From contig JACCLO010000013.1 in the NCBI GenBank assembly GCA_029448655.1, forward strand, positions 1,612,001 to 1,676,000: DNA of 64,000 bases, given 5' to 3'. The DNA is from Wolfiporia cocos. Lineage: Eukaryota > Basidiomycota > Agaricomycetes > Polyporales > Phaeolaceae. Each line of letters starts with the position of its first letter. Position 1 is the stretch's first letter. The position numbers and the translations under genes are program-made. The notes below the pieces were generated by a model, which was not told where the DNA came from, did no database searches, and saw only the letters and a program-made list of their open reading frames with translations. Positions 1 through 64,000 of this stretch are shown here, piece after piece.

Positions 1-140
1 TTGATCTTACAAGATATATTTCGGCCCTCATTGATCCTGCAAGTACCCCGTGTGTAGTATCTGCTCGTATCTATGTATATCTACCGAGCTGCTATTTACA
101 ATAGTTAGCGGACTAGATATGAGAGCTTGCGTTTTGCCGA

Positions 141-269
141 TGTACAACTGGGGTTACACCCAGTAGAGTCACGAGTAGCCAGGGGAGTTGGTTGCGCAAC
201 AAGTCCCTGTATCGTATTTGCCCAATGGTGAGCTCTGTGGGCGTTCGAAAAATCAAAATAACCGTAACA
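141..269 (-). repeat. Truncated LTR-1 end
   Basis: The last roughly 130 bp match the terminal part of minus-strand LTR-1 copies (for example 8295-8423), ending in cgtaaca. The rest of the LTR is missing, and the first 140 bp of the window show no recognisable gene or repeat. Confidence 0.75.
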
Positions 270-770
270 GTAGTGCACTATCCACTAAGTCCCCTAAGTC
301 AAAGACTATGGGTGAGGGGCTTCAGAGCTTGAGGGATATTGCTGAGGCTTGGTCACCCAAGTTCAAGAGTGGATATAAGACTTTTGCAAGGTTGAGCTGA
401 AGAGCTTGACTGGTAAATACATGAGTTTATATATGCTACTGGGTTTTCTGGGTCTAAGTATCAGAGGTACATACCACCTGATACTGTAAGTAGACTAGCT
501 ACATGATAGGTTACAGGGTGGAATGATAGATAGGAATGTTGCAGTTGAGCACAACAGATTAGGATCATGATATGCAGCTGTGGTTGAACATGATAATCAA
601 TGAGGGATGATACATACTAATCAATCCCTGTAACATGATAAATATGAAACAATACTGGAGTCAGGCCCAGTGTGGCATATGACCTAGGGGATTGCTGTTG
701 AATCAACAAGTCCCCTGTACAGTACTTGTGCAATGGTGAAATAGTGGGGCATCAAATAAATATTGTAACA
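270..770 (-). repeat. Degenerate LTR-1-like relic
   Basis: Scattered blocks of minus-strand LTR-1 can be followed, including the reversed start-site block near 390-415, a block resembling the pair ggttgaacgcc, and an ending attgtaaca at 770. Divergence is heavy. No ORF of substance is present. Confidence 0.5.
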
Positions 771-1275
771 GCAGTCTTATGGATTAGAGCTCAGGTTATT
801 GCAAAAGACTAGGTTTCCCTAGTGTAGTGGCAGATATGTATAAGACACTTGTAACACAACAAGGTCAAGCTGAGGAGCTTGACCAGTAAGTACATGGGCT
901 TATATACCACTAACTATTGTCCAAGGTTACAATGTCCATAGTACTACTGATGTTGAATCAGAGGTGCTATGTGTATTACATAATGATAGATAGGAATGTG
1001 GCAGTTGAGTGCCACATGTCAGTATTGTGATATGTGATGATATAGTCATATGGATGAATTTTCTGACTTGCCCCCATTTGATGGGACCTAGCATTCAGCC
1101 ACTTTGTGCTGCCTTGTACTGTATCCAAGCATGTAAACCACACTCCCATTTCACCTTCATCAATTCCTTCCCTATCATTTCATACTTATCAGACCCTAGT
1201 TGTTCACTGCATCCAACTGTGACATATATCACAATACTGACATGATGTGCCCAACCACATTATTCTCATTCCTAC
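771..1275. other. Degenerate repeat DNA, no gene
   Basis: Pieces resemble diverged LTR-2-type sequence: about 800-1000 resembles 36672-36880, and about 1060-1110 resembles the start of LTR-2 around its ttagcgttcaacc block. No ORF here has a recognisable domain. The five bases at 1271-1275 (CCTAC) are the left target duplication of the LTR-4 copy that starts at 1276. Confidence 0.4.
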
Positions 1276-1671
1276 TGACACAGACTAGCTGTGGGACTCA
1301 CTGCCTGGTTCCTAAGGTGAGGGGAATGGGCGATAAGGGGGAGCCAGTCAAGCACAAGCAGGTAAGTGATAGGCTTCTGCAGCGCTAGCTGAGAAGAATA
1401 GAACCAAAGACCAAGGGCACCAAGCCCCGCCCCAAACACACACAGGGAAAGGCACATGCTATTGCTAGTAAGCCTACCCTAAAGGAGAGTGGTCTGTGTG
1501 CCATAAGGGCGTATACAGCTAAGTCGCTATTCTACAATGGCCATGTCCACTGGTAATGGCTGGACCAGTAAGAAGGAGCGGGTTAGTAACCTTATGGTTG
1601 ACGTAGAAATGGGCACAGCCCAGATATAGGGTAACTGGTGATCCGGTAAGGTGAGGGACTATGGCTATTCA
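1276..1671. repeat. LTR-4 copy, left part
   Basis: Starts TGACACAG and aligns by eye to the left part of the LTR-4 copies at 52803 and 53119 (shared gtgggactcactgcc block). It is cut at 1671 by the LTR-1 at 1672. Its continuation is found, reversed, at 46105-46438 and 36888-37235, the other side of the inferred inversion. The reversed end at 36888 is followed by GTAGG (reverse of CCTAC), matching the bases before 1276. Confidence 0.75.
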
Positions 1672-2380
1672 TGTTACGGTTATTTTGATTTTTCGAATAT
1701 CGACAGAACTCACCACCGGGCAAATACGATACAGGGACTTGTTGCGCAACCAACCCCCTGGCTACTCGTGATCTTACTGGGCGCATCCCCAGTTGTACTA
1801 GTCCAACAGGACTCGTTTCATCTCTGGCAGATCCAACTCTGTCATCGTTTCATGTTCATCGTTTATTAAGCTGATAGATGGCGTTCAACCGCCATCATTC
1901 CTATCTATTGTCGCAGATATATCACTCCATACTTATCAAACGTTTGGGACTATAGCGTAGATAGTATCGGTGACATCTGGGACAGACTTGACCCCTGAAA
2001 CCTAGCGTAGTATAAAAACTCATGTACTTACCTTCGAGGCTCTTCAGCTCGACCTTGTTGTACAAACAAGAAGTCTTATACTCGTTCTCAAACGTAGGAA
2101 ACTACGCTCAGTATTTCTCACTCGAGCAACCGAACGACTAAGTCCTCGAAGTGCACACCGACTTCTCGGACTTAGGCGAGTCTTATATTCTATTTGACTC
2201 GCACCTGAACAGATTATATCCTCTAACGCGTATTGGATATTAACCGATCCCCTAAGGACTTCACTTAGGACCCGAAGGCATCTAACGAGTATTTGCCTTG
2301 CATACGGCGACGTGCCTACGTGCAGAAGAACGATCTATATTCGCGACTCGAATATACGAACGGGTATTCGACCCGTAACA
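1672..2380 (+). repeat. Solo LTR-1 at inversion breakpoint
   Basis: A complete 709-bp LTR, tgttacgg...ccgtaaca. It is preceded by ATTCA but followed by GGGAC, so it lacks a matching target duplication. Its closest relative in the window is the minus-strand copy at 46439-47147, with only a couple of differences seen by eye and shared private variants such as the ccaacagg block. That copy has the complementary orphan flanks. The two are inferred to be the recombining copies of a 44-kb inversion. A TATA box (about 2009-2016) and the R-start block are present. Confidence 0.9.
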
Positions 2381-3026
2381 GGGACTTGTTGCGCAACCAG
2401 CCCCCCTGGCTACTCGTGATCTTACTGGGCGCATCCCCAGTTGTACTAGTCTATAGGGCTCGTTTCATCTTTGGCAGATCCAACCCTGCCACCATTTCAT
2501 GCTCATCGTTTATTAGCTGATAGATGGCGTTCAACCGCCATCATTCCTATCTATCGTCTCAGATATATCACTCCATACTTATCAAACGTTTGGGACTATA
2601 GCGTAGATAGTATCGGTGGCATCTGGGACAGACTTGACCCCTGAAACCTAGCGTAGTATAAAAACTCATGTACTTACCGTCGAGGCTCTTCAGCTCGACC
2701 TTGTTGTATAAACAAGAAGTCTTATACTCGTTCTCAAACGTAGGAAACTACGCTCAGTATTTCTCACTCGAGCAATCGAACGACTAAGTCCTCGAAGTGC
2801 ACACTGACTTCTCGGACTTAGGCGAGTCTTATATTCTATTTGACTCGCACTTGAACAGATTATATCCTCTAACGCGTATTGGATATTAACCGATCTCCTA
2901 AGGACTTCACTTAGGACCCGAAGGCATCTAACGAGTATTTGCCTTGCATACGGCGACGTGCCTACGTGCAGAAGAACAATCTATATTCGCAACTCGAATA
3001 TACGAACGGGTATTCGACCCGTAACA
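2381..3026 (+). repeat. 5' LTR of element 1 (missing first 67 bp)
   Basis: Matches the 3' LTR from its 68th base on... specifically from the GGGAC block that became the target duplication of an inserted LTR-1. It ends ccgtaaca at 3026 and directly precedes the primer-binding site. Confidence 0.92.
2657..2702 (+). promoter_or_regulatory. Element 1 TATA box and predicted transcript start
   Basis: TATAAAAA at 2657-2664 lies 35 bases upstream of agctcgacctt (2692-2702). That 11-mer is the exact reverse complement of the bases just after the LTR (3028-3038). By analogy with Tf1-type self-primed elements, transcription is predicted to start at or near 2692. The start is an inference; the spacing and complementarity are seen directly. 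Confidence 0.65.
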
Positions 3027-3027
3027 G

Positions 3028-3038
3028 AAGGTCGAGCT
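3028..3038 (+). other. Primer-binding site, self-priming type
   Basis: aaggtcgagct begins one base after the LTR end and is perfectly complementary to 2692-2702 of the same LTR. I see no reason to invoke a tRNA primer. In Tf1 of fission yeast the 5' end of the mRNA folds back on such an 11-nt site and is cleaved to prime minus-strand synthesis. Confidence 0.7.
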
Positions 3039-3072
3039 TATCACACCCTCACCTACCACGGTGTAAGGGCAC

Positions 3073-4920
3073 ATGATATTTGGACCAGAATTCCCAGCAC
3101 GACTGATTGAACTCTTGCCCGAGGACATTCAGGGAGTCTACAGACTCAACCAATACGAGTGGACTGACACCATTGGAGCCTTCCATAACCACGGAGGAAT
3201 TGTTGTCATTCCCAGAGAAGATAGGGCATCGAAGTGGGTGCAAGTATACCCCTCCACAGGAACGACCGCTTGGGAAATAACGCGTGAAGCGTTCGAACGA
3301 TTCAGAGAAATCCCTCCGATGTCAACCGCAACGTTGACCAAAAACGAAACCGAAACCATCAACAGAACCTTCGATGCCGATGGAAATACGAATCAGCCTT
3401 TGGGCGCCACAGGAATGGCAGGAATTGAGCGCATCGGAGATGATGGGAGAAATCCTGGAAACTTTACAGGAACAGATAACAGCCAGACCGGAGGACAGGA
3501 CCCTCCAGGATTTGTATCTGCTTTTGCGCAGAGTGGGATTGGGCCTATGGCTAGAGGAACAGACCTCTTTGGAAACCCCCCACAGAACGCACCCGGAATG
3601 GGTAGCGGAGGAAATCCGTCTTGGACTAGCCCAAGTGGAGGAATGGGAACAACAAACCCAGGAACATGGCCTTCAGGCCTATTTGGACGAACTTCCACAG
3701 GTACAAGCGGAGGAGGACTGGGAGGAAACTTCGGACTCGGAGGAGGGAATGCCCCCCCTCCTGGAGGACTCGGAGGAGGAACCCCCGCGAACCCCGGAGG
3801 AGGAAACCCTGGAGGGAATCCAGGGAACCCCGGAGGAAACCCAGGACACCCGGGTGGAGGATACCCGGGAGGAGGAGGACCCCCAGGAGGGCCTCCACCA
3901 CCGAATGCGCCGCAGCCTCAACCTCCGGCGCCGAACCCGTACTACCGACCCCCAATGATAAAGATCAATCCCCCAGACGTATTCGACGGGGAACGATCCG
4001 ACATGCAGAACTTCATAAACCAGTGCAATTCCTGGTTTACGATGTACGAAACGTCATTCCAGAACGACGTTCAGAGAGTGATCTTTATCCTCTCTTATAT
4101 TTCGAACAAGGGGAAAACGGGTCAATGGAAACAGAATTATCACCGGGTTTATACGAACCCACAGACGAAACGATTCTTCCCGCCTAGTCTTGCACAGTTT
4201 GACGCAGACTTCCAAAAAGCCTTTGGAGCCATCGAAGAAGTACAAAAGGCACGGAAGAAAATCCTGGACGTAACCCAGGACAGGAAGGACATCGATGATT
4301 ATATCACCGAGTTCAACAACTTGGCCGGGAAGGCCCAGTACGATCGATACAGCGCGGACGGAAACGCGTTGCTCATAACCCTCTTCGAGAAAGGGTTACC
4401 CGAACATACGACCCGATACATCATCGGCGTTCGGCCGCTACCAGCGACCATTGATGAATGGCAGTCCGCTGCCTCGTACTATGAAAATACGTACAAGATA
4501 TTCTTGAAACGGGACAAACCGTTTGTCAAGAAAAAGGCTTGGCAAGCCTCGAACCAGAATAACGGATGCACTAGTGCTCCACAGACAACCGCACCGAAAG
4601 ATCCGAATGCGATGGATGTAGATCGAATGACCACCCAGGAAAGGGACGATCACATCAAGAAGGGAAAGTGTTTCACCTGTCATCAGCCAGGGCATATGTC
4701 GCGAGACTGCCCGAAGAGGCCGAGGAAGCCAGCCCGCCCTAGGCGGACTACTCGAAAGACCGAAGAAGAAGAAGCCGAGCAAGAAGCTCGCATTGAAGAA
4801 GTCTCTGAGGAAGAGACTGAATACATCACCGCTAACAGAGCGGTCACAGCAATTAGGGCTCTGAAAGCCAAGAACCCCGAGCTCCTAGCAAGGCTCGTAG
4901 AAGAACAGGATTTTGCCTAG
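3073..4920 (+). CDS. gag: Gag polyprotein of element 1
   Basis: 615-residue structural protein that would build the virus-like particle and bind the element RNA. It has an N-terminal domain shared with element 2 (about 1-110), a long Gly/Pro/Asn-rich linker (about 165-290), and a capsid-like region from about 297 (Trp, Phe and Tyr-rich helices, as in retrotransposon gag families). A CCHC zinc knuckle sits at 533-546 (CFTCHQPGHMSRDC), followed by a Lys/Arg-rich then acidic tail. The ATG at 3073 is the first in frame after the primer-binding site. The frame ends at TAG 4918-4920, within a -1 frameshift signal into pol. The ORF is intact. Confidence 0.93.
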   Translation: MIFGPEFPARLIELLPEDIQGVYRLNQYEWTDTIGAFHNHGGIVVIPREDRASKWVQVYPSTGTTAWEITREAFERFREIPPMSTATLTKNETETINRTFDADGNTNQPLGATGMAGIERIGDDGRNPGNFTGTDNSQTGGQDPPGFVSAFAQSGIGPMARGTDLFGNPPQNAPGMGSGGNPSWTSPSGGMGTTNPGTWPSGLFGRTSTGTSGGGLGGNFGLGGGNAPPPGGLGGGTPANPGGGNPGGNPGNPGGNPGHPGGGYPGGGGPPGGPPPPNAPQPQPPAPNPYYRPPMIKINPPDVFDGERSDMQNFINQCNSWFTMYETSFQNDVQRVIFILSYISNKGKTGQWKQNYHRVYTNPQTKRFFPPSLAQFDADFQKAFGAIEEVQKARKKILDVTQDRKDIDDYITEFNNLAGKAQYDRYSADGNALLITLFEKGLPEHTTRYIIGVRPLPATIDEWQSAASYYENTYKIFLKRDKPFVKKKAWQASNQNNGCTSAPQTTAPKDPNAMDVDRMTTQERDDHIKKGKCFTCHQPGHMSRDCPKRPRKPARPRRTTRKTEEEEAEQEARIEEVSEEETEYITANRAVTAIRALKAKNPELLARLVEEQDFA

Positions 4921-4946
4921 GAGGGAAGCCCACGGTCTTACCCTCC
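4908..4946 (+). promoter_or_regulatory. -1 ribosomal frameshift signal, gag to pol
   Basis: Heptamer GGATTTT (4908-4914) lies in the gag frame as G GAT TTT. After a 5-nt spacer that includes the gag stop comes a 6-bp stem: GGAGGG (4920-4925) pairs with CCCTCC (4941-4946). Slipping one base back enters the pol frame, which is open through to the conserved pol start region. Element 2 has the same layout with compensating stem changes. Not tested experimentally here. Confidence 0.7.
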
Positions 4947-7714
4947 GAGAAAGCAGCGCATGTAATTACCTCGTTCGAGAAGAATCGATCCCTCTTCATC
5001 CCGGTAATCATGACGCTGGCGAAACCCGTGAAGTGCAATGCACTAATCGACTCAGGAGCAATGTCAAACCTGATCCACAGCAGAGTGGTAGAAAAATACA
5101 AGGTGCCCACGCAACCCTTGAAGAACCCAATCATCGTCAAAAATGTTGACGGAACAGAAAACAAAGATGGGCGAATAGACCGGGAAGCCACCATACTACT
5201 ACGATATCCGAAGACCCAGAAAACGCGAAAAGTCCGATTCCTGGTAGGATCAATCGGAACAGAGAATATGATTCTAGGGTATGGATGGCTAAAAGACGAA
5301 AACCCCACAATCGACTGGAAGGACCAAACAGTCGATGTACGATCAATACTAGGGGCAGAAGAAAAGAAACAGGAAGCCACGATCCAAATGGATACGGTGG
5401 AGATGGTAGTTGCCCCAGAAGGGAAAATTCCAACAAGGGGGACCCAAGAAGCTGCAGGGTATGACCTTTACGCCGCAGAAGAAACCGAGATTCCCGCCGG
5501 AGGATGGAAACTTGTCTCCACAGGAGTAAAAATGAAGATCCCGAAGGGATTGTATGGAAGGTTGGCCGGACGATCAGGCAACACCCTCAGACACGGATTG
5601 GTAGTACAAGCCGGAGTCATAGACTCGGACTACCGAGGAGACGTCGGAGCCATCGTCTTCAACTACTCAGACAAAGCACATAGAATTATCCCGGGCATGC
5701 GAATAGCCCAGATAATTTTCGAACGGCACCTCACCCCCGACATTATAGAGGTCGAAGACCTAGATAAAACAGAACGAGGGGAGAAAGGGTTTGGATCCAC
5801 GGAGCAGCCAGAAGAAACAGCACAGCGGCTCTATACTCCCGAGGAGTACGAAGCGATCCGACGCTTTGCAAAAGATAACCCTAGGATCATAGGAAAGAAA
5901 GGGGAGACGCGAAAGAAGTTCCGAACAAAGATACAAATCATCAACGCTGTCAGGAAAGCGCTGACGAAATCCCAGGAATTCGCGCAGAAAACCCCCGAAC
6001 CAGAACGAACGATTGAGGAGATGGTCCCGAAGCACCTACTGGACTTCGCCAAAGTGTTCAGCAAGGAGTCCGCAGCAGCGTTCCCCCCGTCGAGACCATG
6101 GGACCACGCAATCGAATTAAAACCCGATTTCGTGCCGAAAGACTGCAAAGTCTATGCACTCTCGCCTAAAGAGCAACAGGCGCTGGACGAATTCCTAAAA
6201 GAAAACTTGACCAAGGGATTCATAGTCCCTTCAAAATCCCCAATGGCGTCGCCATTCTTTTTCGTCCCAAAGAAAGACAGCGGCCTACGACCCTGTCAAG
6301 ATTATCGATATCTGAACGAAGGAACGATAAAGAACGTCTATCCCTTGCCACTGATCTCAGAGCTCCTGGAAAAGCTAAAAGGAGCAAAGATCTTCACAAA
6401 AATGGACCTTAGAGCGGGATACAACAACGTGCGGATCAAAAAGGGAGACGAATGGAAAGCGGCCTTCAAAACAAACCGAGGGTTGTACGAGCCCACAGTT
6501 ATGTTTTTCGGATTGTGCAATGCACCCGGGACCTTTCAGGCAATGATGAACGAAATCCTGAAAAAAGAAATCCTCGAAGGATGGGTGCTTGTTTATATGG
6601 ACGACATCCTCATTTTCTCAGAAGACAAGAAAATACACAAGGAACGGGAGCGGCGGATCCTCCAGAGATTGGTGGATAACTACCTCTTTGTGAAACCCGA
6701 GAAATGCGCCTTCGGTGTCGACAGAGTCGAATTTCTGGGACTAGTCATCACCCCAGGAAATATCCAGATGGACCCAGCGAAACTCAATGGGATTAAAGAG
6801 TGGCCGACTCCCCGAAATCTCAAAGAAGTCAGATCCTTCCTAGGATTTGCGAACTTCTATCGGAAATTTATCGATCACTACTCTACGCACGCCCGACCCT
6901 TGGTAGACCTCACAAAAACGGTCACAGGGACAGGGTTCCAATGGACGGAGAAAGAACAGAAAGCATTCGAATTCATGAAGAAAGCATTCACGACGGCGCC
7001 CGCACTAGGAACACCAGACAAGGAGAAACCGTTTATCCTCGAAACAGACGCATCTCAGTTCGCCACAGGGGCAGTACTGAAACAGATAGATGAAACAGGG
7101 CGCGAACGGCCGGTGGGATATCTCTCACAATCCCTGACATCTACAGAATGGAACTATGAAATCTACGATCGCGAACTACTCGGAATAGTCCGAGCCTTAG
7201 AAGAATGGCGGCACCTGTTAGAAGGAGCACCGCATCGGATCTTGATCCGAAGTGATCACCAGAACTTGACGTACTGGAGAAGCGCACAGCGCCTAAATTG
7301 GCGACAAGCGAGATGGCATCTATTCCTCTCGCAATTCGACCTGAAGTTACAACACGTCCCCGGAAGGAAACTAGTCATGGCCGACACACTCTCCAGGTTG
7401 TACCACCTTGACGAAAGCGACGAAGACAACGAGGGAATCACCATGATTCCAGACGAGCTCGTAGTCCATGCGATCCAGATCCCGATCATCGATCGAATCA
7501 AGAACGCCAACGATCGAGATGAATCTGCGGAACAGGCGATCCGTGCTCTCGGGGGCACAGGCGAATTCCCCGCGAGAACCACCGCAGATGAATGGCAACA
7601 AACGGATGGAATACTGCTCTACAGGGGCAGGATGTACGTACCAAGAGACGAGGGCCTTCGGCGGGACGTCATCTCAAAATACCACGACACGATCCCGGCC
7701 AGACACCCTGGGAT
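4908..7714 (+). pseudogene. pol: Pol of element 1, first part (PR-dUTPase-RT-RNase H)
   Basis: Pol is in the -1 frame relative to gag; the first in-frame ATG is 5010, but translation probably enters by frameshift near 4908, since the residues between are conserved with element 2. Numbering from Met 5010: aspartic protease (Asp-Ser-Gly at 14-16), dUTPase (about 140-265, five motifs including GYDLYAA, RSG, GVIDSDYRGDV, RIAQIIFE, GFGSTE), reverse transcriptase (about 345-560, YMDD at 529-532), RNase H (ETDAS near 678, later Glu and two Asp present), then the start of the integrase zinc-binding region. It is cut at 7714 by a solo LTR-1 inserted at GGGAT; the downstream half is intact at 8424-10775. 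The interrupted protein would lack integrase. Confidence 0.92.
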
Positions 7715-8423
7715 TGTTACGGGTCGAATACCCGTTCGTATATTCGAGTCGCGAATATAGATTGTTCTTCTGCACGTAGGCTTGTTGCCGTATGCAAGGC
7801 AAATACTCGTTAGATGCCTTCAAGTCCTAGATGAAGTTCCTAGGAGATCGTATAATATCCAATACGCGTTAGAGGATATAATCTGTTCAGGTGCGAGTCG
7901 AAATAGAATATAAGACTCGCCTAAGTCCGAGAAGTCAGTGTGCACTTCGAGGACTTAGTCGTTCGGTTGCTCGAGCGAGAAATACTGAGCGTAGTTTCCT
8001 ACGTTTGAGAACGAGTATAAGACTTCTTGTTTATACAACAAGGTCGAGCTGAAGAGCCTCGACAGTAGGTACATTAGTTTATATACTACGTTGGGTTTCA
8101 GGGGTCAAGTCCGTCCCAGATGTCACCGATACTATCTACGCTATAGTACCAAACGTTTGATAGGTATGTAGTGATATACCTGAGACGATAGATAGGAATG
8201 ATGGCGGTTGAACGCCATCTATCCGCTAACAAACGATGAACATGAAACGGTGGCAGAGTTGGATCTGCCAAAGATGAAACGCGCCCTATAGACTAGTACA
8301 ACTGGGGATGCGCCCAGTAGAGTCACGAGTAGCCAGGGGAGTTGGTTGCGCAACAAGTCCCTGTATCGTATTCGCCCAGTGGTGAGTTCTGTCGATATTC
8401 GAAAAATCAAAATAACCGTAACA
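7715..8423 (-). repeat. Solo LTR-1 inside pol of element 1
   Basis: A complete 709-bp LTR on the minus strand with the target duplication GGGAT on both sides (7710-7714 and 8424-8428). It splits the integrase N-terminal zinc-binding segment, between the conserved His-Pro-Gly-Ile and Trp-Gly residues. It is a solo LTR, so the inserted element later lost its interior by LTR-LTR recombination. Confidence 0.95.
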
Positions 8424-8428
8424 GGGAT

Positions 8429-10775
8429 CTGGGGTACAACAGTACAGGTCAAGACCCACTTTTGGTGGCCTGACATGGGAACAATGATAGCGGAATACGT
8501 CCGGGGCTGTGCAATCTGTCAACAGATGAAACCTGATCGAAATCCGATCAAACCCCCACTACAACCGATACCGACACGAGAGGACGCCCTCCCCTTCTCA
8601 CAATGTTCAGTCGACTTTGTCACCGACCTGCCAAGAGTGGGAAAATATGACTCAATGATGGTGATCGTCGACCATGGCCTATCCAAGGCAATCTCTCTCA
8701 CCCCATGCGACAAAACGATCACTAGCGAAGGGGCGGCAGAGATATTTCACCGAAAAATCTACTCGCTATATGGCATCCCCCGAAAGATCATTTCAGACAG
8801 AGGACCACAGTTTGCATCAAAGCTCTTCAAGGAGTTATGCCGACTGCAGGGGACAGAGTCAGCGATGAGTACAGCATACCACCCCCAGACAGACGGACAA
8901 ACGGAAAGGATGAACCAACAAATCGAAGTATACCTTCGTATCTATTGCATGAACGACCCTTTTCAATGGGTACAACGACTACCTGACGTCGAATTTGCAC
9001 ACAACACCAGACGAACCGAAAACCGGCCTGCGCCACTTGAAATAATCCTAGGATATATCCCGAGAGGATTCCCAGACTATGACCGAGTAGGGAACGTCCC
9101 GGCAGCTGTCGACAGGATCAAGAAGGTCAAAGAGGTGCGAAAGATGGCATTCATCGCGCATGAATTAGCCCAGAAAAGAATGGCAGGGCGGTTTCTCAGA
9201 GAACTGCCGAAGCTTGAGAAAGGGGATAAGGTCTGGCTCGACGCCAAGAACCTAATGATCCCCTATGAATCGAACAAACTGGCACCAAAAAGAGAAGGAC
9301 CCTTCACCATCACAGAAAAGATGGGACCCATGACATACCGGCTGCAGTTACCGGCGAATTGGAAAATTCATCCGGTCTTCCACGCTGCCTTACTAAAACC
9401 ATTCAAAGAAACAAGGGTACACGGACCCAATTACCTACGGCCGCCACCTGATATCATCAAGGGACAAGAAGAATACGAAGTCGAAGCCATCTTGGCTGAC
9501 AGATGGCAAAGAAAGAAGCATCAATACTTCGTCAAGTGGAAAGGCTATGCCACGGCCGACAACTCATGGGAAGACGAGGGGAACTTGGAGCACTCCAAGG
9601 AACTGATAAAAGACTACCACAGGACGAGAGTCAGGACAACCCCAACACTCGAAAACAGGACAGTAATAGTATGTCGACGACTCGCCACCAGCTCCCCCGC
9701 CGTACCACGACCCCCGGCGATGCAGATCGTCGAGAAGGCCGACCGCGAGGTACGCCACCAAGAAGGTACTCCCCCCAGCATCTGCAGATTAGACACGCCC
9801 TCCTCTGGTACAGGGCCGAGGGACCTTTTGCTGGCCGAGCTGATGGCTGGTCGGCCCTCTTCGACATCGCGCAGGACCTCACCCACGTTTACAGCTCGTA
9901 CCAGAACATCACCGAGGACCTCGTCCGAATGGAGGGGCAGATCAGAGCGCAGAGAGAGGGACTCGAGCTACTCACCAACAGACTTATCGACCGATTGGCC
10001 GCCACTACAACGGCCCGACTACGACACGCGCTCAACGACTTCGAGGATCGCGAGCACGTTGCTCCCAGTCGACCCGAATACACACCGCGACCCGCCCACT
10101 TTTTCACCCCCGACGAACGACGCCAAGTTGCAAGGCCGTTTGATCTTATGGAGGGCGATAGAGTATTATTTCCGTTGCCTACCGAGACTCAGAGGGCCCG
10201 CCGAACAGGAGTTAGAGACCCGACGCCACGTATTTCTGGTATGGGAGGCAACGGGAGACGTGAACCACCTGCACGCCCGACGAGCCCTAGGGCTACCCCA
10301 GCGCGACAGCGAAGAGCGAATAGCACGCCGCCTATTCGACGATCTCCTTCAGTGCAGAGTATTACCCGCGAGGAGTTTGAGCGAGGTGCGAGGGAGCACG
10401 AACGAGACACCACCTCCCTACCAACATGGGCCGCACGAAACCTTCACCGAGCCGCACACCACTGGAGGTACCAACATAACGAATACCTCCGCGATATCCC
10501 TTCCCTCCGGGTACCAGCGAGGCCCTCACCCGAGCAGCCGTGTCGACAATGTGGTTCCGCTAACCACTGGATCCTCGACTGCCCCGATTATATTTGCAGA
10601 ACTTGTGGGCTCAATCAACCAGGTCATCGACAGAATGAATGCCGCCAACACTTCGTATGGCGAACTCCTACGACCCCGTCCCTCAGCGGGAACGGCGACA
10701 TCTACAACGAACAGGACGCCGAGGCACTCTGAAGAGGGGAACTTGGAAAATTCGTCGAGGCCGACGAATGCTTAG
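8429..10775 (+). pseudogene. pol: Pol of element 1, second part (integrase-chromodomain-tail)
   Basis: This is the continuation of pol after the LTR insertion. It carries the rest of the integrase zinc finger (Cys-x2-Cys near 8508-8520) and the catalytic core with Asp, Asp (SDRGPQF) and Glu (GQTERMN) in DD35E spacing. A GPF-type module (REGPFTI) and a chromodomain (EYEVEAIL ... YFVKWKGY, about 9475-9610) follow. A roughly 390-residue tail then runs to TAG 10773-10775. The tail has no family I recognise, but a stretch (ILW ... ALGLP ... RLFDDL) is conserved in element 2. It overlaps the third ORF in another frame. Confidence 0.9.
9671..10732 (+). CDS. Third ORF of element 1, double zinc-knuckle protein
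   Basis: 353 residues, entirely overlapping the pol tail in the -1 frame. The frame is open further upstream, but the ATG at 9671 aligns with the first Met of the element 2 homologue and both have A at -3. A helical, partly coiled-coil-like segment (about 35-110) is followed by a Pro/Arg-rich linker, a conserved ITREEFERG block and two zinc knuckles near the C terminus. These are C-x2-C-x4-H-x4-C at 291-304 and C-x2-C-x6-H-x4-C at 309-324. It could be a nucleic-acid-binding or particle protein; the function is unknown. The ORF is downstream of the pol insertion and itself unbroken. Confidence 0.75.
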   Translation: MSTTRHQLPRRTTTPGDADRREGRPRGTPPRRYSPQHLQIRHALLWYRAEGPFAGRADGWSALFDIAQDLTHVYSSYQNITEDLVRMEGQIRAQREGLELLTNRLIDRLAATTTARLRHALNDFEDREHVAPSRPEYTPRPAHFFTPDERRQVARPFDLMEGDRVLFPLPTETQRARRTGVRDPTPRISGMGGNGRREPPARPTSPRATPARQRRANSTPPIRRSPSVQSITREEFERGAREHERDTTSLPTWAARNLHRAAHHWRYQHNEYLRDIPSLRVPARPSPEQPCRQCGSANHWILDCPDYICRTCGLNQPGHRQNECRQHFVWRTPTTPSLSGNGDIYNEQDAEAL

Positions 10776-10786
10776 GGAGGGGCTGA
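10773..10786 (+). other. Polypurine tract of element 1
   Basis: The purine-rich run tagggaggggctga lies immediately upstream of the 3' LTR, in the position expected for plus-strand priming. Element 2 has the similar taggaggggggtga at 44701-44714. Confidence 0.6.
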
Positions 10787-11494
10787 TGTTACGGTTATTT
10801 TGATTTTTCGAATATCGACAGAACTCACCACTGGGCGAATACGATACAGGGACTTGTTGCGCAACCAGCCCCCCTGGCTACTCGTGATCTTACTGGGCGC
10901 ATCCCCAGTTGTACTAGTCTATAGGGCTCGTTTCATCTTTGGCAGATCCAACCCTGCCACCATTTCATGCTCATCGTTTATTAGCTGATAGATGGCGTTC
11001 AACCGCCATCATTCCTATCTATCGTCTCAGATATATCACTCCATACTTATCAAACGTTTGGGACTATAGCGTAGATAGTATCGGTGGCATCTGGGACAGA
11101 CTTGACCCCTGAAACCTAGCGTAGTATAAAAACTCATGTACTTACCGTCGAGGCTCTTCAGCTCGACCTTGTTGTATAAACAAGAAGTCTTATACTCGTT
11201 CTCAAACGTAGGAAACTACGCTCAGTATTTCTCACTCGAGCAATCGAACGACTAAGTCCTCGAAGTGCACACTGACTTCTCGGACTTAGGCGAGTCTTAT
11301 ATTCTATTTGACTCGCACTTGAACAGATTATATCCTCTAACGCGTATTGGATATTAACCGATCTCCTAAGGACTTCACTTAGGACCCGAAGGCATCTAAC
11401 GAGTATTTGCCTTGCATACGGCGACGTGCCTACGTGCAGAAGAACAATCTATATTCGCAACTCGAATATACGAACGGGTATTCGACCCGTAACA
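10787..11494 (+). repeat. 3' LTR of element 1
   Basis: 708 bp, tgttacgg...ccgtaaca. It contains the same TATA box and start block as the 5' LTR. It is followed by GTTAA, one mismatch from the target duplication GTTAC kept at 47215-47219 (reverse). Confidence 0.95.
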
Positions 11495-11574
11495 GTTAAC
11501 CTGACCAGGAATATGCCTTTGTGCAAGTACTATTCCTCAGGCTCTAGCTTGAGATCGTTGCTTGTGTCAGAATG
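11495..11574 (+). repeat. LTR-3 fragment plus target duplication GAATG
   Basis: 11495-11569 is the terminal piece of an LTR-3, matching 57552-57625 reversed. The main body of this same LTR is at 47215-47545. The bases GAATG (11570-11574) equal the reverse of CATTC at 61725-61729 beyond the other LTR of element 3. The fragment is thus the displaced end of element 3's 3' LTR. Confidence 0.85.
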
Positions 11575-11589
11575 GTGATGTGACAACCT

Positions 11590-11720
11590 GTCACAGAAAT
11601 CTATGTGACATGCCATAGATTTAGGGTCCCCAACCAAGGGGACTCGAACCAGCATGCTCATGGCCCCATCATGTGACCTCTCTCGTGCATTCCACCACTC
11701 TGCCATTTGCCAGGTGCCTC
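11590..11720 (-). repeat. tRNA-like sequence, possible SINE head
   Basis: On the minus strand an A-box-like tggcagagtgg is followed by a perfect B box ggttcgagtcc. The spacing is longer than in a class I tRNA, and the T stem and acceptor pairings are poor. It is therefore more likely a tRNA-derived repeat or decayed pseudogene (Ser/Leu-like spacing) than a working tRNA gene. Confidence 0.35.
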
Positions 11721-11940
11721 AGTAGATTAGATTAGATAACATCTTGCAGCATACCCCGGCCCGGTCTGCACCTGACACATATATCACATGCTTACAGTAC
11801 TGTACTCGGACCTTGTCGTTTAGGGTAGACACATTGTCGTATAGTGCAGAGCATGTATATATACCTTCAACATTAGGGACTTACTCCCTAACACAATCAA
11901 TCTTGACCCTGGGGCACTCTGCCCTAGGTTATACTCCATT

Positions 11941-12651
11941 TGTTATGGTTATCTCGATTTTTCGAACGCTGACAGAACTCACCATGGGGTGAATACGATA
12001 CAGGGACTTGTTGCACAACCAATCCCCTGGCTACTCGTGACTCATACTGGGCGCATCCCCGGATGTACTAGCAGATAGGGCGAGTTTCACCTTTGGCAGA
12101 TTCCACTCTGCCCCGTTTCATGATTATCATTTACTAGCTGATAGATGGCGTTCAACCGCCATCATCATTCCTATCTATCGTCTCGGATATATCACTACAT
12201 ACTTATCAAATGTTTGGTACTATAGCGTAGATAGTAGCGGTGACATCTGGGACAGACTTGACCCCGAAAAACCCTACGTAGTATATAAACTCATGTACTT
12301 ACTGTCGAGGCTCTTCAGCTCGACCTTGTTGTACAAACAAGAAGTCTTATACTCGTTCTCAAACGTAGGAAGCTACGCTCAGTATTCTTCACTCGAGCAA
12401 CTGAACGACTAAGTCCTCGAAGTGCACACAGACTTCTCGGACTTAGGCGAGTCTTATATTCTATCGGACTCGCACCTGAACAAATTATATCCTCTAACGC
12501 GTATTGGATATTGAGCGATCTCCTAAGGTATTCGCCTAGGACTTGAAGGCATCTAACGAGTATTTGCCTTGCATAAGGCTACACGCCTACGTGCAGAAGA
12601 ACGATCTATATTCGCGACTCGAATATACGAACGGGTATTCGACCCGTAACA
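11941..12651 (+). repeat. Solo LTR-1 with TSD CCATT
   Basis: A 711-bp LTR, diverged from the element 1 LTR (first bases tgttatgg), with CCATT on both sides (11936-11940 and 12652-12656). It is a clean solo LTR, older than those near element 1. Confidence 0.93.
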
Positions 12652-12859
12652 CCATTACTCCTTGCTGGTTGTTTGACTATCACCCGGACCTCTCAGACCT
12701 TAGTCATACTAGTCTGGGAGCCTCTCCAACGTCTCTGTCTAGGGCTCAGGACTTAGAGATAGCGGCGGGCAGTGGGACTAGTGATGTGGTATATTCCTGC
12801 ATCACAATCTATTAAGGAAGCATGGTGCAAGGCATGTGTTCAACAGATGAGCACAAAGT

Positions 12860-13528
12860 AGTGTTGCAACAGTCCGGCTACATAGCCACAAGCCAACCAG
12901 ACTGAGCCGGACCATAGCCAAGCTGCCCCTCATGAATGGTAAACAGCTGGTCCAGCTTCTCAATCAGTTGGCTGTGGCTATAGAACTGCTCAAGCCACAG
13001 CTACAGCCCCAATGTGATAGGCAATCTCTGGAACATCTCCTACAACCTCAAGATCTCCTCGAAATGACTATCAAAGTGCTGGAATCATGTTAACTGATGT
13101 TTCTCCTACTGTATTGATATAATAAAATCACTACTATGAAGCTAGCTTCTTGGTGAGTTGACAGGGATGTCACAATGTCACAATCTGTCACAATCTGTCA
13201 CAAACATGCTGTCACAAATGAGCTCCTTGTACCCTGAGCTCTGCCTCACCTTTGGACTAGCAAATTAAGTTGTCAAATCATCAAGTATGCAGATATAATA
13301 CATATGCTAGACATTTCCAATGGTAATACTTGGAGATGAGAGCAGGAGCACTTCAAAAAAGCGAATTATCCATATTAGGAACTGGCTACAATGGCTCAGC
13401 CGTAGCTGAACCATCGCCGGACCGGACCGTGCATTATCTGGGCGCTTATCTGTGGGAATAAACCGATGGATAGCCGTAGCCGCTCAAAGCCGAGCCCAAC
13501 CGAGCCATAGCCGGACCGTCGCAACACT
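12860..13528. mobile_element. Non-autonomous TIR element (MITE-like), 669 bp
   Basis: The ends form an inverted repeat of about 21 bp beginning agtgttgc and containing gtccggcta. They are flanked by a 10-bp direct repeat, agcacaaagt (12850-12859 and 13529-13538). A 9-11 bp duplication points to Mutator-like elements; the CAGTGTTG-like start also recalls hAT (8 bp). There is no transposase ORF. A short gtcacaa motif repeats near 13165-13220. Confidence 0.7.
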
Positions 13529-13539
13529 AGCACAAAGTC

Positions 13540-14293
13540 TATGCTCAGCTGTCCGCCGAGGACTCTAGGGGGGCTCACTTACCATACCAATCCTGTCTCC
13601 TGCTGAGGAATCTATTTCACTCCTTCAGACGTTCATTTCGTCTCTGCAATTTGGAGGAAATTCACATATCGACATGCAAACAGCCTTGTCAAATTTGAAC
13701 CCTTGTACCTACATTGATTACGTGTTAGATTATTCAATGCTCTAGACGTCTTCAGGCGTATTCTGCACCCTGCGTGACTTGCTGCTCAAATCATTCGATT
13801 AGTCGACTATCGACAATTGTTATTGTCATTGTCACGCCTTGACTCCCTTTTGAAATTTGATCTTTGACCCGGGTCAAGCGCGGCCCTAATATGTTATTGC
13901 AGGGAGGCCTTTCGGGAAATGTGCCGATCAGATCGCATTAGCTGACTGCCGTTTCAAATCTGCTCACAAAACCTTTTCGGGTATTTCTTCACATATACGC
14001 AAGATGTCGTGGGTTTGTCGGACTTCGGTGGGATCTCCGCCTGCTAGAGAGTCAAAATTAGGAAAGCACCGGCGATAAAAGAATAATGGGGCAGATGTGA
14101 TGAGATGACGGCTTCTGTGACGATCGGCCGCATTCCATCGATTATGGGCGTCTACTGTCGGAGGGTGCTTGTGACGAATATGGCAGTGATAGATAGGATA
14201 GAAGCACACAAGGCTCTGCCCATCGCCCACGGTTAGGACTTCGATGTTAGAATGGAGCGCTGGACTCATGGTCGATGGGCTAGCAGAATCACA
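13540..14293. other. Intergenic, upstream of GMC gene
   Basis: No protein domain is recognisable on either strand. tataag at 14294 lies about 115 bases upstream of the GMC start codon and may be part of its promoter. Confidence 0.4.
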
Positions 14294-14410
14294 TATAAGC
14301 TGTATGAGACAGACACATTTATATCGCGCACAATCACTGCCCCGCCACACAGCATACAGCTACGCAATAAAGGAACACTTAGCTGCTTCAACCAGAGGCA
14401 TTCCCGCATA

Positions 14411-17369
14411 ATGTCAAAGCAGGGAATTGTTTCAATAGAGGAGTTCGCGGGACGCTCATTCGATTTCGTAATTATTGGTATGGTGCTATCTGGGCAGAAC
14501 TTTGACTGTAAACTGTCTTATAGCGAATTTGTGCACAGGTGGAGGAGTAAGTTACTCGAACAACGCCAGATACGCGTGTATCGACGCGCCTTGTAATTTT
14601 TCAGACTGCAGGGCTTGCACTTGCCAATCGGCTAAGCGAGAACCCAGATATAACTGTTGCTGTGCTCGAAGCTGGAAAAGCTCACCTCAACGATTCTAGT
14701 ATCGGTGAGCTCAAAGAAACGCGGAGGCCACTGCTTACTAAAGAAATATGCGCTCCAGCGAAGCCCGACGGATGGACGCAGCAGTTCATGCGTCCAGAGT
14801 ACGACTGGAGGTTTTCGACAGTCCCTCAAGCACACGCGAATGATGGGACATACATGTGGAATAGGTGATTCTTTATCTCGTGCTCTGCGCGTCGATATAT
14901 TTACACTTATGTTTCCTAGAGGGAAAGGACTAGGTGGGACATCTGCGATGAATTTTCTTCTCTGGAATAGACCGCAACGCGAGGATATCGACGGTGAGCA
15001 ATGACGATTCCGGGATGTTGGTAACATATTGATAGATTGCTCAAGCATTTGAGAGGTTGGGAAACCCTGGATGGAACTACAATCAATTTGCAAATGTGGC
15101 CAAGAGGACGGAGAGGTTATGAGCGCCACTTTGATAATTGGATCTACTCTGATATGCGTAAATGAAGGTTTGTACCTCCTATGGAAGAGGCCCCCAACGA
15201 GTTAAAAGCTCTGTATGATACATCGTCACTCGGACTTGATGGTTGGTGCTTCCTACGCATTCCTACGCATATGCAGAGGATGGTGTTGAAAATGACATCT
15301 GATAGGAGCCATCCCAATTTCGTTTTCGTCTACTGGATCTGGGGCAGAGGTTGCGTTTCAGAAGGTAAACACAGCCAGAGGTCGGCCTGTACAAGGTTTA
15401 TTGATATTCGTTCAGACCCTCGAGAAACAAGGTATTAGAATTATACAAGACTCGGTACGCACTGCTAAGCCTACTGCGCATCTGACTGCATCTATGGGAT
15501 TCCGTCATACAGATGAGGGGTGAGGTATGCGGAATGTGTCTCACGTACCGCATTTTTCATAATCATGACGTACTACCAGACAGTTGGAACTTGGAAATCT
15601 ATATCAAGTATCGACGCCTACAATGGTACTCGCAGCTCCTCTCTCACGGTATGTTTCATCCGTCGTGTATCGCTCTGCAGAAGTATGAAAGCTCGTTCAG
15701 GCATATTTGATGCCCATCATCGACCGCCCCAACTTGAGAGTTTTGACTGAAGCCTACGTCACTAAGATTTTAAGTTCAATTGCTGACGGGCTGGTTGTCG
15801 CCACTGGAGTAGAATTCGAATATGGCGGGGTTGTTTACCAGGTGAATGCGACAAAAGAGGTCATTTTGTCTGCTGGGTATGCTTGCGTGCGTCGTGTATT
15901 TTATTGACTATACTAACATCCACTAGGACCATTAAATCACCTCAAATACTCGAACTAAGTGGAATTGGTGACAGGAGAATTCTGGAGCCTCTGGGTATTC
16001 CCGTTCAGCGCCACCTACCTGCAGTTGGTACCAACGTTCAGGACCATATCTGCCAGCCGAGGTTGACTTTTGGTAAGTCTTCGCACTAAGATCCGCGTAT
16101 GATTTACGAAGCGTGGTTCCTCAGAGATGCGCGAGAACCTTGGTGTCATCAGCAGCAATATGTTGAGGAACCCAGATGTACAAGCCTCATGGGCTAAAGC
16201 ATAGTACGACCCTTGACCTCTTTGTTTGGTAATCTATATTGACATTTTACAGCCAAGATATCAACGGAACCCCTTCTCTCGTAGTTACAAGCCTCACTTT
16301 TCTCCCATTCGAGAGAGTTTCTGACAATGCCGCTTCGTTGATCGAGAAACAAGCCGAGCGGATCGCGCAAAACGTGACGAAATATCCCCCCGGTCTCAAG
16401 GAGCAGTACGAGATACAGCTCGAACTTCTCAGAAACAGCAAAGTCCCTGATGTGGAAATCATTGTGTGGCCATTCTCCTTTTCACCCAACGGTAACGTAC
16501 TTAGACGTCATGCTTCGAATTAAACTGACGCGTCTTGTTAGCCAAGGATAAACCTTATATTGCGTTGTCCGCATCAATCTCCCATCCGTTTTCGCGAGGG
16601 ACCATTGTGAGTATTATCGAGGAATCCAATTTATCCAATACTCACGAAACATACAACCTGGGATAGCATATCACCTCTAGGGACCCCAAGGTCTCACCAG
16701 CAATCGATCCTCACTATCTCGAGGAACCAATAGACTTGGAAATCCTCGTGGAAGTGGTGAAGTTTTCGCGGAGAATAGCAAAACTGGAGCCATTCCGGGA
16801 TCTTGTAGTCAAGGAGGACATTCCCGGAGAAAGTGTCATTACGGATGAGCAACTGATCTGTGCGTAGGTATGGGTTTTGTTGTCGATTATGCTGAATGTG
16901 AGGCTGCAATGTATAGCACACGTCAGGGGGAATTTGTCCTCGACTTGGCGTATGTGATAGTTTACCAGCATTATGACATTTAGTTTACCTTTGATGTTTC
17001 ATAGATACTTCCAGTAGCTTATCCATGCTACCAGAGGACAAGGGAGGCGTTGTTGATCCCACTCTGAAGGTGATCAAATACTTCATAAGCTCAATGTGTT
17101 GACTGCTCATCCTGCGTTTTGAGGTATATGGCACGAAGAATATCCGTGTGGCCGATTTATCTGTTGTACCGCTGCTAGTTGCGGCTCATACACAAGGTAT
17201 GCTCTGGTTTCAGTTAGCGTTGCGATTCTACTAAGATTCCTCCCATCTTCATAGCTATAGTATATGAAATTGCTGAGCGAGGTCTGTCTATTTGAATATT
17301 TGAGATTTGGGTTGAGCTGAGATTTGGCACCCAGCTGCCGAGACGATAAAGGCAGAGCATGGTCTCTAA
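14411..17369 (+). CDS. GMC-family FAD-dependent alcohol/aryl-alcohol oxidoreductase
   Basis: Flavoenzyme expected to oxidise an alcohol or sugar, passing electrons to oxygen or a quinone. The spliced N terminus gives the FAD-binding Rossmann motif (FVIIGGGTAGLALANRL), then an LEAG segment, GKGLGGTSAMNF, IKSPQILELSGIGD (GMC signature 2) and the C-terminal HITS..DP block. The catalytic His follows in STWHTSSSLSMLPEDKGG, and then RVADLSVVPLLVAAHTQ. The gene is broken by at least a dozen introns of about 50-60 bp: 14478-14538, 14547-14604, about 14705-14757, about 14868-14920 and so on. Exon 2 is only 8 nt. There is no signal peptide, so it is probably intracellular. The reading frame looks intact, ending TAA 17367-17369. 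Exon ends in the middle are approximate. Confidence 0.85.
14539..14546 (+). other. Eight-nucleotide microexon of the GMC gene
   Basis: gtggagga lies between an acceptor (tgcacag) and a donor (gtaagt). Including it is the only splicing I found that gives the Gly-Gly-Gly of the FAD-binding motif in frame; skipping it breaks the frame. Confidence 0.7.
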
Positions 17370-17874
17370 ACCATCTGACGTATCAAGCTACTCCCCAATT
17401 TGATGGAATTGTCTGGTAAATCATCCGAATCACGAAAGTTTGGATTGTGATTCAGTTGCTGGGGTATACTATGAGAAGAAAAGATGAAGAGTGGAAACGT
17501 AATAACAGTATGCGCCTAGCCTCACTATAGCTACCACTGTCGTTGGCACAGGTCTATATTCAGCATAAATGCCTGTATAGGTAATCCGCAATATATTGCC
17601 TTACAGGAAGTGGACTAGTTGAATTCTCGCGGTATTATCTTAGATTGTGTGCGCCGCGGGAATTAGCCATTGTCGCTGTCAGTTGAATATCGACACAAGC
17701 ATGCACATTCCAATCATATTCACATTGAGGTAATGCAGCATCCAGTCTTCAAAAATACCCATTGTATCCAGAGCACTTCAATCCGTACGAATGACAAGCT
17801 GCTGATCTATAATGGTTTCCGTGGGCGTATTTCACAAGCAAAGGTACGCGGGAATCTATGAGTTCAAGCATCAG

Positions 17875-19895
17875 TCAGGTCAGGAACGGTCCGATGATGC
17901 GACATTTAATATCCCACGTTATAGTGCCATCTGTATATTCTGCACTAGGGATTATAGGCTTCCCATCGTGGTCTATCGTCGGCGTAATAGTGAAAGCTGA
18001 CAGAGTAGAGGCTATGACTGTCAAAACCAGCTTCTCTGCAAGGCGTTGCCCAGGACATGCGCTTACAGACGCCTCTTTGTGAGCAGAGATTTCAATGTAG
18101 TCCGATGCGTGCTCACCGCCTTCCGAATCCAAAAGCGATATCCATCGAGTCGGATTCTCTGTCAATTAAGTTCTCTGACAGCCATCGCTCGGGACGAAAG
18201 TCATCTGGGTCTCCGTACACTGACTTATCATGTAGAATGGCCCTATCCAAGCTGCGTTAACAAGAACCGCAAGGCTTTGACGTGAAATGTACCATATGTT
18301 GACGAAAAGTATTGTGCCTTTGGAGACATGGTACCCTTCGTGTATATCATCACGACCGGCAACCCTAGTGACTGAACCCATAGGGTAAAGTTAAACACAG
18401 CGTTTAACTTCCATTTAACTTGCGTGACTCACTTAACGGTATAGGTGGAAAACATCTGAATACCTCCCTCATCAATGATCGCGTGTATGGAAGCTTCTCA
18501 CAGTCAGAGAAAGATGGTGGACGGTTTACGCCAAGAAGTTGGTCGATCTCAAGCTGTGCTTTTTCTTGAACACGGGGATACAATGTCATTGCCAGGAAGA
18601 ACGATGACAGTACTGATAAACTCTGCGAAGGTGTAAGCAGTTTGTCTCAGTAATCAAGCTCTACACCTACTGTATCAGCGCCACCTGTAAATACATCATA
18701 TGAGTTGATATCCTGAAAATATCCGTAGAGCACCTACCGGTGTATACTTGAGTTGCTGTATACTTGATTAACTCTGGGTCGAATTCCCCGGCATGTTCCG
18801 TCAAAGCTTTGGAAATCATGCACGGCTTGTAAGTTCCACTTTTCTGGAAACAATCAATACGCTATAAACTCGCAATATCTTTGATCAAACACACGATGCG
18901 CTTTAGAGCGACGGTATAGCCTCTTTCAGCGAGCTCTGTGAATTGAGCTCTCCAAGCAGCTGCTTGTTTCTTGAAAGTCATTCCAGGCAGAAATTTCGGT
19001 AGCATTGCAACTGGATGATTAACAGTGAGCAGATTTGAATCACTCTTCATGCGTTCTACTTACGTATTGGCATACGGTTCACAATAAATGCGCTTTGGTC
19101 TGTAGCCATTGAGAAATTTTTGATGTAAGTATCTGCCATCTCAACGAAGGGGTCCTGGGGTCCCTGAATCTTGTATCCATGCGATATCTCCAGAGAAATA
19201 CCGGCAACAACACTGAGGCGTCTTGTCAGGAGGGTAGTACCAGAGAGCGACTATCTCACTTGTGCATATGTTGTATGAATCTCTCAGGCGTCGACAGGAG
19301 GTTGTTGATGAAGCTGTTCACGTGCTGATCTATGACTGATTCATATTGCTCCAATTGTCGATGACTTAGCACCAGGTGCATCAATTTTCGAGCCGTTTTG
19401 AATTGGTCAGGATCCGTTTGAAAAGCTATGCCGCGATTAATCCCGGCTCTTTCCCACGTTAACTTTGATGTGATGGTGCCAGAGGCAGGAGACTTACAGT
19501 TCTACTATTTTTGGAAGCGAACTGTTCCAATAAGTGCTGGACTTGGTCTCAAGCAAGGATCGAGCTACAGAAACAGAATTTATAACCAAAATTGATGTCC
19601 AGAGGATGCGGAGAGAGAAGATCGTTCCTTCATACACAGGGTGATTAAGCGACATCACACATCCCAGGGAATTGTACTTGCCATGCTTCTCAGTTAATTC
19701 CGCCAGACGCAGATGGATCTTACCGGGAACCAATATATTTCCTACTAGAGAATATGCTTTGGGTCCCGGGAATCTTGCAGTATTGTGTTTGAACAGCATG
19801 GCGCCTAGTAGTAGCAGACACAGAAGTGCTGCATAGGATGCCACAGATTGGGTCATGGCAGAGGCACATGCGAGCAAGTTCTCGACAGTAAACAT
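17875..19895 (-). CDS. Cytochrome P450 monooxygenase
   Basis: Membrane-anchored haem monooxygenase, presumably ER-bound and fed by a P450 reductase. The N terminus has a hydrophobic anchor (about residues 19-36), then a Pro-rich hinge (FPGPKAYSLVGNIL). Later exons show the HPVAMLPKFLPG region, K-helix ExxR (MREVFR), a GYHVSKGTILFVNIW segment and the haem loop FGFGRRACPGQRL (Cys ligand present, split by an intron at about 18068-18110). Several introns; start at 19895, stop at 17875-17877. It is convergent with the GMC gene (about 500 bp between). The frame appears intact, but internal exon ends were not all worked out. The substrate is unknown; the sequence style is that of basidiomycete secondary-metabolism P450s. 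Confidence 0.82.
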
Positions 19896-21062
19896 AGACG
19901 AGGTAGCAGAAATGCTTTAGGGCCCACCCTGAAGGGCCTGTCATACTTATGTTCTGAGGTCCGTCACCTAGAGCGCCCGTCGCCTAGTAGTACTAGAGTG
20001 TATTTGTGCGCTTCCAAAGATCACTTCGTGTCAATGAGTCTTTAAGATTAACGTAGTATTTCGTTACCACATGATTTCAAACCGCGTGGTCGTTGGTGCA
20101 CTCTCTAAGTATACAAGCTTGGATCTTTGTGGATGGAAAATGGAACTCTGATTCAGGTCGAGTAACACACTAGTTGACGTATCAAAGTACCTGAAGTTAC
20201 AATGATCACTGACCTGGTCCCAAGACCGCCGGAGTCCGTTAGAATCCGCAGGCCTGGTCTTTGTCTTGACATCCCCGAGCCCTCTAATGTCCTACCGTTT
20301 ACAGTACATCAATTCCAAACCTACCTGCCTTCTAGGCTGTCTATTAATTTGCCGTGGTTCAAAATTCCCTTCCGATGCGCTCGGATTACAACACAGAAAC
20401 ATCATGCAATTGCTCCCGCACACGCAGAGCCTTCGCAACAAAGCAAAATCAAGCATACATGGCCTGCCTTTCCACATCCGTGTGAGAACTTGGGACATAG
20501 AAGAACAATAAATTGAACGGGAGTACCATAGTAAGGCAGGTCGATAGACGGGACCAAAGCATGTGATTGATGCCATGAGAGCGAATTAGAAGAGTATACC
20601 AATCTGATAATTCGCTCCCGGGGGTCGCGGAGGAACGATGTCGCCGGCTTCGGTAGCGAAAGAAAGGATGTATTAGAATTTCGATGGCTGACTAGGGTTC
20701 TAACATGCGCCTGCAACCATACGTCCTCGGGTGATTGCAGTCACCGGTCAAGCTTAAGTTCGAGCTTGAGGCTTACTGGTGCGCAGTGGCAGCATTGATT
20801 AGTGTTAATGCCTGCAAGATCCCGAGTGGGACAAACAGCATCCCAGCACTGCTGCTCAGAGGGCATCTCTGAGTAGAATAGTGGAGTAACGTACACAGAC
20901 TGCAGTAGATGAGACGTATCGTGAGCACATTAACGCTACATGCTGACGAGAACGATGAACGCCTGTGGCAGATGAATGAAGCGGACCATCACTCAACATA
21001 ATGATAGCGATCGCGTTCATATAAATAACTGAGCTGCTCGACAAAATGCTATTCCGAAAGTC
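19896..21062. other. Intergenic, no gene recognised
   Basis: Between the divergently arranged P450 start and the MFS 3' end. Short ORFs on both strands show no domain and no conserved composition. Confidence 0.4.
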
Positions 21063-22997
21063 TCAGAATTTGCACCAAATGCTAGGTACCCTATGGAGCC
21101 GCGCTGCAGTTTCAAAGACTGCGCCGGCTATCATGACGATTCCAATGAAAATTTGCAATCCTATGTAGTCGCCATGTCGAGAAGCTAGGATTGCTGATGA
21201 TTGGACTTGACAGTCAGCAAATTGACCACTACAAAGTAGGCTCAACCCACCTCCTGCGATAGAGGGTCCAGTAAGGATACCGGGCGCCATACCGGTCCTG
21301 ACTGGCGGTGAGTATATCGAGTGTCTGAAAAGTGGAACGGAAACATACATGAACATGCCGATGCGCATACCGATACGTGTAGGATCTGCGGTAATCTGTG
21401 CAGTTACAGATGCAGCGATTGACGAATATGCCGCTGTTTGATTGTCACGTCAAAAAGGTGCTTTATGATTAGTCCGCCGCCATACCTGAGCTAAATCCAA
21501 AACTGACAGATCCAAGTCAATTCATCAACCGTCAATCATGGAGCAGCTGTGCATATACATCACTGAAAATACAATAGTTTCTGCCAGGCCTTCACTGGTC
21601 GTCCAAATCGCGAGCGGTGCTATGGCGGACAGAACAATGCAGGGGATGGTAATGTTGAAACGTCCAAACTGTCAATCGGTGAGACGAATTATGCATATCT
21701 AGACCACAGGTTGTCTGAGTTGCTCACCCAATCTGCAAGATATCCGGATGAGAGCCTCCCAATTAGTCCAGCGGCATTCATGATCGCGATCATGTAGAAC
21801 GACAGATTGAAATTGATGCCCACAGACAGGCTGAACAACGAGAGGTACCAGAAAGGAGCGTAAAGGCCTACAAACAAGAGCTGTGAGCACGCAAGTACGG
21901 AAAAGTTTGTTCAGAATTGTACCGAACGAGATTATGAAGCCACTGATGACATGCAATAAGTATGTGATATCCTTGAATGCGTGGTAGTCAATGAGGATAT
22001 TTCCAGCGTTGTGCGGCAATCGTTCTTTGACCATTGGAATCGCAAGCGCCTGTAAGCCGAAGTTCATGAAGGCCATTGCGCGTACTGCCCATGGGAACCC
22101 GACCGAGCTGAACAGCCGAGAGAGCATAATTGGGTATATTATTCCACTGAGACTTGCCCCGGATAGAACCTATGGTATGTTAGACAGCAAACAATTGCCG
22201 GAAACAATGCATCCTCACAATTCCAGTTGCTGTTGCCCGCCTCATGCGGAACCAGTGAGAGGGAACAATCATCTGAACGGAATGAGAATAAAGCCACTGC
22301 TAGATAGGTGGGTTCATACGATAGGGTAGAACCTGAGCATATGGTGAGGATCATAAAAGTGCCGAACGACAATAATGAACGAACTGGAGCGCGATACCGA
22401 TTCCAAGTCCAATGCCTTGCGAAAGAATCAATTGGTAGTATTTGTGCGATATCGAAGTCATCATCAAACAAAATGTCGATAGAATACACCCAAGCACCAG
22501 TGTTTTCTAGTCAAATAGAGGTCAAGAATCCACCTCAACAGGTTTCATGTGTTCACATCGAAGTCTTACCCTTGCTCCGTACACATCAAATATACGCCCT
22601 AGCACGATACCACTTGCGTAGGTAATTGTGAGTTGAATACTCCCAATCCAGCTGATTGCCGAGTTCGAATAATTGGGTAGCATATTTGCTGCATAATAGG
22701 TCTGAAAGACACCGAACGCATTCAGTTGCCCTTAGCCACGATAAGTATCGCGCGAGAAGACAAAAATCATTAGGCTCACCGAACGACGTGACTGCAAGCA
22801 GAAAACATCCAAATACATTTCTCCAGGCTTGCCACCCTCCATCAGGGAATGTATACTCTGTAGACTGCTTTGGCGATAAGGTGCTATATGTGAGTAACGT
22901 ATGACAATGGTAAAGTGTCACCGACTTTTTGCGGCGCTATAGTTTCAGCGGCTTGTTCAGACTGTGCCGTCTCGAGATCGTCATGAGAGTTGGACAT
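21063..22997 (-). CDS. MFS transporter, monocarboxylate-transporter-like
   Basis: Plasma-membrane permease of the MCT-like major facilitator family, probably importing or exporting a small organic acid or metabolite. It has a short acidic N terminus (start at 22997), and splicing from about 22919 to 22864 gives the family hallmark YTFPDGGWQAW at the first membrane helix. The next exons give FQTYYAAN and SAISWIGSIQLTITYASG. Downstream are the central helices (FGLQALAIPMVKERLP; YAPFWYLSLFSLSVGINF), NAAGLIGRLSSGYLAD, and a last helix (GLQIFIGIVMIAGAVFE). Several short introns. The stop is at 21063-21065. The gene lies between two P450s and may serve the same pathway. Confidence 0.8.
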
Positions 22998-25051
22998 GCT
23001 AGCTGTGAATAGTACCACACGTCCCTTCGACAAAACGAGTACAGGATGGCGACTGACGGTAAGACAGAGAAAACTCAGAGAGCGCGAAGGGAAAGGTAAG
23101 GCTTGCGGTAACAGGTTCCGGCAGCACCAGGTTGGCCATCTGAGATTTTGCACAAGACACACGCTTGCTACCATTGATTAGGGCGAGTCCGAATAGGTAT
23201 ACCGAATTACGGAAGGATGTGTAATTAATTGACACGTAGACCACTCATTCGGAGATGCGTGATGCTTTTGTTTCTCCCAATGAAATGCAGCCTCGCGCAA
23301 TATGCGCGATCGCGAGGAGTGTTGATACCAGATTCGTCAGACGTCCCTGGCAAAGTGCCAACTATCGTGGGATTAATCGGTGCACGTTATGCTGCAATGG
23401 AGCTTAGATTGGTGGTTATTGTGTGGAAGTAGCGCGCGCAGCGCCGCTGGTTTCGGGGCGTGATCGGCGGTGCCTGGCGCGATCGGTGACGGCGGTGGTC
23501 CGTGCGTAAGGAGCAATTTAGTGTTTATACGGAAAAAGTACATGTACGCACCTCAGCCGTTTGTACTCAACGTACCGGAATCTGGTCACTGCGAATTGAC
23601 AAGCGGCTGCAGACGCCCGTTCGTGGATAATCACTTGATCGTGTGAAGAAAATATCTTGTTTGACATCTATATGGCAATCTCCGCGTCCAGGCGTTGCGT
23701 GCAGTACAGATCAGATCGGCATACCACATAGACCATAGACATACTCCGAATATTTCCCACTGATCTTCTCTTCGATGCGATCTCACCCTGTTCGGAGGCA
23801 GCCTGAAGGCCCATCTGTCAATTTGCCTCACGCATCACAGATCACACACGGAACAAGACAGTTTTGTGTACGTAAAACAAGTTAGCTGTCGCACCAATGC
23901 CACCTTGGTTCCGCGAAAGTTTCCTTCCTTCCCCAAATTACTGGAGGAACGTTAATGTGTTACCAGCACTACTCTCCACGGATGGCGATGGCGACCGCAG
24001 CGCCCCTGTTTCGTGGTGACATTTCCGACACGAGGCCGTCGTAACCGATAGATGTCCACGGTAGCTTTGTTGCTGTACATGTCATTGTACTTCATCAGAG
24101 CTCCTGAGGAAACTCTATTGTACGCTCGGATGTCGTCGCTTCACAATTGCTGTTCCGCATGTTCAGGTCTACCAGATTGGGGGCTTGTTCTCAATAGGAA
24201 ACGAAACAGGTTAGCACCGCATGCGAAGATGATAACTGGCGCTCGGACTTACAGCTCTCCTGTCAAATGGTTGGAGATACGTCCATGCGGCATAGTAACC
24301 GATTTCACTGAGTTGCGCAACGCAGTTCCTCCCTTTCAACGGTATGGGTGTGATTGATGTTCCGAGTCATGAAATGATTCTCCAGAGTAATATAAGTCGA
24401 GTGAATTTACCTCTGTCACAGCTTTGTTTGCTGCTAGTATTGAGCGAATCTGGGCCCAGCGCCGTAGGTGAGAAGCCCGGTGCACCCCCATATATATTAG
24501 GCAGGAGCTTATAGAAAATATGACCTAACAGCTATAATTGTTCTCGCATCCATAAAGTTCACCAAATCTTGATGATTATATCATGTTATCTTCGATATCA
24601 TTTTGACCCATTCAACCAAAAAAGAGTCAACGGTCACACAGGTTATAGTCAATCTGACATCATCGTCAGGGCCGCTCCAAATGTACCGCAACATGGAAGA
24701 ATATCGTCTATGGCGTAAATGCGGCGGAATATCCCGCGAATAGTCACTGTGGTTTGGAACTGGGATAAGGAGAGGTGGGAGGTGGCATCAATGATATCTA
24801 ATGGCACTAGCAAGACGAGTGCGCCTGTATATGTATCACCCATTGGGCCGACACTCTGCTTCACGGATTCCTCTACTCAAAATCTGGCCCTACAGTCACA
24901 ATTATCGTTTGCGAGTCGCCCCTGACACTAACACTATACTGCGAACGCATATAATATCATCATGTATCGAACACACAGGAGATCTCGCTAGTCAATTGGG
25001 GTGGTTCAACAAAAGTTCGAAACGAGCCTCGATAATGAAATGGAATTGACG
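22998..25051. other. Intergenic, no gene recognised
   Basis: About 2 kb upstream of the MFS gene. ORFs up to about 100 residues on both strands lack recognisable domains, and I see no LTR blocks or tandem repeats. Confidence 0.4.
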
Positions 25052-27062
25052 TTACTTGTGAGACACAACTTTCACCCACAGCTCGTCATTCATTGACATT
25101 GTAAATGCATCGCATGGATACCTCTCCTTTGTCTCCAGTGGAACGAGATCAAAGAAGGGAAGGAACCCAGTCCAGATGGCGACGAACTCGTATGCTGCGA
25201 GCTGCGCTCCTGGGCTACGAACAGATGTCAGCGAAGTCGCTAGTGACTCTGACCAGACATACCATGCTCTAGAACCTGCGCCAAACGCATGGAACTTCGG
25301 CGAGGGTGGTTTCACAAACTTCCCCTCCTCATTCAAATGCCGACCAGGGTTGAATACATTAGCTTCAGGGCCCCACACCTAGTATCAAGTCGATGTTCAG
25401 CTCGATAATGAAACGAGATTGCATGCTAACCTTCTCTTCTCGCATCATAGCGTAGTCTGACCATAGTATGTAATCCCCTTTAGCAACACGAATGGGACCA
25501 TGTACACTACCCGGGAATGATGGTATTACATCATCTTTAAGAGCTACGCGTGCATTCTTTGGAACCCCGGGCCATAGCCGAAGGGTCTCGTAGAATACAG
25601 CCATATGGACAGGAAATTTCTGTCAGCGCCCGTTGAGAGATTTCGGAAAACTATAGCTGTCTCATCAATGCGTACCTCAAGATCACCGTATTTGATGATA
25701 CCGTCAAGATTATCTCTTGACAGAGCCTCCGCCCTCATTTGACCAATCCAATCTACAGGCGAACGAGAGAGCTCGTGAAGAGACCATGAAAGAGCGTTCT
25801 GGACGTTATCTTTGCCTGCGAACAGAAGAGTAACAAGAGTATCGCGCAGGATCTCCGGATCCTGTGCATAATCATCTGCGAGCAACGTAGACAAGAAGTC
25901 CTTATGATGTTCATTTAATCCATGGAGCGTGTAGTCTTGTTTCCGAGTATGGACGATGTGATCAATGATTTTGTATAGCTCTTTCCGGTGCGAGTCGAAG
26001 TCTCGACCTATCCGATCAAACTAAGATATATGATAAGTACAGTTATTGCCGCCTCGCAATCTACAGCTGTACCTTCTCTGTGAATCGCCAGAATGGATTG
26101 TACAAGCGTCTGTCTGAGGTTTTGAATATGAACTAATAACGTGAAGATGAAACGGCTTACCCTGAGGAAATACTGTTCAAAGCTAACACGGAATCTACCA
26201 GAGTATTAGGCTTGAATAAACAAGCAGGGTTAGATGTTATCAGATCTGTCTCATAGTTCAACGCCATCTTGCAAAAAATGACCATAGCAACGCGTCCACA
26301 GAAGTCTGGTTTTTCCCATCAGAATATTTAGTCTCCTGACGTATTCGCAGTAACTTACTGTTGAATCCTATGGGCTGATTTATCATAGACGCGTTCATTA
26401 AAAGCTCCTTTGCCACAGGTACAATCTAACACAAAGCCATCATTCACCTGAACTTTGAGCAACATGAAGAGTTGTTGGAACAAACCTCGCTCATGGCACG
26501 AGAGACGTCAACATCAAATGATTGCGTTATAAATATGGGTCTGTCCACAAGTAGCAATGTAGCAAAACAAAGTGGCTCATTGAGCTTCTGTAAATGACTT
26601 ACCTCATGACTCTTCGGCTCATGCGCCATTCTTGACCTTCGGACCCAAATGCGCTAACAGGACCCGGAAACTCCTTGAATATGGATAGAGATACATCTCC
26701 TTTTCCATAGATAGTCCCGTCGTCTTAGACAATATATCAGTTTCGCTCAATTATAGCTTTATTATAAGCTCACGCTTTCGCATGTGTTCGAGCCATTCTG
26801 GTCGGTGTATGACAATGCTACGCCCCCATCTGGGCATTGTGAAAGTGAAAAGTTCTCCGTATCGCTTGTGCAGAACGGATAGGTACATGAGAACTTCCTT
26901 GCGGTGAGCGAAAATTTCAGGCAGATTGCCAATAAGCGGGAGACCACTGGGTCCAGGTAAGTCTTTCCTATAATTTGTTCCAATAGAGTTATTTGGGTAC
27001 TTCCAGATCAACCATGCGAAGACAACAGGGAGCACGCAGAGTATGGAATTTGTGATGGACAT
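25052..27062 (-). CDS. Cytochrome P450 (CYP52/CYP63-like)
   Basis: Second P450. The start at 27062 gives an N-terminal anchor (SILCVLPVVFAWLIW) and a hinge DLPGPSGLPLIGNLPE. An I-helix region (RDTLVTLLFAGKDN), K-helix ExxR (ETLRLWPGVPKNARVALKDD) and SDYAMMRE follow. The haem loop reads FHAFGAGSRAC-PGAQLAAYEF across an intron that splits the Cys codon (TG|C, about 25206-25254). The ETLRL..VPKN..VALKDD pattern resembles clans that hydroxylate alkanes or fatty acids (CYP52, CYP63). Introns are numerous and the middle exons were only partly traced, so minor damage cannot be excluded. Confidence 0.8.
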
Positions 27063-27096
27063 TGTGACCTAGTATTTTGTAACATCTGGATGCCGC

Positions 27097-27104
27097 TATA
27101 TATA
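27097..27104 (-). promoter_or_regulatory. TATA box of the second P450
   Basis: TATATATA, 35 bases upstream of the start codon at 27062 on the minus strand. The short distance implies a very short 5' leader or a start further upstream. Confidence 0.4.
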
Positions 27105-28965
27105 CAAACCGGATATCCGCGAAACTCCGACAAGATCGAACTCAAATCTCATATGCTTATGAGCTCACGAGGTATCCCAGTGATTCATGCCGTGCCAATG
27201 ATGAGTTGAGTCTTCGTATTCTACGATGCCTGGTGGCGCTATAGTAGCTTGTAGCATCTTACTATGATATCGAAATGTGTGCCGTCGATTTATTCTTCGG
27301 AACCTTTGTAACATTTATCGATAAATTAATCACTTTGTTTGTGAATAATATGTATATTCTCAAACCATAAAAGCCTCAAGATCCTCTATATCTGCACTAG
27401 GACTCCCCGCTATATGCCTACCGCTATGTCGCCCCTCAGGTTATTCTCTCTTTGTGCCAATCGCGCTCAAACTATAATAACTCTATCTTGTAAGTTTGGC
27501 ACCAAAACAGATGGCATACGTGAACCAGAGGAATAGAAAAACAGGAATCGCGGCGGAAATAGTGTAAACTATGATATCCGCTGAGTGTCATAGTGATACA
27601 GGCACTGTGACTTTGATCTCTGGTATTCAGGGATAAAGTACTCAGCCGAAAGAGTGCCGGATAGCCTAACTTGAACCGACATCGGAGACTATGAGCACCT
27701 CCAGCATGATTGGCCCGATCTCGTGCTCTTGCCATACAACAGAACAGGGCTGAGAGGGCAACAACATGTGGTGGGAGGCCAATGATCAAATGGTCATATG
27801 TATATGTGCGAGCGATTAGGCCTTAGGGATCAAACGCAAAAATGGTTTACGTAGCTGGATGGAGCCCATGTGTCCAACGTCCTCCACAATTTGAGCTCGT
27901 GTTTTTAAATCGCCTTTCTAGTCTAGTTCTCCCAGAGGAGTGGAATGTAATACCGCTACAAAAAATCTATTTCGTTGTTTTTCAGACACACGTTTCACTC
28001 ACAGATCAACACTTTGACGGAGAAATCAACTGATTTGACTTGCTAGATACGATCCCTTAATCACGGTTATTGAATGCACATAACAGTTAATGTCGAGGAG
28101 CCCTCAATGTTGCAGCCAACTTCTAGCATTGTCTCTACCATGTCATGTGTAACATGCCGCTCAATTGAACAATTAGAACGTCACGTCAAGATCACACACA
28201 TATCACGCCTTGACCATTGACCGAGGTCAACACTTGATCCAGGCCAAGCCCAGGCCTGTCCAGGACATAAAAGCCCTGTCCTTCCGGTTATCGATCGACA
28301 TGATGTTTTGTGAGACTGTGTCGAAGAAGATTCATTCGATCTTATCTGAAGTTGTGAACATACGGTCAAAGGCCCTGTTCGACTAGAGTTATTATCAGAA
28401 TAGCATATATCGTTCATTTTGAACAACCACGTGTCAGCGTCTCGTTTATTGTATTGTAAATGGAAGCCTGCAATCATTGTGTCGATTAGACTCCCGGCCC
28501 TTGTAACAGAAGCAAGTACATTTTTCTAGACACATGATTCCCGATGGATATGTGCTACCCAAGTGTGTTTGACCGTATCAACTCACGCAACCGGTGCCCC
28601 GGCAGCCATGCCAACGATGATCGATAATCGATGAAGCAGACTCCATCGTGTGATGCCATGGATTGTTGTGGATATGAAGATAGGCTTTGCATAACTCGCC
28701 ACGGATCAAGATGTCTGCGTTAAAGAAGTCGGATAACATAATCCGCCCTGAAAACTGTAGCATGTCACACGTGAATGTATGCCGAACGTCGTTACGGATT
28801 GCGTACCAGATCCACTGGTGATTGGTTGTGACTAAAGGGACGCTTATGAAGGCGACAGATTCCAAGTTGCAGCCTCGTTCGCACGGCGCACTTGCTGGTA
28901 GAATCGTTGTAGTACTTGTTCTATATTCGGAACAATACTAACAACCAACTATCTCATCAATGAGA
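27105..28965. other. Intergenic, no gene recognised
   Basis: AT-richer DNA between divergent promoters. No ORF has a recognisable domain. A cluster of ccttgacc/ggtcaa motifs occurs near 28208-28250, of unknown meaning. Confidence 0.4.
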
Positions 28966-29048
28966 GCGCACATAAATAGATCCCAGTAGCCCGGCGCAAC
29001 CTCTACCCTGCGCTTTACCTCTTCGAATCCGCTTTAAACGAGGTCCGT

Positions 29049-30735
29049 ATGTTTGTACCTACTGTAGCATGGCTGTAAGTGCATTTGATGGAACTACATG
29101 TACAATCACATCTAACCGACCATGCACAGAGCGGGACCAAACGTATGCGTCCTAGCGCAGCTCTTTGTGACCTAGTGCCTTAGCTAATGCCTTTTAGATC
29201 CTCGGAATGTTTTTCAACTGGGCACTGCTGGGAGTGCTGAATATACAGATTTGTGCGCTCGTGCAGCTGTCACCGAGGCTGCTCACCGATATCTTGACCA
29301 GATTTGTATTATCTCAATTTCCCAAAGGACAAAGCGGTTCTCAAATTGCTAGGTGATCTTCGCTCTCAATCGTGAAACACCTTATAAGCTGACTATATAC
29401 CGCGCTGCATGTGCTTCAATAAGTCTATTTCATGCTTGTATTGGAATGGGTGCAAACTGGGTTGTTAACTTCTGCGTCGTTCGAGATATTCGTCTATAAG
29501 TATGGTGACATAGCAGCAATCGCTGCACGTTACAACACCTGGTTCTCCATACCAATAATGTGTGGCGTTGAGTCTATGATCGTCCAGATGTTCTTTGCAT
29601 GGCGCATTTACGCCTTTGGAAGAGCTCATGTAGCGCACCGTGTTATTGCTGCTGCAATTTCCGTGGTAGGCTCCATATCGATCCGAGTAATATACGTACT
29701 GATAAGCGCTGCAGTTGTCGCTATTGCAAGGTATAACAGCGCTAGTGAATGGAGCACTTGTATGACGGTATCTGCATTGTGTTGGTTGCGTACTAAGTTG
29801 TTGCGTAGGAAAAGAACGAGCAATCTGCGTCGTCATACAAGGGGGCAATCGCTGTGTCGCTCATTGTAAGCTGCCAAGACCTCTTTGATTGCTACAAAAA
29901 GTGATTCAATCTCTTATAGTTGTGGCTATCGGTCAGCGTGGTAGTTGATGTCGCTATTGCAGTCGCGATGACAATCATGGTATCGTACACTGCCATGTAA
30001 TTCAGCCATTGCTTATTAAGAAATGTTTAAAGCTCCTGCGGAACAAAACGGGCATCGCGCATACAGACGTATTAATAAACCGAATGATCCGTTTGGTAGT
30101 TGAAACAGGCTCGTTAACTGGTACGCACTTTGTTCTGTTGCCTCAACAGGTACCTGAAACCTGCTACTCAGCATCCATGGCCATATTAATATTGGTTCTT
30201 GCAATGACACCTCCGGTTAGAGGATGTTCTGATTTGTCCGAATTGCTGATTTAAATCGATTGATCTCAGGTCAAAGAGACTCTCACATACGAGGCCCCGT
30301 AAGAGCAGCCTTCCCAGTTGTTGATATGTCCTTGCTCACGAATTGTAGAGCTCTCATGCTAACGAAGCTGTAAGTCGCTATCATTCATCTTATGTTGATT
30401 GATGATGGACACTTTTGTAGCTATGCAAATACGTTTATGACAAACCTCAATAATCGAGCATTCGTCAGAAGGGCAAATCAATCTATTTCAATGAGCCGAT
30501 TTATCACTACTGTGGGCTCTACACACAGGGAAGTTGTTCTTGCTTCTACCCAGGGACTTCATACAACACAAAGCGATACCACTGCAGTAACTTCTTACGA
30601 ATTTGACGTATCACTGGACAACTTAGAGGTAAGTATTTCATTAACAGTATATCTGCCATGAAGCATAGTTTCTGAGCTTATTTGATGCAGAAACACAGTG
30701 GGTCTCAACTAGAAGAGATGAATACTGTCCATTAA
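29049..30735 (+). CDS. DUF6534-type multi-pass membrane protein
   Basis: Basidiomycete-specific family of about seven membrane helices, function unknown. Spliced pieces show the expected order: ILGMFFNWALLGVLNIQ, then a helix containing VLEWVQTGLLTSASFEIFV, then MIVQMFFAWRIYAFGR and RVIAAAISVVGSISI. The conserved loop LINRMIRLVVETGSLTG comes next, and finally the LYANTFMTNLNNR element that ends the domain. The start ATG 29049 is followed by a donor at about 29075. A last small exon from about 30691 gives the stop near 30733-30735. A TATA-like cataaata lies at 28971. The middle contains many introns and boundaries are approximate. Confidence 0.68.
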
Positions 30736-30739
30736 TCTC

Positions 30740-32105
30740 CAATGATTGTAACATTCGTTATCACAACTTATTCATCCATTCCTTACTCCGTATTCACATA
30801 TTTTGTTTTTGGTGCATTACACAATGTAGCAGGGTATGTCCACTGCTTTCCAATGAATGATTCGTTACTGTGTGTATAGATTATGCCACTCACGCCCGGG
30901 TTCGCTTATAAAAAGAATAACATTGACGCGATTTAGGATATGTTTATGTGAGTCTAAGTGACAAAATACTGAGAAGTTGGCTGATCTCAGTGGATCCTTT
31001 TCGAGCCATGCAATTAAACACTCACGTACTCCTGTATACACCTACAATCACAACGAGTTTCATGCCACATGAAGAAGCTGTATATCCCGCTACCTGAGGT
31101 AGGGGGTTTTGTAGTAAGTCCGAAATGCGGACTGTGCAACAAATGTCAAATATTAATGACAGGCTTCTGATTTCACTGCTGTTCTTTATGAGTACATATA
31201 CACATGAACAGAGTTGATCATCATTGATGGGTAATTCATGGGAAAGCTCAATCACATTGACAGCGAAAAGCTTAGGTTTTAACAGGATTTGATCTCAATT
31301 ATTGAGCTCCACCCCCCCTCATGGTCTGGCCTCCTGGACAGAGGGTTGGCAGTGATGTGCTAGCAGAGGGTCTACCCACAACAAATGGATGGGGTTGCCA
31401 TGCCAGGGTCTTGGGGGGTAGCTAGTGGTATACTCTTTGATCACCACTGCATTGGAAGGTATATGGAGGGGCAAGCTGTTCACATTCCAGAATTTTTCGG
31501 TGTTACTGAGGATCCTGATTGGATCAGCTTGGTAGAGGCTTTGTTGCATTGGTCCGAGTCTTGGGGTGCAGGTCAGGCAGTTGAGTGCCCTATGAAAAAC
31601 TGGAGCTTGATTCAGTGAGTACAGATCTAAGTAAATTTGAAACCAAGCCATTGCTGTGACTCTTGCTTGATTTCAGGGCAAGGCAGAATACTAAGGTGTG
31701 ACTATAGCAATATTGGGACTTAGCATTCAACTGCTCCACACTGTGCTGTACCATGGTAAGCCCTGTTCAACCAGGGCCCAATTTCCTGTCAGGATTTCAA
31801 ACCAATAATAAAAAGTTCAATTCAGATATGAATTGATCCAATTCAGACTACACCCTGTAACCACCCCATATCAGTATCACAGCATACTAGAAGCTCTATA
31901 AAATGTCTGAATAACTCCAGTAACACACTGATACCACAGGGTGATATTTAAACACAAGGTTTGCAAGCTCCTGATCTACTCAGAGACAAATATAGTCAAA
32001 AGCCACACAGAGATCAGGTTCACTTCTTTCAATTTTAATACTTCACAGAATTACACCTGAGAACATAAGAACCCACACATACATTCTAAGAAGCTTTCAT
32101 GAAAC
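30740..32105. other. Gene-free, weak LTR-2-like traces
   Basis: No gene is recognisable. About 31700-31800 has a weakly LTR-2-like start (gacttagcattcaac), and 31385-31618 gives an ORF without domain. It marks the edge of the repeat-rich tract. Confidence 0.35.
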
Positions 32106-32600
32106 TGTTACAGATCGAATATCCATTCAGCCATGGTAACTTGGACGAGTTACTTGGTGAGTCAAGTAGCGCACTACTTGTCAAACTCAGGGGCTGGTAC
32201 TGGAGCATCAGAGTCTCAATAATGAGTTGGGGAGCTTAGTTGTGTAAGTTTGAGAACAAGTATAAGACCCTTGTAGTCCAACAAGGTCAAGCTAAGGAAC
32301 TCAGCCAGTATGTACATTGGATGATATACTGCTACTCATGGATCAGGGTCATAGTGTCCTTGGTACTGCTACCATTAAGTCCATAAGGCTAGTATGCTAT
32401 GTTGAATGGTAAGAAGGTCATGGTTGAGTGCAACAGGGGTTGAAATACAAGAACTGCGGTGGTTGGACACCCAAGTACACACTAGAACATGATATGACTG
32501 GAACATACAGGGCATAGGGTGTTGAGACCCTGTGGCAAAACACCGAGTACTGACTATAACCTGATATGAGAAGGTCATATGGGCATAGGGTGTTGGTCAA
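32106..32600 (-). repeat. Degenerate solo LTR-2
   Basis: Minus-strand LTR-2 can be followed from tgttacagatcgaatatcc through the start-site block (ccaacaaggtcaagc near 32276) and the stccttggtactgctac-like block. The distal end is lost in a simple-repeat tract, and no target duplication was found. Confidence 0.6.
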
Positions 32601-32609
32601 GAAACAGAG

Positions 32610-32770
32610 GCCATGGAGACTGCAGTTGAGGAGGTCATGGGGACTGTGGAAGTCACAGTTGTGGAAGTCACGGTTGAGGAGGTTACAGTTGAGAAGGTTT
32701 CAGAAGTTGTGGGAGTTGAGGTCGCAGTCATGGAGGTCATGGAGGTCACAGAGGTCACAAGCCGAAGTCG
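32610..32770. repeat. Imperfect short tandem repeats
   Basis: Irregular copies of about 9-18 bp, variations on gttgaggaggtcacagt, giving Val/Glu-rich translation in one frame. Probably expanded from the decayed end of the LTR next to it. Confidence 0.5.
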
Positions 32771-32965
32771 AGAAAAAGAGATATTTTACAGTTCTATCAT
32801 AACAAAAACCCTAACTTAGTTATAATTCAGAGATCTGCAGAAACACATGTTTACCACACATCACTGATCCTCAACCACAACACACATGTTCTTGACCACA
32901 GAAACCCTTAACATCAGTCTAACAAAGTCTATTAGCTTTAGTCCCTTGCCCAGACACCACATAAC

Positions 32966-33676
32966 TGTTACAGGTTGAATACACGTTCGTATATTTGAGT
33001 TGTGAATATAAATCATTCTTTTGTGCGTAGTCTTGTGGATGAGCACAAGGCAAATATTACCTGAATAAGCCTGTGGGCCCTAAGTCAAAGACTCTAGGGG
33101 ACTGTTCAAAATTCAATACGTGTTAGAGAATATTATCGGTTCAGGGGCAAGTCTTCTAGAATATAAGACTTGCCTAAGTCTGAGAAGTCAGTGTGCACTT
33201 TGAGGACTTAGTTGGTTCAGGGCTTGGCAAATACTGAGCATAGTTTCCTATGTTTGAGAATGAGTATAAAACTTCTTGTTTATACAACAAGATTGAGCTG
33301 GAGGGCCTCGACACTAAGTACATTGGTTTATATACTACATCAGGTTGTAGGAGTCCTGTTGGTCCCAGATGTCACTGATACTATCTACACTATAGTATGA
33401 GATATTTGATAGGTATGTAGCGATGTATCTGAAATGATGGATATAAATGATAATGGTGGTTGAATGCCATCTGTCAGTCAGCAAATGATAAATATGAAAC
33501 GAGGACAGAGTTGGATCTGTCAAGATCGAAATGTGCCCTATACACTAGTACAACTGTGGATGTGCCCAGTAGGATTATGAGTAGCCAGGAGAGTTGGTTG
33601 TGCAACAAGTCCCTGTATCGTATTCACCCGATGGTGAGTTCTGTCAGTGTTTGAAAAATCAAAAATAATTGTAATA
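32966..33676 (-). repeat. Old solo LTR-1 with TSD ATAAC
   Basis: 711 bp, diverged; the last bases gtaata stand for gtaaca. ATAAC is present on both sides (32961-32965 and 33677-33681). Many differences from younger copies are C-to-T or G-to-A. Confidence 0.88.
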
Positions 33677-33681
33677 ATAAC

Positions 33682-34206
33682 TATCACAGGCATGTGAGAC
33701 ATATAGTTACAAACAGGAGAGTCATGTATATAAGACTAGCCAGTACCATTGCTATACCCTAGTTTTGGTTTAATCAATACTTCACCATTCTACTGTGCAA
33801 AAGGAAACCAGAGAGCCCAATTCACTCCCAGCCTCATTACTCACTGCTAGGCAACAACTTGTTATCTCAATATTCACTTAGTACTCTATTGCTGAGCTCA
33901 TAACACATCTTGACAACTTTCAAGGACCTCTTTCTGATATTCCATTGTCAGCACCAACAACCTCATTTCAATTCTAACACACTATCAAACCCAGAATACC
34001 AGTATGCCTACCAAGTAAGCAGTTCTACTAACAGGATTATCTACAGATATATGGCAAGACTTTCATAGCCCAGTGACATTCACAAATATTCAGATTATAC
34101 AGGCTTTATCTAAGTTTCATATCACACACCAAGAGTGCACTCTGACATTTCTCCTGTATTGTTCTATGTCCTGTTTGTTTATTGCATCTGACTGTGACAT
34201 CTATTG
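33682..34206. other. Repeat-derived DNA, nothing identified
   Basis: No ORF or known repeat is recognisable. From 34207 (tgttacag) the sequence resembles the start of a minus-strand LTR-2 copy that hosts the insertions below. Confidence 0.35.
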
Positions 34207-34333
34207 TGTTACAGATCAAATACCTGTTGACTGAATATCCTAAGTCAGATATTCATTATCATCAAGTAGCAGACTACTTGTCAACCCTAAGACCATGGTT
34301 GACACAAGCAACAAATTCAAACAAGAGCCCTGG

Positions 34334-35704
34334 TGTTACGGGTCGTATACCCGTTCGTAAATTCAATGTGCAAATTAAAATTGTTCTTCTGCATGTAGTC
34401 CGGTGGATGAGTGCAAAGTGAATATATCTGTGATACACCTTCTGTTACAGGTTGTATACCCATTTGTATATTCGATGTGAATATAAATTGTTCTTCTGCG
34501 TGTAGTCCGGCGGACGAGTGCAAGGCGGATATATCTGTGATACACCTTCGGGCCCTAAGTCAAAGACTCTAGAGGATTGTTCGATATCCAATACACATTA
34601 GAGGATATAATATGCTCTGATGCAAGCCTTGTAGAATATAAGACTTGCCTAAGTCCGAGAAGTTGATGGGCACTTCGAGGACTTAGTCGGTTCAAGAGCT
34701 TGGTGAATACTGAGCATAGTTTCCTATGTTTGAGAATGAGTATAAGACTCCTTGTTTATACAACAAGGTCGAGCTGAAGAGCCTCGACGGTAAGTACATT
34801 GACTTATATACTATGCTAGGTTTTAGGAGTCTTGTCTGTCCCAGATGTCACTGATTGACACAGTCTTACCTGACTGTGCGACTGGCCTCTAGCCAGGGCT
34901 ATACTCCTACTCCAGTACACGCGAACGTGTGCAGACGTGCTGTTGTCGACGGCGGGTCATATACCTTACAGTGTTGACCAAGTGCCTAGGTATGTTGATC
35001 AGCCTCAGACTAGCGAGTCAAGGAGTGATGAGGGGAGTGGCACGGCACACAGAGAGGATTGAGAAATGGGGCCTTGCCCCAATTGTCGAGAATCTCAAAG
35101 ATGAGGATGTAAATCCTCATCACACCTACTTATATACATGCAGTAGAAGCCAGTAATGGCTGCCCTAAAGTGCTGGCCCAAGCGCAATAACTAAGGGACC
35201 ATGTGATACTGTAACTACAGTGATGCAGTATGTAACAGGCAGTGACCATAACGTGATGGTATGAAAGTGCACGCCTACCCTAGGGTCACATGTGACCTGA
35301 TCAGGGCATCTAGACTAGAGGGATGGAGACGTGGAGGGTGCGGCTATATGCTAAGGAATAGGCAATAAAATACCTGGGATAAGTCAGTGATCGTTCTGTG
35401 ACACCGATACTATCTACGCTATAGTCTGAAACATTTGATAAGCATGTAGTGATACATCCAAAATGATAGATAGGAATGATATGACGGTTGAACGCCATCT
35501 GTCAATCACAAAATGATAAGTATGAAACGAGGGCAGAGTTGGATCTGCCAGAGTCAAAATGCGCCCTATACACTAGCACAGCTGGGGTTAGGCCCAATGT
35601 GTCCATGAATAGCCAGGGAGGTTGGTTGCACAACAAGTCCCTGTATCGGGATCACCCAATGGTGAGTTCTGCCAGCGTTCGTAAAAATCAGAATAATCGT
35701 AACT
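34334..35704 (-). repeat. Solo LTR-1 with internal duplication, TSD CCTGG
   Basis: CCTGG flanks both ends (34329-34333 and 35705-35709). The first 109 bp are duplicated in tandem (34334-34442 and from 34443). Subtracting that duplication and the LTR-5 insertion at 34856-35403 with its target repeat leaves 709 bp, the normal length. Confidence 0.88.
34856..35403. repeat. Solo LTR-5 inside LTR-1
   Basis: 548 bp, tgacacag...ctgtgaca, flanked by CTGAT (34851-34855) and CCGAT (35404-35408); the uninterrupted LTR-1 copies have CCGAT here. It is the third level of nesting. Confidence 0.85.
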
Positions 35705-36108
35705 CCTGGACAATAGTACTTGCTCAAAGGCATATTGCTAGCAGGGATTGTTCAAGGCGTAAAAGGCCAAGATGAGTCTGGGATGCTACCCAGCTCAAGG
35801 GCCAGTATATATGTTACTCTACTGTTTGTACATGTTATGCCTGGCAGCCAGTAATGGCAGAGTCTATGGTAATGTAGTGGTGAAATGTAGATCATACAGT
35901 ATTCATATGGTTGATTGAGGGTGATCATAGATGATCATTGTGGCTACACTGAGTGTCTGGTTAGGGTTTGGCATGTGACTAGGGTTACAATATAAGGAAC
36001 ATGCACTAAGATAAGAATAAGAGTTGGTGAGGCATTGTGCCAAGCCATGTCTGAGGCAATGAAATCAGCCTGTGACAGTGGTCTTAAGGATCAGAGCTCA
36101 GGTAATCA

Positions 36109-36666
36109 TGTCACAAATCGTCCTGTAGGGGGTCCCGACATCCCTCACTAGGTTACAAGAGCATCACTAGGTGTGCGGCTTGTTCTTTAGACACTTAGTT
36201 ACCTCCATGTCCACTCCTTGCTATCTTATCAAAGACCACCTGACCTTGTAGATTAGCGCTGTAGGGTAGCGCGCGCCTCAGGTACTCACATGACGGTCAC
36301 AGTATGTACATGTTACGTTACAGTAGTTACTTATCATATGACCTCTTAGTTATGGCGCACAGGCCAGTACTTTAGGGCTAGACATCTCGGTGCTACCTCA
36401 TGTATATAACATACGACGAGATGGGGCTTATTCCCCATCTCTAAGATTCTCGACCTTGGGCTTAGGCCCCTTACTCTCACCTCTCTGTGTGTGACTGGTC
36501 CTCGGGGCCCTCTTGTCTGCTGAGCCTATACTTCATGTCGACGTTAGCCAGGGAAGGCTTGTCGATACCTTTGCCAACAGCTCTCATTCACCACTGTTGC
36601 GCCAGCTTGTAGGCTTGTGGTTTCCCCCTGCTAGGGCAGGTCCCACAGATGTGTAAGTCTGTGTCA
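36109..36666. repeat. Solo LTR-5 with TSD AATCA
   Basis: 558 bp, in the opposite orientation to the copy at 34856 (tgtcacaa...ctgtgtca), with AATCA at 36104-36108 and 36667-36671. Shares internal blocks with that copy, for example cacacagagaggt. Confidence 0.87.
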
Positions 36667-36887
36667 AATCACACAAGACTAGGTTTTCCTAGTGTAGTGG
36701 CAGACATAAGACTCTTGTAATACAACAAGGTCGAGCTGAGGAGCTCGATCCATAAATACATGGGCTTATATACTGCTACCTAGTGTTCAGAGTCACAGTG
36801 TCCCTGGTACTATCAGTGCTATATCATTTGAGGCTATGAGTACAGCATAGAGGTGAAACAATCAATTAATATGAAATGATAGGTAGG

Positions 36888-37235
36888 TGTCACAGATTTA
36901 TCTGGGACTATAGCAATTTTCCACACATTTATAGAAATTTATCTGGGATTAACATGTCTAACTACAAGTTATCCAGGACCTATCCCATATTGCTGACATG
37001 CTGAGCACACCTAACGGTTATGCAAGGCCTTATTGCTTATGTACACTGCCAATGCGCTACTAAGTAACCATGACTAAGCATAACACGCTAGTCAGGACCC
37101 ATGTGTCATCCAAACGTCATAGCTACAGCCATCCAGGCCTAAGCCCAGACTTATGGCCACATAGCAACGTCACCATCAGCCTAGCTGCAAGGCCTGGCCT
37201 GGTACTATGTCACCAGTCCAGACCAAGCTATGTTA
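36888..37235. repeat. LTR-4 copy, displaced right end
   Basis: Starts tgtcacagatttatc, the reverse of the LTR-4 end. The preceding GTAGG (36883-36887) is the reverse of CCTAC at 1271-1275. It belongs to the same LTR-4 copy as 1276-1671 and 46105-46438, separated by the inferred inversion and by the LTR-5 that hosts element 2. Confidence 0.7.
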
Positions 37236-37359
37236 TAACACAGACTTACAGTCTGTGGGACCTGCGCAGCAGGGGGACTCAATATGCCGCTGAAGTGCTG
37301 AGGTTTGAGGCATCACCACTGTCCAAGCCCCAGACAAGTGAGTGTAAGATATGAGGTGT

Positions 37360-37893
37360 TGTTACGATCCGTATGAATCCGTATACTTTGACGCCTCACT
37401 AGAAAGGAGGACTTAGCGTTCAACCGCTGTATTGACCGATTATTCTTAGGGTCCCTGCTCAACCACCGACCCCCGTTTCATGTACAACAACCCTACGCCC
37501 CTAGTCTCATAGCGTATCAGGTTCTAGGTGATATCTGTTGTATATCTACAGAGCTTCTACGTTTCAGCCATTGTTGCGCTCAACCGCAGCGTTTCGGCTT
37601 AGTTATCGTAGCGTACTAACCTTATGGACTTAGTGGTAGCAGTACCAAGGACACTATGACCCCGATTACAGAATCGTAGTATAAAGACCCTGTTGTAAAT
37701 ACTGGCCGAGTTCCTCAGCTCGACCTTGTTGAATTACAAGGATCCTATACTCGTTCTCAAAAGACTTAAGCAATTAAGTCTGCAGCCAGTATATCGACGC
37801 TCGACTCTGCTGAGTCCGACGAGTAGTGCGCTACTCGATACGCTGAGTAACTCGACTTAACATCTCAGCTGAACGGATATTCGATCCGTAACA
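37360..37893 (+). repeat. 5' LTR of element 2
   Basis: 534 bp, tgttacgatcc...gatccgtaaca. Contains the TATA box at 37680 and the start block at 37717-37727. Confidence 0.97.
37680..37727 (+). promoter_or_regulatory. Element 2 TATA box and predicted transcript start
   Basis: tataaag (37680-37686) lies 37 bases before agctcgacctt (37717-37727), the reverse complement of the primer-binding site at 37895-37905. Confidence 0.65.
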
Positions 37894-37894
37894 G

Positions 37895-37905
37895 AAGGTC
37901 GAGCT
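37895..37905 (+). other. Primer-binding site of element 2, self-priming type
   Basis: aaggtcgagct, one base after the LTR end, identical to that of element 1 although the surrounding LTR sequences differ. Confidence 0.7.
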
Positions 37906-37938
37906 CTTAACAGACTCACTTACCAAGAGTGCAAGTCC

Positions 37939-39570
37939 ATGCAACGCTTTGACCTGGATCTCCCGAACCGGTTGATCCATCTGCTCCCCGAAGAATACAG
38001 ACGCATCTACTACGAAGACAAACACGAGTGGAGAGATCCCCCCGCAGGGTTCTTTACGAAAGGAGGGTATCTCACCGTCCCGACTCCAGACAGACTTATT
38101 CCCTCGTGGGTACAGTTACCCCCATCCTCGAACGACCCCTGGGAGCAGACGCGCGCCGCTTTCGAACGCTTCGGAAACGTCACAAATTTGATGACACCGA
38201 CCATCACCATATCTCGAACAGGCGATGGACAACTCGGAGGACAGACAACGAACCCCAACCCTGCAGGAGGAAGCATGGGTCTGGGAGGTACAACCTTGGG
38301 CGGAAGTGCTGTTCCGGGAAGCAGCGGCACGAGCCAGGGCGCAGGGGGAATGGCCAATATCCCCCCGCCAGTTAATAATCCGCTACCTGGAAATCCTAGC
38401 GGAACAAACCCCACCGGACCAGGAGCGTCTGGAGGAGGAGGAATTCCTGGAGGGGGAGGTCCCCCCGGGGGCGGAGGTCCCCCGGGCGGCACCGGTAATC
38501 CAGCAGGCGGCGCAGGAGGCAATCCAGGAGGACCGCCAGGCGGAGGAGGAGGCCCCCCAGGCGGAGGGAACCCCGCGGGATGGGGCGGGCAGTTTGCCCC
38601 ACCAGGGCGAGGGAACCGCATAAAGCTTGCCACCCCCGAACCCTTCAAGGGAGAACGAAAGAAGCTACAACGCTTCAAGAATGATTGCAACACATGGTTC
38701 ACCATGTTCGCGGCAGACTATCAGACCGACGATCAGAAAATCCTCTTCATCATGTCCTACATTCGAGGAAGCGACCGAGTAGACCAATGGAAGGAGAACT
38801 ACTACGCCAAGCACACAGATCCGGCGACAGGAGCATTCGTCCTCCCCACGCTACTCCAGTTCAGTGCAGAATTCGACGCCGCATTCGAGCCCATCGAAGA
38901 GAAACAGAAAACCAATGACGATCTCTTCGACCTCAGACAGGAGAAGAAGAACATCGACGACTTCAATATTGAATTCGATAACCTCGTAGGGAAAACGGGA
39001 CTGGACCGACAACAGTGCAACCCACTCCTCGTCACCTTGTACAAGAGAGCCATCCGACCCGCACTCGTTACGCATATCATAAATATTGTTCCCCCCGTCA
39101 TAACCCTCACGGACTGGATGAAACAAGCATCCATCAACGAGAACAATTATAACACGTTCATCAAAGGACGAGGAGACCCCAAGAAGAAACCCCAGTGGCG
39201 ATCCAAGGGACCTAGCTCCCCAGCCACACCGACTCCCGTGAAAGACCCGAACGCAATGGACGTTGACCGAATGTCCACAGAAGAGCGACGCAAGCTCCAA
39301 ACTGAGGGGCGGTGCTTCAATTGTAAGGAGAAGGGCCACCTCTCCAGCAACTGCCCAAAGCGAAAGAAGAAGTCTCCTGCGAAGGGCAAAGCTCGAAAGG
39401 TAGAGGCCGTAGAGGAGGGGAACCCCGCCGCCCACACGGAAGAAGAAGACACCGAGGACGAGGACGATGGAGCCACCGCAGTGGAAGAAGCAGTTAACGC
39501 GATCAGGATTCTCAAAGCTAAGAACCCCTCGTTCCTTGCCCAGATTCTCGATGACCAGGATTTCGAATAG
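37939..39570 (+). CDS. gag: Gag polyprotein of element 2
   Basis: 543 residues. The N-terminal domain is shared with element 1 gag (LLPE...YR.Y...EWRDPPAGF-type pattern). A Gly/Pro-rich disordered linker (about 120-225), a capsid-like region (about 227-400, with WFTMFAADYQTDDQ) and a CCHC zinc knuckle at 459-472 (CFNCKEKGHLSSNC) follow. The tail is basic then acidic. It ends TAG 39568-39570, inside the frameshift signal. The ORF is intact. Confidence 0.95.
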   Translation: MQRFDLDLPNRLIHLLPEEYRRIYYEDKHEWRDPPAGFFTKGGYLTVPTPDRLIPSWVQLPPSSNDPWEQTRAAFERFGNVTNLMTPTITISRTGDGQLGGQTTNPNPAGGSMGLGGTTLGGSAVPGSSGTSQGAGGMANIPPPVNNPLPGNPSGTNPTGPGASGGGGIPGGGGPPGGGGPPGGTGNPAGGAGGNPGGPPGGGGGPPGGGNPAGWGGQFAPPGRGNRIKLATPEPFKGERKKLQRFKNDCNTWFTMFAADYQTDDQKILFIMSYIRGSDRVDQWKENYYAKHTDPATGAFVLPTLLQFSAEFDAAFEPIEEKQKTNDDLFDLRQEKKNIDDFNIEFDNLVGKTGLDRQQCNPLLVTLYKRAIRPALVTHIINIVPPVITLTDWMKQASINENNYNTFIKGRGDPKKKPQWRSKGPSSPATPTPVKDPNAMDVDRMSTEERRKLQTEGRCFNCKEKGHLSSNCPKRKKKSPAKGKARKVEAVEEGNPAAHTEEEDTEDEDDGATAVEEAVNAIRILKAKNPSFLAQILDDQDFE

Positions 39571-42500
39571 GGAGGAAGCGCACGGTCTTACCTCCCGAAA
39601 GCGCAGCTCATGTAATTACCTCGTACGAACGCGACCGGTCGCTGTTTATCCCCGTAACCCTGAAGCTGCAGAAAGCCGTGAAAGTAAACGCCCTCATCGA
39701 CTCGGGAGCCATGTCCTCCCTGATCCATTCAAAACTTGTCATTCGACACCAAATCGTGACTCGACCTCTAAGAAGCCCAATCACCGTCCGGAACGTCGAT
39801 GGAACCACCAACAAGGACGGACAGGTAGATCGGGAAGTCTACCTCCCCATCAAATACGGAGGAAAGGAACGAAAAGTCCGCTTCCTCGTAGGAAACATCG
39901 GAAAAGAAGAAGTGATCCTCGGATACAATTGGTTAAAAAAGGAGAGCCCTGTCATCGATTGGGCAACAGGGAAGGTCGATATCGCCCCTGACAAACCAAC
40001 AGAAAAAGCCCGAACGACCGACGCCATAATCCAACTCGACACTGTCAAAATGACAGTAGCCCCCGAAGGGAAGCTCCCAACGCGGGGAACCGACGGTGCC
40101 ATTGGATACGACCTATACGCCTCAAAGGATGAGGTAATCACCCCTGGGGGATGGAAGGCGATCCCCACCGGGGTTCGGATGGAGATCCCGAAAGGATCTT
40201 ACGGGAGGATAGCCTCACGATCGGGCCTCACGCTCAAACACGGGCTCACAGTTGGGGCAGGAGTGATCGATCCTGACTATCGCGGAGAAGTCCAAGTCAT
40301 CCTGTTCAACCAGTCGACGACACCTCATCGTACCGTTCCCGGAATGCGCATTGCGCAAATAATATTTGAACAAGCCCTCACCCCCGAAGTAGTCCAGGTA
40401 GAGGAGCTCGATGAAACAAAGAGAGGGGATGCGGGCTTCGGCTCCACCGACACTCGGCAACCAGTGGAGGATCCCATCTCAGACGAAGAATACCAACTAC
40501 TCAGGAGATTTGTCCGAACCAAGAAACTGGTCGCCCCTAGAACCAGGAACCCAAGGCGATTCCGGCAGGAAAGCGCAGCCCTATCCCACATACGCAAGGT
40601 AATGACGAAATCCCAGAAACTCTCCGAAACAGAGAAAAGGGGGCCCACAGAGGACGCCCTCCCCGAACACCTGAAAGACTTCGCACACGTCTTCAGCAAG
40701 AAAGCCGCAGCCGCGTTTCCCCCTTCGAGACCATGGGACCATGCTATCGAACTAAAACCTGACTTCGTACCCCGGGACTGCAAGGTATACTCGCTGTCCC
40801 CCAGAGAACAAAAGGCCATGGACGAATTTCTGGCAGAAAATCTCGCCAAGGGATTCATCCGACCATCGAAGTCCCCCATGGCGTCCCCCGCCTTCTTCGT
40901 CCCAAAGAAAGACGGGGGGCTAAGGCCCTGCCAGGACTACCGATACCTAAACGAAGGGACGGTTAAGAACGCTTATCCCCTACCCCTAATATCCGAACTC
41001 ATTGAGAAGCTAAGAGGGGCAAAGGTGTTCACCAAAATGGACCTGCGAGCAGGATATAACAACGTACGGATCCGAGAAGGCGATCAATGGAAGGGCGCAT
41101 TCAAAACCAATGCTGGCCTCTACGAACCAACAGTAATGTTCTTTGGGATGTGCAATTCACCAGCAACGTTCCAGGCCATGATGAACGAGATACTAAAAGA
41201 GGAAATCGTGGAAGGATGGGTATTAGTCTACATGGACGACATCCTCATCTTCTCTCCAGACCAAACGACCCACAGAGAGCGAGAGCGACGAGTCCTGCAA
41301 AAGCTGGCTGAAGAAAAGCTATTCGTGAAGCCTGAGAAATGCGCGTTCGGGGTAGAGAGGGTAGAGTTCCTTGGACTCGTAATCACCCCCGGCCAAATCC
41401 AGATGGACCCCGCCAAGCTCAAAGGGATCCGCGACTGGCCACCCCCACGAAATGTCAAAGGGGTCCGCTCCTTCTTAGGGTTCGCGAACTTCTACAGAAA
41501 GTTCATCGACCACTATTCCACGCACGCGCGACCGCTCATCGACCTCACAAAAACGGCAACGGGCACAGGGTTCAAGTGGACAGAACGAGAAAGCGAGGCA
41601 TTCGAATTCTTAAAAAGTCAGTTCGTAACAGCCCCCGCGCTGCTCCTCCCCGACAAAGAAAAACCCTTTATCCTGGAAACCGACGCCTCCCAGTTCGCCC
41701 TCGGAGCAGTGCTCAAACAAAAAGACGATAACGGGAACGAGCGACCAGTGGGCTATCTATCACAGTCCCTCACCCCAGCCGAACGAAACTACGAAATCTA
41801 CGATCGAGAACTCCTAGGAGTGGTTCGCGCGCTGGAAGAATGGCGCCACCTTCTAGAAGGAGGCCCACATCAGATCTTGATCAGGAGCGATCACCAGAAC
41901 CTTACGTATTGGCGAAGCGCCCAGAGATTGAATCGGAGGCAAGCGAGATGGCACCTGTTACTATCTCAATTCAACATACGGCTACAGCACGTCCCAGGAA
42001 AGAAGTTGGTAATGGCAGACACCCTCTCGCGCCTCATGAATTTGGACAGCTCCGACCACGACAACGAAGACATTCTGATGCTGCCCGATACCCTATTCAT
42101 TCATGCAATCGAAGTCCCGATCATCGATCGGATCAAGATCGCGAAGTCCTTCGATCCGATCGCGGAACAGGGACTCCGCGCCCTTGAACAAGGGGAGCAG
42201 CCTCCTTTAAGGACAGTAATGGAAGACTGGCAGTACACCGAAGGGGTCCTCTTGTATAAGGGGCGGATGTACGTGCCAAGGGACCCGGGCCTGAGAAAGG
42301 ACGTTATCGCAAGATATCACGACCCAATAGCGGCGGGTCACCCCGGAATTTGGGGAACGACCCTGAAGGTGCAAGAGCACTTCTGGTGGCCCGACCTGCA
42401 AAAAACCGTGGCCGAATATGTCAAAGGCTGCGCCATCTGTCAGCAGATGAAACCCGACCGACATCCGACAAAGGCGCCGCTGCAACCGATTCTGACCCGA

Positions 42501-44669
42501 AAAGACGCACTCCCCTTCTCACAATGCTCAGTGGACTTCATCACCGACCTCCCCCGGGTAGGGAAATATGATTCGGTTATGGTCATTGTCGATCATGGGC
42601 TGTCAAAGGCGATATCCCTGACCCCATGCGATAAGACCATCACCAGCGAAGGAGCCGCCGACATATTCCACCGGAAAATCTACTCGAAGTACGGGCTCCC
42701 TAGGAAAATCATCTCGGACCGAGGCCCCCAGTTCGCCTCGAAGTTTTTCCAAGCTCTCTGCAAGCTTCTAGGGATCGACTCCGCCCTGAGTACGGCATAT
42801 CACCCACAAACCGACGGACAGACTGAGCGAATGAACCAACAAATAGAAGTCTACTTGCGTATCTACTGCATGAGCGACCCGTACCTCTGGGCCACCAGAC
42901 TCCCAGATGTAGAATTTGCCCACAACACGCGCAGGACCGAAAGAGGTTTGGCCCCCACCGAAGTCATCATGGGGTATATTCCCCGGGGATTGCCCGAAGA
43001 AGACAACCCGACATCGGTGCCAGCCGCAGGAGAAAGGCTGAAAAGCATCAAAGAGGCAAGGGAGAAGGCTATCGCCGCGCACGAACTAGCCCAAAAACGA
43101 ATGGCCGGACGGACCCTGCGCGACTTGCCTAAACTTAGCAAAGGAGACAAGGTGTGGCTTGATGCCAAGAACCTCCACCTCCCGTACGAATCACGGAAGC
43201 TCGCTCCAAAAAGGGAGGGGCCGTTCACCATCACCGAGAAGCTCGGGGCCGTCACGTACAGACTGGCTCTGCCCCCGCGGTGGAAGATACACCCGGTCTT
43301 CCATGCCTCGCTACTGAAACCGTTCAATGAGACAAGGGTGCACGGGCCCAATTACACAAAACCACCCCCGGACCTGGTCGAAGGGCACAAAGAGTACGAG
43401 GTCGATTCTATCCTGAACCAAAGGCAACATCGAGGGAAAAGGCAGTATTTGGTCCATTGGAAGGGCTACCCAACCGCTGACGACTCCTGGGAAGACGCAA
43501 CGAACTTGAAGAATTCCCCCGACCTCCTGGAGGACTACAAAAGTCGGCGGAGGGGGAGCAGAACCCGCCAGGTCAAGGAAGTAACATGTCGACGCCTCCG
43601 CCTAGCCAACCCGACCGTCCCAGGGCGCCGACGCTGCGTCGATCCCTCGCCGTCCGCATGGGATACCAGACAGGCAGGTGTTACGGGTGTTCCGAGGAGG
43701 CCCACCTCCGCATCCGCCATGCGCTCACCTGGCACAGGTCCGACGTTCCCCCCGGAGGTCATCCAACCCCCTGGACCGATCGATTTGAGCTCGTACAGGA
43801 GCTCACCGCCGTCTACGACAGCTATCAGGACGTCACCGAGCGGCTTGTCCAACTCGAACGGACAGTCCGCTGGCAGAGACAGCAGCTTGGGCGGAACATC
43901 GATCAGTGGATCGACCACCTCGGGGCGTCGACGCCATCGCGAATCCGGAGAGAGTTCAACCAAGGAGAAGAAGGCCCGCGTCGCCCGCCCCGTCAGCGAA
44001 GCCCCGTCCCTCCAATGCCCTCCTGGCTACTCGACGACGATGAATTGGCTCGAATTGCAGAACCGTACGATTTTATGGAATACCGCTCTCTGGTACCTGA
44101 CCACGCTCCCCCTGAGACCTCCGCCGCAGGAGCTCGACCTGGAGAACCGGAGAGCCCTGCTCCTCATCCACGAAGCAGCGAACGACGCCCAGTTCGAGAG
44201 GGGCCGAGCAGCGCTAGGATTGCCACCCCGCCGCTCACTGCCCCAGCTGACGACGAGGCTGGTCGACGATCTCCGTCAATTGAGGTCATCAGCCGAGAGG
44301 AATTCGAGCGGGGTCGCGACGCCTGGAACGACCCCCTTCTCAGTCTACCTAGATGGCTCCGGGAGCGCATCTGGGTCCACCACCACCACCAGCGGTACGA
44401 ATCCGGCGACTATCTCCGCGACGTCCCCTCCGCTCGATCCCCGCCCAGGCCATCTCAGGCAGAGCCCTGTCGAAGCTGTGGTAGCCCCTACCACTGGATC
44501 CTCGACTGCCCCGACTACCGCTGCCCCACGTGTCGGGTATCCCAGCCCGGACATCGACGAGGGGAATGCGCGCCCTACCAGCTCTGGGTCCCTCCCGCCA
44601 CGCCTCCTCTCCCCGATGGAGATGCAGGGTATAACGACCCCGACCCCGAGGCCCTTTGAGTGGCCGTGA
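39555..44669 (+). CDS. pol: Pol polyprotein of element 2
   Basis: The pol frame opens at 39555 after a TGA at 39552, overlapping gag; the first Met is at 39678 (1,663 residues from there). Numbering from that Met: protease Asp-Ser-Gly at 8-10; dUTPase about 133-257 with all five motifs (GYDLYAS, RSG, GVIDPDYRGEV, RIAQIIFE, GFGST). Reverse transcriptase follows with YMDD at 518-521, then RNase H (first Asp 669), the integrase zinc finger (about 882-920) and core Asp 953, Asp 1014 and Glu 1050 (DD35E). The GPF module is near 1180 and the chromodomain at about 1239-1288 (YLVHWKGYPTADDSWED). A tail of about 360 residues overlaps the third ORF. No damage seen. Confidence 0.96.
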   Translation, partial: PGFRIGRKRTVLPPESAAHVITSYERDRSLFIPVTLKLQKAVKVNALIDSGAMSSLIHSKLVIRHQIVTRPLRSPITVRNVDGTTNKDGQVDREVYLPIKYGGKERKVRFLVGNIGKEEVILGYNWLKKESPVIDWATGKVDIAPDKPTEKARTTDAIIQLDTVKMTVAPEGKLPTRGTDGAIGYDLYASKDEVITPGGWKAIPTGVRMEIPKGSYGRIASRSGLTLKHGLTVGAGVIDPDYRGEVQVILFNQSTTPHRTVPGMRIAQIIFEQALTPEVVQVEELDETKRGDAGFGSTDTRQPVEDPISDEEYQLLRRFVRTKKLVAPRTRNPRRFRQESAALSHIRKVMTKSQKLSETEKRGPTEDALPEHLKDFAHVFSKKAAAAFPPSRPWDHAIELKPDFVPRDCKVYSLSPREQKAMDEFLAENLAKGFIRPSKSPMASPAFFVPKKDGGLRPCQDYRYLNEGTVKNAYPLPLISELIEKLRGAKVFTKMDLRAGYNNVRIREGDQWKGAFKTNAGLYEPTVMFFGMCNSPATFQAMMNEILKEEIVEGWVLVYMDDILIFSPDQTTHRERERRVLQKLAEEKLFVKPEKCAFGVERVEFLGLVITPGQIQMDPAKLKGIRDWPPPRNVKGVRSFLGFANFYRKFIDHYSTHARPLIDLTKTATGTGFKWTERESEAFEFLKSQFVTAPALLLPDKEKPFILETDASQFALGAVLKQKDDNGNERPVGYLSQSLTPAERNYEIYDRELLGVVRALEEWRHLLEGGPHQILIRSDHQNLTYWRSAQRLNRRQARWHLLLSQFNIRLQHVPGKKLVMADTLSRLMNLDSSDHDNEDILMLPDTLFIHAIEVPIIDRIKIAKSFDPIAEQGLRALEQGEQPPLRTVMEDWQYTEGVLLYKGRMYVPRDPGLRKDVIARYHDPIAAGHPGIWGTTLKVQEHFWWPDLQKTVAEYVKGCAICQQMKPDRHPTKAPLQPILTRKDALPFSQCSVDFITDLPRVGKYDSVMVIVDHGLSKAISLTPCDKTITSEGAADIFHRKIYSKYGLPRKIISDRGPQFASKFFQALCKLLGIDSALSTAYHPQTDGQTERMNQQIEVYLRIYCMSDPYLWATRLPDVEFAHNTRRTERGLAPTEVIMGYIPRGLPEEDNPTSVPAAGERLKSIKEAREKAIAAHELAQKRMAGRTLRDLPKLSKGDKVWLDAKNLHLPYESRKLAPKREGPFTITEKLGAVTYRLALPPRWKIHPVFHASLLKPFNETRVHGPNYTKPPPDLVEGHKEYEVDSILNQRQHRGKRQYLVHWKGYPTADDSWEDATNLKNSPDLLEDYKSRRRGSRTRQVKEVTCRRLRLANPTVPGRRRCVDPSPSAWDTRQAGVTGVPRRPTSASAMRSPGTGPTFPPEVIQPPGPIDLSSYRSSPPSTTAIRTSPSGLSNSNGQSAGRDSSLGGTSISGSTTSGRRRHRESGESSTKEKKARVARPVSEAPSLQCPPGYSTTMNWLELQNRTILWNTALWYLTTLPLRPPPQELDLENRRALLLIHEAANDAQFERGRAALGLPPRRSLPQLTTRLVDDLRQLRSSAERNSSGVATPGTTPFSVYLDGSGSASGSTTTTSGTNPATISATSPPLDPRPGHLRQSPVEAVVAPTTGSSTAPTTAAPRVGYPSPDIDEGNARPTSSGSLPPRLLSPMEMQGITTPTPRPFEWP
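39558..39596 (+). promoter_or_regulatory. -1 ribosomal frameshift signal of element 2
   Basis: Heptamer GGATTTC (39558-39564), a 5-nt spacer, stem GGGAGG (39570-39575) with CCTCCC (39591-39596), and a loop almost identical to element 1. Compared with element 1 the A-T pair has moved one step along the stem with both strands changed, which keeps the pairing. Confidence 0.72.
43586..44659 (+). CDS. Third ORF of element 2, double zinc-knuckle protein
   Basis: 357 residues in the -1 frame relative to pol, wholly inside the pol tail. The start ATG has A at -3. It shares with element 1 a helical region (about 30-113, including ELTAVYDSYQDVTERL), the ISREEFERG block and two zinc knuckles. These are C-x2-C-x4-H-x4-C at 295-308 and C-x2-C-x6-H-x4-C at 313-328 (CPTCRVSQPGHRRGEC). 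Both proteins end in Glu-Ala-Leu. It could be made by internal initiation or by a second -1 shift. It resembles no gypsy domain I know in this position. Confidence 0.78.
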   Translation: MSTPPPSQPDRPRAPTLRRSLAVRMGYQTGRCYGCSEEAHLRIRHALTWHRSDVPPGGHPTPWTDRFELVQELTAVYDSYQDVTERLVQLERTVRWQRQQLGRNIDQWIDHLGASTPSRIRREFNQGEEGPRRPPRQRSPVPPMPSWLLDDDELARIAEPYDFMEYRSLVPDHAPPETSAAGARPGEPESPAPHPRSSERRPVREGPSSARIATPPLTAPADDEAGRRSPSIEVISREEFERGRDAWNDPLLSLPRWLRERIWVHHHHQRYESGDYLRDVPSARSPPRPSQAEPCRSCGSPYHWILDCPDYRCPTCRVSQPGHRRGECAPYQLWVPPATPPLPDGDAGYNDPDPEAL

Positions 44670-44714
44670 TGTTTGGATTTCATCGAGGGCGATGACGGCT
44701 TAGGAGGGGGGTGA

Positions 44715-45248
44715 TGTTACGATCCGTATGAATCCGTATACTTTGACGCCTCACTAGAAAGGAGGACTTAGCGTTCAACCGCTGTATTGACCGATTATTC
44801 TTAGGGTCCCTGCTCAACCACCGACCCCCGTTTCATGTACAACAACCCTACGCCCCTAGTCTCATAGCGTATCAGGTTCTAGGTGATATCTGTTGTATAT
44901 CTACAGAGCTTCTACGTTTCAGCCATTGTTGCGCTCAACCGCAGCGTTTCGGCTTAGTTATCGTAGCGTACTAACCTTATGGACTTAGTGGTAGCAGTAC
45001 CAAGGACACTATGACCCCGATTACAGAATCGTAGTATAAAGACCCTGTTGTAAATACTGGCCGAGTTCCTCAGCTCGACCTTGTTGAATTACAAGGATCC
45101 TATACTCGTTCTCAAAAGACTTAAGCAATTAAGTCTGCAGCCAGTATATCGACGCTCGACTCTGCTGAGTCCGACGAGTAGTGCGCTACTCGATACGCTG
45201 AGTAACTCGACTTAACATCTCAGCTGAACGGATATTCGATCCGTAACA
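44715..45248 (+). repeat. 3' LTR of element 2
   Basis: 534 bp; I found no difference from the 5' LTR by eye. Preceded by the purine run taggaggggggtga (44701-44714) and followed by GGTGT. Confidence 0.97.
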
Positions 45249-45364
45249 GGTGTAGCCGCAGGCAGTCGCACACAGAGAGGTAAGAGAGAGGGTCAGTGCC
45301 CAGACATCGAGAATAACAAGTCTGGGGCAGTAAGGCCGCCAGACATAGCTATAAGTACGTACAG

Positions 45365-45906
45365 TGTTACAGTTTGTACCGGTATGCTTGAATATCTTTT
45401 CCGATGTCCCACTGGGAGGAGGGACTTAGCGTTCAACCGTTTTATTGCGCGCTCGATTTTAGGGACCTTCGCTCAACTGATGGTCCTCGTTTCATGTACA
45501 ACAGCCCTATGCCCATAGTCTCACATCGTATCAGATTCTAGTTGACTATCATTGTGTCTAACCACAATTCTTACGTTTCATCCCTTGTTGCACCCAACCG
45601 CAACGCTTCATATTTGTCTCACTAGCACACTAGCCTTATGGACTTGATGGTAGTAGTACCACAGACACTATGACCCCAGTTATAGGATCGCAGTATATAA
45701 TCTGATGTAAATACTGGTCAAGTTCCTCAGCTCAACCTTGTTGAATTACAAGGATCTTATACTCGTTCTCAAAGGCTTGAGCAATTAAGCCTGCAGCTTG
45801 TATATCGACGCTCTGACTCTGCCGAGTCCAACAAGTAGTGTGCTACTTGATACGCTGAGCAACTCAACTTAACTAATTCAGCTAAACGGATATTCGATCC
45901 ATAACA
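45365..45906 (+). repeat. Solo LTR-2 with TSD TACAG
   Basis: 542 bp, diverged from the element 2 LTR, with TACAG on both sides (45360-45364 and 45907-45911). Confidence 0.92.
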
Positions 45907-46104
45907 TACAGGAGTGAGTGAACGTGCTACCCTCAACTATGGGTCTGTGCATAGGTTTGGTAACGTGAGTGACCGTAATGCTAACTACTGTAACGTATCA
46001 CCTGACCATTAGGATAAGTGCATGAAATGTAAGTACATAACCGCATATAGGTGTGATACAAGTGCAGGACGAGAATGAAAGGTAAGGAAAATAAATCTGT
46101 GACA

Positions 46105-46438
46105 TGTCATCACTACGTCAACTGGTCTAGCTGCAAGGCCAGAACCATACGTCACCACCCTCACCAGCAGAACCTGGGCATTATGACATCACGCACACAC
46201 CATTATCGTGTTATCATGGCTCCATAGCATAATAATAGCTGCAAGGCATTATTGCTATTGGTCCAGCACTCGTGGACCACCTCTGGACTCTGGTGAAAGC
46301 CGAGTCCCATACTCTAGCCTCACGGCCTGGTAGTCCCTGGTCCCTCTAGGCCATACGTCATAGCTCCAGCCCTCAAGGCTTAGCCAATGGCACTACTGAC
46401 TCGGTGCTCTGCCTTAGTCAGCCTCAGACCTGGTGAAT
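46105..46438. repeat. LTR-4 copy, middle part
   Basis: Reads, reversed, as the continuation of 1276-1671: the flank TGAAT (46434-46438) is the reverse of ATTCA at 1667-1671. Shares blocks with other LTR-4 copies such as gtgatgtcat and gctagacca on the reverse strand. Confidence 0.65.
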
Positions 46439-47147
46439 TGTTACGGGTCGAATACCCGTTCGTATATTCGAGTCGCGAATATAGATCGTTCTTCTGCACG
46501 TAGGCACGCCGCCGTATGCAAGGCAAATACTCGTTAGATGCCTTCGGGTCCTAAGTGAAGTCCTTAGGGGATCGGTTAATATCCAATACACGTTAGAGGA
46601 TATAATCTGTTCAGGTGCGAGTCGAATAGAATATAAGACTCGCCTAAGTCCGAGAAGTCGGTGTGCACTTCGAGGACTTAGTCGTTCGGTTGCTCGAGTG
46701 AGAAATACTGAGCGTAGTTTCCTACGTTTGAGAACGAGTATAAGACTTCTTGTTTGTACAACAAGGTCGAGCTGAAGAGCCTCGAAGGTAAGTACATGAG
46801 TTTTTATACTACGCTAGGTTTCAGGGGTCAAGTCTGTCCCAGATGTCACCGATACTATCTACGCTATAGTCCCAAACGTTTGATAAGTATGGAGTGATAT
46901 ATCTGCGACGATAGATAGGAATGATGGCGGTTGAACGCCATCTATCAGCTTAATAAACGATGAACATGAAACGATGACAGAGTTGGATCTGCCAGAGATG
47001 AAACGAGTCCTGTTGGACTAGTACAACTGGGGATGCGCCCAGTAAGATCACGAGTAGCCAGGGGGTTGGTTGCGCAACAAGTCCCTGTATCGTATTTGCC
47101 CGGTGGTGAGTTCTGTCGATATTCGAAAAATCAAAATAACCGTAACA
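46439..47147 (-). repeat. Solo LTR-1 at second inversion breakpoint
   Basis: 709 bp, almost the same as 1672-2380 and in opposite orientation. The left flank TGAAT and right flank GTCCC do not match each other, but each matches (reversed) one flank of the copy at 1672. Confidence 0.92.
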
Positions 47148-47214
47148 GTCCCTGTATCGTATTCGCCCAGTGGTGAGTTCTGTCGATATTTGAAAAATCA
47201 AAATAACCGTAACA
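47148..47214 (-). repeat. Missing first 67 bp of the element 1 5' LTR
   Basis: The reverse complement matches the first 67 bases of the element 1 3' LTR with one difference, including the variant cactgggcgaata that distinguishes it from the neighbouring LTR. Followed by GTAAC, element 1's own target duplication. Confidence 0.9.
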
Positions 47215-47716
47215 GTAACTCAAGGTGTAAAAGGCCAAGACAAGTCTGGGGTGCTACCCAGCTTGCAGGCCAGTATATATGCTCTACAGATGTTTGTACA
47301 TGTTATGGCATTATGAGCTGTGATGCTGTATCTACAGTAATGTACTGGTGAAACATACGATCACGTCATGATTGAGTTGTGATCGGTAATCTACGATGGT
47401 GGCTACACTGAGGGTCTGGTTAGGGTTTGGCATGTGACTAGGGTTACTATATAAGGAATGGGCACTAAGATAAGATAAGATAAGATAAGGGAACTTGTCA
47501 GTGTTGTCTAGTTGGAGGCTAATTGAATGAAATCAGCCTGTGACAGTACCCCCTCTTCTAGCTGCTCGTCCCCGAGCCCAGCAATTACTTTGTACCATTG
47601 TTGATCAATGTGGCATGGGTGGTCAAGCTCATGCTTCTGGCATCAATGCGTGTTTGCCAGTTGCAGGGTGTACTTGATTGGGTAGATCCAACCAGAGTTG
47701 TTCAGTATAGTGGATT

Positions 47717-48496
47717 CTATTGGTTTCCCAACACATACCTCGTAACGAATTGCCCTTGTCTGCGGATTACAGAACCAAATATTTTGTAGCTTGAGTAGAT
47801 GTAGAATTTTATCTTTCCCTGAGCTAGCATCACGACGTCTATGTCATTGTGCACAATTATTTCATTTGGTCTGGTGTGGTGTTTCATTGACTCCATTTGT
47901 TGTTCGAGTTCTTCCCACTCTGCATTCCATTCAGTGTTACAATTTTTCCACTGATGGCCAGGGGCTGAAGGTCTTTCCTCAAAGAACTTGGTGACCATGT
48001 CCTGCCATGGAGTCATTCCATGTTTCTGTTCCCATGTTGTTGTCCCATCAGACCATTTGACCTCTAGCTCTACTGACCCTTGGTCTTCTCTGGATGCAAG
48101 GATCTGGAGAGGCCTGTGGATGTCATTGCCTGAGGGTTCCTGATTATGGTTCTGATTGGGGAAAGCTGGTGGGGTGTATGGTAGTAGTAGTAGTTTGTTA
48201 AAGACCGGGTATATTCCATGCATGTCCACGGGTAGATCTAAACAATACACCCCATGTCCAACCTTCTCATTGATTTTGTATGGTCTGTACCACTTTGAGT
48301 TGAGCTTCTTTGTTGGAGTACCCATGTTAATATTTTGACTGTCAACCCACACCATGTTGCCTGGTTTGTATTCATGGGGGTCAGTTTGTTTCTGGTTGTA
48401 GTACTCCTTCATTCGAAGCTTGGCTTGTTTGAGGTTCTTTGAAGTGGCTTGGGAAATGCTGTGCATGTGTTTCACACAGTCCTTTGCAGTTTCCAC
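47717..48496 (-). pseudogene. pol: Element 3 pol C terminus: integrase end and chromodomain-like region
   Basis: About 260 residues: a linker rich in Lys and Gln, a GPY/F-like region (SKWYRPYKINEKVGHG), then the VFNKLLLLPY segment. A chromodomain-like stretch (ELEVKWSDGTTTWEQ) and a short unrelated tail follow. In sense order it follows the integrase core after a frame break around 48500, where a run of C residues interrupts. Confidence 0.75.
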
Positions 48497-49136
48497 CCCC
48501 CCCCCCTTCTACCTCTGGTGCCTCCACTCCTGTAAATGGGTGGTAGCCATGTGTTAAGTAAAAGGGGCTGTAGCCTGTGCTACTGTGTATGTGGCATTTG
48601 TATGCGAAGCTAGCTAGTGGGAGTAAGTCTGGCCAGTTGGTATGGTTCTCGTTGATAAATAATTGTAGGTATATCTCCAATTCTTAGTTCATTTGTTCTG
48701 TCTGCCCATCAGTTTGTGGGTGGAATGCCATGGAGGGGTTCCCTTCTATGCCTAGTCTACGGTATACGTCCTTGATAAACTCTGCTACAAACTGTGGTCC
48801 TCTGTTGCTAAATACTTTCTTTAGTAGTCCATGTTGTGTATATACTTTATCTACAAATATGTTTGCCCAGCCTTCGGCTGTTAGCTTGGTTGTTGTTGGT
48901 ACAGCTATATAGTCCTTGGATTTCATATCTACAACTACAATGATGGTGTCACAACCCTTGGATGTGGGGAGTCCCATGATCATGTCTATGGAGATGTTCT
49001 CCCAGTTGTGTGTGGGTGCCGGGTTCAGGTTAAGTGGAGCAGCCTGCTTGGATCTGTCGGGCTTGGCTGCTTGACACTTGATACAGGCTTTGATGTACTG
49101 GTGGATGTCATTGCACATCTTTGGCCACCAGTACAC
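48497..49136 (-). pseudogene. pol: Element 3 integrase core
   Basis: Contains the Cys-x2-Cys of the zinc finger (CIKCQAAKPDRS) and the core: the first Asp is kept (SIDMIMGLP). The second Asp is replaced by Asn (FSNRGPQF where active copies have Ser-Asp-Arg), and the Glu is kept (GQTEQMN). An in-frame TAA follows at about 48681, where Gln (CAA) is expected. Not functional. Confidence 0.85.
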
Positions 49137-49139
49137 ATG

Positions 49140-49830
49140 GTGGATTGCTGTGTATGTGTTGTATGTACTGGGGTGTCCAGCTGAAACAGTGTTGTGGAAT
49201 GAGGAAATGTTTTTCTGTCTAATTCTTCATCTCTTGGTATAACCAACTTCCCCCTCCTGTAGCGTAGGCCATCCTCGGCCATTTCCACTAGTCCGTCTAT
49301 TGCATCATAAAGGGCACACTCTGTCTTGACCCTCTCTTTTACTTCGTTGTATGTGATTCCGTGTATGACTGAGTAGTAGGAGGTGTGGAGTTGCTCTTTG
49401 CTGTCCTTGGTGAATAGATGTTCCTTCAGGACGACTTGTCCTTCGAGGTGTGTCTTGATATCATAGTGGTCACCTCGTTGGGATAGGTTGTCTGCCCTTC
49501 CATTGGTTTTGCCAGGGATGTGTATGAGCTGTATGTCATATTTGGCAAGTTCCGTCATCCACTGGGCTTGTCGCAGATTAATTTTCTGTGGGGTTTTAAA
49601 GTATTCTAGGTTCTTATGGTATGTTAGTATTTCTATAGGGTGTTTTACACCCATTACAAAATGCCACCATTCGTCTAGGGCACACATTATGGCTAGGAGT
49701 TCTTGGCCGTATATCTCATAGTTCTTTTCTGCGGGTAGCAGCAACTTAGATTGGTATGCTACTGGTCACCAGATGCCATCCTGTTTCTGCATGAGGCAGG
49801 CTCTGGTTGCAAAGTCCGATGAGTCTGCTT
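49140..49830 (-). pseudogene. pol: Element 3 RNase H
   Basis: The motif order is recognisable: PVAYQSKLL, YEIYGQELLAIM, and GKTNGRADNLSQR. The third acidic position reads ILTYHKNL (Tyr for Asp). A TGA stop lies at about 49767, upstream of PVAY. Confidence 0.8.
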
Positions 49831-49966
49831 CGATGCGAAATGGGTCATCATCATTTGGAATTCCCAGTACAGGTGCTTTGACAAATATTTTCTTTAACTC
49901 GTTGAAACACCCCTTTTCTGACATACCCCACTGCCATTCTCCATCTTTGGTTAGATTGATCAGTGG

Positions 49967-50660
49967 TCATGCTACCGTAGAGAACTTGGGTATAAATCTC
50001 CAGTAGAAATTCATGAACCCAATGAAGGATTGCACTTCTTTCTTGTTACACGGAGCTGGCCATTTGGTGACTGCAGCAACCCTCGTGGGGTCCATGCAGA
50101 TTTCCCCATGTGAGATAATATGCCCAAGATATTCTGCTTCTTTCTTTTTGAACTCACACTTCTCTGGTTTACAGGTTAACCTATTTCTACGGAGAACCTC
50201 GAGCACCTTGCAGGTGATTTCTCGATGTTCCTTCTGATTCTCTGTAAATATAAGTATGTCGTCTAGATATACAATGACCTTCCTGGTTAGGATTAGGTCT
50301 CTAAATATGTCGTTCATCAAAGTCTGGAATGTACCAGGTGCGTTGCACATTCCGAAGAACATAACCAATGGCTCGTATAGGCCTTGGTTGGTTATGAAGG
50401 TGGCTTTCTTTGTCACCTTCTTTGATGCAAATGTTCGTGTATCCCCATCTAATGTCCAATTTAGAAAAGTACTTAGCTCCTTTTAGCTTGTTGAGGAGCT
50501 CCGTGATGAGTGGCAGTGGGTACTTGTTCTTTTTGGTCATCTGGTTCAACTTCCGGTAGTCCTGGATAGGGCATAGTTTCCCATCCTTCTTTTTGACAAA
50601 GAAGAAGGGTGCCCCCCATGGTGACTTGGACAGTCAGATTCATCTGGTTCGTAATTGTTC
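49967..50660 (-). pseudogene. pol: Element 3 reverse transcriptase
   Basis: PFFFVKKKDGKLCPIQDYR, LDIRWGYTNI, LVMFFGMCNAPGTFQ and the catalytic VIVYLDDILIF are all visible. A frameshift near 50416 separates two parts, and two TGA codons lie near 50640-50645, where Arg (CGA) is usual. Confidence 0.87.
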
Positions 50661-51045
50661 TTCTAGGAAGTCGTCCAGCACTTCCTGTTGTTGTGGGGAA
50701 AGGGCATAGATCTTGCCTGCGTATGGTTCAGAGTTGGGGAGGAGTTTGATGGAATGGTCCCACAGATGCCATTCAGGGAGCGTGTCGAATTCCTTTTCCT
50801 CAAACACATCTCAGAAGTCATGAAGGTACTTGGGGACGACCTCCTCGAAGCTTTTGGCTTCCATGGTCTTGCTGGTGGCGATGGTGGTTTCCATCACTTT
50901 GGTGGCCCAGACACACTCAGCAATGTCCGATTTACAGGCCTCCCTGTTTCTGATCCATGTGTCAGCAAAAATGTAGAATATTTGTTCACCATCCTCAATC
51001 TGCTCATGTTTGCAGTTGCAGGTGAAGGTGACTTTTTTTCTTTTT

Positions 51046-51326
51046 CTAGTCAAAAATGGGGTTGTGGTCTTCGAGCCAGTCGAAGCCTAAGAAAATGTCC
51101 ATGGAGCTAAGTTCCATGACGTGGAACCTTCTTGTCTCCAAGTGCATGTTGATCTGCATCTGGAGCTTGACATAGTGCATCATGAGCCCCATGGCATTTG
51201 CTGATCTGTTGGCATTGAACAGTTTGATTGGCCAAGGGAGAGGGAGTTGCTCGAGTCTGTGTTCCTCTATGTAGGACTTATTGATCACCGGTCTGGTAGA
51301 TCCAGAATCAATGAGTGCCTTTGTAA
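51046..51326 (-). pseudogene. pol: Element 3 aspartic protease
   Basis: The reverse strand reads ALIDSGSTRPVINKSY from about 51325, keeping the catalytic Asp-Ser-Gly, and continues to DIFLGFDWLEDHNP. It lies downstream (in sense) of the dUTPase. Confidence 0.75.
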
Positions 51327-51413
51327 AGAGGCTTCATCTGTCAGGGTGGTGGAGCATGATCAGGATCTCGATCTGCTTTCCACATTCGCCTGTTTGGATT
51401 ACACCACACTTCC

Positions 51414-52301
51414 TCAGAGTTTCTCTCCGGTTGAGCTGAAACCTTGTGTTCCGCATCTGGTTTTGCGAATCGACTTTACAATCTTGGTTTCCGGTGTCAT
51501 ATTGCATTCAAGGATGAACTGTGCTATCCTGTCCCCGTATTCTACCTGGTAATCTGCTCTGGTCTGATTATTCAGTATGAATTTTAGTCTGCCTGTGTAG
51601 TCTTCATTGGCTACACCGCCTTCCATGTCAACTCCCTTGAGGGCTAGTCTGGATCATGGGGCTACACAACCATAGACTCCTGTGGGCATGCAGATCATGA
51701 TTCCTGTGTCTATGGTCATTTGTACTCCGTGGGGTACAAGGACCTCCTCAGCAGAGTACAAGTTGTATCCTGCAGCGCCCTCAGACTTCCTTTCTGGAGG
51801 GATCACACGTGGATGGTCTAAATAAATGTCTAGCATGACTGTCCTTTGCTTGATCCATCTACACTTCTTAGATTTTTCCACTTTTTTCTTTGTGGAGGAT
51901 TCAGGTGGGGCTGCCATTTCCATGTCTGAATCCACCAGGTCTACATCCATTGGTACATATGTAACATTGGCATTGGAGGAATTAAGTACAGTATTTGCCT
52001 CCCACCAAGCTCCGGTAGGAGGCCCCTCCAAGGCTGTTACAAACGAATTGTCGGAGCATGTTGAAGCTCCATCGTCATCGTCTATGTCAGATGGTACAGA
52101 AAACATATCTGATATCAGGGCCCTGGTCTCTAGCCCATATAGTCCATCCACCGGTTCATCATTCTCCATGGCAGGTACATTTACTTCTTCAATATCAAGA
52201 ACCAAAAATGTATTGTTTGAAGGGGAACAACTTACCTGAGTGGGGGTGAACCCAGCTTCCTTGGCTGCCTCTGGGTTAGCCTTGGCCCATGCGGAGACCA
52301 T
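51414..52301 (-). pseudogene. Element 3 dUTPase between gag and protease
   Basis: Motif 1 is AAGYNLYSAE (Asp to Asn); motif 2 is broken (GCVAP, then a TGA at 51654-51656). Motif 3 is GVANEDYTGRL, motif 4 DRIAQFILE, and motif 5 TQGFSSTG. The N-terminal part of this stretch (about 150 residues) is acidic and unrecognised. The order gag-dUTPase-protease differs from elements 1 and 2. Confidence 0.78.
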
Positions 52302-52373
52302 TCGGACAAAGTCCTCCTGGGGGATCTCGCTGAGGACCTTCGGCTCACTATTCCCATCAGTGAGCTGCCGGGT

Positions 52374-52797
52374 TCATTGTGTTCCACTGGTGGCAGGGGC
52401 GCTGTTTGCTTGTCGGGGTCGCCAGTTTGGTTGGTGCCAGTACATCTTCATGCACTTCTTGCCAGGTTGCTCAGCTTGCATTTCATCGCAGCTGTTGCAT
52501 TTCCTTTTGAGAAGGTTTGCACGTTGTTCTTCTGTGACTGGCTCCATTTTGTGCTCTTGCCAAGCACGCTCCTTCCCTTTGTCCATGGTCAATTTGTCCT
52601 TCCAATCGTGGTTCCTCAGCTTCTCCTCATCCCAGAGTTGATGCATTGTGTTGTCGGTGCAGAGGATGGCCAGTTTCCAGGATTCATAATCCTCCAGAAT
52701 CTGGATGTTGTATCCTTGCTGCGATTTGTCATTGACTGTGGTGGCAATGAATGCTTGGTGGACCGACATATAGATTTCTTTGGGAATTGCCATGGTG
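52374..52797 (-). pseudogene. gag: Element 3 gag, C-terminal part
   Basis: IPKEIYMSVHQAF and a YESWKLAIL segment resemble the end of gag capsid domains. The following Cys-rich stretch (CNSCDEM...KKC) lacks the His of a CCHC knuckle. It follows the LTR-4 insertion, and a frame change separates it from the upstream gag part. Confidence 0.6.
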
Positions 52798-53118
52798 ATG
52801 CATGACACAGATCTAACTGTGGGACTCACTGCCTAATCCACAAGGTGAGGGGAATAAGCAGGCAAGCAGTCAGAAGGTGCACAGAAGAGTGGTTAAGTTC
52901 TTCTAGGGCGCGCAGCACCTAGAAGAATAGAACTAACGTTAAAGGCGTTAAGCCCTATTCTTATATACATGCTTATACTTGATTACGTAAGTAAGGAGGT
53001 TGACCTACCCTAAACGGAGAGGTCCGTGCGTCATGGTGCGATGGTGTCAGTATGGCGCCATCTGTTATTCATAATGATGCGATAAGGCATCATGCATACA
53101 TCATAATGACAACATAAG

Positions 53119-54207
53119 TGACACAGTACGCCTGTGGGACTCACCAAGTGCCTATATTCTTGAGATAAGGCGACTTAGAGAGGAGGTATACTAGCGCAGC
53201 AGAGTGGTGAGAGTTATTCTCCGGCGCAAGCCGAGAATAATAGAACTAGAGTTATAGGGCGTCAAGCCCCTACTTATATACATGTTTATGAGGATGGCAC
53301 GTGCTACTAGCTAGTACTACCATTCCGGGTTATGTGGCTTTGCCAAAGGGCGAAGCTTATCTTATCTGATGTTTATGGACTCTATCTACAATGGCCGTGA
53401 TGGACCCTAATGGCCGCACCAATCGTAGGAGAGGGATTTGTGTATGTTATCATATGAACGCGGGCACGGCCCGGGTATATGGTGAAGCCGGTTGCCGGAT
53501 ACCGTGAGGTATAATGGCAATTGGCCGGTCTTCGTTGGATGACCAAGACGAGGCGCCGAGGTCGTTATGCCATTGGACGGGAAGTACCATGGCATGTGTT
53601 ACAGCCCGGACCGGAGGGTTACCGGGGCATGTGTTGGACTTAGCCGTGAGGCGAGGTCCGGTGTTTGGGCAACGCCGTGATGGCAGAAGCCCGGGACTTG
53701 GAGAGCACCGAGTCCGTGGGAGGCCGAGAAGGCCGTAGCCTATAGCGATATTGCCTTGGTGCTAATATAGTGCTATTTGGCCGTGTTGCCATTATTATGC
53801 GAAGGCGTGGCGCGCCTGAGGTGCCATTGTGATCAAGGATCTTATGGCGGTGGGAAGCCGGGAAGGCCGACCCAATAGTACAAGGCCGCGAGGCACTGTT
53901 TGTACGTGTGGACATTATTATGCGAGCGTGCCGCGCTCGGCCTATCATTATGATCTACGATCTATGACGTGGCTGGTCTTGCTCTGACGGGCGAGACCTG
54001 TATGCCGTAGCTGTAGTGTTGCTATTGGACCGGAAGGTACCGTAGCGTTACGTAAGCTGGTCATGTGGTTGATAAGCCCAGGTAAGAGCTTGTCGTGGTG
54101 GCAAATGGGAGTTAACCCGTAGATAACTTGTAGTTAGACGTATAAATCCCAGGTAAATTGCTATAATCATAGGAAAAATGCTGTAAGCCCCAGATAAATC
54201 TGTGACA
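53119..54207. repeat. Second solo LTR-4 nested in the first (TSD ATAAG)
   Basis: 1,089 bp with ATAAG at 53114-53118 and 54208-54212. Same family and orientation as its host. Confidence 0.88.
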
Positions 54208-54425
54208 ATAAGGTTGCCATGGCATAGGTGTCTACGGCGACCGTGCTAGCCTGTGGGTTTAGCCAGTAGGAGACAAGGGATGGATCAGAAGATCCGCATA
54301 CATGGTAACCGGGCTGGAGGCCTGGTTCATAATGATGTCATTTTTGGAAATGATGATGTCATGGAATGTGCTAGACCAGAGGTCTAGAATAGCGATGCCA
54401 TTTATTGTGTAATGATGGTGTGCTA

Positions 54426-55006
54426 AGGTAGGGGACGCCAGGAACGGGCACCCCTTACATAATCAAGGCGCTACCGATGCCAACCACCCTAATAACATTG
54501 ACCACGGGCAACGTTTTGTGGATTTTCTCAATAGGAATGATGGGAAAGGACGTCCTCTTTCAATCCTATTGAGTGAAATCTTGAGATGTTGAGAATTGAC
54601 CAAGCAATTTTCAAAAAAGTGAAATTTTTAGTTCTGACTTTTTCTGCACATTTTGAGGCTCCTGGCGCATTTTTGATTCCGCAAGCACTGGGATTTGGCC
54701 ACACCTAGCCTAGGGTTATATCACGTGATGCCACAAATCAGGCAAGTCTAAACATCCTAGTTCCCAGACCGGGATGGGCGCTTACATGTAAACTTCAGTG
54801 ACATACGCAGACAGCAATAGCACCTTTCGATTAGCTTTAAACTGCATTATTGCAGTACAGAAACTGTATTTGAACCATGCTACACCTACCCTATGTCTTC
54901 CGGAAATACATTACCATACGGCGACGGAGAATCCTCAGGATTTGACCGTGGGAAATATCACGTGATCGGATTATGTAAAGGTGCCCGTTCCTAGCGTCCC
55001 CTACCT
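54426..55006. mobile_element. MITE, Tc1/mariner-like (TA duplication)
   Basis: 581 bp; the ends are inverted repeats of about 38 bp starting AGGTAGGGGACGC, with TA on both sides (54424-54425 and 55007-55008). No transposase. It is nested in the outer LTR-4. Confidence 0.85.
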
Positions 55007-55531
55007 TATGGATTGGACTGGGCTTGAGGGCCTGGACCAGTGATGTCATTATTTGTAATGATGACATATGAATGACATCATAGTGATGTCATAGAACATG
55101 CTAGACCGGAGGCCTAGAGCAGCGATGCCATTATTTGTAATGATGGTGTTGCTATGGTGTCATTATTGGTGATGATGGATTGCACCATAGTAGTGCCATA
55201 GTCTAGGCTGGACCGAAGGCCAGACCATATGACGTCATGATGATATCATTATTGGAAATGATGATGTCATGGGCTAGACAAGACCATGGGTCTAGTCTTA
55301 TGACTAAGGTTGCATTGGTAATGGAACCTGTCATGCTTGATGACTAGCGTGTAAGCGCCGTGTCATAGATGCTTAGTGGCGCGTAAGCGCTCATGGGCTT
55401 AGGTAATAACCGTTAGGTTACACCGGCATGTCGGCTTGTACTGATAAGTACGGGATAACTCGTAGGTATGCGTAATAATACCGGATAAATGGCAAATAAT
55501 AGCGGAAAAATGTCAGATCTGTGACAATGCA

Positions 55532-56790
55532 GTGATGGACCACCTGATTCTCCCTGTTGTGTCATTAAGGAGACATTCCAGCTCTTGGAAGTACTCCTTG
55601 CCCTTTCCAGCCTGCATTGTCAGCTTCTCAGCTGCTACCACTGCCTTTTTCTTCAGGTCAGGGTCATCAAACCTTTGGTGTAGCTCCCAGATGAACTGAG
55701 GCCAGCTGATGCGCCACTGTCCTCCAAGGTAGTGCTCCTTGATGAACACCGTTACCCATGAGTCGACTTTTGGACCGCATATCATCGAGATGGCCACCCC
55801 TACTTTTTTCGAGTCTGCATAGAGGAGGGGGGCGTTGTTGTCGATGTATAGCTTCAGGCGCATGTACCAGTCCTTGGAGCCATTGCCAGTGAAGTCGCCT
55901 AGTTCCCTGACCTTTGACTTGTACCTAGGGCTGGGTGCAGGAACTGGGAGGGTTGAGTATGCATCCCATTGTGAGGTTGCCAGTTTCTCAAGCTGCCACA
56001 TAGACGCACAAGTTCCCTGGAGAGGCACAGCTCCCCAGGTGTTCACAGGCACTGTTTGTGGTGCTACTGACAGAGGGACTGGGACTGGGGGTGTGCATAC
56101 TGGGGGTGTGTGTACCAGGGGCATGTATCTGGGCAGGAATGGGTTCGTCTGCCTTGATGGGAGTGTCGGGAGTGGTCGTGGTCCGTGGATCGAGTTGTGC
56201 TGTGTTTCCATCTGGATCGACCTTACCCAGTTCTCTACAGGGCAGAACCTGCTCTCCTGGCTGATGTGGCTTTGGAGGGGAGCAGGTGCTTGGCTGTGGA
56301 GTGAGGCGGCATCTCCAGCTTGGAGAGTGTCAGCCTGTACCCGTTGTGCCTCTCGGAGGAACCGTGCTGCCATTTTCCTTGTCCAGGTACCCATGATGAC
56401 CATGATTTGTGCTACCTGCTGACACTGTAGCCTGAAATCGTTGGTGGTCGGGTTTGGTGGAAATGCCCACTGCATTGCTAGTGGTGAGCCAATATGGCTC
56501 ATCACCAGCATCATGCATTCTCATTTGTGTTGTGCTTGTGTGAACGCCATGTCAAGCTGAGCGGGGGCAGGTTCTCCTCTGGGGCCAGCAAATGATTGTG
56601 CAGTGATGTTTTCGAAAATGGCCCAGGTAACATGATTTGTGGTGATGGATGGGGCAGACTGGGCACAGAGGCCGGCAAATGCTTTGGCCAGGATGTTGAC
56701 CGGATCATTATTGACTGGGGCGAAGGTGTCATGCTCCGATGGGAGCAGGATCCCGAGGTATGGGTTGGCAGTTGATGTATGGGAGGACAT
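55532..56790 (-). pseudogene. gag: Element 3 gag, N-terminal part
   Basis: Starts at 56790 and reads about 420 residues with one TGA (56521-56523) where CGA would restore Arg. It has a Gln/Pro-rich middle and then a capsid-like segment (REL..FTGNGSKDWYMRL, LYADSKKVGVAISMICGP, WPQFIWELHQRFDD). It ends where LTR-4 entered. Confidence 0.8.
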
Positions 56791-57539
56791 GTTACATAGT
56801 TGGAAATTTATGGTATGAAAAGGTTAGCCGCGATCTGAAGTGCTACCCGCCCACTGTGGGACCTGCTAGAGGCTATCGGGGTGGTAGCTAGAAACTTCTG
56901 ATCCGCTAAAATCTGAGACCACCTCTTTTCAGAGATGTGCCAAGAAACGCTAAGGGGTTTTCAGCCCAAAGCCGGCAAGAAATCTCAGCCTCCGAAACCT
57001 TGTCCAGCCTCAAAGCTATTTCAGAATACCAGGGGCACAGGAACTATCTGCCTATGTGATGGGGCACATAAAAATGCTACTGTAGTTGGGCAAGTGCTGT
57101 ACGGTAAGTGGCCACTGTCTGGGCTCTTTGGCTGCTGGTTAAGCACCGGGTTCTATTGTAGGTTTGGGGTGGTAATGCCCATATAGTTGGTGTGGTAATG
57201 TACGTAAATAATCGCCCAGTGTGCTGGTAAACTGACACAGGGCCCATTAACGCCTTCGATTATTCCACATCGGGTACACGTCTACCATGGTGGGGATGTA
57301 ACCCAAGACCTTTATGCCACGTTGCACAACAGTGGTCCAGTAGCTTCAACACAATGGTAGGAGAGGTCCCCTACATGCTGTTCAATGAATGTTCCCCCAG
57401 ATCCCTAGTCCTTAGCCATGGACTTTCAGGCAGGGTAAGATCTCTTCACATCAACCACTAGGGTCAATGGGCAAATGAGAAATGCACTTTGCCCCTAGTA
57501 CACCAGGGTTGTACAGGGTAAGACCACTGTATGGGGGGG
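56791..57539 (-). other. Element 3 untranslated leader
   Basis: About 750 bp between the primer-binding site and the gag start with no coding signal. No separate repeat was recognised. Confidence 0.5.
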
Positions 57540-57550
57540 AGACTCGTCTT
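57540..57550 (-). other. Primer-binding site of element 3, self-priming type
   Basis: Minus-strand aagacgagtct, one base after the LTR. It pairs with agacttgtctt of the LTR (57644-57654 reversed) at 10 of 11 positions, the eleventh a G-U wobble. That block lies about 32 bases downstream of a TATATA (57681-57687, minus strand). Confidence 0.6.
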
Positions 57551-57789
57551 ATGACACAAGCAATGATCTCAAGCTAGAGCCTGGGGAATAGTACTCACAC
57601 AAAGGCATATTCCTGGTCAGGGTAACTCAAGGTGTAAAAGGCCAAGACAAGTCTGGGGTGCTACCCAGCTTGCAGGCCAGTATATATGCTCTACAGATGT
57701 TTGTACATGTTATGGCGTTATGAGTTGTGATGCTGTATCTACAGTAAGATAGTGTGCATACAAACTCATCAAAGGATGACTAAGCAACC

Positions 57790-59930
57790 ACGGGATGCCA
57801 TGCACGGCCAGGAACAGGTGTCCCCAAGGGACCGGACGGCCCGCACGGCCGGTGCCCTGCCTCGATTGTCTTTGGCCGTTCCAGCTCGCGCGCGGCCGCG
57901 GCTGCACCCCGGCCGGCGGACCGGCCGGCCGGCTGAAGGGATGGCGCTCCTGGACCATGCACGGGATGCCATGCACGGCCAGGAACAGGTGTCCCCAAGG
58001 GACCGGACGGCCCGCACGGCCGGTGCCCTGCCTCGATTGTCTTTGGCCGTTCCAGCTCGCGCGCGGCCGCGGCTGCACCCCGGCCGGCGGACCGGCCGGC
58101 CGGCTGAAGGGATGGCGCTCCTGGACCATGCACGGGATGCCATGCACGGCCAGGAACAGGTGTCCCCAAGGGACCGGACGGCCCGCACGGCCGGTGCCCT
58201 GCCTCGATTGTCTTTGGCCGTTCCAGCTCGCGCGCGGCCGCGGCTGCACCCCGGCCGGCGGACCGGCCGGCCGGCTGAAGGGATGGCGCTCCTGGACCAT
58301 GCACGGGATGCCATGCACGGCCAGGAACAGGTGTCCCCAAGGGACCGGACGGCCCGCACGGCCGGTGCCCTGCCTCGATTGTCTTTGGCCGTTCCAGCTC
58401 GCGCGCGGCCGCGGCTGCACCCCGGCCGGCGGACCGGCCGGCCGGCTGAAGGGATGGCGCTCCTGGACCATGCACGGGATGCCATGCACGGCCAGGAACA
58501 GGTGTCCCCAAGGGACCGGACGGCCCGCACGGCCGGTGCCCTGCCTCGATTGTCTTTGGCCGTTCCAGCTCGCGCGCGGCCGCGGCTGCACCCCGGCCGG
58601 CGGACCGGCCGGCCGGCTGAAGGGATGGCGCTCCTGGACCATGCACGGGATGCCATGCACGGCCAGGAACAGGTGTCCCCAAGGGACCGGACGGCCCGCA
58701 CGGCCGGTGCCCTGCCTCGATTGTCTTTGGCCGTTCCAGCTCGCGCGCGGCCGCGGCTGCACCCCGGCCGGCGGACCGGCCGGCCGGCTGAAGGGATGGC
58801 GCTCCTGGACCATGCACGGGATGCCATGCACGGCCAGGAACAGGTGTCCCCAAGGGACCGGACGGCCCGCACGGCCGGTGCCCTGCCTCGATTGTCTTTG
58901 GCCGTTCCAGCTCGCGCGCGGCCGCGGCTGCACCCCGGCCGGCGGACCGGCCGGCCGGCTGAAGGGATGGCGCTCCTGGACCATGCACGGGATGCCATGC
59001 ACGGCCAGGAACAGGTGTCCCCAAGGGACCGGACGGCCCGCACGGCCGGTGCCCTGCCTCGATTGTCTTTGGCCGTTCCAGCTCGCGCGCGGCCGCGGCT
59101 GCACCCCGGCCGGCGGACCGGCCGGCCGGCTGAAGGGATGGCGCTCCTGGACCATGCACGGGATGCCATGCACGGCCAGGAACAGGTGTCCCCAAGGGAC
59201 CGGACGGCCCGCACGGCCGGTGCCCTGCCTCGATTGTCTTTGGCCGTTCCAGCTCGCGCGCGGCCGCGGCTGCACCCCGGCCGGCGGACCGGCCGGCCGG
59301 CTGAAGGGATGGCGCTCCTGGACCATGCACGGGATGCCATGCACGGCCAGGAACAGGTGTCCCCAAGGGACCGGACGGCCCGCACGGCCGGTGCCCTGCC
59401 TCGATTGTCTTTGGCCGTTCCAGCTCGCGCGCGGCCGCGGCTGCACCCCGGCCGGCGGACCGGCCGGCCGGCTGAAGGGATGGCGCTCCTGGACCATGCA
59501 CGGGATGCCATGCACGGCCAGGAACAGGTGTCCCCAAGGGACCGGACGGCCCGCACGGCCGGTGCCCTGCCTCGATTGTCTTTGGCCGTTCCAGCTCGCG
59601 CGCGGCCGCGGCTGCACCCCGGCCGGCGGACCGGCCGGCCGGCTGAAGGGATGGCGCTCCTGGACCATGCACGGGATGCCATGCACGGCCAGGAACAGGT
59701 GTCCCCAAGGGACCGGACGGCCCGCACGGCCGGTGCCCTGCCTCGATTGTCTTTGGCCGTTCCAGCTCGCGCGCGGCCGCGGCTGCACCCCGGCCGGCGG
59801 ACCGGCCGGCCGGCTGAAGGGATGGCGCTCCTGGACCATGCACGGGATGCCATGCACGGCCAGGAACAGGTGTCCCCAAGGGACCGGACGGCCCGCACGG
59901 CCGGTGCCCTGCCTCGATTGTCTTTGGCCA
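57790..59930. repeat. 171-bp tandem repeat array, about 12.5 copies
   Basis: Unit starts acgggatgcc at 57790, 57961, 58132 and every 171 bp up to 59842; the thirteenth copy stops after 89 bp. The copies appear identical. The unit is very GC-rich with ggccggcc and gcggccgc blocks, unlike the surrounding DNA. As 171 is divisible by 3 and the unit has no stop in several frames, five frames stay open throughout; this is not evidence of a gene. Confidence 0.97.
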
Positions 59931-60473
59931 TTTGTTTGTCACAAAATGAACGTGACATACCTAACTGCCTCTAACAACCCTATCTCCCAGCCATACACAT
60001 GTAGAGGACTGAGGTACAATGCTATGACCCAAGACTGTCAGGGTCGCATAGCGAGGTGTGGTGCCGAGGTTGCACAGTCAAGCGTGATAGAACCACTGTA
60101 AAATTAATGCGAATTCTGTGCAGTACAGTATCCAAAATCAAAAACCACAGATTTGTAGGAAATTGCATTCCGCACAATCACTTGCGAGCAGATTTTTGAT
60201 CCTTGCCTTTGCTGAATTGCCTTAGCATTTACATGGGAGGGACTACAGTCAATGCCAAAACAAGCTATTTGAAATTGTCTTATCAATATCACTCTCAGCA
60301 CCACCTGAGCCACCTGGCACTCACTCATGCCCAGGTGACATCTTAAAAATCTAGGGGCGCACTCGAGCTTGGAACGAGCATGTCCGGAAGATAATGATTG
60401 GGATAAGGAGAATGTGAGTTGGACCATTAATATTTTAATACCGACCAATGATATTGACAGTAGTCCTAGGTTG
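59931..60473. other. TIR element interior, no gene
   Basis: Non-repetitive DNA between the array and the solo LTR. No domain is recognisable. GGTTG at 60469-60473 is the target duplication of the LTR that follows. Confidence 0.5.
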
Positions 60474-61013
60474 TGTTACGGATCGAATATCCATTCAACG
60501 CAAATAACTGGGTCGAGTTACTCAGCGTATCGAGTAGCGCACTACTCGTCGGACTCCTTAGAGTCAGAGCGTCGATATACAAGCTGCGGGCTTAATTGCT
60601 TAAGCCTTTGAGAACGAGTATAAGATCCTTGTAATTCAACAAGGTCGAGCTGAGGAACTCGACCGGTATTTACATCAGGTTATATACTGCGGTCTATTAA
60701 TTGGGGTCATAGTGTCCTTGGTACTGCTACTATTAAGTCCGTTGGGCTAACGATATAAGTAATAAAGGAGAAGTGTTGCGGTTGAGCGCAACAAGGGATG
60801 AAATGTAGAACTACTGTGGTTAGACACAGAATATCAGCTAGAACGCGATGCGAACGCGGAGAGTGGGCATAGGGTTGTTATACATGAAACAGGGCCTACG
60901 GTTGAGCGGAGGCCCTTGGAAAGAGAGCGCTGGATACAGCGGTTGAATGCTAAGTCCTCATACACGGTGAGGCGTTAAACGAATATTCGAGTGTACCTGG
61001 TGGAATCATAACA
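60474..61013 (-). repeat. Solo LTR-2 with TSD GGTTG
   Basis: 540 bp on the minus strand, GGTTG on both sides (60469-60473 and 61014-61018). Confidence 0.93.
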
Positions 61014-61015
61014 GG

Positions 61016-61291
61016 TTGCTCCAGCAGCTAAGCAGAGACACCGGCTGCCTCAGGATATGTTGGCAAGCTACAATCCACCCGTTCGATTGTCAAAGGCAGC
61101 AGATGTACTGTAATTTAGTTGTGCTATACAGATACTATAATCACTCGCTGCGCTTCATGGATGTTTACCGTCGAGGACTAGATGGACAACAGGCGGCATG
61201 GGCCAACAAAAAGTATCATGGACATCATGTTTTGCCAGATATCATCTTGGCGGAATTCAACCACACACACCCTCCATCGTGGCTTTGTTGA
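61016..61291 (+). other. Short ORF in TIR element, possible transposase remnant
   Basis: 91 codons, starting right at the solo LTR edge, with a motif (YRRGLDGQQAAWANKKYHGH) that looks like real protein rather than random translation. I cannot assign a family. It may be the C-terminal scrap of a gene cut by the LTR insertion. Confidence 0.35.
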
Positions 61292-61729
61292 TTGTAGGCA
61301 TCAATAAGCTTTATTGAAGTATACATGCTGCTAACTGAATAGACAATGGCGTACAGATGGGAAGTGGCAATACGGGCAAGCGCTTGGACTAATGCACGAA
61401 ATGAGAACAGCGCTTGACCGATAACTCCTACATGATGGGCCGATTTGGAAATGTAATGACTATGTCATGTAACAGTCACGTATTGGAACATTTGATGAGT
61501 TTGTATGAGGACTATCTTAACATACTGGTGAAACATACGATCGCGTCGTGATCGAGTTGTGATTGGTAATCTATGATGGTGGCTACACTGAGGGTCTGCT
61601 TAGGGTTTTGCATGTGACTAGGGTTACTATATAAGGAATGGGCATAAGATAAGATAAGATAAGATAAGGGAACTTGTCAGCGTTGTCTAGTTGGAGGCTA
61701 ATTGAATGAAATCAGCCTATGACACATTC

Positions 61730-61902
61730 CACCATCCTTCTTTGAGAGGTGAGCCTAGAGAGGTGATATGGAAGACATGGGCTTGTGCTGTGGAGAATGT
61801 TATATAAGTGTGCTCCATTCTACTCAACTACTTTCATGTTCGGTCCCTTATTGCTAGCACATGGACAAGATACCCTTCAATCTGCTCAACATGTAGAGCA
61901 TC
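61730..61902. other. Unidentified spacer
   Basis: No gene or known repeat. GTGGC at 61903-61907 belongs to the next LTR. Confidence 0.3.
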
Positions 61903-61907
61903 GTGGC

Positions 61908-62357
61908 TGTCACAGTTTTTACTGTGGCATTGCCCCGTTATTTCTTATGGTATATACAGGCTATTATCTACTTTATTAACCTGCTATCCCTATAGCGTCA
62001 CACCCCCTTATGTACAGGCGCCCCTACTGGTGTCCTCCCATGCACATGACCCGGCGCCATTACTGGCACCACATTATGCTTACATATGCAGCACAGCCTC
62101 TAAGGCCTTAGGGCAGGCTTAGTAGTACTAGTGCGCCCTCATGTATATATGTGCGACGACATGAGCCTTATGCTCATGTTTAGCATCCTCGACGTCTGGG
62201 GGTAATGATACCCCCCTTTACTGTCTGGCTGCCTGGCGTGCCCGTCTGTGACTTGCCCCGCCTCTCTTTCTATGCCTACCCGCTAGTCTGAGAGCCTCGC
62301 TGGGTGTTAGGATCCCCGCTTATGCAGTCCCCACGTACGTCTGGCCATACTGTGTCA
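61908..62357. repeat. Solo LTR-5 with TSD GTGGC
   Basis: 450 bp, tgtcacag...ctgtgtca, in the same orientation as the copy at 36109, with GTGGC on both sides (61903-61907 and 62358-62362). Confidence 0.85.
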
Positions 62358-62447
62358 GTGGCTACTATTATCAAAGGCCTTTCATTATTGAGCATCAGGC
62401 CTTGATTCGTCCAATTTCTCCCTGCATTGCAATCTCTTGATAAACAC

Positions 62448-63193
62448 AATTGACAAGAGGGACTTCAGTCAATTATCTTAATCTGCCAACTGCCCTTCAC
62501 TTAAGAAATCGCAGTTGCGAGCTAGGTTTGCACGCAGATTAATCTGCTAACTGCGGCAGATTAATCTACTGTGACAATAAAATGGTACATCCCGGGGTCG
62601 AACCAAGGACCTTAGCGCAGATGAGAATAACAGCATTGCATCATACGTTAGCCAACTGAGCTACAGTGGAACTAGTGTCTGCCCCATTTTAAGCAATATA
62701 TAGAGTATTTTGTAAACTTCATTTTTTCATTTTCGCAGTTTAACATCTTCCATAACACAAATACAAATGAATCTGCCTCTTAAGACCTGTGATTCCAGTG
62801 TATTCAGCTTTCCCATGGTGAGTTGCTCCAGGTCAAGCATGGTAAATCAAGCTACCACTATCATTGATTTCTGTGTATGCTTGTTGGAGCAGTTAGTTGC
62901 CTTGATGATTTGCGAAAATTGTGTGTGAAATTTGTGTTATATATACTTTGATTGGTCCATGGTAACTGTTGCCACTATGGCGCAGTTGGCTAATTATGCT
63001 GCAATGCTGTTATTCTCATCTGTGCTAAGGTCCTTGGTTCGAATCCGGAATGTACCATTTTATTGTCACAGTAGATTAATCTGCCGCAGTTAGCAGATTA
63101 ATCTGCGTGCAAACCTAGCTCGCAACTGCGATTTCTTAAGCGAAGGGCAGTTGGCAGATTAAGATAATTGACTGAAACTCTACTTGACAATCA
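62448..63193. repeat. Inverted pair of tRNA-like SINE-type repeats
   Basis: Two arms of roughly 215-245 bp in opposite orientation are separated by about 300 bp. The right arm (plus strand) has an A box tggcgcagttgg near 62976 and a B box ggttcgaatcc near 63033, then a shared tail through 63190. The left arm (minus strand) has tagctcagttgg and ggttcgacccc. The A-to-B distance (58) is longer than in a plain tRNA. Either two SINEs inserted head to head or one foldback element. Confidence 0.65.
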
Positions 63194-64000
63194 GGTTGTG
63201 GAAGCAGTCCTTGAACACTGCCCTTGGAACACCTGGGATCACATTCATATCAGGTCTGTTTCTGTAGGACCATGACATCTACTTCAAAGTGTTAATGGTC
63301 TATTGTCACACACCAATTTCAAGCCTCTAGGCACAGTACCTTTTCCGATCATCCAGAGCACCCCTGATGCTGGAATCCAACGTCGCAGTTAGATACATGC
63401 CCCATATACAAACCACTCCGGGCACTAACCACCGACATCACCAGCCAGGCCTAAGAACCCAGTCCCAGTCCATACAGTCCATGGTCCAACCCACAAAGCC
63501 ACATAGTCACGTGACCCCAATGAAGTACAGCAAGCCCAGTAGCACCTAACCCAACCAAGCCACCACTACCTGGATCATACCTTGCATATGCACCACTCCG
63601 TCTGAACACACAGGCACATACAGACTCACGGCTAGGACCACCAAACATACGTCCACCCGACCAACCCAGCCCCAACACCTCCTGTCTCCACAAACCACAG
63701 CCAGTACAGGCTACACGGTCATTACCAACCATGGACTATATGCCATTACTGGCACAGACTATGTACCATATGAACCATGGCCCATGGAAGGCCTTAAACT
63801 CCACAGTGCCCTAGTCTACAAGGAACACCGACCACGGGCAGCCCCTGTACAACTGAGAACCCTACCAGTCACACGAGGCACAACACCAATCGCAGCCGAT
63901 CACACTCGATCACTCATGGCCATTACCGGCCAGTCCACATTCCTGGCAAACACCACTCCTCAGTACCAGTCCTTGGGAACCTGGACCACTAACACCCCAA
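63194..64000. other. No gene recognised
   Basis: Pro/Thr/His-rich translations on both strands arise from cca/cac-rich composition. Some blocks (gccattactggcacagac) recall LTR-4 sequence, but not enough to call a copy. Confidence 0.3.

Follow-up and report, generated by a model that had tools for sequence, protein, structure and literature searches.

Swapped target-site duplications record a probable 44-kb inversion between two inverted solo LTRs in Wolfiporia cocos

Introduction

Reciprocal recombinants of proviruses and solo LTRs that carry mismatched duplications were reportedly described in primates by Hughes and Coffin in 2001 and 2005. Ectopic exchange has been read in primate proviruses from complementary mismatched duplications, as in the account given of the gibbon SERV-K/MER11 case (PMC11379458). 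Among fungi, potential inversions of ~4.1 to 102.6 kb, with a median of ~39 kb, are reported for Candida albicans (PMC6591007). In two Wolfiporia papers examined for it, the word "inversion" is absent from the main text of one (PMC9503964) and appears once in the other, in the title of a reference (PMC11354754).

The locus described here lies in a window of 64,000 nucleotides, which is the whole stretch of DNA that was analysed (GCA_029448655.1, contig JACCLO010000013.1, positions 1,612,001 to 1,676,000; coordinates below count from its first letter). The window is part of one contig in a 64.4-Mb genome of 76 contigs (64,431,438 bases, largest contig 5,289,744 bases). An earlier note on this DNA had proposed a 44-kb inversion, and the observation behind that proposal is confirmed as real.

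Results

Exchanged flanks at two inverted LTRs

The breakpoints are marked by two LTRs of the LTR-1 family, named X and Y, and by the following features:

1667-1671, plus strand: ATTCA, half of a target-site duplication; its partner is the reverse complement of 46434-46438
1672-2380, plus strand: solo LTR X, a 709-bp member of the LTR-1 family, TGTTACGG...CCGTAACA; present flanks ATTCA and GGGAC
2381-2385, plus strand: GGGAC, half of a target-site duplication; its partner is the reverse complement of 47148-47152
2381-46438: inverted block between X and Y, 44,058 bp; the true crossover would lie somewhere within the LTRs
46434-46438, minus strand: ATTCA, partner half, read on the minus strand
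46439-47147, minus strand: solo LTR Y, 709 bp; flanks on its own strand GGGAC and ATTCA
47148-47152, minus strand: GGGAC, partner half, read on the minus strand

X and Y, which had been called near-identical and inverted, agree at 705 of 709 positions on opposite strands, with exact coordinates, and they form the most similar inverted pair among the 25 listed of the 72 found. The mismatch of their flanks also holds: in the present order 0 of 5 bases agree at each LTR, and crosswise 5 of 5 agree at both. Flipping 2381-46438 gives both LTRs perfect duplications, ATTCA and GGGAC, each at 5 of 5 bases.

Three nested elements rejoined by the same flip

The first of the elements that span the breakpoints, element 1, is laid out as follows:

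47148-47214, minus strand: first 67 bp of the element 1 5' LTR, which stayed outside the block and differs from the 3' LTR at 1 site
2381-3026, plus strand: remainder of the 5' LTR; 0 differences from the 3' LTR over 646 bp
3073-10775, plus strand: element 1 interior, Ty3/gypsy-like, with a solo LTR inserted at 7715-8423
10787-11494, plus strand: element 1 3' LTR, followed by GTTAA (11495-11499), whose partner GTTAC is the reverse complement of 47215-47219

Elements 1 and 2 are Ty3/gypsy-like chromodomain retrotransposons: their open frames, scanned against Pfam in their present state, contain gag, RT, RNase H, integrase and chromodomain. The interior of element 1 also contains protease and dUTPase domains. 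The flip rejoins the 5' LTR of element 1, placing 47148-47214 as its start before 2381-3026 as its rest, with GGGAC present in both pieces. The duplication of this element, GTTAC/GTTAA, is likewise restored only by the flip, although it matches at 4 of 5 bases and is therefore not perfect. An uninterrupted relative at 57549-57747 reads GTAAC at that site (GTTAC on the other strand), so that, judging from this sequence, the changed base probably sits in the copy at 11495-11499.

Element 3 is divided in a comparable list of pieces:

11495-11569, minus strand: first 75 bp of the element 3 left LTR, carried into the block
47215-47545, plus strand: rest of the left LTR, outside the block
11570-11574, minus strand: CATTC, half of the element 3 duplication; its partner is 61725-61729
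61725-61729, plus strand: CATTC, the other half, outside the block

The left LTR of element 3 (11495-11569 with 47215-47545) is rejoined as had been claimed, and its duplication CATTC (GAATG on the other strand) is exact only after the flip. Its LTR has 42 other matches, of which 22 starting near the break were examined (20 elsewhere in the genome and two in the window). The two halves are contiguous at the break in 21 of these 22 copies, with an overlap of 4-6 bases, the exception being L077, which has no match to the short piece. All eight relatives found for an element 3 ORF belong to Wolfiporia cocos, the best of them aligning across 95% of the query at 68% identity.

An old LTR-4 also spans the breakpoints:

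1276-1671, plus strand: LTR-4, its first 396 bp, lying outside the block, with the duplication half CCTAC at 1271-1275
46105-46438, minus strand: continuation of LTR-4, now within the block; inner end placed by eye, the alignments running to 46104
36888-37235, minus strand: end part of LTR-4, inside the block, with the duplication half CCTAC as the reverse complement of 36883-36887

The CCTAC duplication (1271-1275 and 36883-36887) is exact and is restored only after the flip. The start at 1276 is supported by 28 of the 44 other matches to the LTR-4 query, which begin at its first base. The halves are contiguous in all 13 genome loci that were selected because both halves are present, and in several of those loci (e.g., L051, L052, L053 and L057) the third part also follows. 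Among the matches listed, 12 of the 26 other LTR-4 copies that reach the break run on into the second half, with an overlap of 5 bases in 11 of them, as a target-site duplication predicts, and of 4 bases in one; the remaining 14 have no neighbour in these listings, which score 40 candidates each, and count neither way.

Insertions and genes inside the block

A flip must spare insertions that lie wholly inside the block and alter only those that span its ends. Four internal insertions served as controls:

37360-45248, plus strand: element 2, wholly in the block; GGTGT/GGTGT in the present order
7715-8423, minus strand: solo LTR-1 within element 1; GGGAT/GGGAT in the present order
11941-12651, plus strand: solo LTR-1; CCATT/CCATT in the present order
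about 32966-33676, minus strand: old solo LTR-1-like copy, 79% identical; GTTAT/GTTAT in the present order

All four tested match in the present order, so the pattern observed is the one that the inversion hypothesis requires. The earlier placement of element 2 inside the block stands, its GGTGT flanks being unchanged. The old copy at 32966-33676 was considered as a failing control, with flanks TATTA/GTTAT by the alignment ends, and this was rejected because the alignment begins at base 3 of the LTR; once the start is placed two bases beyond the alignment, its flanks read GTTAT/GTTAT.

Host genes had also been assigned to the block; the part of it that was checked gave one P450 exon piece (ten of the 45 open frames were scanned) and one ORF similar to Fomitopsis serialis proteins. 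A single-copy sequence within the block is represented by this sample:

20000-22500: single-copy sequence in the block, 2.5 kb sampled

A search of the assembly with 20000-22500 for a second haplotype or an uninverted allele returned a single copy and neither of the two. This result, together with the reported homokaryotic state of the strain that the assembly matches (PMC9503964), argues against a mixing of haplotypes.

LTR-1 copies across the genome

LTR-1 has at least 40 full-length matches in the genome (40 of 1727 candidates were scored), three of them in the window, and the other 37 were extracted. A perfect 5-bp duplication flanks 20 of these 37. Another 15 belong to longer elements as their LTRs, as seen from a common inner flank (GCTGA before the 3' LTR in nine copies, GAAGG after the 5' LTR in six). 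The last two, L014 and L038, have differing outer flanks. A search by exact pattern for partners of these two gave three matches. In L014 a partial tandem LTR, consisting of a second LTR end of 58 bp, accounts for the mismatch and is followed by the missing duplication GCCGC; for L038 the search gave no partner. A search of plasmid DNA with LTR-1 gave zero matches, as expected for a fungus.

These 37 copies and the six full copies of the window make a set of 43 copies and 903 pairs, in which X/Y is the only pair with a double cross-match and no self-match. One-sided cross-matches are few, namely the two X/Y directions, L037/L030, and the CTATC of L048 with L013 and with L038. L037 and L030 lie on the same contig and strand, ~8.3 kb apart, with complementary inner flanks, and are taken for the LTR pair of a single element. 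The CTATC common to L038 and the L048 element raised the suspicion of an exchange, which was rejected because the other LTR of that element also has CTATC, as in an ordinary insertion.

The recurrence of CTATC at three LTR-1 insertions (L013, L038 and L048) means that the choice of target by LTR-1 may not be fully random, which gives some room to the explanation that the locus had never been rearranged and the 5-bp agreements were due to coincidence or to target-site preference. This explanation is barely conceivable, given that X/Y stands alone among the 903 pairs, and it is already contradicted by the contiguous relatives, the 13 copies for LTR-4 and the 21 for element 3 in which the split LTRs are joined, a result that is independent of any 5-mer. 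The chance of obtaining four exact 5-mers and a fifth agreeing at 4 or more of 5 bases is ~1.5e-14, calculated for one fixed breakpoint pair; the window offers about a dozen inverted LTR-1 pairs, and allowing for a choice among them would leave the conclusion as it is.

Taken together, a single flip restores all five spanning pairs named in the earlier note, with an exact match in four of them and 4 of 5 bases matching in the fifth. That note had called the five pairs independent, which is right in that they are separate insertions, but two are breakpoint pairs and three are nested ones, and all test one and the same breakpoint pair. Since one flip restores the five pairs, and since the rejoined order is also present in uninterrupted paralogous copies elsewhere in this genome, the inversion reading is supported.

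Quality of the assembly at the breakpoints

Both that reading and the X and Y junctions are taken here from the assembly, and a misjoin at an inverted repeat yields exactly the same swapped flanks; if the wrong arms of this 0.7-kb repeat had been joined, the block would be drawn backwards and the chromosome would keep the original order. The analysed assembly is probably that of W. hoelen SS20, a homokaryotic strain for which PacBio Sequel II reads of about 330x coverage were assembled with Falcon into 64.44 Mb in 78 contigs, the longest of 5.29 Mb (PMC9503964). The reads reported there amount to 21.02 Gb in 1,497,235 reads (PMC9503964); by division this gives a mean of 14.0 kb, ~20 times the length of the repeat, and such long reads make a misjoin at a 0.7-kb repeat unlikely. 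Moreover, X and Y can be distinguished at 4 sites, and one 2.65-Mb contig contains both breakpoints. On the other side, a later paper suggests that chromosome 1 of SS20, in what is probably the same assembly, may be incorrectly assembled, a remark made of the longest, Hi-C-anchored chromosome (PMC11354754), which may or may not be the one that includes the contig of the window. On this balance, an assembly error is an unlikely source of the pattern.

Discussion

Origin of the inversion

At both breakpoints a complete 709-bp LTR stands with intact ends and intact 5-bp flanks, and these clean junctions point to homologous exchange between inverted repeats. End joining would normally leave truncated LTRs, or bases lost or added at the junctions. 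If the inversion is real but came from breakage and rejoining, through non-homologous repair or a more complex replication-based event that ended at the two LTRs by chance, this would be compatible with the flanks by themselves. Nor do the four differences between X and Y place a crossover tract: L017 has all four states of X, the comparison of ten LTR-1 copies gave no private site for X or for Y, and the pattern needs no exchange. The intact junctions nevertheless make this origin highly improbable. As read from one assembly, the flip very probably arose by non-allelic homologous recombination between X and Y; we infer the homologous crossover inside the LTRs and the presence of the inversion in the organism beyond the assembly.

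In the history proposed, element 1 would first have inserted into element 3, where it sits in the left LTR. Two LTR-1 insertions in opposite orientation, 44 kb apart, would have followed: Y would have entered element 1 in its 5' LTR, with duplication of GGGAC, and then X the old LTR-4, with duplication of ATTCA. Both are solo LTRs today. As the last step, X and Y would have paired within one chromatid and recombined, flipping 2381-46438.

The flip should be younger than element 1, because Y would have been inserted in that element before it. The LTRs of element 1 differ at one site in 708. If each site is assumed to change at a rate between 1e-9 and 1e-8 a year, a general range and not one specific to this fungus, the age of element 1 would be ~0.07-0.7 million years, with an upper Poisson bound of 0.4-3.9, which would be an underestimate if its LTRs underwent conversion. 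Possibly, though this is somewhat doubtful, the flip happened recently enough for W. hoelen strains still to segregate for the two orientations, and the survival of both LTRs in full may allow repeated switching of the block between them. If true, such flipping would change the neighbourhood of the host genes inside the block.

Comparison with known systems

The locus documents, compactly and with its own dating, a probable LTR-mediated inversion in a basidiomycete, for which a single genome yields the ancestral order, the derived order, the responsible repeats and an upper age limit. It shows that no outgroup is needed for nested retroelements and their duplications to expose an inversion, and it points to a place in the genome of a cultivated fungus that may vary between strains. 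Both this mode of inversion and its reading from mismatched duplications were already known, as the primate provirus (PMC11379458) and Candida albicans (PMC6591007) precedents indicate in the parts that concern them; the understanding of the mechanism is unchanged, and the Wolfiporia case is a clean fungal example.

As in the Saccharomyces cerevisiae Ty system, copies of an LTR retroelement cause gross rearrangements, although that system, as presented in PMC3102749, is experimental and uses a Ty element introduced on a single arm of a chromosome. The potential inversions described in Candida albicans resemble the one reported here in occurring in a fungus, in their size, in having breakpoints in long inverted repeats and in being explained by NAHR, but eight of the nine are at ORF-containing repeats and lone LTRs are rare there; they came from strain data (PMC6591007), whereas the Wolfiporia inversion was read from swapped duplications. 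In the form of the evidence there is a likeness with the gibbon SERV-K/MER11, where two LTR-bearing loci with complementary mismatched duplications are likewise interpreted as both products of one ectopic exchange (PMC11379458). That exchange, in the account given, is a chromosomal translocation (PMC11379458), whereas in Wolfiporia it is an intrachromosomal inversion whose products lie 44 kb apart, found in a fungus and accompanied by three further nested elements that test it.

Unusual LTR-1 copies elsewhere in the genome

Among the 43 full copies of LTR-1 examined (the 40 full-length matches listed, of 1727 candidates, together with the copies in the window), L038 (G000:C67:1669847-1670553) is the only solo LTR, besides the two that border the inverted block, whose differing outer flanks (ACGGT/CTATC) are unexplained, and it is possibly another ectopic recombinant. 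L014 (G000:C76:260430-261196) is a partial tandem LTR: behind its solo LTR comes the end of a second one, 58 bp long, and GCCGC is found on both sides when the two are taken as one unit.

Contents of the inverted block

The inverted block (2381-46438) contains traces of host genes at 25547-26020 and 29432-29869: an exon piece of a cytochrome P450 and an ORF that resembles Fomitopsis serialis proteins, one of which contains PF20152. LTR-4, an old LTR split by the probable inversion, carries an additional insertion (37236-46104) with LTR-4-like ends; the insertion in turn hosts element 2 and an LTR-2-like copy (45417-45906). Read by eye, the flanks of this insertion (TGTTA/TGTCA) match at 4 of 5 positions; an exact 5-mer match was sought and not found. 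In both chromodomain gypsy elements, at 5010-7760 and 39678-44669, a dUTPase domain stands between the protease and the reverse transcriptase.

Repeats to the right of the block

The right LTR of element 3, the split element that spans the right breakpoint, is itself in two parts, separated by a tandem array (57789-59929) of 12.5 copies of a 171-bp unit with 100% matches; G+C content is 73% across 58001-60000. Closer to the window end lies a 197-bp inverted repeat (62449-62645 and 62995-63191), with arms 94% complementary and spaced by 349 bp.
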